A DNA stretch of 64,000 bases from Ulva prolifera (taxonomy: Eukaryota > Chlorophyta > Ulvophyceae > Ulvales > Ulvaceae): positions 2,166,022 through 2,230,021 of the forward strand of contig CM041202.1 in the NCBI GenBank assembly GCA_023078555.1, given 5' to 3'. The translations under genes and the position numbers were made by a program. Shown in pieces: positions 1 through 64,000 of this stretch (position 1 is its first letter; each line of letters opens with the position of its first letter). Under the pieces are notes generated by a model. It made no database searches. It saw only the letters and a list, made by a program, of their open reading frames with translations, and was not told the DNA's origin.

Positions 1-1406
1 CCACCTGATGTAAACAAGTGTATTTTCCTTGTGCACATATTATTCAACATGTCACCCATGGCCAGCTGGCATGCATGTAGCCACGGCGCAGACGGGAGTG
101 ATCATGCTGGGACATGTCTGCTGGAACCAGTGCTGAGAGAGTGCAGACTAGAACGTGGTTGTGCCCTGGGCCGACTGCTGGCGTTCTGCTCAGTTGTCGG
201 GCTGCTCGTTTGAGGCGTGTCGCACGATGTGGCTACAATTGAAATCCGCTAGAGAGAAGAAGCAGATCAGCTTCTCGGTGGGAACCAGGTACGTGAGCAC
301 AGGCGGAATACCAAGGCAGCCTGCATGCCATTGCAACCCACAACCCCCGATCTAAACACCTACTTCCCCGTCTGCATTCTGCAAATGACCTCGTCCTCAC
401 TGACGAGCAGACCACCTCCGCCCTGCAGATCATGATCTGGCGCGCATGTACGCACCGAGGCTGCCAGAGAGGCCATTTCGCGGCGCTCGCCACAGTCTTG
501 GCATCTAGCCAGTGCCACAGATGGCCTGCGCCTGTCAAGTGGTACAATCGCACCACTTGTTGATGGTCAAGTCGGAGAGGCAGGTGGTGCCCGAGGCACA
601 GATAGGAGTTGCACCCCGCAACACAGCGCGCTGCAGCGCAATGCAATTGTGATTAGTCAGGTGAGTACTGCCCTGGAGCGCAGCACCATTGCTGCATCGC
701 GTGCACCCCGGCCACTCTGGTGCAGCACTGCGTCTTCAGCGCCCCCAGCTTCAGTGGCAGTCCACGGTCCTGCATGCATGCATGCTCACTAATGAAAGTC
801 GCTCATGTGTTGCTGGACCACACCCAGTTGTTCGGAGTTGTCAAGGCGGTCCTTTGTATTTCTCAAAGAAGTCTCCCTGTTAAGGAACACTTCCCTCGGC
901 CGTGTTTGGAAGATGACCTGCTGCAGCGAATCTAAACGCAGTCCCATCCATCAGCATGCGAGGACGTGTGCTCTGCTCGAGGGCGGGCGCCTCCCGGGGG
1001 CCATGTGCCCGGCTCGATGGCGGGCAGATGGCCGCGCTAGCCACCCCTCCGCAAAGGCATGCATACGTGTTTCAGGGCTGGCATGGCGATCAGGCTTTGC
1101 AGTAGGGCTGGGAGGCGCCAGTGGACAAGATGGCGCCCTGGCAAGGCCGCACATGTGGAGGATTTACAAACCTGACAAAAAAATTTCCTGTTGAGGATGC
1201 GGCACAGTCAATCCAGATTCGACCTACTTCACAAAGCTGCTGTTGACTTGTGGATGGATGCCGCAGGCGTTTGGGGGTAGTGAAGCTGACAAGGGGCCGG
1301 GGTTGCTGCAGCGTTGCCTGGATCACACCAATTCGTGGTCGCCTTCTGCACCCCGGAAGCATGCGCCGCAACGATCAGGACAAGGACAGGCGCCCGCGGT
1401 TGAGAG

Positions 1407-1440
<34 letters not shown>

Positions 1441-1618
1441 TGAGGCTTGAGGGACATCTGGAATGCTGAGGACTGTCGGAGTGCTGCATAGCACATCACA
1501 CACAACACCTTGCAGCCACATCACATCAGCATGGCCCAGTCGCAGGAGAATTCCATGTCACCATGGCCACTGCGGCACAGTCAGCCTAACAACATCCAAA
1601 GCGACCAACACCACACCT
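1..1618. other. No gene recognised
   Basis: Open frames here are short, lack codon bias and match no family I know. The stretch contains two TGCATGCA-type palindromes (about 68-78 and 768-782) and a long G homopolymer listed separately. Nothing else is supported. Confidence 0.5.
1408..1437. repeat. Poly-G tract, 30 bases
   Basis: An uninterrupted run of about 30 G. It is one of five G or C homopolymers of 20-41 bases in the window. It creates false glycine- or proline-rich open frames on both strands. Confidence 0.95.
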
Positions 1619-1754
1619 TGTGGCAATCCAGTGATATGGCCGCTATACCACTGGATTGCCACAAAAGCAGGGTCCTCTGAGATCTGAGGCTGGCCAGTCC
1701 CCCAGCTTTTGTGGCAATCCAGTGGTATAGCGGCCATATCACTGGATTGCCACA
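1619..1754. repeat. Pair of 45-bp palindromic repeats, inverted to each other
   Basis: Two 45-bp units (1619-1663 and 1710-1754) each begin TGTGGCAATCCAGTG and end CACTGGATTGCCACA, so each can fold into a hairpin. The arms differ at the same two positions in every unit, which gives the unit a direction. These two lie in opposite directions, so the whole 136 bp is a larger inverted repeat. Related copies lie at 6712, 21179, 29256, 46700 and 49300. This resembles a very small MITE or foldback repeat; no coding capacity. Confidence 0.85.
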
Positions 1755-4108
1755 CACCTGCACCAAGCGCACTGGCGAACAACTACTGCTCCAGATCTCA
1801 GAAGTGGTGCATGTAAGAGGGGTGGTAGCCACATGATGCCAAGCTGTCCATGTTGATCCTGGTGGTATGTACCAACAATATATTCACACTCATCTGTTTG
1901 CTTGCTGCTGTCATCCCTCTCATGCTTCAGAGAGACAAGATGAGGAAGGCAGTCATTGAGTGTGCAAGTTACAGGGATGCAATCAGGGTGTCGGTTCCAC
2001 AGCAGATAGACTTGACAAGCCTACCTGGCATAGTGTATGTCATGGAATTGCCGCACAGGCCCCTGAAGCTGCAGGCATGGACCCACACTACAGGCCAGCA
2101 ACCATGGAGCTAATGTAATGAAAATACAAGCACTCCCTGGGCAGCCATACCTTGCATGGCCACGGCCGCACGACCATCAACAGGCGTCAGGCTGTGTCAT
2201 GCCAGCTCCACAGGTGCATGCAAATGCCAGATTGACGCTGAAGGCGCTATCAGCCACCAAGCCCTTCACGAGTTTCAATGCTTCACGAATACACGATGCC
2301 TCACTGTAGCGTGCTGTTGGACGTAATTGCTGGGCAACCACTGCTGCACAGACTGGCAATTGACAAGCTGTATCCGGATCCGTGTTCGACAGGCGCTAGC
2401 GGCACCAGCCCACGCGAGAGGCTGATATCAGCCAATTCGGTGTCTAAAAATGCTTCAGTGTTCTGCATAGACTTGCAGGCACGCTCGGCGCGGTTTTGTC
2501 GAGTCTGTGACTCAGCTGAACATCGTGTTTGCTTGATGCCTGCAAGGTCGCCCTAAGCACGCCCGAAAAGCATATAGTCGCAGTGAAGTATCGGATCACG
2601 TAGCCTGGAACATAGCTGACTTGGAATGTTTGTCGCTGGGCGAGATACCCGAGGGCCGTACGGCCTGATCAGCTTTGGCTGTTGTGTGCCTAGAGCGCCA
2701 GCTCTCACCTGCTGAGGCCCCAATCTTCGCTCGGGACGACGCCTTCTAGCTTCAATGACCAGCCAGGTACTCCCACAACCGAGGCATGCTTGAACCGAGC
2801 TGCAAGGTCTGTCACTGCAAGCGCATTGATTTGTTGACATGCATCGAGAGTGCCGTGGTGCAGGCGCGATCATGTTTCTCCAGGCTATCTACCTTAGTGA
2901 GTGCAATCGCTTTCACCTTACTCTCCCTGACGCCAAACGCTTTGTCAAGAGACACGCCATCACCAAGCTTTCCTCATCCCGTACGTCTTCGCTCCGAGGC
3001 TCGAACCGCTCAGCAGGTGCGTTGCAACAGAAAACGCTCAATATTACTGTGGAGATGCTGCTGTTCAGCAAGTGTGAACCAATACGAAGCTTGATACTCC
3101 GGTCAGTCAACTCTGAGCGCGCCATGGTCGGTTACTGTTCAGCATGCATGAATCGTGATGCTTTGTCGGTTCCATGGAATCCCACATCCTGGCGCATGCA
3201 CAGCAGATCTGTCCGCGGGTTTCCGCAGCTGCGCGCAGATGAAGACTGGAGGTGCTGGAGAGGCCCAAACTTGACACTGTTGGCCAATCGCATGGCAGGC
3301 CCAAACTTCACACTCGCAGGTGTCATTGCGCGCGTGGCGCCATGCATGCATGCTTGTCTCAGTGTACTGTGTGAATGCGGACTGTTTGGTTCTAGATCTG
3401 AATGCTCTCAGGTCTTCTATCTACCCTCCTCTTGACTCATTCAGCGTGGTACACCACACTGCTCACCCTGAAATACACAATAGCATATTCGGTCACTTGT
3501 CTAGATGGTCACCATCTACACGGTGTTCTTGCGTTGATCGTCTCGAGTCGGTCATGCATGAGCCCAAGATGGCATCCCCATCTCACCAGCAACGACCATC
3601 CCCCAAGCAGCCATCCTTAGCCAGACTGAAGGCTACACTGAAGGCTGGCTTCGCCAGTGCGCAATGCCGATTGCGTCCTTAGAGCTGCGATATAGGATAC
3701 GTTGCATGTACCCTCATGCTGCACACGCCGCACGCTCTGACCATACAGCTAGGCCATGCTGTGAATCATCGACTCATTCCGACAGGCGAAGCCATCCCCC
3801 GGTCCGGGCCATGTAAGCGAAAGCTCTGCAATGGAGGGGAACATCGTAATTGCCCTCATGAATGGCCTGCCTCAAAAGGAGGAATTGCCAGCGCCACCCG
3901 CATTATCTTAAGCCAGTCACAGCTTGTACCCCGTCGGCATGTGCATTCGCGCTGAGAACCTCTGATCAACATGCACCGGCCGATAGCGACGTTGACCCTT
4001 TCCACAGAGGAGGTTTGTTTGAGCGTCTTCTCTGAGCTTCTGTTTCTTCTCACAACGACAGCACAGACAAACGGCGACGAGGGCACACATGCAAACGTGT
4101 ACAGGGTA
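1755..4108. other. No gene recognised
   Basis: No open frame in this stretch shows a recognisable motif or a coherent exon chain. Several TGCATGCA palindromes occur near 3144, 3342-3356 and 3552. An upstream exon of the beta-helix gene could lie at the right end but I cannot define it. Confidence 0.4.
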
Positions 4109-4176
4109 TATCGACAGCCGCAATCGGCAGCGCTGCCGAAGGTGACCGCGAAGATGGCGCCGCCAGCGCGGACATC

Positions 4177-6542
4177 ATGCTGGTGCCATGGCCGCCGTGG
4201 CCGTCGTGGCCGCCGGCGCGAGGGAGGGGTCTGCGCGTCGAGGCCGCCGCGGAGCGGTACGCGCTGGTGGCCACTGCTGTGGAACTTCTGGCCGCTGTGG
4301 AGCAGGGGACCCCCCACATCCGCATCACGGGCCACATCGACCTCACACGGACCGCCGTGACGCCCCTCGACTTCCAGATCCGCATCCTTTCATCCATCAA
4401 ATCGATCACGGTACGTGCCTCTCGACAGAGCCGCATTCTGCCCCTGCTGCGTGCTGGGCCACTGCATTGCTGCACTGCTCTTACCGGGGGTTGGTCCGGA
4501 GTGATCATGGCTATCAGTAGCCATGCGTGCTTGCACAGACTTCCTTGGGGAGTGTACATGCATACGTTCCCGCAGGGGTGTATAGTGTCGCCCCGATGCG
4601 ATGGGGCCCGGGTTACGCTGGCGGCTGAGGCGGCATGCATGTGCAGGGAGCGTGCACCGAGGCGCCAGTGCTGCGGGACTTCAACCTCAAGCCCGAGGCG
4701 CCGCTGCTGCCCCTGGAGCGCGGCCAGTGTCTACTGGTGACCCAGTCGGGCCTGCTCAAGAGCGCCTCCGGGCCGCTGTGGCTCGACAACCTCTACATCC
4801 GCCGCGAGCTGCCGGCGCCGGAGGCCGAGGTGGCCGCCGCCGCCGTCGACGCGGAGCTGTCGCCGCTGGTGGTCACGGACAAGCCGGAGGGGCTGCTGTG
4901 GGCGACGGGCGTCGTGTTCCAGGGCGACGGCGCGGGCGGCGCGGCGGCGGTGGAGATCTTGTCGGCCGCGTACTTTGACCGTGCGGCCCCCTGCATGCAT
5001 GCGCTGCGCTGGACGCGAGGAGCTTCCCCCGCAGATCACCCTCATTGTGCTGCATGTGTATCTCCCAGCTCTTTCCAGAGGCCCCGAGCACTCCACCACA
5101 TCCATGCTGCCGACCTCCGCTGCTCCTCGCGACCGCGGCGGCGAGCTTGCGTGGCAACAGGTACATGCTTTTGGGAATTAAGATGATCGAAATGCATGCC
5201 TTGCGGACAACATACATCGGCGTCGCTGTGTCTAGGGGCTCTTGCTGTCCCTCTGCAGGCCATGTCAATTCTCGGGGGAAACGGTGTTGTGATATGTGGC
5301 CCCGCTCGACCCAGGGCTCGAATCACATATGCATGTTGGGACGGGCGCGCGCTCCTGCAGGCTGCAAGTTTGCAAACTTCGGCGGCGGCAGCGTGCCGGT
5401 GCTGCTGTACGGAGGCAGCGCCAGCGTCAGCCTCGAGCGGTGCACGTTCGTCCGCAACAGCGGGCCCACCGCGGCCGACGGCGCCCGCAGCGGGCTCGTC
5501 GTCCTGTCCGGCAGCGGCGGCGGCTTCGTGCGGCTGGAGGGGTGCACGTTTGAGAGCAACGCGGTGGACTACGTGGCGGTGGACGACAGCGACATCGCGT
5601 CGGGGCGGATTTTCGCCGACAACGCGGAGGTGTGTGTGTGTGTCGATCACCGTGTTCATGACTGGGAATCGATGCTTGCATTCTGTTTGTCTGGTACCAG
5701 TTGACTCTTTTGCGGACTCAATTGAATCTGGATTTACTGAGCCGTATCTTACGAGGACGTTGGCAACTCCGAATGATCGGGACCGCATGCTGTAACATGT
5801 TCTTGACCGTCTTGATCGTGTGTAACATGTTCATGACCTGCCGCAGCAGCCACAGCACGCGTCACGTGCGGCGGCCTTGAAATGCATGTGTTGCAGCACA
5901 CCAGCGTTGTGTGCCGGGTGGCCTAGGGTAACTGGGGCCCCAGGACATGGGCTGGTGGATGTCTCAGTCGGATGAGACGTCGCACGAGCAGATGAGGTGC
6001 TCCTACATCGGTATGCATATGCAGTTCAACATTGGTATGCATGATGTCACAGGCATGCACGTGTACATGTGCACACGTTGGAGTGAGGGAAAGCACGGCC
6101 TCAACAGGCCTCGACAGGCCGGCCTCGAGCCTTACACAGCAGGGCATCGGAGCCGGCTGGGGTGAGGAGTGTGGACGGCCGAGAGCGCTGCGTTTAACTG
6201 TTTTAATGCGTGGACCTTAGGGAAGCGAAGCACAGCCACGCATGGACCACCTCACTGTGCAAGGGCGGCGGCGCTGTGGTTTTCGTACGGTTGACTGGAG
6301 GTGGATCACCCACCTCAGCATGTGGGCCCCGATAATCCAAGGAGTTCAATACCCGTCAAGGATGTGGCTGCAGAAACTGATTGTGCGAGTTGCTGTGCTC
6401 CAGTGACAACGCGGTGGTGGCGATGCAGATGGGCATGTGGAGGGCCGCGACGCAGGAGGTGCTGTTTGCGCGGCCGCTGGCGGAGGCGGAGGCCATCGGC
6501 TTCGTGGACGACGAGTGGCGCTGGTTCCCGCTCACAGTTGAG
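4177..6542 (+). CDS. Beta-helix (pectin-lyase-fold-like) protein, partial multi-exon model
   Basis: Exons whose splice phases agree: 4177-4410, 4647-4980 and 5361-5629. Less certain are 5944-6010 (or ending at a GTGCTC donor near 5991) and a last visible exon of about 6400-6542. The first exon may start upstream, near 4109 after an AG. Text such as PHIRITGHIDL, LWLDNLYIRR, SLERCTFVRNSG and VRLEGCTFESNAVDYVAV shows the short hydrophobic rungs typical of right-handed parallel beta-helix proteins. The order (GTPHIRI opening, a CLLV turn, then LWLDNLYIRR and CTF rungs) is what I associate with algal secreted proteins of unknown function. No catalytic residues can be assigned. Donors are GTACGT, GTGCGG, GTGTGT and GTGCGA. 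Both the true start, with any signal peptide, and the 3' end are unresolved. A palindromic repeat lies 170 bp downstream. The fold is inferred from the rung pattern alone. Confidence 0.55.
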
Positions 6543-6711
6543 GTGCGACACGGCTGCACCTGCGCAATGCATATGCCTGTATGTGGCTGCCGTGGGCGGG
6601 CGCCTGTGCGGCGGCTGCAGCACGCGCACCCGTTTGCTGCGGGCATCAGTCTATGCCCACGCTTCCGTGCACGGGTCTCTTGCCAGCGGCGGGCTAGACT
6701 GCTGCGGACCG

Positions 6712-6751
6712 TAATCCAGTGGTACAGCGGTCATATCACTGGATTGCCACA
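6712..6751. repeat. Palindromic repeat, slightly end-truncated
   Basis: A copy of the 45-bp palindrome family, in the same direction as the 1710 unit. The left end has lost the TGTGGC start and the arms carry a few changes (TACAGCGGTCATATCACTGG). It lies just downstream of the last visible beta-helix exon and may be in its last intron or 3' UTR. Confidence 0.7.
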
Positions 6752-8784
6752 GTCGCCGGCCGCTGCTGGCCACGAGTTCCAGAGTGGGAGATGTGCGAGC
6801 ATGATGTGGTGCTCATCATATGGACGGATGTCCGTTGCTTGTGGTTCATGCGGGAGTGGTGTCGTAGACAGAGAGGGCAGCGCAGCATGGCCCTGTGAGG
6901 AGCTGCTCCGCCATTGTGGCTGTAACTGATTCCTTGGTGGAGAGATGCCCTGAGCTGTCTGTCTGTATGCACACACAAAGGACAGAGGCGGAGCATGCTG
7001 CCGGTTCTCTATGTATGTAGTTACAACGGAGAGAGGCCGGGCATCGAGCCATTGCTAGGAATTCACACGCAAATCCACTCATTCACCAGTTCCGTGCACG
7101 CCCACTACGGGCAAGTGCACTGCACATGAGAAACCACAAAAGCGTCTTCACAATTTGAAAAAAATGTATGCACGTATGCGTATTTTCATAGCCATGTCCA
7201 TGTGGACATTGATCATTCCGGACCCCGGGGCCGTCCCTGTACAAGGGCGTAAATGATGGTCAGTCTTTTGCCGGCCGCACCGGGCTGCTGGGTGCAGTGT
7301 TTGGGTGCCGGCTGCAGAATGCCATTGATCAGGATCCATGCCTTGGCCCTTGCTGCGAGTGAGGTGGCGTTGGTGAGTTGTGCAGCGGGTGCAGGAGGCG
7401 GCTGCTGCGAGGGACCTCGAGACGACACGGATAGGCTGCCTCGTGCTGTTCTCTGGCATGTTGGCGGCGCTTGTTGCAGATCACTTGGTACTGTGAGTGA
7501 GGTTGCGGTGCCTGGGCCGTACTGAAATCTTCTGCAGCAGCATGCGCATCATGAAGGCATTGAGAAGGCATAATGAAGGCGAATGCTCCAAGGGTGACCT
7601 GTGGAGCCATTACAGGAGCAGAAGCCCCACTGACCTGCGGGTTGCAAAGATCATGACCCGCAGGCGTAGCTGACATTGATTTGATCGAACTGCGAAATCT
7701 CTCAGATCTGAATCTGTTGCAGATACAACAGCAGCGCTGTGTGCTGGACATGGCTGGCTCGACCACACAGACAGTCAGCGCATATGCTGCACCAGCCCTC
7801 CCATGCAATGCATGCAGCACGGCCTCGCACGTTCAAATCAGTATGCGCATACAGCGGTCCGGTGGTGACAGGTATTACGCCTTCTCCCTGCCACGAGAGG
7901 GGATCTGACCACGAGCACGCAGCGTCAGCGACCGCTCCATCACAGCTCGCCTTTATTATTACCAGAAAAGCCGAATTTTCGCAGTTCTATTGCTGATCGG
8001 ACAGCATCTGTGCAGCAGCGGAGCTGCAATGCTGAGACGCGAGTTGTAAGCGCTGAGAGCTCCCTGATCCAGCAGACATATCCTGTGAGAATATTCCGCA
8101 ACAAATTGTGACCCTCGCTCACCGTGATAAAATCAAAAGATCACTGCTGGTGCGGATATGTAGTTCCAGACGATTGGTGTTCATACCACTTGGGTAGGCC
8201 GGTGGACCAATCGATTAGTAGTAAGGGTCTCCTTGCAGGATACAGCTGCAATTGCCTCGCGCCTGTACAGGCGTCGCAAGCAACCCGAGAAGTTCGTAGG
8301 TTGACGTAAATTCGGCCTTCGCGCCAGTGCATTCAGATCTCTGAGTGCACTGGGTTGGATGTGTTGTAAACCGCGATCTGCCAGCTTGATCAGATGTGTG
8401 TGGGTCCCCGTAGCCACAGTCAGACGCGGCCAGAACGGAGCTCTGGCGAGGCCAGACTTCACGGACCGGGAAGTGCCAAGTCAAACTCAAAGGCATGGGC
8501 TCTTGAATTTCCGACGCTGTGGATCGTGCCGTGACGGGTATTTGTTGTGGATTTCTGCTCGAGCGAAGACTCAGCTTTGTACGGGCATGCAGCGGACAAA
8601 AATTGTGTGTTTGATGCATGAATTGAACGATCGTTGCGAAGGCACCAAAACAACACAGACAAACAAACGCTCATGGCACGCCGCACTTGCAACACACCGT
8701 CCACGTGAACTCAACGCGCATCACTTGTGCGCGAGTTGATGCTCCCATGGATGCTTGAAACAGCTACAATAGACTCGCATCGCG
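6752..8784. other. Mostly no gene recognised; upstream region of PEPC
   Basis: Apart from one weak minus-strand candidate exon (7213-7404) I see no coding signal. The part next to 8785 must hold the PEPC promoter and 5' UTR, but no TATA box or other element stands out. Confidence 0.4.
7213..7404 (-). CDS. Weak candidate 3' terminal exon, unknown protein
   Basis: Read on the minus strand after a good acceptor (TCGCAG), 63 codons run to a stop and read smoothly: QPPPAPAAQLTNATSLAARA followed by KAWILINGILQPAPKH. Composition is like the true exons of the window. I could not chain it to an upstream exon with confidence and do not recognise it. It may be a chance frame. Confidence 0.22.
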   Translation of the reverse strand, partial: QPPPAPAAQLTNATSLAARAKAWILINGILQPAPKHCTQQPGAAGKRLTIIYALVQGRPRGPE

Positions 8785-11700
8785 ATGGGAGATTTTGTGA
8801 CCAACAGCCAGAAATCTCTGGCTTCTCTGCATGATCACTGTGAGCTACTGAAGAACGTCTTGCATGACGTGCTGCGGCTGGAGGTTCCAGACAAGCTGGA
8901 GGAAGTACGCTGAATCACTGTTCACATGTGACTTGAGACACGCTGATCGGTTGCGTAGCTGACTCGCCTAGAAACCATTGGTATGTATTCGGGAGAATAG
9001 TTGATGCTGGCTTGTGGTGTTTACGCTTCATGATGAAATCCTCGCGCAGGCTGAGCGTTTGCTTGCGCTGTCCAAGGCGGCCGTGGATCTGAAGGTTTCC
9101 GGTGAAACGGTGCGATCATCTTCAGACTCATAAATTAGTCTCTATACAGGCCATGTGGTAGGCATGAGCTTGAAACGGTCTCCGCCGTTGCTGACAGTGA
9201 CTCGGGAGGCACATTGCTACTCCTCACTTAGCGCTGCTGCCCGCATTACTCACCCCGATAGACGTCGTATAACCGTTTTTTCATTTCATTGCTTGGTATG
9301 AGGGCGTCCAGAGTCTTGGTGCACAAAGTTCACTTGAACACTGCAGCGATTCAGCCCTGCTATCCATGCTTTGAACCTGCCCCCGCCTCGCGCGGGCAGC
9401 AACGTCGTCACTCTCTACAAGACGTGCATTATTTCAGCTCATGCAAGTCTCGTCACGACCAATGCTTGCCATGGCGTGTTTTGAGTTCGGTCTGGCCATG
9501 GCACCTGTGCTTGCTCTGGTAGCTTTCACACCCTCGCTGTGACCACAAGAACGTGCAAATCTGCACAGACGTAGTGAATTCAGGTGTGCAGGAGCTGTAT
9601 GGCGTTCTAGTGTGCACTGTGACACAACTGAATTTGGCACGTCAACTGCCACCAAAGATGCCACAGCCCTGAATTTCATGATCAGCATGCAGGATGGGTC
9701 TGAGCACCTCAAGGCTATGCTGCAAGAAAAGCTGGCAAGTCTTCCCCTGGCGGAGGCAAAGCTCATAGTCAGGATGTGTGGCCACTACCTGAACCTCACA
9801 GCCATTGCAGAGCAGCACTACATGTATGCCCCTCCACCGCGCTTGCTCCAGATGATCCCGACCCATCGCAATTATTTTGTTAGTACCTATCCCTCTACAG
9901 CCTTGTCCGCCAGAACAATGCCTGTGCGATGCACAGGCCACACAAGCTGGTGCAGCACCGAACAGCCGCGCTGGCCTTCCAGTGCCGCTCAGTGGGCTGC
10001 ACCAGTAGCCATCTACATAACAGTCATGCCCATATAGGAGACTGTCGCAGAAATTCACGAGCTTCATGTGTCCCCAGTGTATTACACCTCTTCTGGGCAG
10101 TGTGGAGTGCATGTCTCATAGCGCGGTCGGCGGTCTCCTGGAGCCAGACCGGCGCTCCTGGCCATGCCGCGAAACCTCAGCTTTCCTGAGCCTCGCTTCC
10201 CCACTGCTGCCCCAAGTGCCCAGCTCTCGGACCTCACCATATCCCACGCATTGCACTGCAGAACGGACTGCTCACGGGCACCCGACTACGAGTTCTCGCA
10301 CCAGGCCACGTTTGACCGGCTCCTAAAGGATGAGAAAACAACAGAAGATGCGATCTACCAGTGCCTGTGCTCACAGGTGCACCTCCACCAGCCTGCACAT
10401 GCTGTACCATCCCCTTGAGAAACCTCACGGTATCCAGAATGCGGCACCTCATCAAAGCCTATCGCTTCCCCTCTAGCCACCCCCTGTCTCCCTGCAACTG
10501 GACCCATCGGATTGCCTACCTCAGCTCGCCCCCTATGCATAGAGCCCCCCCCTTCCCTGAAGCTGCCTCTTGCACATCCCAGACACCCATAATCAGGCCC
10601 AGCCTCCAGTGTCGCTCATACAATTGGCCATGGTCCCCGAGCGCAGCCCACCCTGGGTGCCCTTGGCCTGCGGACACACAAGCGCAGGGAGGTTGCTACT
10701 CGTGTGCCGCCTGACCCCCCCCGGCGCCGCTGCAGCCCGTGGAGATCGTGCTCACGGCCCACCCGACGCAAGTCATGCGGCGCAGCCTGCAGCACAAGCA
10801 GTGCCGCATCGGGCAGCTTCTGCACGACCTCGACCGCGCCGCCGCCGACGTGTCGGCCGCCGGCAGCGGCGCGCGGGACGAGGTCGTCAAGTCCATCTTC
10901 CGCGAGGTCATGGCGACGTGGCAGACGGACGAGATCCGCCGCACCAACCCGACGCCCGAGGAGGAGGCCAAGTCCGGCCTCCACATCCTCGAGCAGAGCC
11001 TCTGGACCGCCATCCCTGCGTGCGCATCCCCAAACCCCCCTGAATAGCGGATGCGCTGACTTGCGCGACAACCAAGACCTAGACTTCTCTCTGCTCTTGT
11101 CTCCCTGCCACGACAATTACCGTTTTTAGGCCTTGTTCCAGCTCCCCCCTCCTCCCCCCCCGCTTAGTTTTCCTGCCGGAAAGGATTCCTGATCTCCTCC
11201 GCCCGGCTCTGTGCCTGTGCTGCTGCTGCACAAAGTGTGCTGTGCCCGTTTGGTTGAACGGTGTGGTCCTTTCCCCCCCACTTTCGTGATCCTGTTCCCG
11301 CCCCCGCCCCCGTATCTCGATGCTGGAGCTGACGGCGCGGCGCGTGCAGGTACCTGCGCAAGCTGAACGCCGACGTGTACCAGATCTGCGGCCGCGACCT
11401 GCCGCTCGACTGCACGCCGATCCGCTTCGCCTCCTGGATGGGCGGCGACCGCGATGGCAACCCCAACGTCAAGGCCAAGGCACGCCCCACCTGAACCTCA
11501 TCCCACGCTCAAGATGTATCCGATTGCCGGTCCCACTTCCTGTTAGATCAGCACCATTCCAGTATCCCGAGGTTATTGTGCAGCCATCGATGTGCATGTG
11601 TGAACACCCCCCAGTGTGCGAGCGCCGTGTGTGAATCTTGCCTGATGTGGGTGACGGTGGCTGTGGCTACAGGTGACAGAGAGCGTGGCGCTGCTGTCGC

Positions 11701-12433
11701 GCTGGGTCGCGGCAGACCTCTTCGCGAAGGAGATCGAGATCCTGCAGTTTGAGCTGAGCATGTCCCGCTGCAACGTTGACCTGTGGCAGCAGGTGGAGGC
11801 CGTGCGCAACCGCCCCAAGAGCGATGGTGCGCCCTCACCGTCTCCGCACCACCATGCATGCACCGCATGCAACACATGGCCGGACGGCGGAATCGGCGCA
11901 GAGGAAAAACTCCCGGAAACAACTACGCTGCACAGACTGGCAGGGGCGGTGCCATCACCTCGTGGGACTGGTCGCTTGTGCTCGGCAATCGCAGCGCCCC
12001 AAGCGGCTGTCACACAAGGCAGTGATCAAAGCTCAGCTCCGAACAATGGAGTCCCCAGCTAGACCTGTCGCTATGTAGCCGTGCATACACGATGTCAGAA
12101 CACGTCGCCACGTGACGCTGCTGGGTATGCGATTGCCACCGCCACCCTCTCAGCGTCACCCTCGTGTCGCCGAAAGCCCCATGGCAAGCCGCTGTGCAGC
12201 TCCCAACGCAAGAGGAGGTAAGCAGCTGCCGGCGGGCATGATCATCGAGCCGAGCTCCGTCACGAACCACCCCGTCAACGCCAGTGCGCTGTCCACGCTG
12301 CACATGCATGCGGAGCTCGGGCCGGACTCGCTACAGGAGCTCGCATACTCGGACGAGAACGCCGCGCTCGCCAAGACGCCCAAGTTCCATGCCGCCGGGC
12401 CGCCGGGCGTCGTCTCTGGTCCCTCTGAGTGCG

Positions 12434-12474
<41 letters not shown>

Positions 12475-15400
12475 ACAACAACCCCCACTGCAGCTACGCG
12501 ATGCATCGACTGTGAGTCAGCTTGCATCGACTGTGAGTCAGCTCGCACCCGGAGGCTCGGCACAGCAAGCTCCCATATGTGCGCGATAGGCAGTTTGTGG
12601 GGGTATTTGTGAGGCAGCCGTAGCTTGCCAGCTCTTCATGCATGATGACTTGGCACTGACACAGCTTTGCGGGCGGACAATGGTCAAGGTCGCATGCCTT
12701 TGGCAAGGAATTCTTGACGGCGACAACTTGCGCCCCCTGATTTTCAACCAGTGGTCAATGATGACCTCCAGCTGTGTGGGGACCCGGTAGTGAGGTGCCA
12801 CTGTACGTGCAGCAGCGCCAACTTCTTCAAGTCCGACTCCCCCAGCCGCCGGCCGTCCCCCAGCCGCTCCAAGAGCCACCCCCCCTCCGACTCCAGCGCC
12901 AGCGCCGCCCCCCCGTCCCTCGAGCGCCACTCCAAGGGCCCCACCCCGAGCGCGCTCACCTTTGCGGCCGGCACCGACGCGCGCGCTGAAGCCGCGGAGG
13001 CCAACACGCAGTCCGCCGAGGCCGCGCGCCGCGCCGTGCAGGCGCAGCGCATCGTGCAGGAGAAGGGCTGCCACCCCTACCGTGTCGTGCTCGCGGACGT
13101 CGCCCAGCGCCTGCGCAACACCAAGGCGCGCATGGAGACGCTCATGAACGGCCGCAAGCCTGACGCCGAGATGCAGTGGTGCGGCCCGCGCTGTGCTGTG
13201 CATGGCGTGTGCTTTGGTGGTCGCGCTGTGTGTGCGGCAGGGCTTGGGGGTGCCTCGTTCCGGTAGTGTGGTGGTGTGTGCGTCTGCACACCTGCAAGCG
13301 GACAGCCCAGGGCTGCCGACGGGGCTGTGTTGCCGCAGTCGTCGACGTCTCGAGTGGCTCAGATCAATGACATGCCCTGATCAAAGACACCGCTGGGCAC
13401 TTGGTCACAGCCGCTTCACTCTTTGAATGATCCTGGGTTCTATCACTGCTACTCGAATCATGCATGCGCTGCCGCATGCCCCAAGAAGTCTGAGCGAGTC
13501 GAAGCTAACACGGAATAACGCACCTCTCGCACAGCACAGCACAGCACAGCACAGCACAGAGGCACGCTGCGGTGCAGGATTGACAGTGAGGAGGACATCA
13601 TCGAAGTGCTGCGGCTGTGCTACGACTCGCTGTACGAGTGTGGCGCGAAGATGGTCGCCGACGGCCGCCTGCTCGACATCCTGCGCCGCGCCTACACCTT
13701 CGGCATGACGCTCCTCAAGATGGACATCCGCCAGGAGAGCACGCGCCACAGCGAGACGCTCGCGAGCATCTGCCAGGCGCTCGACCTCGGCAACTACCTC
13801 GAGTGGTCGGAGGAGGACAAGTGCAAGTGGCTGGTGCGCCCCCCGCCGGCCTCGTTTCGCCGCTATCGCTCTGCTGCTGTGTGCATCGTGCCGGGACAAC
13901 GCGCCGCTTAACTGTGTCTCCCCTCCCACGCCCTACCGCACGAACAGAGCACGCACGCCGCTGCATCAGTCTCGCGTCGGGCCATGATCATGCACCCGCT
14001 CTCCTGCGCATATGTGTCCATCTACCCGCTGCCACCGCCGCCACCTCGCCGTGAAGCTGGCTAAAGTGGCTAAAGTGCGGGTCACGCGTGCAGATCCAGG
14101 AGCTCGCGAGCAAGCGGCCGCTGCTGCCGCCGGACCTCGGGCTGCCGGCGCCGCAGCGCGAGGTGCTCGACACCTTCCGCATCGCCGCCGGCCTCGGGCC
14201 GCGGGCGCTCGGCGCGTACGTCATCTCGATGGCCTCCTCGCCCTCCGACGTCCTCGCCGTCGTCCTCCTGCAGAAGGAAGCCCGCTCCCACTTCCACTCG
14301 TGCGCATCCCCCCACCCTGAACTGACATCTCCACCTCCAATCCTTGTTACCCCTTGTCCCGCGATTCTCTCATTCTGCCAGTGCACCTTTCATTGTTGCG
14401 TATTGTCGCCTTTTGGCCACTTTGGCTGTTCCGGCTGTCTGCCCGATGCACGTTGTCGAAACTGCCAAGCACTTCACCATCATGTGAGCCACAACCTGGG
14501 CGAAGGTTCAGCCGCTGTCAGTGTGACACATGCTATCTCTCATGCATGGCGCACTCCATGTCCACCGGTGTACATCCGCACGGCGCACAGCATCTCGTGT
14601 CACATGTTGGTTGTTTTGTGGCTAGAGGTGCGCAGAGGCGTGCAGGACTGCTGCGGGGGGCATCCTGCGAGTGGTGCCGCTGTTCGAGACCCTCGACGAC
14701 CTCTCCGGCGCCGGTGCCGCCATGGATGCCCTCCTCTCCAACGCCTGGTACCGCCGCCACCTCCAGGTCGAGTTCGGCAGCTGCCAGGAGGTGATGCTCG
14801 GGTACAGCGACTCGGGCAAGGACGCGGGCCGCCTCGCGGCGAACTGGGCGCTGTACAAGGCGCAGGAGGCGCTGGTCGAGGTGGCGCAGCGGCACGGCGT
14901 GAAGCTGACGCTGTTCCACGGCCGCGGCGGCAGCATCGGCCGCGGCGGCGGCCCGATGCACCTCGCCATGCTCTCGCAGCCCCCGGGCTCCGTGGCTGTG
15001 CGCAACCCCCCCTACCCACCCCCCCTCCTGTGTACTTTTTGCCGCCGGCGGTAGCTTCGCGACTGCGTAGCTGCTTCCGGACGGCCGTGACGGTGTCGTC
15101 GTCGCTACGTGCTCTCTCGATTGTTCTTCTCGTTGTCGCAACGACATTTGGGCCATGTGCTTAACAGTGCATAAGCCAGCGATCCGCCGCAAGCACAACC
15201 CGGCGAGGCGGCCGATCATGCAACTGCAATGTGCACTGAGCTTCTCCTGGGATTCGTCTCGCACAATGTGACGCGGGCCTCTAGCACACTGACTGCTGAG
15301 CTGGGGAACTGACTACCCCCGGCAGTCCATGATGTTCAACTTTACTCAGTTCTGGGTGTGTTCAGGGCGGCCTGCGGGTAACAGAGCAGGGCGAGATGGT

Positions 15401-17128
15401 GCACTCGAAGTTCGGGTCACCGGACATAGCGCAGGTGACGATGGAGAGCTTCACGACCGCCGTGCTCGAGGCGCGCCTGCTGCCACCGTCCCCACCGCGC
15501 AGCGAGAGCTGGCGTGACATTATGGAAGAGCTCTCCTCCATCAGCTGCGAGGCCTACCGGTGTGGCGGCACCCCCCCCCCCCAATGTTCTCTGCTGCGCT
15601 GTACATGCATGAATTCTCTCCGGGCCGTGCATTGTGCAGATCGACACACATGCACTGCTGAGTCTTCTGGAAGCCGTCGCAGTTTATTTTGAGGTCATGT
15701 ATGTAGGTCACATGTTGTTTCCGCGTATGTGGCGCCGTCCGTGCGCGATGGGTTGGCATGTCGGCAGTCCCACGCAGCGCCATCCATGGCCACTTTTGAC
15801 TCCCACAGCCGCTCTGCTGGATCGACCCCTGCGCCGCAGCAGCCGCGTGCAATTAGCATTGGGATGCCAGGATCGCAGGCCAACGCCGCCCCTGATGTGC
15901 AGGGACGTCGTGTATCGCAACCCCGACTTTGTCAAGTACTTCCGCACCTGCACGCCCGAGGCGGAGCTCGGGAAGCTCAAGATCGGCAGCCGTCCGACGC
16001 GGCGCAAGCCGGCAGACGCGGGCGTCGGCAGCCTGCGCGCGATCCCGTGGATCTTTGCGTGGACGCAGACGCGCCACGTGCTGCCAAGCTGGCTCGGCAT
16101 CGGGGAGGCGCTCGAGGCCGCGATGCCGCAGCACGGCGCCGCGCTGCGCGAGATGCTGCGCGAGTGGCCGTTCTTCGGCAGCATGCTGTCACTCGTCGAG
16201 ATGACGCTCGCAAAGGCGGACATGAACGTTGCGGGCTACTACGATAAGGTGCGCACCCCACCCCTCCCACTTGCAGTACGTCTCGTGCATTCTGTATCCA
16301 GTCAGTCCCGCGTCCTTATCTCTTGTCGCATATAAGTCAGGCCTGCCTTGCTGTAGTCAGCTGTCTGTGTCGTGGAGGCTGAAATTATTAGTATACATGC
16401 ATGTGGTGCATGCATGAATATACATTGGTCCCCTGTAGCCACACTGAGCAAGGCACCCCAGGACTGAGTGCGCGGGCTGCCCACGGCTGCAGGTGCTGGT
16501 GCAAGACAAGAAGCTGAAGCCGATCGGGGACCTGCTGGTCGGGAAGTACTGGCAGGCGGTGGACACGCTGATGGCGCTGCAGGGCCACCACACGCTGTGC
16601 GAGGACTCCCGCACGCTGCGCTCCCTGATCGCGATGCGCCAGCCGTACACTATCCCCGTCAACTTCCTGCAGGTGCGGTTCAACAAAAACGCATCACACG
16701 TCATGCGTGGCACCTCCATGTATCCTGCGCTGTGTTTGCGCGGGCAGATTCATCGGTAACTTTCATAGTGAGTCCCCATTTTGCAGCCCCTGGGGCGACG
16801 CCGAATTGCGATGCAGGCATCTGTTGCCCCCCCACATCAGCGCAGAACAGCTGCAGCACACATGCCCGTTGACCAAACGTGAGGATTACCACCCGGCATC
16901 TTCCACGGGCAATGCGCCCGTGTGGAGTCACTGCGCAGCTGCACGACTCGCCTGCGATCCTCTCTCTGGGTAGACGGTGTGTATGCATATGATGCATGCA
17001 TGCAGGTCGAGGTGCTGCGGCGGGCCCGCGAGGCCGAGGCGGCCGGCGGCGAGGTGAACGAGGAGCTCCAGGACTGCCTCCTGCTGACGGTCAGCGGCAT
17101 CGCCGCCGGCATGCGCAACACCGGCTGA
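8785..17128 (+). CDS. PPC2: Bacterial-type phosphoenolpyruvate carboxylase, 17 exons
   Basis: Carboxylates phosphoenolpyruvate with bicarbonate to oxaloacetate and phosphate (anaplerotic, cytosolic). Exons: 8785-8904, 8959-8979, 9050-9109, 9693-9823, 10262-10376, 10736-11019, 11350-11479, 11673-11826, 12215-12428, 12813-13178, 13578-13833, 14094-14299, 14646-14997, 15366-15559, 15903-16248, 16493-16672, 17006-17128. Phases agree throughout except at exon 2/3. Product 1083 residues. Visible motifs: TAHPT (156-160, catalytic His158), [11 protein letters not shown] (272-282), [10 protein letters not shown] (738-747), [14 protein letters not shown] (776-789). It ends RNTG, not the QNTG of plant-type enzymes, and [20 protein letters not shown] also matches the bacterial-type class. 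The plant-type N-terminal phosphoserine motif is absent. Residues about 339-497 form a Ser/Pro/Arg-rich insert ([13 protein letters not shown]), where this class carries its disordered regulatory segment. Exon 9 could instead start at 12200. Intron 7 is GC-AG. In plants this class assembles with plant-type subunits; here that is only inferred. Confidence 0.95.
8959..8979 (+). other. PEPC micro-exon 2 with irregular 3' junction
   Basis: The seven codons LTRLETI fit between exons 1 and 3 and match the N-terminal helix of bacterial-type PEPC. The acceptor TAG ends at 8958. The following base pair order is ATT-G-GTATGT, so a canonical GT donor leaves one extra G. Reading on into exon 3 (AERLLALSK, acceptor CGCAG ending at 9049) needs that G dropped. 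The junction is either GG-AG or GT-GG, or there is a one-base error in the sequence. Confidence 0.65.
12339..12428 (+). other. 5' part of the PEPC disordered-insert coding region
   Basis: Exon 9 encodes low-complexity residues between the two conserved catalytic halves of the enzyme; exon 10 (12813 onward) continues with a Ser/Pro/Arg-rich stretch before the conserved PYRVVLADV. Bacterial-type PEPCs of plants carry a poorly conserved insert at the same place, reported to be phosphorylated. The several SP pairs here would suit proline-directed kinases, which is inference. Confidence 0.55.
12434..12474. repeat. Poly-C tract, 41 bases, in PEPC intron 9
   Basis: An uninterrupted run of C that starts 5 bases after the intron 9 donor (GTGCG at 12429). 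It is the longest homopolymer in the window. Confidence 0.95.
13530..13560. repeat. CACAG pentamer microsatellite in PEPC intron 10
   Basis: About five to six tandem copies of ACAGC/CACAG directly upstream of the exon 11 acceptor region. Intronic and noncoding. Confidence 0.8.
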
Positions 17129-20100
17129 GGCCCCATCGAGCATCCGAAGGCGCCACGCAGATGCCACGCCACCCCCACCCCCGCAAGCACCACCGCGCTT
17201 TCCCCACACAAGACGCGCGGCCACCGGCCCCACCTGCGCTCGGCAGCGGCGTGCATGCAACAGAACCGAGTGAGGCCGGCCCCCTGACAGCGAGAGAGTG
17301 TTTGCTCGGACGATTTGTCGCGTTCTCAGGCATTGGGCTATGCACCGCCCAGAACACGCGTCGCAGACAGAAGGGCAGCCTCGGCCGCTGCCCCGGAATC
17401 CATGCAGGGGTGCTGCGCAAGGATGGTCTGGTACGTCCGGGCCGGTTCGGCGCATCCGTGCTGCCCTCGACACCGGCATCGCAGCCAGTCACTGCGCTCG
17501 CGAAAGTTGGCCGCATACGACGACCTCTCCACGGCTTCTGCACGCGCAGAAGCAGACAATGCATGTCCAGCGTCGCGCGTGTGTGGGTCACATCCCGGTA
17601 TGCACGCTCACTCCGGAGGTCCACGGGGCCAACCCATACACCGAACAGCAGCCATGGGCCGCGACGGATGATGCAATATGGAGAGCAGAGCGGCGCGCAG
17701 ATGCGCATGCCGCAGTGGCAGCTGCGCGGCGTGTGCCATGCGTGTAGGAGCGCGCGGCGGCGTGCGACGTGCACGGCGCTGGCGCAGGTGTGCCACGGAC
17801 GTAGCGGCAGCTGCCGGAACTCCCTGGAGGAGCCGACTGTGTGTGAAAGCGCAGGCCTGGCGCGACGTGCGCGCTTCTGTGCAGGCTCACGGCGGCGCCT
17901 AGACTCCAATAACTCTCAGCATGTCCCCCAATAGCAGTGGTGAGCCGCTGTGTGGTGTTGTGTGTGATGGAGTCTTTTGCGTTTTGGGCCGGGGGGGGGA
18001 GAGGGCATTTCAGCCTGGCTTCTCGGCCCTAGATATCATGGGTTTCCATGTGACTGGGCCTGTGGTAACCTAGCTCGACGAGTCTATGGGCTGGGAGAGG
18101 GGTTGTACAGTCGAACAAGGTGGAGTGCACAGTTAAAGCGGGGTTTGCAGCTGATACGCATGGGGGTGGCTGGGGTGAGCTGGCGCAGCGATGAGTGCAC
18201 TGGCTGCCAGTCACCAGGGCTGAATGGCAGACGCTGCGATTGAGAATGAACATCGGGATATGTTGGCTGCGGTTGCTCCCAGGGCAGAGGGCCATGAACC
18301 GTGTGCAGCATGCACAGTGATGTGCAGAAAGCAGAGATGCTGCTAGGAAAATGCGTGCCGGGAGTGCGATCATGTATCGTGTGAACTGTTGGGCCAATAC
18401 ATATCAGACACACATGCAATTGCTCTTGACAAGTGTGATGTCTGTTTTCGCTCGGATGTCCAAAGGTGCGAGGGTGATGTAGGCGCGTGCCGCCTTCACC
18501 TGTCACTCTCGCTGGGGCCACGCCTGGACTCGTGGTGCCTGCAGCTGCTACATGCCCGGGCCAAATTTTGGTGCATCTGCCTATCTTGAACGTCAACATT
18601 GCAACACACTCTTATAGTGCAACCGTCGTTTGCTCTGATTCCCATTACCATGATCCTTGTTCACCTTAACCGAATGCGTGCTACATGCTTTGATGAGCGT
18701 CAACGCTTCTCGATGTTCTGGGGCTAGGCAGGTCCTGTGCCGCCTTCCTTCATCCGCAGACCAGTACATGTCATGATGCAAAGTCATGTGACAGTATCAA
18801 GGGGCAGGTGTTGCGGGAGTAAAGCTTCTGAGCTGGTGTTCTCGCTGGCTCCAGCTCGCAGATTATTTCCCCCTTATCTCCCTTTCAATCCGGAAGCCCG
18901 TCTAGAGATGAATATATCCAGGAAGAGTTTCTGGTAAGCCTTTTGGAGACACTTTCAGCCGTGCGAGTGTAAGCGAGAGCCATGTTCGCATGATTCAGCA
19001 GACAGTCGTGCCCCAGTCGGTCACTCCTCAGCCAGGACCAATTTGGTCATCAAAGAGCACACTGTGAGCAAATTGATCATATTATATCATGGGAATCGCT
19101 CAATGTGCGTCGACAGGGATCTTGTGCAGGTGATCGGGCGCATGGATGGTTGACTGTGCAAATCCGCGACGAATGCAGTCCATGCGCGTCTCACGGAGAG
19201 GTAACTGCAACATCAATCAGAAGTGTAGCTTCCGCACTGCGACTTCCAAAGTTCTCATTAGCACGGCATGGTAACAGTTGCTAGCGCTATGCTGGCCCCG
19301 GCGACACCGCGGCCCATGAGGCGGCCTGATCCAAGTGAACAGGGGGGTCATGCAGCAACTCTGTCGCAGACATTCAGGAATTTGGGACAATTGTCGGTGT
19401 TCGACGTTCGACGTTCGAGGGGCGCATCAGCTGAGACGCTGGCAGTGCAGCGACTCGCCGGAGCTCGAGCGATCGAGAGTCGCAACGCACGGCCATACAT
19501 GCGACGTGTAAACGAAGTAACCAACAGCGCACCAGCGCACGTGCCAGTGTTTGCAGCGATGCGTTACAGTTTTCGTAAAGGTGCAAGGCAGGCCTAGGGC
19601 GCAGCTGCAGCAGCGAGGCGCATATGCTCTCACGTGAGCGACGCGTACGCCAACGGACGTTCCAAGATACCCTTCGGTCAATCGGCTCGTGGATTGAACT
19701 ATCTTGCATTACAAAAGAGTGAACGATCTTGTATGACTACTCACTACCGGGCTCATATGTCGGACAGCTGTGCAGTTGTCCGATCAAGATTGTGGTTCGC
19801 ACAGCGTAGTCTGCACTCTAGAGGAAGATAGAATACCAGTAGCCTAGGCTTACATCATGATGCATCACCACTGTCCATATGGCATCGTCAGTGTCTCCGG
19901 AGGCACTGACGATGCCATATGGACAGTGGTGATGTGCGCGCGGGTCTGCACGTGACTTATGTGAGTCATCGTTGACCACCTGCAGCTGCATCGCTATGTC
20001 GCAAACTCTATATACCCATGCCTGACGACAGATCGATTCGGGCTCCGGCTATCACCTGTCGCTTTTCACCGCGTTATACCGCGACGTAACACGTAGTGAC

Positions 20101-21178
20101 GTGATGTAGCATGGTCAGCTGACAGCAGCAACCTGGGCTGCGCGCCCGATCAACATGTCATCACGTCACCACGCTGACACCTTCACCGTCATCTATGTGC
20201 GAGTCGACGGCAGGGGCGACGTCGTGCGAGCTGTCTCTCAACATGAGAATGTCTACAGCTGCGCTAATGGAATTGTCCCATTGCCACAGCTGATCCAGAA
20301 AGCCCTATTGAATGGATGCTGCTGTCTTTGCAGCTCTGTAACAGCTACTTCAGCCTAGGCCGTCGCCTCTACATGTGATCAGGTGAACCTGCCACCGCAA
20401 GTCTGCTGCAACCTCGCGGGGGTCGCCGATGGTACAAAAGCGATGAATTCGATGCGTCGCGATACGATTCCGCTGACTCCCGCGCGCGCCATCATGATGA
20501 CACATCCTGGTCAAACTCGTTCAGAACGCTGAGCGGATTATCACACATGAGCGTTCAGTCGCTTGTGCGCACTTCGTAGGCGATCTGCGTCATGGCTCAT
20601 GTGTGCGTGCCATTCTCGAGAACAAACAAGAACCCTGATCGCAACCTGCCGTGCATGCATAGATATGCATGGCCGTTGGTGCATGTCCTCCACCCGAGAC
20701 GTGATCACATCAACCCCCGATCGTGACGGCTCCCCTTCGCTCTCCGAGAGCGCGCCCGTAAACCATGAACGTAGCCTGCGAATTCGATGCCTAGGGAATT
20801 TCATGTGAGAAGTTCACATCGATCGACATAATATGACCACGGCAATCCCACATTTGTCCAGGCAATTGTCAAGGCTCACCTCCCAACGTGCTCCTGCAGC
20901 AGAGGCACGCGACTGCAGCAGCTGTCACGTATCTTCCGCACCTCAGATCATGAGATAGGCACCAGAACACTTCAGCTGCAGGTCAGTGCTCGAGACAGTG
21001 CAGCATTCCCACCCGCAGCTCCGGGATTGAGGCATGTACATGCATGCACACGTGCGCCGCTGCTGTACTGCCGTGCACACACAAACGCCATGGCCGTTGA
21101 TTCAGCAGAGATGCTTTTGCTATGTTTATTTATATACTCCCGATTACTCTTCTGTAGCACTGGAATAGTATGCTCATC
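17129..21178. other. PEPC 3' region, then no gene recognised
   Basis: The first several hundred bases after the PEPC stop are probably 3' UTR. A 272-residue open frame lies on the minus strand here but is Arg/Pro-rich with no motif, and it runs into the PEPC last exon, so it is a composition artefact. Beyond it I see only a long hairpin at 19863-19934. Confidence 0.45.
19863..19934. repeat. Perfect 31-bp inverted repeat, 10-base loop
   Basis: The left arm (19863-19893, starting CATCACCACTGTCC) is exactly complementary to the right arm (19904-19934, ending GGACAGTGGTGATG). The ten-base centre TCTCCGGAGG pairs further through CTCC/GGAG with one mismatch. A near-perfect 72-bp palindrome lies alone in a gene-poor region. 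It could be a small-RNA precursor, a foldback element or a cruciform. Confidence 0.9.
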
Positions 21179-21242
21179 TTGAGGCAACCCAGTGAGATGG
21201 CCGCTACACCAACAGACCACGCCGCGTCGTCCAGGGATCCAG
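21179..21242. repeat. Left part of a palindromic repeat split by LINE insertions
   Basis: GAGGCAACCCAGTGAGATGGCCGCTACACC resembles the left arm of the palindrome family in a diverged form, followed by a central piece and GATCCAGTGG. The matching right arm is at 21859-21897. The two LINE copies between them lie where the palindrome centre should be. Confidence 0.55.
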
Positions 21243-21245
21243 TGG

Positions 21246-21706
21246 TTTACAAAAGAGTGAACGGGAGAAAACAAACACTGAAACCGAATCTCATCCGAAT
21301 CAAATGCAACATACACTCACACACACACGAACACTACAACCGCACTCACAACTCAGTCCGGCAGGATCGCGTCCTCCAGGCCCGCATCATATCGCAACCC
21401 TTGCTCCCGAGAGATGACAAGCCCAGACTTCCGATACATATCCGCATTGCCGCGCTGCAATGACACCGACAACACCCGCAGCGCCCACTGGACAAACGCG
21501 CCTTTGGAGATGCGCCCACTGGCAGCGGCCACATCCCCCAACTGACCGACGAACCTCACGGCAGCCTTGCCCATGAAGCCACACGATTCGACCGCAAACG
21601 GAACAAACCGGAACGCGGCATGGTCAGGCACGTCCCGCCGGAAGCGGTCCCGCTTCCTGTCCTCCGCCCGCTCCGCCGTCGCACCCGTCTCCCGCGCCGC
21701 AGCGGC
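21246..21706 (-). mobile_element. LINE 3' fragment with C-terminal coding end
   Basis: On the minus strand the sequence encodes a reverse-transcriptase C-terminal tail (FRFVPFAVESCGFMGKAAV, then FVQWALRVLSVSLQRGNADM) ending DAILPD and a stop at 21353-21355. About 105 bp of 3' UTR follow, rich in GT, ending TTCACTCTTTTGTAA. The tail type FVPFAV..G.MGKAA....QL is one I associate with algal non-LTR retrotransposons. It is 5'-truncated at about 21706, as expected after target-primed reverse transcription. The same 3' end recurs at 21721, 59017, 59206, 61213 and 61722. Confidence 0.75.
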
Positions 21707-21720
21707 CACGTCCAGTGGTC

Positions 21721-21855
21721 CTTTACAAAAGAGCGAACGGGAGAAAACAAACACTGAAACCGAATCTCACCCGAATCAACTGCAACATACACTCACACAC
21801 ACACACACGAACGCCACAACCGCACTCACAACTCAGTCCGGCAGGATCGCGTCCT
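21721..21855 (-). mobile_element. LINE 3' tail, 135 bp, with 14-bp target duplication
   Basis: Contains only the last codons (ILPD region), the stop and the 3' UTR of the same LINE family. It is flanked by CCACGTCCAGTGGT at 21707-21720 and again at 21856-21869. The target sequence itself belongs to the palindromic repeat. Confidence 0.85.
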
Positions 21856-21858
21856 CCA

Positions 21859-21897
21859 CGTCCAGTGGTACAACGGTCATAGCATTGGATTGCCACA
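21859..21897. repeat. Right arm of the LINE-split palindromic repeat
   Basis: Reads TCCAGTGGTACAACGGTCAT then AGCATTGGATTGCCACA, matching the right arm of the family with a few changes. Confidence 0.65.
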
Positions 21898-24800
21898 CAT
21901 CTACATGCATCGGCACAGATTCTCTGCGCGTCAGACTTAGTGCAGTTGCGACACTATATCTCGAGATAGCTAGCGCCTGCCCGGGCCCAGCAGTGTTGAG
22001 TACTCGCTCCGGATCCCCACGTGCAGCTCTGATCAGGCACAGACGCGCAGACCTGTCCAGATGTTCCGGCTCACGAGCGCCAGTGCACATGAGTATCTCT
22101 ATGGCATCGACGAAATACTGGTCTAAAAACAGGCCTGCACGATTCTATCTGCACGCTTGCAATTGCCGGCGCCCCTGATCGATCGTTGTGACATCGCCCA
22201 CTGCGCGGGCTGCTCGTGGGCCGCCTCTCGGGCTGAGCAGCACAGTGATCATGAGCAGCAGGAGCAGGGGTGGAGCATTTTCAGACACGTACACGAGGCC
22301 TTCGACAGAATGGGCCCAGCACGTCATAACGAGAAACCCGATCGAGCGGGTACCACCTGTAGTCACGGCCACAGTCAGCCGCACCGTCGAAGCGACGCGT
22401 CGCCACGTGTAGCAACCATGTATGGCGGCGAGCTCCAGTCTAGCTGCAGCGCGCTGTCATTTCTTTGCGTGTTGCGCGTTTGGCCTCACCATCGCCTGTC
22501 ATCTTGACTCTGCATCTTGCGTGATCATGTGTATGCCTTGTATGATGCCGTGGGGGCGATGAGCTGCCTGCGATGGGCGTCCACTGCCTCTCCGTTTGAG
22601 CTCAATTGAGCACGGCCGGTATGGTGCCCGTCGAATGGTCGATTCAGATGGTTTGTAACATATGCGCTTGGTCAAGCTTGAACGTGCTGCATGTCGGTGA
22701 CGGGCATGGCAGTCCATACAAGAAGCCAATGGTACCATGGAATACCAGCTAGCTTACCAGCTCCATCGCGGTTCCATTATCTTTCTTTCGGCACCACGTG
22801 ATATCGTACGTGGTGGTGCAGCTTGTAATCTGTGCTTTGTGATGATAGATTGTTACATGTCAGGTTCTCATACTCCAACTGTTGCCCATGTCTGCTGCAG
22901 AGCGCTACCTCGGAGGCAGTGCACTGCAAGAGCGGGATGCACCCGGAAGCGACCGGATCGACTCGGGAGATTGACCATGCTCCAGCGATCCGGTTCACAG
23001 TGTTGAAGTGAACTGCTGAATGCTTGCCCTGTAGTGCATTCGGGTCTCACAGAGACTGCGCAGCTGCTGTCCAGGTGCAGTGCTCAGCCTGTAGTACGTG
23101 CATCGTCCGCCATCCGTTTCCTGCCTACCACCGTGCCGACATCAGCCTTCGCGGTAGCCAGTCGTATGTACGTTAATGTTGGTGCTTTCTGTGGCTGCTG
23201 CACAGTGTGCCTCGAGCTAGTGGAAATCCCAGAAGCGCACTCCATGCGGACTTGAAGCCCGGTGTGCTACAGCCAGAAAGTCGCATACGGCTTCAATTCC
23301 AGGAAATCTGTCCATCTCTCACTCAAATGAGGCGATTGGCTGTAATTGCGTTGCGCGATACCACTTCAGATTCAGGATGAGTGGCCACTGCTTTGAACGA
23401 TGGCGGTGTACGCTTCAAGCCTGTCCTGACTTCTGAGATCTTTCAACTCACGATTTTTTTATTGTCTGTACATATGCGGCAATGTCTTGACTGAAGCCCC
23501 GCACCGATCCATGTGGAGGTCCGCCTGCAAAAACAGACTGTGGTCACACCTTCCCGATGTTGTTCGTTTCGACATCTGGTTGACGGTCTGCGCTCATGAT
23601 GTTGTCAGAATTGGATTCATTTTTCGACCGCTATCAACGTCTTTGCGCATCGGCATGTATCCCATCTATCGGTGCTATTTCCTTGGAGCCCTTTGGCAGC
23701 ATAGTTCTTCAGCCACCTGCCCAAGCATTGCAGAGCTGGTGCAGAAGCCACCTTACAACGGTGTCGACGCTGTGCCTTCATGGTTGAGCTGTGCAGGTGC
23801 CCATATTCTAAAAATCATGCCATCACTGCTCGGATGCTGCCCTACGCATGCCAGCGGAGCAGACACGTCCGCCTCCCGAACGGTGTACCTTCAGATCATG
23901 TCCAACCTGGGGAATGACCGCCTCATACAGTGCTGGATCAACACAGTGCCGGGCTGTCGGCAATCCCCGCTGTGATTGAGGGCCCTCACACCTTTCTTGG
24001 CACATACAGTGAGGGTCTGCACGATGTCGCATGCTTTTGGAGTGCAGATGTACATGAAAAAAAAAATCTCTGATGCAATATTTACATACTTTTTGGACCT
24101 TCATCTCTGACGCCGCACCAGCAGCTAGCACCGCAGTCCAGGCCCATGTGTGTTCAAGACAACTGCGAGGAGGCAGGCAGCCCTGCCACGGTGCTGCCTG
24201 GGGCAGGGACAGAATGCAGCATGAAACCAGGAACAGCGATGAAGCACATCCAAGCCACAGCCAGATACCCTCGCAGAACATGCAAGCCCCCGCCACCATC
24301 GCCATGCTCAACAACCTGCGTCCCTCACAAGCAGGAACGAACCCGTCCACGCAATTCTCATTTCCAGTACACAAGAAAAGCAACACAAGCACACCTGAAA
24401 CCCCACCCACGTTTTCACAATCCGCATGAGCGTAACTCCGCTCGCTTGTCGATGTTCTCGCTGCACTACATGTCTATCCAATTACTTCTTCAGGACAGTG
24501 GCCCTACAAAGACGTCCCCACAGCGAGGGTGTGGGTCAAGGTTTGTGTAGGTGCTGCCTGCGGAGTTTTTTTGGGACAGCCGTGTTCTGGCCGTTGTTGT
24601 GTGTAAAGCGGCAGCGGCGGTTTGCATGTACGGTGCTCCTGTTCTTGTCATTCGCGCGGCGGCTCCTATGTTGCTTCTCGCCTCGCCAGCTTTGGCCTTG
24701 AGAGCCCCCCACCGCCGCACCCACCACCGCTGTGGCCAAGGCGGCTCAACACCAGCCTGCCGGACCCTCCTCACTGCAGGGGGCTGCGGCCCCTAGAACT

Positions 24801-26653
24801 CCTACTGCTCCTATTGTGGAACTCAGCCCCACCAGAACATCCTCTCGGCTCCATCACACCATTCCCTCGCTAGCTGGTGATCTCATGTGCATAGCACCTA
24901 GCGTACAATACACTAGACGTACAGCAGACGTGCCACTGTTGCATAGTCGACAATACAGAATGTACTGCTACAGCATGTCTCATTCACGCAGCTCAGAAGA
25001 TATCTGTGCTGCCACCCTCTGCCCCTTCCCACAAACATCTGGATTTCACCAAGTCCGACTCCACCCAGGAACTCCACCAAGGACTCCACCACCATGGAGC
25101 CCCGCCCCCCGGACGGTGCCGTATGCCCTTCCCCCCTCCCCCCCCCCCTCCCCCCCAGCCCATGCCTGCACTGCAATATGTCCGGGTGGCCCCGACCGTG
25201 GCAAGACTACGACAGGCCATGCAGCCATCCACGTACAGCCACCCACCACACTGCGCCGCCGGCAGAGCCGAGCAGCCGCACGGCGTGAGTCGACGGAACA
25301 ATGTGCCAAGTGGGCAATGAGGCGCGGCCCGACACTCAGGCCAGATGGCCAGCGAGCGGCGAGAGGTCATAGGACGGGACCGCGTGTCTGGGTCTCGTCA
25401 AAACTGCCTTGCACATACGATCGATGCAGCTTGCAGCTGTCGGGACTGTACGAACGGTCGTCCAGACCGCAGCACATATTTCGTGATTTTCATGCTTCCT
25501 CGTGTTTTCTGGATGTGACTCGTTTCGCCGGCGTGCACAGTGACGAGCCTCGTGAGCCACCAGTTGGATGTGGCTGTGCCTTCCCCCGCCTCCAGAGTTC
25601 ATTCCACAGAGATCGTCATATAGGGTGGCTTGGTGCACGAGGTCTGGTGTGACTCGTCGGATTCCATGCCGCGCCGCCTGAGGACACGGCGTCTCAGGTC
25701 CCAGGCCCAGGCTGCAGGCCCGTGGGCCCAGCCCGGTCCACCAGCAGGAGCCGTTTCGCCTCTGGAGTCTAAAGAATCTGTCGACATATCTGCGGATGTG
25801 GCAATGTGCTCATGCACAAAAACATGCATGACTTACATGGACATGTCCGCGCCTGTGAACTGCACATCAACTGTGCAGCGCAGCAAGAGTAGCAAGAGTG
25901 GCCGACCGTTCCCACATGCATGTGGGCCAGTGCAAGTGCCATTTCACTACAACCCTGACCACCCCAAACCCTGGCCCGAGTGCAGAGGCGCCCACAGACG
26001 CTGGCTGTCACAGGGGCGGACTGCTGCCGGTCTCAGCGGCAGGCACTTGAGGATGCGAGCATGTGGCTGGCTCGTGTGGGCTGCCACATTGGATTGCATA
26101 TGCCAATGCATTGGCATGCTCCAGGCTGGCCTGCGTGGCCGACGTCGACACCCTGGCCGTAACTTCATCATCACAGCACGGCCCCTGCCCCAAAACATGC
26201 CACTGGCGAGCGGAAGTTGCGTCGGACTTTACGGGAAACCGGAAGTCATCAAGGACTACTGGTAGAAGAATAGCGTGATGCTCCACATGCATGCATGGGC
26301 AGGTTGCACTTGGTGTACAGGGCTGTTCACATGTAGTTGCGTATGCATGCATGTCTCTGACCGAGCCTCCGCTCCTCCACCACGACGACCCCAGAGCCCG
26401 GTTTCCGCTCCACCTGTTGCCGTCCCCGGGCATTTCCCCCGGCCGCCCACCTGCCCACCTATCAGACACCGTCCCAAGCTGATGTCTCATGGCATTGCAA
26501 TTACATTGGACTGCAGAGGCCGTAGGGGCATGTGCAGTTGCATGTGGTGCCCAAGAGGCGGAGCAGGAATTCAGAGAAGCATTGGGCGTGAGTATATATA
26601 TTCTATAAAGAAGCCAAAAGCAATGAGGCATCAGTGACATGCACTCAGCCCCC

Positions 26654-26654
<1 letters not shown>

Positions 26655-26687
<33 letters not shown>
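26655..26687. repeat. Poly-C tract, 33 bases
   Basis: Uninterrupted C run after CAGCCCCCT. No exon could be placed next to it, unlike the C runs in the PEPC and paralogue 2 introns. Confidence 0.95.
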
Positions 26688-26905
26688 ACCAAACTGGCAC
26701 ATGTGCACTCACAAGAGCTGTGTATTTCTGCAGCGCATGCATGTGCGCTTCCTGCGGTGCAAGCTACGCTGGCCTCCCGTCTGGAGCCTTCCACGTACAT
26801 CGCGGACGGAGCTCGAGATTCTGATCAGAATTCCACATTCCGAGTTTGCGCACCCATTCACCAGAGCCGTAGCGGGTGTGATCGGCACAGGAGCTGCGGA
26901 GGAGG

Positions 26906-26985
26906 TGTGGCAATATAGAATGGCTAGTGGTCCTTGCACCCTTGCGCCCGGGGGGGTCCAATGGTGTTGCGGCCATACGGTATTA
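26906..26985. repeat. Possible diverged copy of the 100-bp palindromic repeat
   Basis: Begins TGTGGCAATATAGAATGGC, has a CCTTGCAC centre like the 46700 copy and ends with GTTGCGGCCATACGG. Similarity is weak and patchy. Confidence 0.35.
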
Positions 26986-29255
26986 CCTAGGTCCAGCTGG
27001 ACTGCTACAGGAGCCCCGATATACACAGCCTGCCGCACACATACACTCTGTGCCTTCCACTTGTGAATTCACTTGCATCAACGGTCAGCAATTCCAAATT
27101 GAGTCAGCAGACAACATTCTGAACTGAGTCAGCAAACAGTTTTCTTGGAGGGAATGGCCATGCCAGTGTGCCACATAATTCCAACAACATGCACACCCAG
27201 AACGAGGCAGGATTTCGCACTGTCCTGGAGCTGGGAGCAATGTGGCCACATGTGGCACACACACCACATGGGCTGCCTTCTGGAAGGAAGAACCTGGAAT
27301 CTGGAAAGAGTTTGTTTTGAGCCACAATCCGTCAGTGCTGTGCCAGAAACTTTTGAAACAATCTATATGAATCTCTAAGAAACACGAGTCAGCCATGAGT
27401 GCCGAGGCATTCAAGAACAGCTGTTGGCAGGGATCCGGATGTACAATGGCCATTGTATAGAGAAATTAGTGTGGAAAGGAGTTAACGCTGCCAAAATTCT
27501 GTTAAAAACATCATCACTACATATGGCCATATGGTCTGCTGTGCGTGTGCGGCATCGATGCGAGATGCACACATCATAATCTTGACCTAAATCTAGATGC
27601 GGTTTAAGGTACATCATGATGCATCGTCACACACAGACGTACATCGTGCAGCCTTCGTTGATCGTGATTGAAAGTCAGTACTGCAGGCTGCGTCTTGCCG
27701 TTCCGTGAGAGCTGCCGATGTTCCCACTGGTGGGCCTGAAAATGCTCAGCGCTGTTTTCGCGGTGCAATGCTCCTACTTTATGCGTGTTTGTCCGCTGTA
27801 AACCCCCACGAGCTCATCCCCATGTGACACATCTGCCGACAACAGCCGCGAACTTGTGGCCCTGCCAGCCTACTTGACTGCACCATGCCGTCACTTCCGA
27901 CCGCAGCATGCACGATGACTCGTCAGCATGCGCTCCTGGTCCTGCCGGATTACGTACTCAGGTTGACAGCCGACGAGGCGTAGCTAGCCACGGGAAATTG
28001 CATATTTTGTGGGGTTCGGCAAGGTGTTGCGTCGGTCGCATCTGTGGTTTTTGTTGATGCCACAGTTCAACACCCCGTAGACACACGTGCATCAAAGGCC
28101 ATGATCATGATAGCAGGCCATCTAGCAATAGCAGCACAGTTGCACGCATGCTGAGCATTGATTGTGAGACAAGGGTCTCTGAGACAGGTGATGTCAATCG
28201 AACGCTGACTCAGCTGAGCTCAGGGCCTTGCAAGGGCTGTTCTGGGCAACCGCGCACTCGCGCCCATGTTTACCGCGAGTCTGGCATGCATTTCGTCGAT
28301 CCCAACGCTGTAGCCGTCGAGTTCATGAGCGCGAGCTTACAGCACATACACCCCTCGCTGCTTGGGGCGCCAGCACGTCGCCACGCATAACTTCAGCAGC
28401 ATGGAGAAAGCCTTTACGCTTCAAGCTGCAATAATTTTAACATCAGCAACGCGTATACGCGGGCAGTCCCATCAGCTGCGCTAGAGAGCCTTGTCTCCGG
28501 ATCCGGAGCCCAGACTCGGGGTCCATGCATGTGCAGATTGCCACTCGCACCGTGCAATGCATTGCGAACACCTGTGGTCATTACAAATTCGTGGAGCTTG
28601 CCGACGCCGCAGCTTGTAGGAGCCCCTGATGCCGCTAAGGCCTTGCACCATGAGCCCTTGTGACTGCGTACGTGGCACGTACGGGTCTGGGTTTTCAATT
28701 TCAAGTTGTGCAGCTGTGCATGTCGAGCGTACTGAACACTACCAGTGGAAAAGTAAAGTCAAATGGTGGTGGCTGACCAGTGGTACGGTGTCCACACAGA
28801 ACAGGCAGCCGGTCCGTACACAGAGCAGCCAAAAGGTCCAAAGCAAGCAACAAGATGTGCCGCTCATGAAGCGGTGCTTCTTAAGTAATTACATATCTCA
28901 CGTGAGATATGAGATGTACACACTGGGCCCCTCAGGTTTGGTTGTGCTATGTCCATGTGTGGTGGACGTCCGTGCAGTGCTCAGCCTGCCTCTGAGTCAC
29001 TGACGGTCTTCGGATCCAGCTCAAGCCCAAGAAACGCGTACGAGACCCAACAGCCCTGCCAGTCAGGGACCTCCCCGACTGGCAGGCGCGCATGCGTGGC
29101 CTGGTCAGAACACAGGCTGGCAGAACAGATATATCAGCACATGGCCGACACACGCGCACGCCAGCAGCCTAGCACTGCGCATGATAGCTCATTTGATATG
29201 TAAGCTGTCTAGGTCTCATGCTATTGCATGTCTGGCATGATCAACAGGCTAGCTA

Positions 29256-29286
29256 CAGTGATGGCCGCTATATCACTGGGTTGCCA
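29256..29286. repeat. Half copy of the palindromic repeat
   Basis: CAGTGATGGCCGCTATATCA followed by CTGGGTTGCCA matches the inner and right part of the palindrome family. Confidence 0.6.
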
Positions 29287-30936
29287 TACTAGCTAAAGTG
29301 GTGGCAATTCAGTCATATGTGACCCCTGTACTGTGGCCAACATGCAAGTCTCCAGCCATAGATACAAAGCTCATATCAACTGCAATAGCCGGTAATGAGT
29401 GTGCACTAAATGTGCCTCATTTTCTGTTTTGCAACTGAGATCTGTAGAGCACACTCCACAAGAACGAATGGGGGTGAACGCACAAACTAAAGAAAACACA
29501 TTTATTGTTGGCTGAGTTATTCATGGTGCTTGAATCCCAATCGAGCACGCTGATCACCTGCACTAGGCCTAGGGCTGCATGGCCCTGTAGGGGTTCGCAC
29601 TGCAGCCGAGAGCAAGGTTGTGGCCATGGCGAATGCCACGGACAGGCCCCGCGCACCCACTGCAATGATCATCGACACATGACATGTGCTAGGAAATTTT
29701 AAAAACGCATGCTGGAAAAGTCCACAGCGAACCGTTGTGCGTATTCGTGCAACGACGGGATTTCACTATGATCAGAACACATAATTTACTCTCGACGTCA
29801 TCTTTGAAATCATCATGGCATGGGCACCGGAGAAGTTTTGACCATAGCACCGCGAACGTTTGGTGGCCACCAGGGCTATAGCTACCAGGTAACGGTAACT
29901 CCGGCAGCTGCGTCGACGCGGTAGCGTTGCTGCGCTTTCTGGCCCCGGGCACGGTAGATCTCCAGAAACGCAATTCTTCAAGCATTTTCTAGTATTTTGA
30001 GCCCTTCGTGGACACAAAGCTGGCATTGGGAGGGCGCATGCAGTGGCGTGGGAGCTCCCACTAGCTAGCGCGCACATATGCCCGGCAGCTGGCGGTTACA
30101 GCCTCACTGGCCAGTCACTTTCAGAGGGCTTTGCAGCCACGATCTCGAGCGTAGTCATACGGTAGGTGCGAAGCGACGAATTCTACAGTGCGATAAGCTT
30201 GCCAAAACTCTTCTAGCTGCACTTGCTACTGTGAAATTTCCATCTATGTATCAGGTATGTACGTGCTCGTAGCCACTTCGCACCCGGCACTTCGCTCCCG
30301 AGAGCGCGGAGCCCTGCCAGCGGCACTGTGGCCACGACGTTGGCATGCACGCTCGAGATCGCTGCTGCTACTTAAGGACGGCCAGGTACCTTGAACAGCA
30401 TCATCTACCTCGCTTACACAGCATCATCCGTCTCTCTACCGGTTGTGCAAGCCAAGCCACCTGGCCGGGCGCAATTCGAAAATTTTCGCTGGAAGTGAAG
30501 TTGAGTCAGATCTCTCAGCCCTGCCGCTCAGTTCTTGCAAAGCAGGTGTTGATCCAATTGCAACATTTGTCCTTAAGGATTGATTACGAGACGGCAGTAG
30601 CTATGATGTCATGAATGCAGCTGGCGCGGGCCAAATGTCTTGAACACACTGTTGCAATTCAATTAAGTAAGCCAACGTTGACCAACGTGCACTGCGACCG
30701 TGCCAGCGCGCTTGTCCACTTCGCGGCTGTTCTGCTGCCTGAGGTCTCTGCTGCTTGAACTCTCTGAAAGGCTGCTGACTTTCGTCTGTAGTATGTGCGT
30801 ATGAATTTGGCTTTGGTGTTGTGAGATCCCAGGTACGGCCTCCCTCGCCAGTACTCCACGTGCACGCCCCCACTGACTGCGCACAGAAGCCACTTCGATT
30901 TACATGTACAATCGAACATGCCATCTGTCGACGCCA

Positions 30937-30994
30937 CATTCTTCATGTATGTCTTGCCATGTTTATACATATGGCAAGACATATATGAAGAATG
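30937..30994. repeat. 24-bp inverted repeat, 10-base loop
   Basis: The arms 30937-30960 (CATTCTTCATGTATGTCTTG...) and 30971-30994 are complementary except at one position. The loop is GTTTATACAT. It lies about 155 bp upstream of the start of paralogue 1, so it is in or near its promoter or 5' UTR. A further ATGAAGAATG copy follows at about 31023. Confidence 0.8.
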
Positions 30995-31148
30995 TTTTCT
31001 CCCGCTGCCTCTTTTGTAAATGTATGAAGAATGTGGTATACGTAGCACTCCCGCTGCAGCATTGATCGTCCAGACCTGTGTTGATGTCAGTCCAGCTTTC
31101 TGTTGCCATCATATGCATGCTCACCTCCTGGGCACATGCAGGTTCAAG

Positions 31149-34100
31149 ATGGGTTTTCTGCACGGTCTCGTTCCGGCCGTGTGCGCTGCGGCCATGACTG
31201 CAGCCACCACTGCATGTGCGCTCCCCCCACGCCACTGGCACCCCCCTTGCATATGCATGCTTCGAGTCCCGCGCAGCTGCAGCTGCGCGCCATGGCGTAG
31301 CTAGCCTTTCCGTGAAGTCGAAGCTGCAGCTGTGATGATCGCTCGTCACTGTTTCACGCGCGTGCGTCCAGTCATGTGGGCACGTTAGTCATGAGAGAAT
31401 GCATACTTACCACGTGTGCAGCTTTGATCAATCTCTGCACATGCATGCAGACCTGAGTCTGAGCTGCAGCCATGGCTCCTGCGATTTTAACAGGATGGCG
31501 GTCTGCATGGTCTGCATTGACACTGCCCTTGCAAGGACACAGTTGTCCACTACTAGCAGCTAGCTGTCTCAGTGAAGCATATCTGCATCACTTCAGACCG
31601 TTGATTCTGCCACAGTCTGCAAAAACAAAATAGATTAATTTGACCTGAGATGCTAGCACAGTCATGTTGTGGTTGAATGCAGCCTATCCTTGCAGACACT
31701 TTATCAAGGCAAGATATCTGCCAGCAGTAGGCAGTATGTGGTGCAGAAATCACATCACAGACCAAAGTATCTGAAAAGTGTTGTCCGGATGTTTGCCCAG
31801 CTTGCCCAAATACTTCACCCTAAGTGTGTGCCAGGATAGGCAAGCCTGGCGTCCAGCTGTATGCCAGTGCTGCCCTGCATTCATTCGTAAGCAACAAAAC
31901 CCCATTTCCTCCCGGCGACTGACTCTCGTCTTGCCTGTGCAGCAAGCCCTCCGGCATACTCCCCAGGCGATAGCATCGCCCGCTGCAGCATCTCCGGCAA
32001 CTCAGGAGGCAGCTCCCAGAGTGCCTCTGTGGCCGCCGAAGCCGGTGAGTCCCTGTCTCTCTATGTTCATCCCTGTGAACTTGAAATGACCCTGATTCAT
32101 TGTGTGTAACTTTCTTGAACTTGTAGTACTGATCCCAGCACAGCGCTATAGCGCTCCCTGTTTCGGCCTGCACCATCAACACAACACAATCTCAACTTGC
32201 CCAGGAGGTATTCCGCCGCCATGTCACACATCGTTGGGGCCGGTTGTGAAAGTTCACTGACCCACTCTCCCATGCTGCAGCGGCAAATGTGTCCATCGCC
32301 ATCTGCGACACCGGCTCCGCGTCGTTCGCGGTCGAAGAGGAGGCGACCGCCGAGGCCGTCGCAACGGCCGCCGCTCGCGCCATCGCTCAGGTGACGGCCG
32401 CCTGCTACTCCACCGGCCTCAGCACCTTCACGGTCAACGGCATGAGCCTCGCAACTGCCGAGGCATCCGCTTGGGCGTCGGCCTTCGCGACCGCCACTGC
32501 CGAGTCGTCCGCGTGCGGCAAGTGCGAAGCTGCCGCGACGTTCATCGCGGACACGTTCTCGGACATTCTGCTCAAGGCCGTGGCCTCCGCGGAGGTGAAT
32601 CTTGAGAAGCTGGACCCCGGCGCGGACGCGATCCAGGTCGCAAACTCGCTGGTTGAGGACATCCAGGAGGCCACCATCGTCGCCTTTGCCGTCGTATGCT
32701 TCACTCTCTCCAGGCCCACTTCCTGCCCTCTAGATCTGCCTCTTGCTGAGCTAAAATGTCTCGCCTCACTATGGCCACCCTTCGCTACTGCCTGTTCAGT
32801 ACATGACATCGTCTGCACCCACGAGAATCTGCGACATCATCAGTCTTCTGGCCCCTTTGATTCTGAAAGAGTGACAAATCCACCCACTCAGTGCCCGGTG
32901 TGCGACGTGCAGGCAATCGCCACAGCCAAGGCGTCCGTGGTGGAGGGCTGCAATGCCGAGGTGCTCGGCCTCGGAGAGGCAGGCGACAGCACCAACCCCA
33001 ACACCTTCTTCTGCAACGTCCAGTCCATCACCGAGGACGCGTCGTTCGCATACAACGCGATCATCGATGCGTCTGCCGAGGCCGCCGCTGCCGGTGGCTG
33101 CTACGCCAACGAGACTTCCTCCGAGACCGTTGCCGCTGAGGTGTGGACAGCCCTTCCCAGTAGTGGTAGCCTGCATCTCGTGGCCGCCCTCAGGCCGGTT
33201 CCAGCTGTGTTGCATCAGAGCCGAGTGCAAAGTTGCGGACGTATTTGTGAACCATCTGATAACCTCTTGAATGGCACTAGCACCAGCTGTAAATACTTCA
33301 TAGTTCAGCTTGTGGAGTAGATGTCAGCCAGCTAACTGGAGTGAGTGGTCGCTGTAGGAGCTCGCCGAGGCGTTTGCGTCCGCGCTCGCAGAGGTCGTTG
33401 TCGCATGTGACCTCGTCGGAACCGGCTCCATCTGCGCGCTCGGCGCTGCCGACATCAACACCACCGTCTACGCGACTGCTGAGATCTTCGCCCTGGGCTT
33501 TGTCAACGCGACTGGCACGTGTGCCAAGAACCTGTGCCAGGTGGACGTCGAAGCCCTCGCGGAGGCCGTTGCTGACGTCGTGTCGACCGCGGCGGCGTGG
33601 GCCGTTGCCGGAGGCTGCGCTGGCGACGACAGCTCCATTGATGTCATCCAGACCAATCTTGTGACCAACTCGACCATGATCAAGGCCCTCGCCAACATCA
33701 TCACACAGGCCACAGTCATCGACGGAACCTGCAGCGTCTTCCTCGACGTCATCGCCGATGCCGACGTGCTGCCCCCTGTGGTCACCAAGCCGGTCCCCGC
33801 TCCCGTCACCCCCCCTCCTCCCCCTCCCCCTCCCCCGGCTAAGGTCACCCCCCCTCCTCCCCCTCCCCCCGCACCCGCACCTGTCCCCAAGGGCAAGAAG
33901 GTCACCCCACCTCCCCCTCCCCCTCCCCCACCCCCACCCGCAGCCCCCAAGGGCAAGAAGACGACCCCACCTCCCCCACCCCCACCCCCACCCCCAGCTC
34001 CCAAGGGTAAGGGCAACGGCAAGGGCAAGGGCAACGGCAAGAAGGTCACCCCTCCTCCTCCTCCTCCTCCTCCCCCTCCTCCAGTACCCACTACCCCAGC

Positions 34101-34284
34101 ATGCTCCGGCACCTGCGCACGCAACAACCGCCAGTGCGCCGGTCGCCGCATCAACGGCGTGAAGGCGTGCTGCGACCCCGCGTACCTGTGCGTCAAGCGC
34201 AATGACGGCTTCTCGCAGTGCCGCCGCGGCGGCAAGCCCGGCCTCGTCAGCTGGGACGGATCCATCCTCGAGTGCCACTACTAA
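31149..34284 (+). CDS. Secreted Ala/Cys-rich polyproline protein with knottin-like end, paralogue 1
   Basis: Exons 31149-31215, 31943-32044, 32281-32693, 32913-33140 and 33358-34284 join in phase to 578 residues. A signal peptide (MGFLHGLVPAVCAAAMTAA) precedes an Ala-rich region with spaced cysteines: SIAICDTGSASF, ATAEASAWASAFATATAES, TFFCNVQS, CALGAADINTT. Residues about 421-513 hold four runs of 7-11 prolines separated by KGKK, KVT and a GKGKGNGKK spacer, as in hydroxyproline-rich wall proteins. The end (518-578) has cysteines spaced C-x3-C-x6-C-x10-CC-x5-C-x9-C and ends ECHY, like a small cystine-knot or CBM1-like sugar-binding domain. Paralogue 2 shares every domain. Four introns present in paralogue 2 are missing here, three of them inside the last exon. 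Several N-glycosylation sites occur (NTT, NAT, NET, NST). An extracellular-matrix role is inferred; I do not know a family name. Confidence 0.88.
33812..34089 (+). repeat. Polyproline-coding modules of paralogue 1
   Basis: Four CCT/CCC-rich blocks encode proline runs, separated by AAGGGCAAGAAG-type lysine/glycine spacers. The spacer plus ACCCCACC start is repeated nearly unchanged, which suggests growth by unequal exchange. Paralogue 2 has only a short P-x-K-V type hinge at this place. Confidence 0.85.
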
Positions 34285-37200
34285 ATGCGCCTCCTGCTTG
34301 CGGTGCGGCTGCTGCGGGGGTCGCTTGCACACAGCCTTGGCGACGGTGCACCAATTCACGGCCGGCCTTGACAGCGGCATTCAACTCCGAGAGCCTTCTA
34401 CATACCACTCCACATCAACAGTGCGATGAGCGAGTGCATGCCTGAAAAGGAAGAGTGTGGCGAAAATCGTCCGCCGCTACACTTTGCGCTCCCTTCATCT
34501 TGCGGATCCTGATCTCGAGAATCCTGAAGGTTGCATCTGGATGCGTGAGATGCAGTGGCTGCTGAGCTCTGTGGTTGAAGATTTGCACTGGAAGACACTG
34601 AAGCCGTTGCTTCATGGGTGGGAGTCCTCAGCCAAAGCACGCCCGAGATACGTGCCTGTGGAGCCACCGGGCATGTGGGAGGGAGAAGGGTGCATCCTGC
34701 ATGTGCAGCCACCCTTGCTGATTCGGGGTGGTGGGTTTTAAGAGATCTGGAAGATCCAGCCGATGCTGCGTTGCTCGCAGCCCTTTTTTTCGACTGCAAG
34801 TGATCCCGCTTTTGAATTGGATTTTAACCTCTGTATGGCAACTAGCAGTTGTCTTTGCTTGTGCTCGTCCCTCGTTGACATCCCTTGCCCAGTTTGGATC
34901 GCATGCAACCACCACATGATGGTTGGTTGATTGAAAGGAATGGAACCCATGTAGGATAGGCATGCTTTGCTGCCTGTGGTGAGCATTGTAACCTTGTGAG
35001 TCATTCAGACAACACATCAGTGGCACATGTACATCTCTGTCTATGGTTTGCATGTTTTTCAGCTTATTTTGTTCTCGAAGATCTCCTTGAAAGTCTGATC
35101 AGATACTATGGGATGGTCACAACAATGTACATGCCATTGTATGTGTTATCAGTGCAGCATCAGCCTAAGGCACACTGTGTGCCTTCAGGAAGATGTGCCA
35201 TGCTCACTGCGAACATGGCTGTGTGCTTATGTTGCCTGGGTTGCAAGCTGAAGGTTTTCAAGCTGCATGTGTCCTGGTTGTCCATGTTGAAAATGCAACA
35301 GCCATTACAAAAATGGCATCCAAATGATAAATAGGTATATATCGTACAGCGGTCATGTCAGCTGATTGTCCGAAAAGTCCGGCCCTTTTTTAGAGAAACA
35401 TCAAGTGATCAAGTAGTACGCTGCACTGCCTATCTCCTGTTAGGGCCATCACCAGCCTGCCTGATTTGATCAATGAACTTCATATCTTGCTTGCTCAGCA
35501 CAGTGCAAGCCCACTGCAAAAAGCCCACTGCATATCTGCGTACCACTGAGCAGTTGCATGACACACATATCCAGGCCTGACTGCGCCACTTTTGCAGGGC
35601 GCGACTGGCAGCTCGTGGGCGTCATCATGGGCAATAGGCAGGCCTTGTAATCCTCACAGAATTCCAGTACACTTACACGATTCAAACCTACTCAATGATC
35701 GGTGCGAAACACGAATCGTGTGTGCCTACCGTTCGGTAATGGGACTGCGAAGATCGGGCCTGATTGACATTTAAGCGTGTGCACGAATGTTGCTCTTACC
35801 TCTCCAGCCAGAGAGCTTCGTGTTGGGAATTTGGCTATTCGAGAAAGTGCGTCATAACCTGTGATTGTGATAGTGCAGCACGATGCCACTGCGGAGCTAC
35901 AGACCTGAACTCGTCGACACAATCTCGGCTGCCAGAAATGCGTGAACCTCATCGTGAGATTCAAATCTTTGGACATAAAATGCTTTACTGGTGAGTGCAG
36001 AGCTTGCTACTTCTGCCTCTTCACAGCTGGCAGCATGCAGCAGCTAGCTACGATGGCGTAGAGACGAACGCGAGCACTGGAGGCCTAGGTCTCCCCGCTG
36101 TGTCAGTGGAGTTACGTGGAGGCAAGTGCGCCTGCGTACTCTGTGGTTACGCATGCGCCGTGACTGATGTCTAGGGCATCATGTGCATTTGTACCATGGT
36201 GCTGTCGCTGTCAAGAGACGTCATCTGGCGTGACTGCACAAATCATCACAACCTCACAAGACGCGACCAATGGACACCAGATGCCACACTGAAGTCGAAG
36301 CGAGTGTGTGGTTCTCCTTTTTGAGATGGCAGAAGGAGTTGGACATACAAAACCTTTGACCAGCCCTGAACAGCATCAGTCTGCGGAAGTGTTTGATCAT
36401 GCACCACAACAGGCAGGCTACAGCGCTGCTGGATTGCTCTGCAGGACTGCTGTCCTGGTGTTGCAGGTGCACTGCCTTGCAAGGAGCTGCACACCATATG
36501 AGATGTTAATGGAGAAATTCTGTCTGCCTGCCTTGCTACCTGCCTCTCAAACCTTGTCTGTGTGTCACTGCCAAAAAACGTCACCATGAGTTCTGCCATG
36601 TGTCAACACACTGCCTCCTCATCCCGCATGAAGGTGCACTGCCATACGCTCTCACCAGGCTGCATTCCAGGCTGCAGTCCTGGCCACCAGGCTGCATTCC
36701 AGCTGCATTCCTGGCGCCACAAGTTCAACACACTTGCCCTCGCCTGCACTGCCCAGTCTAAGACTTCTGGTGCCAACGTTGACCTGCCCACTGGCAGTCT
36801 GGGTCTTCATGGCCATAGAGATGACATCATATGGTCAGGCCATGGCCAGACTGCAGCAGTGCCAACGCTGGACGGACTGCCCCCAGCCCTTTCCGCGAAG
36901 GAGCTTTCGCACCGCGTCGACGTCCCCAGTTCCCAGGCCAGCAGCCATTCGCCAGTGGTGGGGGCCCCCCAACTGGGTGGAGGGCGGGCCTCCGCCACTA
37001 GCGAACGGCTACTCCGCCAAGTTGGGGGGGGACGTGCTGAAGCAGCCACGCCGTGTCAGGAGTGCACTCCGAGTATGCATGTGGCGCTGCATGTCTCACA
37101 TGTCTCATGTGAACCCAGCACAGGTGTCTAGATATCAGCTGCTATCTGCTTGCTTGTCCTGTGAAATCGGCTGCAGGTAAGCGTATTGCCTGGGGTTGGG

Positions 37201-39865
37201 GTACATACCCCATATGACCTGAGCCACTGGGGGCCCACGTCTGAGGCTTCAAGCAAGTGCATTTGGGGAGCTTGGCGTGCATTATCCAGTGGTTGACTGC
37301 TGCATTACAGGAGCCTTGCATGTTGCGGCAATCAAGGATGTAGCAGCGGTAATACTGGATGGATGCTGAAAATTTCGATCTCGCAAAATGGAGTCCCACC
37401 CGCCTGGCTGATTCCTTGCCCTTGGGGCCTGCCACGGCCAGCATTCTGCTCATTCCCAAGGCACTCCCAGAGGCACATGCATGCATTTGCAAGATCTATA
37501 TGATATTGTTGGACAGACATTGATTTCCAAGATCATGTAATTCAGTATCTCAGTATTGTTCATGCTTCACATGCACAAGAGAGAGCATGAAAAACAGCAC
37601 CACAGATGCAGGTTAGTAAACACATGTGCACCCCACCACAACATCCATCCGGTGCGGCCGTTTCAGAGGCACAAAGAAGAGCTTGAGCCTTGCTACTGTA
37701 GCTGATCGTATCTGTCTTTAAAGGAATGAATTCACCTGGATTGCCGCCGTCCTCGTGACGGTAACGCCATGGGCAGGGTGCAAATGCAACTCCACTTGCA
37801 ACACCACCTCCACCAGGGCATCCGCCATGCTTGCGGCACTGGCTGGGGGATCTCCTCTGCCAGGCTGCCACACAGCCACAGGCAGGCGTGCCATCAGGAA
37901 TGTAACCACGTATAAGCCCCGGCCCCGTTGCCACGGAAGGGCTGAAAAGTATCATATAGTTGCAGGAGCTGAAAAGTATCATATACTTGCAGGACCCCGT
38001 GGCTACGCACTGCTGCACTGCTGCAATGCCGCCTCGGCGCTCGAGCGATCGCCACAGACTTGGCCACTGCAGGCCTAGGGAGGGGCTGTACACATGTGCT
38101 TGTCCACGCCTGGATCCTGGATTGTGCGGCAGTGGCACCAGACAATGTCCGTCCACAGGGTCCGTGGCCGCGAGGGCCCTGCTGCAGGGCAGAATTGGCC
38201 AAGCTTGGGCGGGTCATCCTCATGCATACAGCCTCGTACTCGCGCGCCTGCAGCTGGCGCCAGCTGCACACCGCGTGCGGCATGCATACACTGGGGGCCA
38301 CGGACGCTTAAAAGTTTAATTAAGCTAGCGGTGGTGCACTGGAGGCAGGTCAGCACCCGGGCACACCGCGATTCATGGATCGCCCCTGGCAGTTGCCCCA
38401 ATCGGGCTACAGTCGCATGTTTTACCGCAACGTTGATATTGAATTCGTGGCGATTTCAGCACGATGTGGCGTGTATAGGCGAGTCGTTGCAACTGGGTGT
38501 CCAAGGGACAGTGCTGCTCGTCGGCGTACACGTGTAGCTGTGCCACGAGTCGTACGACTCGACGCGTCCGAGCAGGCAGCACGAAGCTCGCTGTTGACCA
38601 ACGCTGACATGCTGGTCACCACTAACCCTGCGGCGAATACATACCCCTGTAGCCACACTCATCGCAGCGTGCCACAGCGCGTCGGGAAGCGGATAGTGTG
38701 CGAGCCCACCTGGTCCGAAGTAAAGTTAGAGTCGCGATTTTCCCGGTTGATCGCCCCAACAACCGGTCACGTATTGCTCGCAGGCTGGTGTGACGTACGG
38801 AGGCAGAGGATCACGAGATCAGATAGTGTTCTGAGCTCAAGGATGATGCGAGAGGAATTCCGGAATCACGATCACACTAGCCAGCCCCAGCTGAGCGAGT
38901 GAGGCGTGATGGAGGCTGATGCCCGGCCTGGCGCCGGGGCCAAGACACGCCCGACAGACAACGTCATCTACATGAGTGCCTGTTTCGGAAGTCCGCGCAG
39001 GCCGCGCGCAGGCCGTGCGGCGCCGAAGATTCTAGCGACACCGAAAGTGCGCATTATGTACGTCCCATGCGCCGCGTCGAAGAACATGAACTCTCGAACA
39101 TCTCGCCTGTTCGATATCTCGGTATGAAATTCGGGCAGGTGCGCATGCATGGGCCCTTGGAAGCCGGTGCCGGCGACACGCAAAGCGCCTGAACGTCCAT
39201 GCGCGCCCGATCGTCGCAAGCCATTTAAGCACCACTTTACCATGATCCGGTTATTGCATACAGCTATAGACTTAGCACACTTCGTAGCTTACAGCTTAGT
39301 CAGCGTTGTCCCGTGACACCTACATTCTAGCCGCTGGTCCAGCGAACCACTGCTGTTCAACAGAAGCAACCGTAGTAGCCCCAGGTGAGCTGATGTTCCT
39401 TCTCCTCGGAGTAAATGCTTTGCTCGCTTTCATCAGCACGCATGGCCACGCCAGCTACCATCCGGCTCGCCCCGTTTTGGCGCGGCCCGACGTCGCTGTT
39501 TCATGCTTTGCTCTATCCATGAGTTGAATCACACCGTGTCTTTCAGCTATCCACTGTTAGGTCTGTTCTTGATGCGTAGACATCATCTGTACTTCGTCGA
39601 GTCCTCAACATGATGTGCTTTCTCATATGTGGAGTATGCCGCATGCGTCGTCACTCCGTACGATTGTCCTTCGTATGGATGACTCCCGCTTACTCCGACT
39701 TCAATTCCCGATCCTCCCCAGCTTGTCTATGATGCTCCAGCGTTGTGTCTGCTGTTCCCCGGCGCCCCGTCGTCTGCTTTCGCATTACCGGTACTCCACG
39801 CCGTCAGAGCGCACATGTCGATGTACTACACCACCCTACGGCCAGCTTGGTGCGCGCATGGTACC
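34285..39865. other. No gene recognised
   Basis: Paralogue 1 3' UTR, then no supportable gene. A stretch around 36880-37070 is GC-rich and could hold an exon (frame reading TDCPQPFPRRSFRT), but no chain of exons forms. A 27-bp tandem duplication with GAAAAGTATCATATA occurs at about 37936-37990. Confidence 0.35.
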
Positions 39866-40414
39866 ATGAGTGCGCTCGAACGCGCCCTTGACACGTTTGA
39901 TGGTGTCGTTCCTGGTGCAGGATCATCATGGGCGTTTTCCAACCCCCATGTTATTTTCCCTGACGGTTGTACACCACGCCACCCTCGCTGGCACGTAGTC
40001 TCGATAAAACTCCAAGCACGAGCATCAGGACAACAGCAGGAACACGACAAAGCCTTCTCTTTCCTTATAAACCAACCTGAGTTGGCTCTGCAGCCAAAAT
40101 GCGTGAAATACAATGGCGCCTTGAACTTCTATCGCGTTGCGGACCTGTCCAGTATGCCATCCAGGTATGAGGCTCGAGACGCAAGTCTCGAACCTCATAT
40201 CCTGAAGAATGAGTATTGTGTAATGTACTGCGCTGCCATCTTGATCAACGTAAGGGTGGTTGTCGTCGTTGATGAAGTGAACGACACACTCGCGCTTTTC
40301 GTGCTCGACACGGAACAACCGGTACCATCAAGGATACACAGATTCCGCAGCGCAAATAACCTAAGCCAATTATATCTTCGATTGATGTGCGCTGTGCGAC
40401 GTTGTTGGCTGTGA
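39866..40414 (+). CDS. Uncharacterised ORF, 182 residues
   Basis: From ATG at 39866 (MSALERALDTFDGVVPGAGS) to TGA at 40412-40414; the frame is open further upstream to 39743. It reads like real protein in its second half (VVVVVDEVNDTLALFVLDTE) and I do not recognise it. Bases 39942-40042 within it are the inverted copy of the paralogue 2 leader, so at least part may not be original coding sequence. A 14-bp hairpin (GAGGCTCGAGAC / GTCTCGAACCTC) lies at about 40165-40199. Neither introns nor a second copy of the downstream half is visible. It may be a decayed mobile-element gene or a chance frame. Confidence 0.35.
   Translation: MSALERALDTFDGVVPGAGSSWAFSNPHVIFPDGCTPRHPRWHVVSIKLQARASGQQQEHDKAFSFLINQPELALQPKCVKYNGALNFYRVADLSSMPSRYEARDASLEPHILKNEYCVMYCAAILINVRVVVVVDEVNDTLALFVLDTEQPVPSRIHRFRSANNLSQLYLRLMCAVRRCWL
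39942..40042. repeat. Inverted copy of the paralogue 2 5' leader
   Basis: About 100 bp are complementary to 40820-40919 with five visible differences. All are transitions, four of them G-to-A reading this strand from copy 39942 to copy 40820. The match ends at the paralogue 2 start codon region (CCCCCAT here, ATGGGGG there). Confidence 0.85.
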
Positions 40415-40819
40415 AGACAGCACCGTGAATCTCAGTTGTGCCAGCCTGGACTTTGATGCTGGCAGCAATGGTGGCCTGCCCCGCTCGCGACAGATATGTG
40501 CTTCAGCAGATCATTCATCGTTCTCACTGTTCCAGACAGGCACAGCCATTCTATCGTTTCCAAACACAATTATCACCGAAGTGCAGTTGTGTTTTTGCGT
40601 CGTGGCACGAAAACCGACCTGGACGCGGACAGGCTTCCGATCGGAGGTAATGCCAAAGCGCGGGCGATTCCGAATTCGAAGTTGCTGTGTAAAAGTGCGA
40701 CGGGATGCCGAGCAGTACAGTCGAGAAGCAGTCGCCAAGTGCCACAGCGACACTAAATGACAGCGCAAACTCGCCGTGAAAGCTATGCTTTACATAAAAA
40801 TGACAAACTAAGAATGTCG

Positions 40820-40919
40820 CGTGTTTCTGCTGTTGTTCTGATGCTTGTGCTTGGAGTTTTATCGAGACTGCGTGCCAGCGAGGGTGGCGTGGTGTACAAC
40901 CGTTAGGGAAAATAACATG
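40820..40919. repeat. Paralogue 2 5' leader, right copy of a 100-bp inverted duplication
   Basis: Covers the region just upstream of and including the paralogue 2 start codon (for example GCGAGGGTGGCGTGGTGTAC). The partner lies 780 bp upstream in reverse direction. Confidence 0.85.
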
Positions 40920-43900
40920 GGGGTTTTCCAAGGCGCACTGCCGGCAGTGTGCGTGGCAGCCCTCGTGGCCAACAGCGCATCAGCACGCAGTGCGCTTCTT
41001 TCCGCTTCGCTGTATAGATGCGTTCGGTCACCGCGGGTGCACCGGTTGACTGTTGAGTTCGACGTGCGTCTTGCACTCAATTTGTCGCGATGCAACTCGA
41101 TCTCGGTCATCTCGCATGCACGCCGCGGCGCGCACATGACCACCTCGCACGTGCTGCTGCGCAGCACGTTCCATCAATTTCGTGGGTGTCAGTGGACGTG
41201 GAGTTCGACCTGCGAGCTACGGTTGCATCGAGAGCTACCAGCTGCCCAACGCGGGCGCCATGGACACATGGATTGCTCCAGCATCACCCAAGCCATTGGG
41301 ACATGCATACGAGCTGCTGTCGCATGCGATGAGCATTGAATCGCTTATGCCTGTGGCTGTAGCGTCCACTGCTCTGCCTTACGGCTTGCGCTCTGCGACA
41401 CGCGGAGAAGCCCTCATGATTTTATCTCCACCGAAGCGGGAGCCAAGCCAACACTCTCAGCTACACCTGCCTGATTTGTGAGTTTGTTGTTCAACACAGA
41501 CTTGCGTGGCTTTTTTTTTAATGTTACTGGGGATGTCCCAGCCCTGTCAGCACTGCCTTGTGAAAGATTCTGCTGACACATATGCTGATCAATATATACA
41601 GCAGCCATGCACTGATACCAGTGTCAGTGCAAGAGTCAAGTTGATTGGCCCATAGAGCCTCAAAAGGCTGCTCCTGCTGCAGGTTTAGCATCTACACCTC
41701 CTCCTGTCACCCCTTCGCCCGGTGACAGCGTCGCCAAGTGCAAGATTGACCTCTCTTCTTCTGGATTCGTCCAGAACGCCAAAGCCATAGCCGTCACAGC
41801 TGGTGCGGCCCTGATTCATTCACGTGGCCAGTCAGCACCTTATCCCCCAAACCGACCTGTCGTTCTTTCCCCCTGTTGCTACAGCTATATGTACATCTGA
41901 ACCTGGACGCGCCCTAGATCTATTGCCCGCTATGGGACTGGAAACTTGCAATAGCTTGTGGGACATGGAACACATGTTTGTGGATCTGACTGCATTGCTC
42001 TTTCACCACTGAGCAGGCCCCTCTGAACCAGTCCCACCAGGCAACCAGTCTTCCCCCTGAGCGTATATTAAACCGTCTTGAGCACTGCAGCTGAAATTTG
42101 ATTCTGTCTGCAGCTGCTGAAGTGAGCCTGGCTATTTGCGACACTGGCAGTGCTCAGTTTGGCATCACCGAGACGGCCGTAGCAAAGGCGACCGCCGAGT
42201 ACGCCGCGAATGCCATCGCCTCGGCATCCATCGACTGCTACTCACGTGCGCCGCCCCCCCCCCCCCCCCCCCCCCCCCCCCCCTTCTGCCCTCACCTTGT
42301 CTTTGTATTGTCTTTGTATTTTGTAGTTCGTACTCTGTTCTGTCTAAGGTTTCCCATCCCTCCATCTGCAGGTTGCTGTCTTATAGCCCAGCTGAGTAAC
42401 ACAATGCTGGCCAGTGGTGGTAATCTTTCACATGTGTGGGGCTGGGGCTATCCCGCACCCCTTCTCCACTGCCGACCTCCGAACCCACACCACTCCAATG
42501 CTCTTCTGTGGTGCAGAGGGCCAGTCGCAGTTCAAGGTCAACGGCAAGTCCATCGCTACCGCGACGGCGCAAGCCTGGGCTTCCGCCTTTGCTGAGGCAA
42601 CTGCGACCGCGTCGGTCTGCAACAAGTGTTCCTCCAAGGCCAGTGTCTTTGCATCTGTCGTGGAGGATGTGATCATCACCGCCACCGCGAAGGCCGAGTT
42701 TGACATCAGCTCTGCAAAGGGCGGGCCCGTTCAGGTCGTTCAGATCATTGACCGGGTCATCAAGGAGGGCACCATTGTTGCCATTGCCACGGTCCGTCTA
42801 TCACATACCATGCTCTCTTGCGGAATACCAGTTCCGGCGCCTACCGTCTGTCCGTAGTAAGAAAGAAAGTTAGCAGGTCTGCAAGTCAATTAGCTGATGT
42901 GCTGAATTTCCTAAACCCTCTTTGTGCTCCAATACCGTCTTGTGACTTGATGTTTGCTTTTCCATCTGGTGTTTGTCAGACGTTTCCTGCACGCATCTGT
43001 TGGCCGCATCGGGCAGCGGGTGGGAAACGAAGAGAACCTGTCCTTTTGCTGACTGGATGGGACTCGCTGCAGGCCGTCGCTGATGCCCGTGCTAGCGTCC
43101 TCAAGGGCTGCGAGACCGAGGTCCTCATCGAGGGTGCTGCTGGAGAAAGCAAGAACCCCAGCACCTTCTTCTGCAACGTTCAGTCGAACGCCCTCGACCT
43201 GAGCATCAAGAAGGACGTCATCATCAAGGCCGCCAACACTGCCGCTGCGTCTGCTGGCTGCTACGAGAACGACAGCGTGACATCTATCCTCGCTGCTGAG
43301 GTGAGCCTTTGGTGCCTCAGAGCATGCCTGCTGCCGTCCCTGCCATACTGCTGTGTATTATGCTATTTTGGTTGGAGCAGTATCCACATGCCATGCTTGC
43401 GCAAGTTTAAGGCTTGTCTGCTCCAATCTACTGCTTCGATCAGCAGGCTTGCTGATTGTGTACTGGCTTCTTAAGGCCGGAAGAGGAGAGGTGACGGGGA
43501 TATTGGGGTGCAGGAGCTCGCTATTGCCGCTGCCACAGTGCTGTCGGAGGTTGTTATCGCCTGTGATGTCGTTGGAAAGGGTGGCGCATGCGCTCTCGGC
43601 GCCGCCGACATCAACACCACCGTCACCGTACGCCCCGACAAACCCCTGACCATTTCCCATCTCAGACTGCACTGTGCCATGCAGCCTCTTGCACATCACA
43701 ATTCCTGACATTGGCAGAAATCCTTCACTGCCTGTGTGTTACCGGAATTCCTTCTTAAGGAGCAGCAGCACACGGGTTGAGTTGTGGCACCAGTGTCGTT
43801 CAATTCGTGGTAATGTGCAGGCCACCGCAACTGTCTTTGCCCAGGCGTTTGCCAACGCAACCAGCACCTGCAAGAAGTCTCTGTGCAAGGTCGAGGTAGA

Positions 43901-44496
43901 TGTCATCGCTGAGGCTGTCGCCTCAGTGCTGTCCAGCGCTGCCTCTGCGGCCAAGGCCAACGTTTGCTTCGGTGCGACCTCGTCTCCCACCGCCGCTCTT
44001 CCGAGAAGCAGCACCATGGCGGAATGCACCTTGCAGTGTCGCAGGGCTGCTATATGTAACCGCTGAACGTGGCTTTGGATCTGCACCTAACCTTTGCACC
44101 TAACCTTTGAAGGCAGTTACCAGTACCCGCCTGCAATTATCGATAGCCATTTCTGTTCGTATCTCCTGGGACCGTCCCCTATTAAGCCGGCACTATTTCC
44201 TGACCTCAACCACGGTCTGATGACTGATTTCTGTGCTGTGTGCAGACAACACTGCCAGCGTCGACATCGAGGTGTTTGAGCTCGTGTCCAACGTGTCCAC
44301 CATCAAGGCCCTGGCCAGCATCATCACCTCGGTACGCTCCTCTGCCATCGCCCATTGCAGTCAGTTGTGACATGTGCTCGGTGATGGTAGCATGTAGTGT
44401 ACTTCATCTTTGATACAAAAGACCGGAATCAGGACATTAGGTGTTGTTGAGGCGTATGTCCACAGCTGAACTTCACAGCAGGTGTCTGCACCATGC

Positions 44497-44565
<69 letters not shown>

Positions 44566-45110
44566 GAGCATCGCAGCTGTGTCCAATCCTTCCAGTGTTG
44601 AATTGTTATCCTTCCTTGCTGACATTTGTGGGCGTGCCCTCGATTGTGATATGGTCGAAGCAATCACCTTTCCATTCTCCAGCTGGATTGTGTGTGTGAG
44701 CATTGGATTGTGGCTCATTGGGAGGTGTTTCGATGCAGGCTTCTGTTGTGGATGGTGTCTGCAACATCAAGATCGATGACATTGTGGCCAGCACCACCAC
44801 CGACAACAAGGTGACCGTTACCGAGGGCGTCACTGTCATCATCAACGGAGTGCCCCAGGTGTTCCCGGCCACACCTGTGAAGGCTCCCGCTACCCCTGCC
44901 CCTGTCAAGGTCCCTGCCCCTGTCAAGGTCACACCCCCCGCGTGCGTTGGCGCTTGTGTGGTAGATGGGAAGCAGTGTGCCAGCCCGAAGATGCCTGTCG
45001 CCCCCTGCTGCGGCGCCTCCTCTCAATGCATTTCCATCGGCGGCGGGGCAGGCGTGTGCGCCCATCTCGTCAACACGAAGAATGTGGCGATTTTCCCCTG
45101 CACCCACTAA
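40917..45110 (+). CDS. Secreted Ala/Cys-rich protein with knottin-like end, paralogue 2
   Basis: Exons 40917-40989, 41683-41802, 42114-42245, 42517-42791, 43073-43300, 43514-43627, 43821-43971, 44246-44331 and 44739-45110 join in phase to 516 residues. The start is chosen from the signal peptide MGVFQGALPAVCVAALVANS, which aligns with paralogue 1. Matching blocks: SPGDSVAKCKI, SLAICDTGSAQF, ATAQAWASAFAEATATAS, STFFCNVQS, CALGAADINTT. Exon 5 has exactly the same length (228 bp) as its partner in paralogue 1. The hinge is short (PVKAPATPAPVKVPAPVKV, about 438-456) rather than long proline runs. The end keeps C-x3-C-x6-C, a CC pair and further cysteines, finishing FPCTH. Four extra introns relative to paralogue 1. 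Probable extracellular wall or matrix protein by inference; function unknown. Confidence 0.87.
42254..42283. repeat. Poly-C tract, 30 bases, in a paralogue 2 intron
   Basis: Starts 8 bases after the GTGCGC donor at 42246, the same relation as in PEPC intron 9. Paralogue 1 lacks this intron. Confidence 0.95.
44499..44565. repeat. GT dinucleotide microsatellite in paralogue 2 intron 8
   Basis: About 32 GT units, noncoding, between the exons ending 44331 and starting 44739. Confidence 0.95.
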
Positions 45111-46699
45111 GGCCCGAGCGCTTTGTCACCACTGGCGTCGCTACCGCGACCTGCGATATGCTCTGCAAGCACGAACAGGGCAGTGGTGGTGACGCTGTGT
45201 CATGGGGATGTTAGTGCATGGGTGCATGAGAGGTTGTATGGGAGGTGGCCAGTGCAATCTCTGACTGTTGTCGTTTCGTGTGGTTGGTCAAGGCAAGTTG
45301 CGCTTGGTCAGCCCTTGAGTCCCTACAAACCAGAAGCCTATGGAAACTCCCCAGCGTGGCTTCTGAACCACATGCCTTCAAGCTGGTGCTGCGGCCTAGT
45401 ATTGAGACATGTGCTGTTAGAGGAGAGCATTTTTTCGGATTGTTTGTCTGTTCCCTCTGTCCCTGTGCTGTGGAGAGAATGCAGTGCAGAAATGTTAGCT
45501 TTGTTGACATAGGCATATGGTCCTGGCCTTTACGTTTCCACCAACCCCCCCGTATCAGGTCAATAACATGTCACCTGTTCACTTATGAAATAAGACGTGA
45601 TGTAGGATGGGCATAAGCCTTGTCCTCTTGTCAGGCATCTGTGTAAGAAGCTGTCCCAATTATGCACGTCATCCTGTTGATGAACAGAAGCTGTATTTTG
45701 GCCTGTGACACAACCGAGGTCTCTTGTGACATCTAATGGGGACTGTATGCACTGTTGCCTTGGATCTGACACCAGCTCTGACATGGTGTTTTATGTATCT
45801 GTGCCAAAGGAACCTGCTGCCTCCGCTGCCTTGTCTCATGCACACACCATGTACCTCTCAGGCTAGGCCGGGTCCAGTGGGTGTGCGGGGATGCCTTCAT
45901 TGGCATGTGCAGGGACTGCGGAGATGGCTTGGACGCTGCATTGTCCTGGGTGCGGTGCGGTGTGGGCCGGCGTGGCTGCGCCGAGGTGTGCCGGGCTGGC
46001 GTAGTGTGCTGTGACTCGGGGTGGGGGTGGGTCTTGGGGCTGGGGCGGCCCCCGGCAGTTGGGCGTCCATGATGGGCGGCCTCAGGCAGCAGTGTGTTGG
46101 GTTTGGCCCTGTCGTACAGCGGCGGGCGGTGTGGTGTTGGTGGTTGTGATGTTGTGTGTCGGCCGTGGTGTCTGTGCGTGCGTGTGTGAGTTCGGGTTTG
46201 TGCACATGGGTGTGTGGGTGTGTGCTTTGCGGTCTGCGGATCTGTGTCTTTTGCTGCGCCGGTGATGGGTTTTTCTTTTGGGCGTGGTGGGTTTCGCGTG
46301 CGTGGGTGTCTGTGTGTTTGCTTCGTCTGTTTGCTTCTTTCGCGGTGCTGCCGACCTTGCTGCCTTTGTCCTTGTAACACACCATGTACCTCCAGCTGCA
46401 TCGGCACTGTGCCACTTGTACAGGCATCAGGGTAGTGTGCATGGCTTAGACTCACTGTTTTTTAGCTCATTATTTTTCTTTCAGTATTTCCATAAGCATC
46501 AGGGCAGTTTGCATGGCTGTACATTGGAAGTTGCCACACTTACGCGATTCACACTGCACAATGTTTGACCCTCGATAGGTGGGGCAAGCCACAGGCGGTT
46601 GCAGCAGTGAGAGATACTCTGTCCAGCTTTTAGCTAGGGCATAGCTGTGCTGCCATTGGATTTGATCAGGTAAATAACATCTCTACGACGGTCTGTATC
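45111..46699. other. No gene recognised; GT-rich block
   Basis: Paralogue 2 3' UTR, then a strand-asymmetric GT-rich block listed separately. A 30-bp motif is repeated imperfectly at 46413-46445 and 46489-46522 (GCATCAGGGNAGTNTGCATGGCT). Open frames are low-complexity His/Thr/Pro frames on the minus strand. Confidence 0.4.
45842..46392. repeat. GT-rich block between 16-bp direct repeats
   Basis: ACACACCATGTACCTC occurs at 45842-45857 and again at 46377-46392. The 519 bp between them are strongly G+T-rich on this strand and unlike the flanks. This looks like an insertion with a target duplication. The insert has no recognisable ends or coding region. A second GT-rich block lies near 52260-52560. 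Confidence 0.6.
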
Positions 46700-46799
46700 T
46701 GTGGCAATCCAGTGTTATGGCCACTATACCACTGGACCCTTGCACGTCGCGACGTGCAAGGATCCAGTGGTATAGCGGCCATATCACTGGATTGCCACA
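46700..46799. repeat. 100-bp palindromic repeat with perfect 24-bp centre
   Basis: Starts TGTGGCAATCCAGTG and ends CACTGGATTGCCACA. The centre CCTTGCACGTCG/CGACGTGCAAGG (46738-46761) is a perfect palindrome. The 50-base arms differ at only three positions. This is the longest intact member and probably the full-length form from which 45-bp members derive. Confidence 0.9.
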
Positions 46800-47520
46800 G
46801 TATCATACTCGCATTGCCACATGTCTTCACAAACAGAGTTCAGCCTGCCGAGCCCCCACCTCCTCCCACCAGACTGCAACCGCTGCGCCGTGTACAGACC
46901 GGGCCACCTCACACGACAACAGACTGGCCGAGTGGAGGTGGGCACTCAAGTGACTTCACCTAAACCTCGCATTCTCGTCACCTAATATATATATTATATA
47001 TATATATTATGTATATTCCGGCCTCGCCTCCGCGTCGGGGCTTCGGCGTCGGCTTCGCGTCTGTGCATCTGCGTCCAGAGATCCCGCGACGCATGCGCAG
47101 GTCGCTTCGCGTTCGCGTCGTTCCTCTGCAGCGCTGTAGGGCGCCGAAGTTGCGCTGCACCTCTGGCCACGCGCCTTTCAGCGGCGCTCCGCCACGGATG
47201 CGGCCGCTTCTGGTTCGGCCGAGGCATCGCATGTTCTAATTAAATTATATACTTCATATTTAGTGCATCAGAAACGATTCGCATCGAGCTTCGAGCATGA
47301 CGCATCGCGCGGCAGAGCGCTGCACCTCTGGCCACGCTGGCTGCAGCGCTCCGCCACGGATGCGACCGCTTCGGAGCCAGCCGAGGCATCACAGCACGTA
47401 TGTGTAGCATTTGCATCGTTCTCAGCGTGTCTGAAATCACTTGCATCAGCCTCAGGCATCGGTCTTCTCAAGCGTCGAGGACCGACAGGCCCCCCGTCGG
47501 GTCCCCCTTCGGGCCACGTC
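46800..47520. repeat. Diverged tandem-like units of about 200 bp
   Basis: After a TA-rich microsatellite (about 46985-47010), two related units (about 47040-47240 and 47270-47470) share GCTGCACCTCTGGCCACGC and CGCTCCGCCACGGATGCG. A third unit lies at 48680-48900, on the other side of the hAT insertion. Noncoding as far as I can see. Confidence 0.6.
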
Positions 47521-47896
47521 TAGGGCTGTAAATTTAACTTTACCCCCATTTTAACGGAGTTTAAAATGCTATTTTACTTTACAATTTTAACGTTAAAACG
47601 ATTTCGAGGCTTTAAAGGGGTCATTTTACTTTTATTTTACTTAACGCATTTTAACTTTAAGGGTGCTTTAAAAGCAAAGTTGAAGCCAAAAAGGGCTGCA
47701 TTCTGATGGCTTTGACCGACCTCACAGGACAAACATCACTAACAAAGCACGGTGGTCATGATATAACTCACAGCACACCTGTTGCTGGCTCCTAGTACTT
47801 AAATCCGTGTCGCTATGCGCTTGCTCATGCTGTGGGAGTCAGTTTCCGTAGCCCGTGTGCACCTGTCACTGATTTGGCAGTGAGCAACTTTCAGAC

Positions 47897-48076
47897 ATGG
47901 CACAAGACAAACGTCCTGCTGAACCTCTGCAAGAGACTGAAAGTTCCGATGAGGCAAATCTGGCTGATTCGGCAGATGTAGGTGGCTCCAATCTGCGCAG
48001 AACGCCAGTTGCGACTGTTGTTGTGTCTCGTGGTGTTGTTGAAAAGTTTGCCGAGCTGGAGAGAGGCTGCCATTGA
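47897..48076 (+). pseudogene. hAT transposase N-terminal remnant (59 codons)
   Basis: ATG at 47897 begins MAQDKRPAEPLQETESSDEA, an acidic start, and ends at TGA 48074-48076. It overlaps the dimerization remnant in another frame. The large middle part of a transposase (zinc finger, DDE core) is absent. Confidence 0.45.
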
Positions 48077-48422
48077 AATCATGTCTGCGAAGCCCTGCTG
48101 TGCAACTGTGGAGAGGCTGTGGAATATATTTCTAGACAACTTGACCTCCAAGAGAAGGTCAATGAAAAGCAGTACGCTGTCAACGTCATAGTACACCAAA
48201 ATCAACCTCCGTCACCTAGGCGATAATGATGCAGCTGTTGACGAAATTCGATGTTTTGAACATCTGCTTGGTTTTGTTGATGAAGTGTATGAGGAAGACT
48301 CTTCTGGATCTGGTGTGCCAGAATTCTGTTCGAACGAGGGTGCAGTAGCATGTGGCCTGCAGTCTGACAGCCTAGGAGCATCTCCATCGTCGTCAAGTTG
48401 CTCAGGAGACGCAGATAATTGA
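47982..48422 (+). pseudogene. hAT transposase C-terminal dimerization remnant
   Basis: The frame reads LPSWREAAIEIMSAKPCCAT then VERLWNIFLDNLTSKRRSM, which follows the hAT dimerization-domain pattern LP.....A..I.S.P...A..ER.....G....K.R..L. A TAG at 48189-48191 interrupts it. The same frame then continues through an acidic tail (FEHLLGFVDEVYEEDSSGSG) to TGA at 48420-48422. Confidence 0.7.
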
Positions 48423-48667
48423 TAGGCGGTGCAATAGGTGTATCTAGGTGGCTGTGGACGTGTTTGTGCCGTGTTTGTGCCGTGCCATTGGCCGAAACTG
48501 CCTCCTCGACATGTTTAACAGTTTTACTGGTAAAGCAGGAAAACACTAGTTTAAAACACGTTTAAAGTAAAGATTTTTTAGCCTATTTTACTTTTATTTT
48601 ACTTTAGCTTTGTTAATTAACGTTAAACCCTGCCCCCATATGTTAAATTTACAGCCCTAGCCACGTC

Positions 48668-48943
48668 TACTGGCTGCCGAGCTTTTCAGCGGCGCTCCGC
48701 CACGGACGCGGCCGCTTCGAGCGCTGCTGAAACATCACATGTTCTGATCATATCCATTGCATTAAATTTACTGCGACAGAAATCGCTTGCATTGAGCGTC
48801 GAGCACCGTGCATCGAGCAGTAGAGCGCCGCAGCTGCGATGCACCTCTGGCCACGCTGGTTGCAGCGCTCCGCCAGCATCGAGCTTCATGCTTCAGCTTC
48901 GAGTATCCAAGCGCAAGAGCCCCCCGAAGGGGGGCTCGTCGCT

Positions 48944-48950
<7 letters not shown>
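48668..48950. repeat. Third diverged unit flanking the hAT insertion
   Basis: Contains GGCGCTCCGCCACGGACGCG and GATGCACCTCTGGCCACGCT, shared with the two units left of the hAT element. The transposon therefore inserted into a pre-existing repeat array. Confidence 0.6.

Positions 48951-48954
<4 letters not shown>

Positions 48955-49008
<54 letters not shown>
48955..49008. repeat. TA dinucleotide microsatellite
   Basis: About 27 TA units directly after the third repeat unit. It yields spurious Tyr-Ile open frames on both strands. Confidence 0.95.
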
Positions 49009-49011
<3 letters not shown>

Positions 49012-49299
49012 CTCTCCCAGGGGGGCCACGTTCCCTCAGCAGGACCCGTACGCAATCCTCTTCAACATCAAAATTAACATGTGACCGCACACTACATCCT
49101 CTGTGCACCCACATGCACCAGCCACACCGCCTCCGGGCATGCTGCGCGCCGCGTGCAGCGTGTTCCATCCGTGGCAGCCCACTTCAGTTGCCCCTTGACT
49201 TTGCAGCTCTAACAGACCCACAGAGAGGGTGGCTGGCTCAGGGCCACCTTGTCGCCCCGTAGTATTCAGTGGCGGTGCCTGCCCACGGATGTTGCCAAT

Positions 49300-49344
49300 T
49301 GTGGCAATCCAGTGATATGGCCGCTATACCACTGGATTGCCACA
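49300..49344. repeat. Palindromic repeat, 45 bp, possible short target duplication
   Basis: Identical in its core to the 1619 unit, including the direction-giving mismatches. CCAATT occurs immediately on both sides, which would be a 5-6 bp target duplication. Confidence 0.85.
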
Positions 49345-50503
49345 CCAATTGAAAGCTCCACGTCGGTAAGCAGCAGTACCTGCAGTTTTAAAGCACGAGA
49401 CTCGGGCCGTGTCGAAGTGCGTAGCCCACGTGCGAGGCGGTGGAGGTGAGTGAACGCAGACGTCAGCTCTTGTCAGTTGGCAACAGGTGTGTATGCTGAG
49501 TGGCATGCAGGATTAATGACAGCAATATTGCTGGATTGTGGGCCCAGCAGTACCCATGGGTACCCATGAGTCTGGCCAGACTCGAGTTGCTTCTTTTCCA
49601 GACCTTCACCGCACTCTAACATGACTACCGCGAGAACCTTGAGCCGTTCAGCCGTTGGTGGACAATCCCGAGCTCGAGGGCTCTCATGCAGCGCCGGCTG
49701 GAGACGCCTGCACTGTACATGTGGCCACAAGGGGCGGGTACCTTTGTGCTACTCACATGTATTCGCAGCCATGCAGCGATGCCAGGGTTTTGCAGCTCTG
49801 CAGCAGCGCATGTGCACGGCCACGTGGGGCCTCGCTGCATGCATGCAGCGGCGCCACACCCGCTAGGCACTGCAGATTCGACTGCACCACAGCGAATCAG
49901 TGTGCCCACCCGGCCAGGATCCCCGGGTCACTTCCCGGCATGTTTCCAATCTGAAGACGTCGCACCGATTCCATCCGTCCCACCCAAACCGTCCGCAGCT
50001 GGCGGCACGCTGCTGCATTCACAGGTAGAATTGTTAAGGACTGCATGCGTGTCCCAGGCTTCTCCCGGGTTAATCATGTTGTCCAGACAAGCCGGGACAG
50101 CCACAAGGACTGGCCTGCAGAGCCCGGAGTGGAACCCCGACCGCTGCACGCACGCAACTGCTTTCACAGGAAGCGCAGGGGCGTCCGCGCGGGCGCCGCC
50201 GCCCGCAGCAGTGGGCTCTGTCGGAGCACGCAGGCGCAGCTGCCGCGACCCCACCGCGTGCACTCTTGCACCATGCGCATGACCCGCCTCTGCTCGACCA
50301 GGTCTTACTGAGATTCCTGCATGTGCAGGGGCCCGCTCCTGCTGGACCGGGTCTGGTTCGTGCCAACGAAACAGGTAGGGTCGCGACCTGCATGAGATTG
50401 CAAGCCGAGCCAGCGGCGTTGACTCCGGGTGGGGAGCTGATCATGAGGCCACGGCTGCCGCCGCCCTGTGTATGTGGGACAGTTCGCCTTGAACCCTCCC
50501 ACC
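49345..50503. other. No gene recognised
   Basis: A 198-codon open frame at 49686-50282 (+) is Ala/Pro/His-rich without motifs. I see no exon chain. Confidence 0.35.
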
Positions 50504-50965
50504 TCAAGGAATGAGTGGCCAATGCCACCGGCAGATCTGCCGAGATGATCTAGATCTAGATGAGATGGCAAGGCCAGCCTTCCAATACGCCTCCATGTCA
50601 GCCAGCTGCAGCGACACTGACCGCAAGCGCATAGCCCACTGTAACTGAGCTCCTTCTGGGGTACTCTTGCTTGCGGCGAACACACGCCCAAGCTGGCCAA
50701 CGAACGACACGGCGGCCTTGCTCATGTAGCCACACGAATCCACAGTGAACAGCACGAATTGACGACCGCACAGCTTGAACCGGTGACGGTGGCCAGGAAC
50801 ATCCTCTCTGAAGATGCCCCGCTTCCTCTTGTGCGCGCGCTCCGATGCAGCATCGTCCGACGAATAGCGGGCGGGAGAGGCTGTGTGCGAGGCCGCTGGC
50901 GCATGCGTGGCCTCGCCGTCCACATGCACACCAGCCACCTCCAGGCAATGAATCACCGGTACCAC
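50504..50965 (-). mobile_element. Diverged LINE C-terminal fragment
   Basis: On the minus strand the frame reads GIFREDVPGHRHRF, FTVDSCGYMSKAAVSFVGQL, then QWAMRLRSVSLQLADMEAYW. This parallels the 21353-21706 fragment (FRRDVPDHAAF, FAVESCGFMGKAAVRFVGQL, QWALRVLSVSLQRGNADMY). The 3' UTR of the 21 kb family is not present, so it is an older or different subfamily. Confidence 0.6.
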
Positions 50966-53104
50966 GGCAGTGTCCCCGCGGCGAGCCTTAACACCGCCTA
51001 TGACAGCGGCGCACGCAAGAGAGCGAAAACGTAATATCTAGTGTGGCTCCTTAGACAATGGTAGCGGAGACGCCCAGGCGCACGGCGCCGAACACCACCA
51101 CGGCGCCGTATCTGGACCCCACCTGGGTCATTGATATCTTCGATCGCCACCTGCCTCAGGCTATAATTCCTACCCTTGGCGTGATATCGATGCAATACCA
51201 ACACATGCACTCAGGTGTCACGCTCGTGGGGGGGGGGGGGGGGGGGGCAATCCTACGGGGCGCGAGAATTCAGGTGGTGCGGCATGCCGCAGCGACATGT
51301 AGCACGAGGTGTCACTTCTCATGGTTAGGAGCCGCCTGGAAGCGATGGGAAGCAGAAGGTGGCTCGAGCTGGCCCGCCCAAGTGCAGACACGCGCCGCCT
51401 AGCTCTTAGCTTGCAGGAGCTCCCACCAGCCCGCCAGCGTGTCCCGGACAGAGCTTGGATCCCTTTAGCTCCCAACTGTAGTTCTCGATGATCGCGTGCA
51501 CGTACTGGGAGTGCTTGCCCCATCACCGGCGGGGCCTCCTGCGGCAGCCCGGCCGCACACGCGGCCGGCCGGTTGCGGGCGCCAGGCAGCGACGCTGCCC
51601 GGCACCTCATGCGTGCTGCAGGACATGCGGCCCCCGGTTCCAGTGCTGCAGCAGCCGCGCACGGCAGGCACCGTGGAGGGGGAGGCACAGGTGTGGGCGG
51701 CCTGTGAGGTTGATTCACCAACTCATGAGCGCCGCACACCCGGCCACGGACGCAGGGATGCACACCATCACACCGACCATTGCCCACCTCTCAGCTATCT
51801 CGAATGGCAATCCGCTGCAGCTACCGTTCGCCCTTGTCGCCACGCCATGAGACAGACAAGGTGAATGAAAGACTTCCACCTGGATCGGGTGGTACCGTAC
51901 CTGGCAGCATGCATGCGCAGCAAAAAGTAACAGCGCGGCTAGCAGTGTCTTACATGGACGAAGCCAGAGAGGCAGGCAGCACCGCAGGGCACAAACAGCG
52001 GCACCACACACCCACCAGCACGCAACGCAGACCAACCCACCCATGCCACAGCATACCACCCCCGCCAACAGCCATACAGACGCAGGCGCGAGCCGCCGGA
52101 CGCAGGCGCGGGTGCTTTGCCAACCGCCGTGCGCCGGCTCGCGCGGCCATCTCCTCCGCGTACTCCTGCGCCCATACACAGCCCATGCGTGCCGCGTCTT
52201 GGGCGTGCTTTGGCCCAGGCAGGCCGGCAGATGACGGCGCTGCTGTGTTGCTATGCCGCTCGGGGGTGCTCGCAATGAACGTGGGTATTGAGGTGGGTAC
52301 GGGTGCGGAAGGGGGAGTGGGTTGGGATCTGCCAGTGGGGACTGTGGGGGCACGGCGACTTGCGCGTTGGGCCAGCGACAGCCGGGCTACGAGCTTGGGC
52401 CGCTGCGGCCGCGCGGGCGGCGGGGTCGTTTTGCGTGAGGATCTGGGGCTGCGGGTGTTTGGGGCTGGTGAGCTGGCGGGTGCGTGGGTGTGGTGCGTGG
52501 TTGTGTGGTTGTCTGTCATGCTGTGATCGGGCGCCGTGTTCGGGTGCGGCGTGGGGTGTACATCTCCTGCCGCGCACACACTGGGGCGTTGGCATGCTTG
52601 TTCGTTGCCCTGGCGGTGCTACCAGCCACTCCGGCTTTAAAGTTTGTCCTTTCAACACACAGGCCTAGGTGCCCACACCCATGGCACAACCAACCGTACG
52701 CGTGCACACCCACCCCCACACACACCCCGTCCCACGGTGCGGTACCAGTGCCCCTACGGCACACATTGCTAGCCAGAGTGTGTGTGTCTACAAGTGCATT
52801 AGCCTGTCGACATGGCTTCATGCGTTCGGGCTTGCGGGTAGACTTTGGTGAACTGCAGGCCTAGGGCTCTTATTCTCAGCGAAGGCGCCATGGCGTGCAC
52901 AAATGGGACTCGAACCTAGATGCTACAGAATTTTGCGCTATCTGATGCATCAGAGAGGCGCAGGTGTGCAGTATTGCACACCTCGTGTGAGGTAGCTCTA
53001 GGATGTGAGCATGTACGTGTTCCATGGGACTCGACTTGATAAATATGTAACAAATGTGTAACGAATGGCCTGCAAAAAGCGCAGCATTGAATGAGAATGT
53101 ATTG
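50966..53104. other. No gene recognised; composition-skewed blocks
   Basis: A 20-base G run lies at 51228-51247. At 51960-52080 the strand is CA-rich and at 52260-52560 it is GT-rich, so the block is roughly a skewed inverted pair. Long open frames here are Pro/Thr/Arg low-complexity frames. A minus-strand stretch near 51420-51510 reads HAIIENYSWELKGSKLC, which could be a fragment of a mobile-element gene; unrecognised. Confidence 0.35.
51228..51247. repeat. Poly-G tract, 20 bases
   Basis: Uninterrupted G run after CGCTCGT. If transcribed from the minus strand it would be a C tract. Confidence 0.9.
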
Positions 53105-55075
53105 GTCGTAAGCATCCCAGGCGTAGGGGGGGGGTCTGCATCCGAATTCGGGCCATGCACACGTCCACCGGGAACGCGAGCCACTCAGACATCGCCCAGG
53201 GCCCTGGGCGGTGTCTATAGACTCACAATAACATACTGAATGCACACAGACGGTCCCTGGGTGAAACGTAGACAGGTGCCCAGGGAAAGGCCTGTTTTCG
53301 CCCCAAATGCTGATTTCGCCCATGGACGCGGATTTGGCGCCCAGCGCACGCCCAGTGATCACAGTGGGTTGAGAACACCCCAAAAACACTATAATATGTC
53401 TCATGGATGTTCAATGACGTATCAACCGGTTTCGTGCGGGTACGTCCGACGTGTCTGAGATGCAGTCATGGAGCGCGGACACCACGCCGGCCTAGACCGG
53501 CTTAGCTACCACAGACTCAGCAATTGAGTGAAGTTAAGTGACTGGCATTCCTGTTGGTTTCTGCCGGAACTTGCGTGCAGTTTCTGCACCTCGTGAGTTT
53601 GCAAAGACGCAAAACAGCTGTGTCAGCAAAGACGCAACATAGCATTCCAATCGACCACAGCATAGACGTACACATACCAAAAATCACCAGCTCCAGATGG
53701 CTCAGAATCTACAATCTCGGTGGGGAAGGCAGCATTGTTCTTCTGTCACAGTGATTGAAAGTACGCTGCCGTACACCGGCTCATCAAAGCCACGGCAAGA
53801 ATGATTCCTGCGCGATCTACAAATTGCAGTCATGATTTTCACCTGTTGATATCAGTTCCATCTTCGTTCTGGAGGGCACGGACGCGCTGCGAATCTGGCT
53901 GTGACGGTCGCGACAGCATGTTCATTCACACAAATGTATTCAGCACTACGCAATAACTTATCGCTATTCAACCAGCACGGATCCACGTGAGTGAATCGTG
54001 GTCAATCATGATGCCATCAGTGGGCGTAATGTGGCAGGTCACAGATGCAAGCCCAAAAAGAGGCTGTGTGTAAGGCATTCTTGCTTTCCTACACCTCTGA
54101 TGCAGTTCAGAATCCCATGACAGTGATGCAGAGCGCATGCTGAGTTCTTCTCGCGAAAATATTCTCTTGCATTCTTTTTCACAGCAGTATACAGTCAACT
54201 GCATCGGTGTTCTGCCTCTTGCAAAATGCTACCATGCAATCAGCATATAACCTGACTGGCATCCTTCGGATGTGACATCGCTTGCAATACAATCTAGATG
54301 CAGCAACATGATACTATCATTTATGACAAACATGCCAGATGTATCAACCAGGCCAGCTGCATCCATGTGGTGTCAATGACCTTCATCATGTGGACAGCCG
54401 CTTGATCAGCCTCGACCACAGCTGTCGGTATCGTTGAAGGTATCCCGAGTGTATCATAATTTAAGCATGCACGCCTATCGAAGCCTGTTGTTCATACTCA
54501 TGCCATGTATTGGACACGCCCAAACGAAATGGGGTCAGAGCCGCTGAAGCAATCAACCGCAGAGCGACAAAACAACCCATCCCCAAGAGTGAACAACGCT
54601 TGTATTGATTCTTCATAGCGCTCCAATCGCGCAGAGCAGCTGCCTACTCGTGACAGTACATGACCCCACAAGTCACAACGGCTAGGACGCCTTCCACAGC
54701 AATCGATAACATCAAGGGTAATGTCACACTAGTGAATATACACATAATAAGGGTGTCCTAGGCTCACTGGGCGTGCTCTGGGCACGCGCTGGGCGCTGGA
54801 GGCGCTCCTTGGGCGAAATGGGTCATTCGGCCCAGGCATGCATACGCTTTGCGAAGAAAAGGCTGCTTTCGCCCAGCGACGTGAGACGACCACCTGTGTG
54901 CATTCAGTATGTTATTGTGAGTCCATAGACACCGCCCAGGGCCCTGCAGCTGAGCGATGTCTGAGTGGCTCGCGTTCCCGGTGGACGTGTGCATGTCCCG
55001 AGTGCAGAATCTCCCTCCGCCCTCCCTCCGCCCAGGGCACTGCAGATCCCCCTCCAGGCGTGAAAGGTGTACAGT
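53105..55075. mobile_element. Element with long terminal inverted repeats, copy 1
   Basis: About 300 bp at 53105-53405 recur in reverse at about 54740-55070. Shared landmarks are CGTCCACCGGGAACGCGAGC, CACTCAGACATCGCCCAGGG, GTGTCTATAGACTCACAATA and ACATACTGAATGCACACA, each with its complement in the other arm. The arms are full of GCGCTGGGC and TTCGCCCA motifs. The 1.3 kb interior is AT-richer than the window and has only short open frames (for example 53968-54204 -). A second, related element follows directly. This looks like a non-autonomous DNA transposon of foldback or MULE type; the superfamily is not established. Confidence 0.65.
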
Positions 55076-55514
55076 CATGAGCAATTGCAAGTATACCAGT
55101 GCGATTGATCCACTGCGCCGTTGCTCAACATTTGTACTCTCACACGACGAGGACACTTGTGCACAGAAGGAAGTTGAAGTTCCGGGGTGGCTCTCGACGT
55201 GGCGGAGCTTCTGGAGTTGAATAGGGGGCGTCCGTGTCAATGTCGCAGGTCTGCAGCACTCAGTCGTCTGAATTCAACGCTTGTGCTCGTATATGTACGA
55301 AACCTGTACATGTGCAGCGCTGATGCATACTGCAGCTGACAAAATACACGGTGCACCACATCGATGCCATCGATGCCACCTGATCACTGCTTGCCAGCTA
55401 AGCACTGTACAAGAATCTCTACAACTGCAGTGATCACACATCGTGTGTGGCACAGCCACAATGCTGCAGCCTCAACTCGGAATGCGAGCTGCAGCGCAGC
55501 CCCGGCTGGCCATG

Positions 55515-57105
55515 GGCCAGGGGGGTGGGCACTCAGCCCTCATGCACGTCCACCGGGAGCGCGGGCACCTCAGAACGCTCTGGAAAGCGCTGGGAACATC
55601 TACAAACTAATTAAAGCCTCCTGGGTGCCACTGTATCTTTGTTTCAAGCCGCTGGGCAAAGTCGCACTTTTCCGTCAGAATCGTATGCATGGCTGGGCAC
55701 AAAGACAAGTTTTGCCCAACGCTGACCAGCGCTCGCCCATTGGGCTCAGAACATCCATTATAGTTACACATGGCCCATAACGAGGTTGTCTTGCTATTTG
55801 GTGGTGCTGTGGGCGGTTCAGCAGCAGTTTTGACATGTATGGGTTGCTGCACACCACCTGCAGCCTTCTTGGAAGCGACACTGCACGAAACAAGCACCAT
55901 AGAAGTGTGATGTCAAGTATTGAGCTCTCCTGCTGATGTGCATGCTATTGCGCAGCCTGGATTGCTCAGGAAGCGTTGTGCAGTGAGCAACACACTAATC
56001 ACAGACTGAGTTAGCAGTATATGGCTGGCTGCTCACATCAGTATCAAAGGCTGGGTGGTTTACGAGCTAAACCTTGCTCGGGTCGTGTGACACTGGAAAC
56101 ATCCAGTTGTGTGACAATTAAACTGCTTCTGTGTGACACAAGATACGTGTGTAGATGCCATGAGTCCATATGATGCTGCTGCGTCTTTCAAACGGAGACT
56201 TATCAATTGTCGCGTCCGGTGTGGAGTCAGCTATGTTTTGTTGCAAGCCACTCCAGGTGTGAGCACATGTAGGCGTGCTGACATGTTTGTGAACGTGCAC
56301 CACACAGGTCTGATGCATTAGGTCATGTATCGCAGTGAGACAGAGCTGTAATTTCATGGTAAGAGAAAAACCAAAGCAGCGTGCGTTGTGCGTCACTCTC
56401 ATGACATTGTGCACTGCACGCCAGATCAATGCTGAAGGCGTGGCCTCAGCACAGCCTTTCCGTCTTGTGAATTCAGAATCAGTGGACCACGGCCAGTAAT
56501 GGACTGCTTCTTGCCTAGTGGCCAGGTACTGATCGGAAAGTGACAAGTAAAATTCGCGCTGGTTGAGTCTGGATATCGAGCTTTCAGCTCGAAACCAGGA
56601 TCGTGTCCTCATCAACCTGTTCCGGCCGATTGACACAAATGCTTTGCAGAGTAGATAACAGACATATTATTCAGCAATATATGCCTAATCGTGGTGATCA
56701 GCCCCGGCGAGCTGGTCGCTCGCCGTGGCCACGCTGACGAGTCGTCGCGACCCGTGCCGTCAAGTCAGACGGACACCAACAACCAGCTGACTTATCAATG
56801 ATCACCAGTGACACATATTATGGTGTTTTCGAGGTGTTCTCGGCCCACCGAGGACAATGGGCATGCGCTGGGCTCCGTTTGACGCCATATATATATGAGC
56901 CGTGCTGGGCAAAACAGCACTTTTGGTCAAGAACCCCTCAAATCGCTGGGCATTCACACCTGTTTCGCCCAGTATGCTTAAGACCGATTCAGGTTGTTCT
57001 ACTCAGTCTATAGCTCTTTAAAGCGTGTTCCAGAGCGTTCTGAGGTGCCCGCGCTCCCGGTGGACGTGCATGCAGACCGAGTGCCCACCCCCCTGCTAGC
57101 TACTC
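55515..57105. mobile_element. Element with long terminal inverted repeats, copy 2
   Basis: The left arm begins CAGGGGGGTGGGCACTC, followed by ATGCACGTCCACCGGGAGCG and CACCTCAGAACGCTCTGGA. The right arm ends with the complement: TCCAGAGCGTTCTGAGGTG, CGCTCCCGGTGGACGTGCAT and GAGTGCCCACCCCCCTG. The arms are about 270-300 bp and related to copy 1 (CGTCCACCGGGA, TTGCCCA/GGGCAAA motifs) but form a different subfamily. The interior of about 1 kb has one 172-codon minus-strand frame (56118-56636) that I do not recognise. No clear target duplication. Confidence 0.65.
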
Positions 57106-59016
57106 CGAAGCCATTAATATGCAGATATTTGACTATGTGCAGCCTAAACGAGCGTTATTGACGCCCAGGTTTGTCATCCTACCAGCCACGAGATGGACTG
57201 AACGATACTTACAACCGGCGAAGACAGTGACTTCAACGTCTGATCACGCGAAATCGACAGACACCAAGCGCAGGATAGACTTGACTGTCATTGGGTACGA
57301 AGAATCTAGTGATTCGTAGGCGGTGACGGATCTGGGAACCAGCTCACCTGCGTGTCCCCACGCTCAACAGAGTCTCACGATGCCGCCACAGCACTCGTGC
57401 TCGGCAAACAGAACGCAAATGGGTACGTAAATTGTCTCTACGTCGACGGACGACGCCGGCGCATGCTGATCTCGAACATCGGTGACCGAAGCAGGTGGCT
57501 TGCACACACAAACACACGCTCCTGACGATCCACATGCATCACCCAACACGCGCAGGCCCGTACCGAACACCCACAGATACTCATAGGTACAACATATCGC
57601 ACGATCGGCGACCACGGTCGTCGCAATATAGCTATTCGAGTGGCGCTGAAGTCGCGCTCGATCACCCGGGAGAGCTCCCCAAACAGCCCTCCGGGTGCCT
57701 GTCCCTGGTCAAGTCATTCTTGTAGTGGCTGGGCCCATGGCCAGCTGCGTACATTGTGGCTGTGTGTGTGTGTGCCTAAACGCTGACTTACTCGGAAGCG
57801 ATCATTTTGCTGATGTGTCTGCCCTGATTTACTCTCCGGTAATATTACCAGCTGCGGAAGCTTAGGCCCTTCATGTCCTTGACCAGTACTGATGGAGCGC
57901 CTGATGTGATCCGAACACGCGACGGCCAAGTCCTTCCGAGCTTGCATTCACTATCTATCGATACATCGGCCCGGGCTGTGCACAGCTGTGCAATCTAGGC
58001 ACCTCGATGCACAACGATGTGATACCGTATCACAGAATAGACAAGGCTGATCATGAGCACTGCGCATGAGCACTAGTGAACGGGAGAAGACAAACCCCAA
58101 AACCGAGCCTCATCAAACCCCAAAACCGAATATGTCTGTGCACAGCATTCATTGCATACAGCGCTGTATGGGCCTAAAGTGGCCGATCGGGAGGCTGGAG
58201 TGGTATGCCAGCCCCACGATTTTTACAAAAGAAGGAATGGGCCCACGCGGAGGAAATTCTTTTGTGGTGTTTGTCTTCTCCCTTGTACACAGAGTGCATG
58301 CACGCGCAGGCGTAACGGGACAATTGTTTGATGTACCAGATGGGACTCCCGGACTTGAATGTCACAGTCGGACTTGAATGTCACAGTCGGACTTGAATGT
58401 CACAGAAGAACGAATTCGAACGCGTCAGAACAAACAATTCCCGACAGTCTAGACTGATCTTGATCAACAAACCGTCCACGCAAACAGCCACACTGCAGCA
58501 TTGCCGCATAAGCACGCCCCTTATATCGAGATAGACCGGCAGGACTGGACAGTACTAGTTCGGACCCGAACAGTTTATTCTGTTTTGTTCTGTATTTCTG
58601 CAGCTGCGACCATGGCCATGCATGCCCGGGCCGGTGTCAGCTGAAGCTACGCAGCCAGCAGCGTCGAATGCTCTCTACACAAGTTCAGAGGTTTACAGCT
58701 ACCAGGGGCGCGCGAGGCCGCATGCGCGCTGTGAGTTCGCGGCCGATGCCGTTCACTTCGCAGCAGCGCGTGCCCGCGTGTGTACACTTCCAACACCGCT
58801 GAGAGTCCATCGCCAGGAGGCAGTCATAACATTCATTAACGATGCATCAGCGGTAAACCTGACGGGTTGCTGATACTGTACACACGAGAGCCGCAGCCGA
58901 CTTTGGTGCGGTAGGTGTTTTCGCATTCGCCCGCTTCAGGCAGGTGCACCCACGCGTGCATCCGCGTATATCTGATTCGATTTACAGCCTGCGCAGAGCA
59001 TGCTCTGAGATCCCTC
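57106..59016. other. No gene recognised
   Basis: Contains a LINE-tail scrap at about 58077-58112 (minus strand, GAACGGGAGAAGACAAACC). A 19-bp unit GGACTTGAATGTCACAGTC is repeated three times at 58351-58405. A second LINE-like scrap may exist near 58230-58290. No exon chain. Confidence 0.4.
58351..58405. repeat. 19-bp tandem repeat, three copies
   Basis: GGACTTGAATGTCACAGTC at 58351, 58370 and 58389 (last copy partial). Confidence 0.9.
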
Positions 59017-59140
59017 TTTACAAAACAGTGAACTGGAGACAAACACCAAAACCGAATCTCATCCGAACCAACAGCAACACATACATACTATGTAGTACAC
59101 GATCACACTACAACCGCACCCACACCTCAGTCCGGCAGGA
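59017..59140 (-). mobile_element. LINE 3' tail, 5'-truncated
   Basis: On the minus strand it runs from the last codons and stop (GATCCTGCCGGACTGAG) through a diverged GT-rich 3' UTR to TTTTGTAAA. It belongs to the same family as 21246. Confidence 0.75.
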
Positions 59141-59205
59141 TCTTGGCCATGTGATTCTGAATGGATGCAAAGCAATCGTACAACAGGACTCCTGCACACG
59201 ACGCA

Positions 59206-59269
59206 CTTGATTCGGATGAGATTCGGTTTCAGTGTTTGTTTTCTCCCGTTCATTCTTTTGTAACACAAG
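59206..59269 (+). mobile_element. 64-bp LINE 3' tail with perfect 26-bp target duplication
   Basis: Only the last 64 bases of the LINE (TTGATTCGGATGAGATTCGG to CTTTTGTAACACAAG) lie between two identical 26-bp copies at 59180-59205 and 59270-59295 (starting ACAACAGGACTCCTG). Such a short insert with an intact duplication is diagnostic of abortive target-primed reverse transcription and must be recent. Confidence 0.95.
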
Positions 59270-59624
59270 ACAACAGGACTCCTGCACACGACGCAGCCGG
59301 ATGGATCCGGAGACACACCAAGCGAGAGCTGTGATCGATATCGCTGCAGAACTGCACTGTGACACCCATTGTCAAATACCGCGCGTGAATTGTGCAGGAA
59401 CAGTACAGACGCGCATTGTCATTCAAACACATCACATGGCCGGCGTGTGAGAAATGTTGGTGCCACAGTGTCCGGCCCCATGCGTACATGCCGCGAGGGC
59501 GCATCGGCCGGCCGTCGCTGCGTGCCACGTGGCGGCGTCCAGATCTAGACAGTACTGTCTAGTGGTCTACAGTCCGCCCGAAAGTCAGTGCACAGAAATT
59601 GTTATTTTATTCTTTTTATGAAAG

Positions 59625-59685
59625 TCCGGGCAGTTTTCTGGGGCGGCGCCGGAGTCCTCCGCGCCATCCCAGAAAACTGCCCGGA
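59625..59685. repeat. 18-bp inverted repeat with paired loop
   Basis: TCCGGGCAGTTTTCTGGG (59625-59642) is exactly complementary to 59668-59685. The 25-base loop pairs further through GGCGC and GCGCC. Stable hairpin of unknown role. Confidence 0.85.
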
Positions 59686-61212
59686 GTGCGAAATTTTTTT
59701 CCAGGTGCTTGACGAATGTTCTGCTCTGCAGCTGCATAAGGTTTGTAGCTGTGCACAGACGTGGCGGCTGGCACGTTAGACTTCACGTCATTTCGACAGT
59801 AGGGCTGAGATGGAGGCCGAAGTTGACCGCTTGACTGAACTGCTTACAAGAGGAGTTGATGCACCGCGCGTTGATTTTGTGTAAGGGTTAAGCATATGTG
59901 TTTTGCTTTCTTCCGAGTGCTCTTGCATGTGATAGTTTTTCTTCCGTGTATTCGATAAGCGACGAGCGAATGCGCGGCTTAAGCCCCGCGTTTGCGAGGA
60001 GCCTCTCACTCCGCGCACCAAAAAACTTTGGCCCTGACACCCCGGGCAAATTGAAGAGTCAGAGCGGGTACTCCGATGCGAAATTTAGAGTGGCCCTGAC
60101 AGCCCGGGACAAACAGGAATGTTTTGTACACCACTGCGTCCAGAGAACAGCGGCCACAGCAACGAAACTCAACGGCGGCGCCGATGCTGTGCACAGCGTA
60201 CGATGGCAGACGAGACCCAATGCATGGCCAAACAAATTACATGTTGGTGACGCTCGGCCTGGCTTCCCCGTACATGCCAGGTGTCCCCGCGAAAGCTCAG
60301 TCGGGGACAGAAGACGTGCGATCGAAAATCCGCTAGCGAAGCGCTTCGTAAATAGCACTCCGGCCACGATCGCCGTTGCATTGGCTCTTCCCGCAATCCT
60401 GTAATGCAAATTGCACCAACTCCATTAATATTCACCTTTCCTTAGCTTGTTTCCACCGCCGCGCGGTTGAGATCACGCCACAGTGTTCCGCACGCCTTTC
60501 GTGCTCCAGCTCGAGCTCTGCCAGTGTCCAGTCATCCCCTTCGCTCGAGACTGACCTTGAATTCATCAGTTATCAAGCTGCATCGTTTCTTCCGGTATCA
60601 GGTGAGCTGCTTGCAAACATTCCAGTGCGCTAGCTGGCACGGCGCGGGTGCATGGCCCCGAAATCTTGGCGCGCTGCGATCGATCTGACCGCACCCTTCT
60701 CACATCCGCAGCATCGACGCACAATTGCCAAATTTCACCTTGATGCGGCATCTTGAACACGCCCTGATACCAGCGGAAGGTAGTTTTATCCCCGAGGCGA
60801 CCCGCAGGGTCGCGAATCATGATACGCGAGGCGACGCCTGTCTCACTGCGAAGCCAAGATGTGACCTTGCGCGCGTTCATGCGTCATGTGCGAGCGCCAC
60901 GCGCAAGTGCCCGCCGCGTTTGACTGCTGGTGTACAGTCAGCCACAGCCATGTGACTTTCGTGTGGTCAGCTGCCGCCGTTGGCTTCCCATCCAAACGCC
61001 GTGCTATAGCATGCTAGGGCGCGCGGATCGCCAGTGCTACAGACGGCCTGGCCATGGGTTCATCTGGGGGTGAGTGTGTATTCTGCATGCATGGCGACAG
61101 GCTTGCACTGTTCTCATACACGCGATGCGTTGTGCGTTTGCGTGTGTATATGTATGAACTCGTCGGTATAGTTATAACTACATGTAGCTGCATTCGGACG
61201 CACCGCGGCGTA

Positions 61213-61313
61213 GCCGCATGGTTGTAGTGTGGTCGTGTATGTATGTGTTGGTGTTGATTCGGATAAGATTCGGTTTTGGTATTTGTCTTCTCCCCTTCAC
61301 TCTTGTGTAGCTC
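61213..61313 (+). mobile_element. LINE 3' tail with 12-bp target duplication
   Basis: A diverged 3' tail ending TTCACTCTTGTGTAG. CACCGCGGCGTA flanks it at 61201-61212 and 61314-61325. Confidence 0.85.
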
Positions 61314-61721
61314 CACCGCGGCGTACCCGCGCGTCCACACCGGCGGCTGTGGTTCCCCTGCACGGGTCCGGATCGCAATGCCCCGTTGAACGTCGCGAAT
61401 CGACTCGCGATGGCCGTGCAATGCATTCCTTTGCCGGCCGGGCCTCAGAGCCCGCTGTCCCTGCCGACGTGTCGCCTCGCACCTATGGCCACCGCTTGTT
61501 TGCTGCATCAGCATGTGTGAATACCGACTGTGAATACCGACTGGAAGCTCGAACACTGCGAGAGGCGGCTGTGCTGGACACCGCTTGTACCTTGGCTAGC
61601 AGTCACGACGTCTTGCCCCTCACAGCCCTAATACTGCAGCTTTTGTGCAGCTGGCTCGTTTTGTGTATCATATGAGGCGCTGCAAGATCACCGACCCGCT
61701 GTGACCGACTCCAGCTGTTGT

Positions 61722-61899
61722 TGGGTTGCGGTATGATGCGGGCCTGGAGGACGCGATCCTGCCGGACTGAGTTGTGAGTGCGGTTGTAGTGTTCGTGTGT
61801 GTGTGAGTGTATGTTGCTGTTGATTCGGATGAGATTCGGTTTCAGTGTTTGTTTTCTCCCGTTCACTCTTTTGTAACACAGATCTCTTTTGTAACTATT
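61722..61899 (+). mobile_element. LINE 3' tail with 14-bp target duplication
   Basis: Begins near the last 13 codons (RYDAGLEDAILPD) and carries the stop and the whole 3' UTR, ending with TCTTTTGTAAC twice. ACTCCAGCTGTTGT at 61708-61721 and ACTCCAGCTGCTGT at 61900-61913 flank it, with one change between them. Confidence 0.85.
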
Positions 61900-62405
61900 A
61901 CTCCAGCTGCTGTGGCGTGCGTTGCGTCTACAGCAGCAGTGACGCGACGCTCGGCCTGCCTTCGCAATGTAACTCTGAAGCAATTGTCATCAATAGCTAA
62001 TGTGAGTTCTTCAGTACCCTGCTACCGCGACGAAATGCGTCGCTGCAGGCTGTCAGCAGCAACTCCTCCGCAGACCTCGGACATCAGCAGGGCTGACCAC
62101 GCCTCCAAATTTAAGCACGACACAGTCGATAAGTAAGTCTGTTGCGTGGTTTGGCGTGCTGTCGCAACAGCGCAGCACTGCAGTACGATATCGATGTCCC
62201 GGCGTACCGGCCAATGTGCAGATCTGACGCCAACAGTTGCATAAGCTGATCAAACAAGATGTGCAGTTGCATATGCAGGATGCGAATTGTTGTTATTTTT
62301 ACCCCATCAGCTGAGCACATGCGCCCCGCTGTAAAGCATATGTAGAACAGGTGCACGATATCTAAATTAACGAACGACAGCTCACACTCCGACTGCAGGT
62401 GTTGC

Positions 62406-62513
62406 TGCGAGGTGAGCACCTCGCATGGCAAGAGCGGTTTGAGGCATCAGAGCCACACGTGAGAGTAATGACTGCCTCAAACCGCTCTTGCCATGCGAGG
62501 TGCTCACCTCGCA
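62406..62513. repeat. Perfect 41-bp inverted repeat, 26-base loop
   Basis: The arms 62406-62446 and 62473-62513 are exactly complementary (core GGCAAGAGCGGTTTGAGGCA and its complement). Each arm also contains a nested near-palindrome, GCGAGGTGAGCACCTCGC. Arm and loop size are in the range of algal microRNA precursors; transcription is unknown. Confidence 0.92.
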
Positions 62514-63563
62514 GGGCACCTGTGCGTGCCACCGCAGCTGGTCTCTTGAGCCATGCCTGCTACAGCAACACATGCCTGGCACCTGCACATGCCTGCTGAA
62601 GCATCTGGCATAAAACCTATGACCCACCAGATTCCTTGTTCGCCACCGTTGATGGATGGAGACCAAGCAATGCACGATGATGGGAGACCCAGCAGTACAG
62701 TTGCCAGTCGTGGTGCATGTCCTTGACAGTTCGGCTCCTACTTCGCTGAATCCTCTGCAGCAGCAGCGTCATCTTGCCCTTCGAAGGAATTCCACCTCTT
62801 CTCCCTTTGCACCTGGTCTCTTGGCCAATTGCGAAGCCTATTTGACATCAACTGCGACAGTTCCATGCCCTCCGTGACGTCGTGCCCAAACTAAGTAGTA
62901 CGGTAGCTGGATGCTTCAGATTCAGTGTGAGATTTCAATTCGACAGGATCCCATGATACTCAGAATCGTGAGGACGACCTCCTGAGTCCGCTGCATATGG
63001 AATAACTCCAACCCAACACGTGGGATTGATCAATTGTAGCACACACAGCTGCTCTGTGGCTGTGGGGGTGCCATTGGAGGGGGGCCATATGCATGTGTGG
63101 GCAGAGATGTTGCGGGTTGTTTGCGTCAGAGGAGGTGCTGCATGCTGCCTGCTGTGGCGTAGGTGCGTTGCGCTGGGTCGGTGGGCGTGTTAATGCGCTG
63201 CCCGCCTCGCCGTCTGTCCTAGGTCAGGCTGGTCAGGCAGCCGCTCTCGACCCTCCACCCGGTCCTCAACACTACAGCTCTCTAGCGCCCCCACAACCAC
63301 AATGTGCACCACACAACCAATTTGTGCACTCACGACTCGTTGCGCAAGAATGCCCACCGCCACACTGCTGCCGACGGGCCTCCTGCGGCTCATGCAGCGG
63401 TGCACGAACCGCAGACGATGGCTGCAGACACCTGCCGACCTTGCACCAAACTGCTCCACCAGCCCGTGTGTGTGCAGGTAGAAGCTTGAGGACCGCGAGA
63501 ACAGAGCGCCGAAGCGCCCTCAGCTGCTGGTGACTCTGCCCTACTGCCGCCACAGGAGTAGTC

Positions 63564-64000
63564 ATGGCCAAGTGGGCTGCCCCTGTTGCCCTCGTGCTGG
63601 CGTCGCTCCTCCGAGCCGAAGCCCAGATCGGTGAGTCCCACCTGACCGCCTACATCACATGAGACTTGCTCATGTCTTTATGGTTGTTTCTGATTTGTGA
63701 AGCAACAAGCGCACCTCCTCGTCCGCGTCCTTCTGAATGACCCCCGGGCTCGCTGGTACAGCCCTTTGCCACTTCCCGAGATACACGTGGCGCTAGAAAC
63801 AGGTATGTTGCAGCATGTTGCACCCGATTGTTGCTTGCGGCGCCGCCCTGCCTCGTGGCGTCCGTTTCCCAGACCGCAGCATGTATGCCGAAGCATGGAA
63901 GGACCCCCCCGGCGCCATCTCACGCTGACCGCAACTCCGCATGCAGTTGGGACCAATTTCGCTTCCTGCACGCTCACCGGCCGAGCCTCCGGCATTGGAG
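63564..64000 (+). CDS. Paralogue 3 of the secreted Ala/Cys-rich family, 5' end only
   Basis: Exon 1 (63564-63630) encodes a signal peptide, MAKWAAPVALVLASLLRAEA, and ends one base into a codon before GTGAGT. Its length, 67 bp, and phase equal those of paralogue 1. Exon 2 starts at 63947 after GCATGCAG and runs to the window edge: VGTNFASCTLTGRASGIG. That aligns with DSIARCSISGNSGG of paralogue 1 and DSVAKCKIDLSSSG of paralogue 2, with the same intron phase. The rest lies outside the window, so domain content is inferred from the leader, phase and first Cys motif. An unrelated secreted protein remains possible. Confidence 0.6.

Follow-up and report, generated by a model that had tools for sequence, protein, structure and literature searches.

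What are the three related genes that begin at positions 31149, 40917 and 63564 of a 64,000-nucleotide stretch of Ulva prolifera DNA (the window), and what kind of protein might they encode? An earlier note, made from the sequence alone, described them as a three-member family of secreted Ala- and Cys-rich proteins with a polyproline hinge and a knottin-like C-terminus, possibly involved in wall or matrix assembly. We find that all three are real genes and propose that they are members of a large family in Ulva whose modular, pherophorin-like proteins are secreted to the cell wall or matrix, a reading to which we give a probability of roughly 0.55.

Two of the genes are complete, as had been claimed; gene 1 (31149-34284) has five exons that encode 578 amino acids and gene 2 (40917-45110) has nine exons that encode 516, both with GT-AG introns and with 23 Cys in each protein (Table 1). 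Gene 3 starts at 63564 and runs past the end of the window, with more conserved exons and a C-terminal module at locus L004. The common leader-exon layout was confirmed, as each of the three genes has a leader exon (67, 73 and 67 nt, respectively) that ends in phase 1, and the claim of shared intron phases thus holds for the leader throughout and, for genes 1 and 2, for the introns that they have in common (phases 1, 1, 0 and 0), gene 2 having four more. The exon carrying CNVQS is 228 nt long in both, as exon 4 of gene 1 and exon 5 of gene 2. The N-termini are signal-like, as the earlier note had it, in that they form hydrophobic leaders, a judgement based only on hydrophobicity. In genes 1 and 2 we also recovered the CNVQS and CALGAADINTT blocks, the Ala-rich segments and the Cys-rich end. 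However, the block given as P-x-GDS for all three genes is in fact spelled S-P-GDS-[IV]-A-[RK]-C and is present in genes 1 and 2, whereas gene 3 reads V-GTNFASC instead. No RNA family reached its gathering score in the window and no tRNA was found there.

Table 1. Positions of gene features within the window.
Gene	Feature	Position	Strand	Remarks
1	Exon 1, leader/signal-like, phase 1	31149..31215	+	GT donor, MGFLHGLVPAVCAAAMTAATTA
1	Exon 2, block SPGDSIARC	31943..32044	+	
1	Exon 3, Ala-rich core with ACGKC	32281..32693	+	
1	Alternating-Ala segment SLATAEASAWASAFATATAESSAC	32445..32516	+	Period-2 Ala, 21-row alignment
1	Exon 4, CNVQS block	32913..33140	+	
1	Exon 5, second Ala-rich stretch with CALGAADINTT, hinge, C-terminal module, stop	33358..34284	+	
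1	Polyproline/lysine hinge	33769..34095	+	Same open frame as module
1	C-terminal CBM1-like eight-Cys module	34096..34281	+	62 aa
2	Exon 1, leader/signal-like, phase 1	40917..40989	+	
2	Exon 2, block SPGDSVAKC	41683..41802	+	
2	Exon 3	42114..42245	+	
2	Exon 4, Ala-rich core with VCNKC	42517..42791	+	Alternating segment ~42549-42620
2	Exon 5, CNVQS block	43073..43300	+	
2	Exon 6, CALGAADINTT block	43514..43627	+	
2	Exon 7, second Ala-rich stretch	43821..43971	+	
2	Exon 8	44246..44331	+	
2	Exon 9, end of Ala-rich domain, short hinge, degenerate Cys module, stop	44739..45110	+	
2	Short hinge	44811-44936	+	Pro mostly from 44865 on
2	Degenerate Cys module	44937-45107	+	
3	Exon 1, leader MAKWAAPVALVLASLLRAEAQI, phase 1	63564..63630	+	
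3	Exon 2, VGTNFASCTLTGRASGIG	63947..64000	+	Cut by window end; later exons and module in L004

Membership of the family goes well beyond these three genes. The 88.9-Mb Ulva genome contains 68 exact copies of the Ulva 5S primer site and has a GC content that fits. Scoring 102 of 137 candidates in it gave 89 exon matches to the Ala-rich domain with E≤0.01, which fall into 54 loci, and at 35 of these a match to the C-terminal Cys module lies within 5 kb downstream on the same strand, where about 0.1 loci would be expected by chance (an estimate from counts alone, which ignores clustering). The other 19 loci have no module match within 5 kb and include gene 2, the module of which was missed by the query. 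The alignment of the Ala-rich exon (A3) comprises 21 of the 58 rows for that exon, hand-picked so as to leave out near-copies, fragments and rows of other stretches, and that of the module (A4) comprises 19 of 26 rows, also hand-picked, two cut duplicates, three near-copies, one true CBM1 and one degenerate row being left out. When each of the 21 aligned members was scored in turn against a family profile built without it, all gave 70-103 bits, against 15.0 for the best shuffle. Genes 1 and 2 differ by a dN of 0.52 and a dS of 1.18 (dN/dS ~0.44) and a close pair of paralogues (L021 and L022) by a dN of 0.011 and a dS of 0.115, values that show purifying selection, with constraint at the protein level. 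Single-exon queries, which reach close relatives only, found no homologues in viral contigs or in prokaryote genomes, and among the literature matches listed, the titles and abstract openings contain no description of an Ulva family with this Ala-rich domain and Cys module.

The suggestion that the main part of these proteins lies outside named families is borne out for Pfam, as the Ala-rich domain passes no Pfam-A cut-off; Pfam matches to PAV1-137 and TRP_2 in these proteins were under cut-off and were taken as chance. A profile search of the PDB with the Ala-rich core gave no match at E≤5. The alternation of Ala seen in the earlier note is also upheld, since none of 2000 permutations of the 21-paralogue alignment gave a period-2 Ala profile as high as that of SLATAEASAWASAFATATAESSAC; for the next two segments p was 0.07 and 0.002 (permutation, same alignment). 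Such alternation would be expected if these were silk-like or stacked β-strand proteins, in which each A-x-A-x segment is a strand and sheets form as the Ala faces stack, and hydrophobicity over SLATAEASAWASAFATATAESSAC does peak at the strand period (p 0.026, versus p 0.24 for the helix band, by permutation). However, inspection by eye suggests a four-residue rhythm from offset 9 among the residues that alternate with Ala, with hydrophobic ones at offsets 1, 9, 13 and 17 and polar ones in between (11, 15 and 19), a spacing that is not significant (p 0.068), and structure prediction for the Ala-rich part places helices at the alternating segment, at a pLDDT (45.5) that is too low to count. Moreover, the segment is just ~24 residues long, ends at a Cys and forms no long repeat, and Ala is a poor strand former. 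Within the alignment of this segment there is one Pro among 504 residues. We regard a silk-like architecture as possible, but the odds are against it. Iterated profiles pointed to a duplication within the Ala-rich domain, but a clean profile gives the second stretch of gene 1 a score of 3.2 bits, below the 6.6 reached by the best among 1000 shuffles, and the idea was dropped.

A polyproline hinge, described as a feature of the family, is found in gene 1, where 59 of 109 residues are Pro, arranged in long runs with Thr and Lys, but not in gene 2 (9 Pro in 42) or gene 3 (11 Pro in 50). A polyproline run read for gene 3 in L004 was rejected as probably intronic, because it derives from a run of C right after a likely splice donor. 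Among 19 members, the 50 residues that precede the module contain 15 Pro or more in 10, including gene 1, and fewer in nine (none in three), so a rod is not general. The gene 1 hinge also carries a net charge of +14 with no acidic residue, and the tail of the member at locus L046 reaches +36 in 110 residues, which would suit cross-linkers that bind polyanions such as ulvan or glucuronan through their basic hinges and tails rather than through the Cys module. Nevertheless, the net charge of the linker before the module ranges from -10 to +9, most of the 19 being neutral or acidic, the gene 2 hinge has just +2, and a retuning of charge in the module itself was rejected, its core charge not differing significantly from that of Ulva CBM1s (p 0.098). 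We therefore consider this explanation rather doubtful for the family.

The C-terminus, earlier called knottin-like, does form a small Cys-rich module, which can now be refined to a CBM1-like one. Eight Cys are present in 19 of 19 modules, and CBM_1 is the Pfam family most often matched (six of 19 at E≤1, best E 4.6e-4); one family locus scores 20.7 against a cut-off of 20.6 (summed over the frame) and a second 17.6, and the modules of genes 1 and 2 gave no CBM_1 match in the Pfam search. Each of the 19 modules was also compared, using a CBM1 profile, with 500 shuffles of itself in which the Cys positions were fixed and the other residues shuffled. Eight modules, that of gene 1 included, beat all 500 shuffles and three further modules were equalled or beaten by only one or two, while seven others showed no clear separation (10 to 69 of 500) and that of gene 2 was no better than its shuffles (213 of 500). 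By this measure, the likeness to CBM1 goes beyond Cys spacing in 11 of the 19 copies tested. Three positions align with what we take to be the cellulose-binding aromatics of CBM1, and these are aromatic in two, none and 16 of the 19 modules, respectively. The module has thus lost two of the three binding aromatics, and because they are mostly gone, cellulose binding cannot be assumed. Structure prediction for the module gave a pLDDT of 50.2, and a fold search had no significant match. It could be argued that these are instead secreted defence proteins of an expanding gene family, whose knottin end acts on microbes or grazers, as four of 19 modules show a weak match to the knottin family Toxin_7 (best E 0.058), a spider knottin ranks third in a PDB profile search of the module (E=1) and the family is large and divergent. 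We think this improbable, as the CBM1 matches are both stronger and more frequent, the large Ala-rich domain makes up most of the chain and the dN/dS of genes 1 and 2 is ~0.44. A stress-protective (ice-binding or desiccation) role, for which regular Ala-rich segments in an intertidal alga and the existence of Ala-rich antifreeze proteins offer an analogy, is very unlikely given the 23 Cys of each complete protein, the CBM1-like module and the lack of any antifreeze or LEA family among the Pfam matches.

Under the pherophorin-like wall or matrix reading that we prefer, the chain would begin with a short signal-like leader that directs secretion, with the mature N-terminus lying around S-[IV]-A-[RKS]-C. 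Next would come the domain rich in Ala and Cys (~350 residues in gene 1), and then a linker, strongly proline-rich in about half of the members tested, with the chain ending at most loci in a ~60-residue eight-Cys module that is probably derived from a CBM1-type cellulose-binding module. We suggest that the proline-rich linker, where present, is hydroxylated and glycosylated and so forms a stiff rod, that the Cys module may grip wall polysaccharide and that the Ala-rich domain may pack against other copies of itself. More speculatively, and with less expectation that it will hold, these could be a protein superfamily of its own with which Ulva made its multicellular wall, independent of the volvocine pherophorins, in which a new, self-assembling, disulfide-rich domain (~54 loci), packed by a strict Ala-x-Ala motif, is often rod-tethered to a CBM1 descendant retargeted from crystalline cellulose to, for example, ulvan or glucuronan.

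Ulva has well-described wall polysaccharides, while the wall proteins named in the portions of two papers drawn on here are arabinogalactan proteins and, in genome annotation, 'collagens', 'elastins', 'extensins' and an expansin assigned by similarity (PMC10762512; PMC9266709). A family that combines an unnamed Ala-rich domain with a CBM1-derived module would provide specific candidates for the wall builders of multicellular green organisms outside Volvox and land plants, and would also be an example of CBM1 taken into service as a wall module whose binding face has changed.

Pherophorins are, in the portion of the source drawn on here, a large green-algal matrix family whose end parts are held apart by a Pro-rich rod that differs widely in length (PMC9818292). 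The Ulva proteins likewise form a large family, gene 1 fits this order of parts, with ends that may be globular, and a Pro-rich linker is present in 10 of 19 members; however, they carry an Ala-rich domain and a CBM1-like module instead, and roughly half of the members tested lack the rod. PF12499 (DUF3707), presumably the pherophorin domain of Volvox and Chlamydomonas, had no match at E≤5 in gene 1 or in the first 364 residues of gene 2, and none across the genome at E≤1, where no control matched either. The proline-rich hinge of gene 1 and nine other members is a likeness to extensins and other hydroxyproline-rich glycoproteins. Repeated Ser-Hyp(3-5) motifs are the hallmark of extensins and do not occur in the hinge of gene 1 (109 residues) or gene 2 (42 residues), as both are free of Ser; that of gene 1 has Thr and Lys instead, and modules on both sides. 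Knottins, or inhibitor cystine knots (Toxin_7), share with the Ulva module a small, Cys-rich form containing CC, although this match is weaker than that to CBM1. Like fungal-type CBM1 (PF00734), the Ulva module has, in most rows, a Cys pattern that opens with Q-C-x-G and closes with C-x5-C-x3-[NSD]-x2-[FY]-[SA]-Q-C, and it adds a further Cys pair on its N-terminal side and, at the C-terminus, the extension W-[DE]-G-x-I-L-x-C.

Searched against its own genome (88.9 Mb, 44 contigs), the Ala-rich domain of gene 1 matches at least 89 exons at E ≤ 0.01, which form 54 loci over six contigs, 21 of them on the window's own contig; 102 of 137 candidates were scored. These counts are lower bounds, and some of the weakest matches may be false. 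The earlier note described a family of three members, and with this reservation about the weakest matches the figure has to be raised to at least 54 loci. At 35 of the 54, the module of gene 1, a C-terminal eight-Cys end of ~60 residues resembling the fungal-type cellulose-binding module CBM1, is matched on the same strand at most 5 kb downstream, where ~0.1 such loci are expected by chance (79 module hits, 88.9 Mb, two strands; the arithmetic ignores clustering). The 19 loci without a module match include gene 2 because the gene 1 module, as query, misses its divergent module. Using leave-one-out profiles, all 21 paralogues with an aligned core (the conserved Ala-rich exon) scored 70-103 bits, against a maximum of 15.0 for shuffled sequences (200 per member); therefore, the grouping of those 21 does not arise from composition. 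A tree of these cores recovers gene 1 as sister to gene 3; the position of gene 2, apart from them, has weak support.

Features located in the window and elsewhere in the Ulva genome (G000; C-numbers are its contigs, L-numbers stretches taken from it)
Feature	Position	Description
Gene 1	window 31149-34284	5 exons, 578 aa
Gene 2	window 40917-45110	9 exons, 516 aa
Gene 3	window 63564, past window end	further conserved exons and C-terminal module in L004
Phosphoenolpyruvate carboxylase exons	window 14055-16332 (+)	PF00311, E 7.7e-14 and 3.1e-52
(TG)32 microsatellite	window 44500-44564	last intron of gene 2
Long C run	window 42254-42283	directly 3' of splice donor, gene 2 intron 3
Long C run	L004 from ~3028	directly 3' of splice donor, likely gene 3
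Member with basic repeat	L046 708-1265 (-), G000:C7 ~139 kb	KKHNRK-type repeat after the member, net +36 in 110 residues
Module beside EGF/Teneurin-like exon	L068 1489-2568 (-), G000:C7 ~2094 kb	CBM1-like; exon matches PF23106 at cut-off
Tandem module array	G000:C4:3296984-3402415	16 CBM1-like module hits, no Ala-rich domain detected
Module hits near contig end	C9:36160-50794	four, three scoring identically to C4 hits
5S rDNA array	G000:C9:2003628-2025457	404-bp unit; 55 of the genome's exact 5S-F sites

The genes are protein-coding and under constraint. Between genes 1 and 2 dN is 0.52 and dS 1.18, and in the recent paralogue pair L021/L022 they are 0.011 and 0.115; the three blastn alignments of gene 1 with gene 2 are exonic apart from five bases lying at a single splice acceptor. 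All 12 introns of these two genes have GT-AG borders. Of the common leader and intron layout proposed earlier, the leader phase (phase 1 at the end of exon 1) holds in all three genes, and the next phases, 1, 0 and 0, were checked in and are common to genes 1 and 2, gene 2 having four extra introns. The block S-P-GDS-[IV]-A-[RK]-C, previously assigned to all three, occurs in genes 1 and 2 only, with V-GTNFASC in its place in gene 3; looser versions (e.g., QDSVARC, VDSLARC and SSIAKC) can be read in frames upstream of the core at other loci.

Little or no variation is seen in the aligned cores at one Gly, one Asn, one Glu, two Cys and five Ala. Alanines alternate over ~20 positions, giving a period-2 signal that none of 2000 permutations reached in the first segment (p 0.07 and 0.002 in the following two). 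In that first segment, hydrophobic periodicity is strongest at the strand period (p 0.026) and does not peak in the helix band (p 0.24). By eye, hydrophobic or aromatic residues occupy offsets 1, 9, 13 and 17 between the alanines, and polar ones offsets 11, 15 and 19, an arrangement that would fit one face of a helix, with one Pro in 504 residues, but permutation testing of the spacing gave p 0.068. An AlphaFold model built from two sequences places helices in this region at a pLDDT of 45.5, too low to carry weight. A profile search with the domain found no PDB relative, and no Pfam family scored above its cut-off. That the second Ala-rich stretch, 3' of the CNVQS exon, repeats the first gained no support from a clean control.

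The polyproline hinge claimed for the family is present in gene 1 (59 Pro in 109 residues, net charge +14) and was not confirmed for gene 2 (9 Pro in 42). Among 19 members compared, the 50 residues upstream of the module contain 15 or more Pro in ten and no Pro in three (two linkers offered a shorter open stretch for Pro and charge scoring), and thus a proline-rich stalk is common, not general; the net charge of the linkers lies between -10 and +9. Some proline runs in translated frames are not protein, being false polyproline from intronic C runs behind splice donors. Near the L046 member, with its basic repeat, no Cys module was found.

Not every module hit was assigned to the family: 44 of the 79 have no assigned Ala-rich locus, two of these being a classical CBM1 gene (L053). 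The C9 hits look as if they were part of the C4 array, duplicated or assembled twice. In L068 the module and the EGF/Teneurin-like exon are neighbours, which does not imply one gene. Classical CBM1 modules lie in L049-L054, several with an additional adjacent Cys (CC), as in the derived module.

The window occupies G000:C7:2166022-2230021, and its GC content is 52.5-64.4% per 4-kb slice (54-60% in 12 of 16); for U. mutabilis and U. compressa 57.2-57.3% is given in PMC9266709. The Ulva primer 5S-F, its sequence as printed in PMC13333886, has 68 exact sites in the genome. Assignment to the genus Ulva is made with high confidence. With 20 of the window's 32 long ORFs scanned, phosphoenolpyruvate carboxylase is the sole neighbour given a name.

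A signal, the Ala-rich Cys domain, a linker or stalk and the polysaccharide-type module follow one another as in a building block of the wall or matrix, which is most likely what these proteins are. The polymer held may be cellulose, ulvan, xyloglucan or glucuronan, the Ulva wall polymers named in PMC10762512. Pherophorins, matrix proteins of Volvox and Chlamydomonas, are described in PMC9818292 as dumbbells around a proline-rich rod, with 118 and 35 family members. The pherophorin domain had no match in a search of the Ulva genome, which marks the difference, although no control matched either and absence is thus not proven; the likeness lies in the layout with a proline-rich rod and in the large family. 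In our reading, this family would act like a pherophorin, yet is none.
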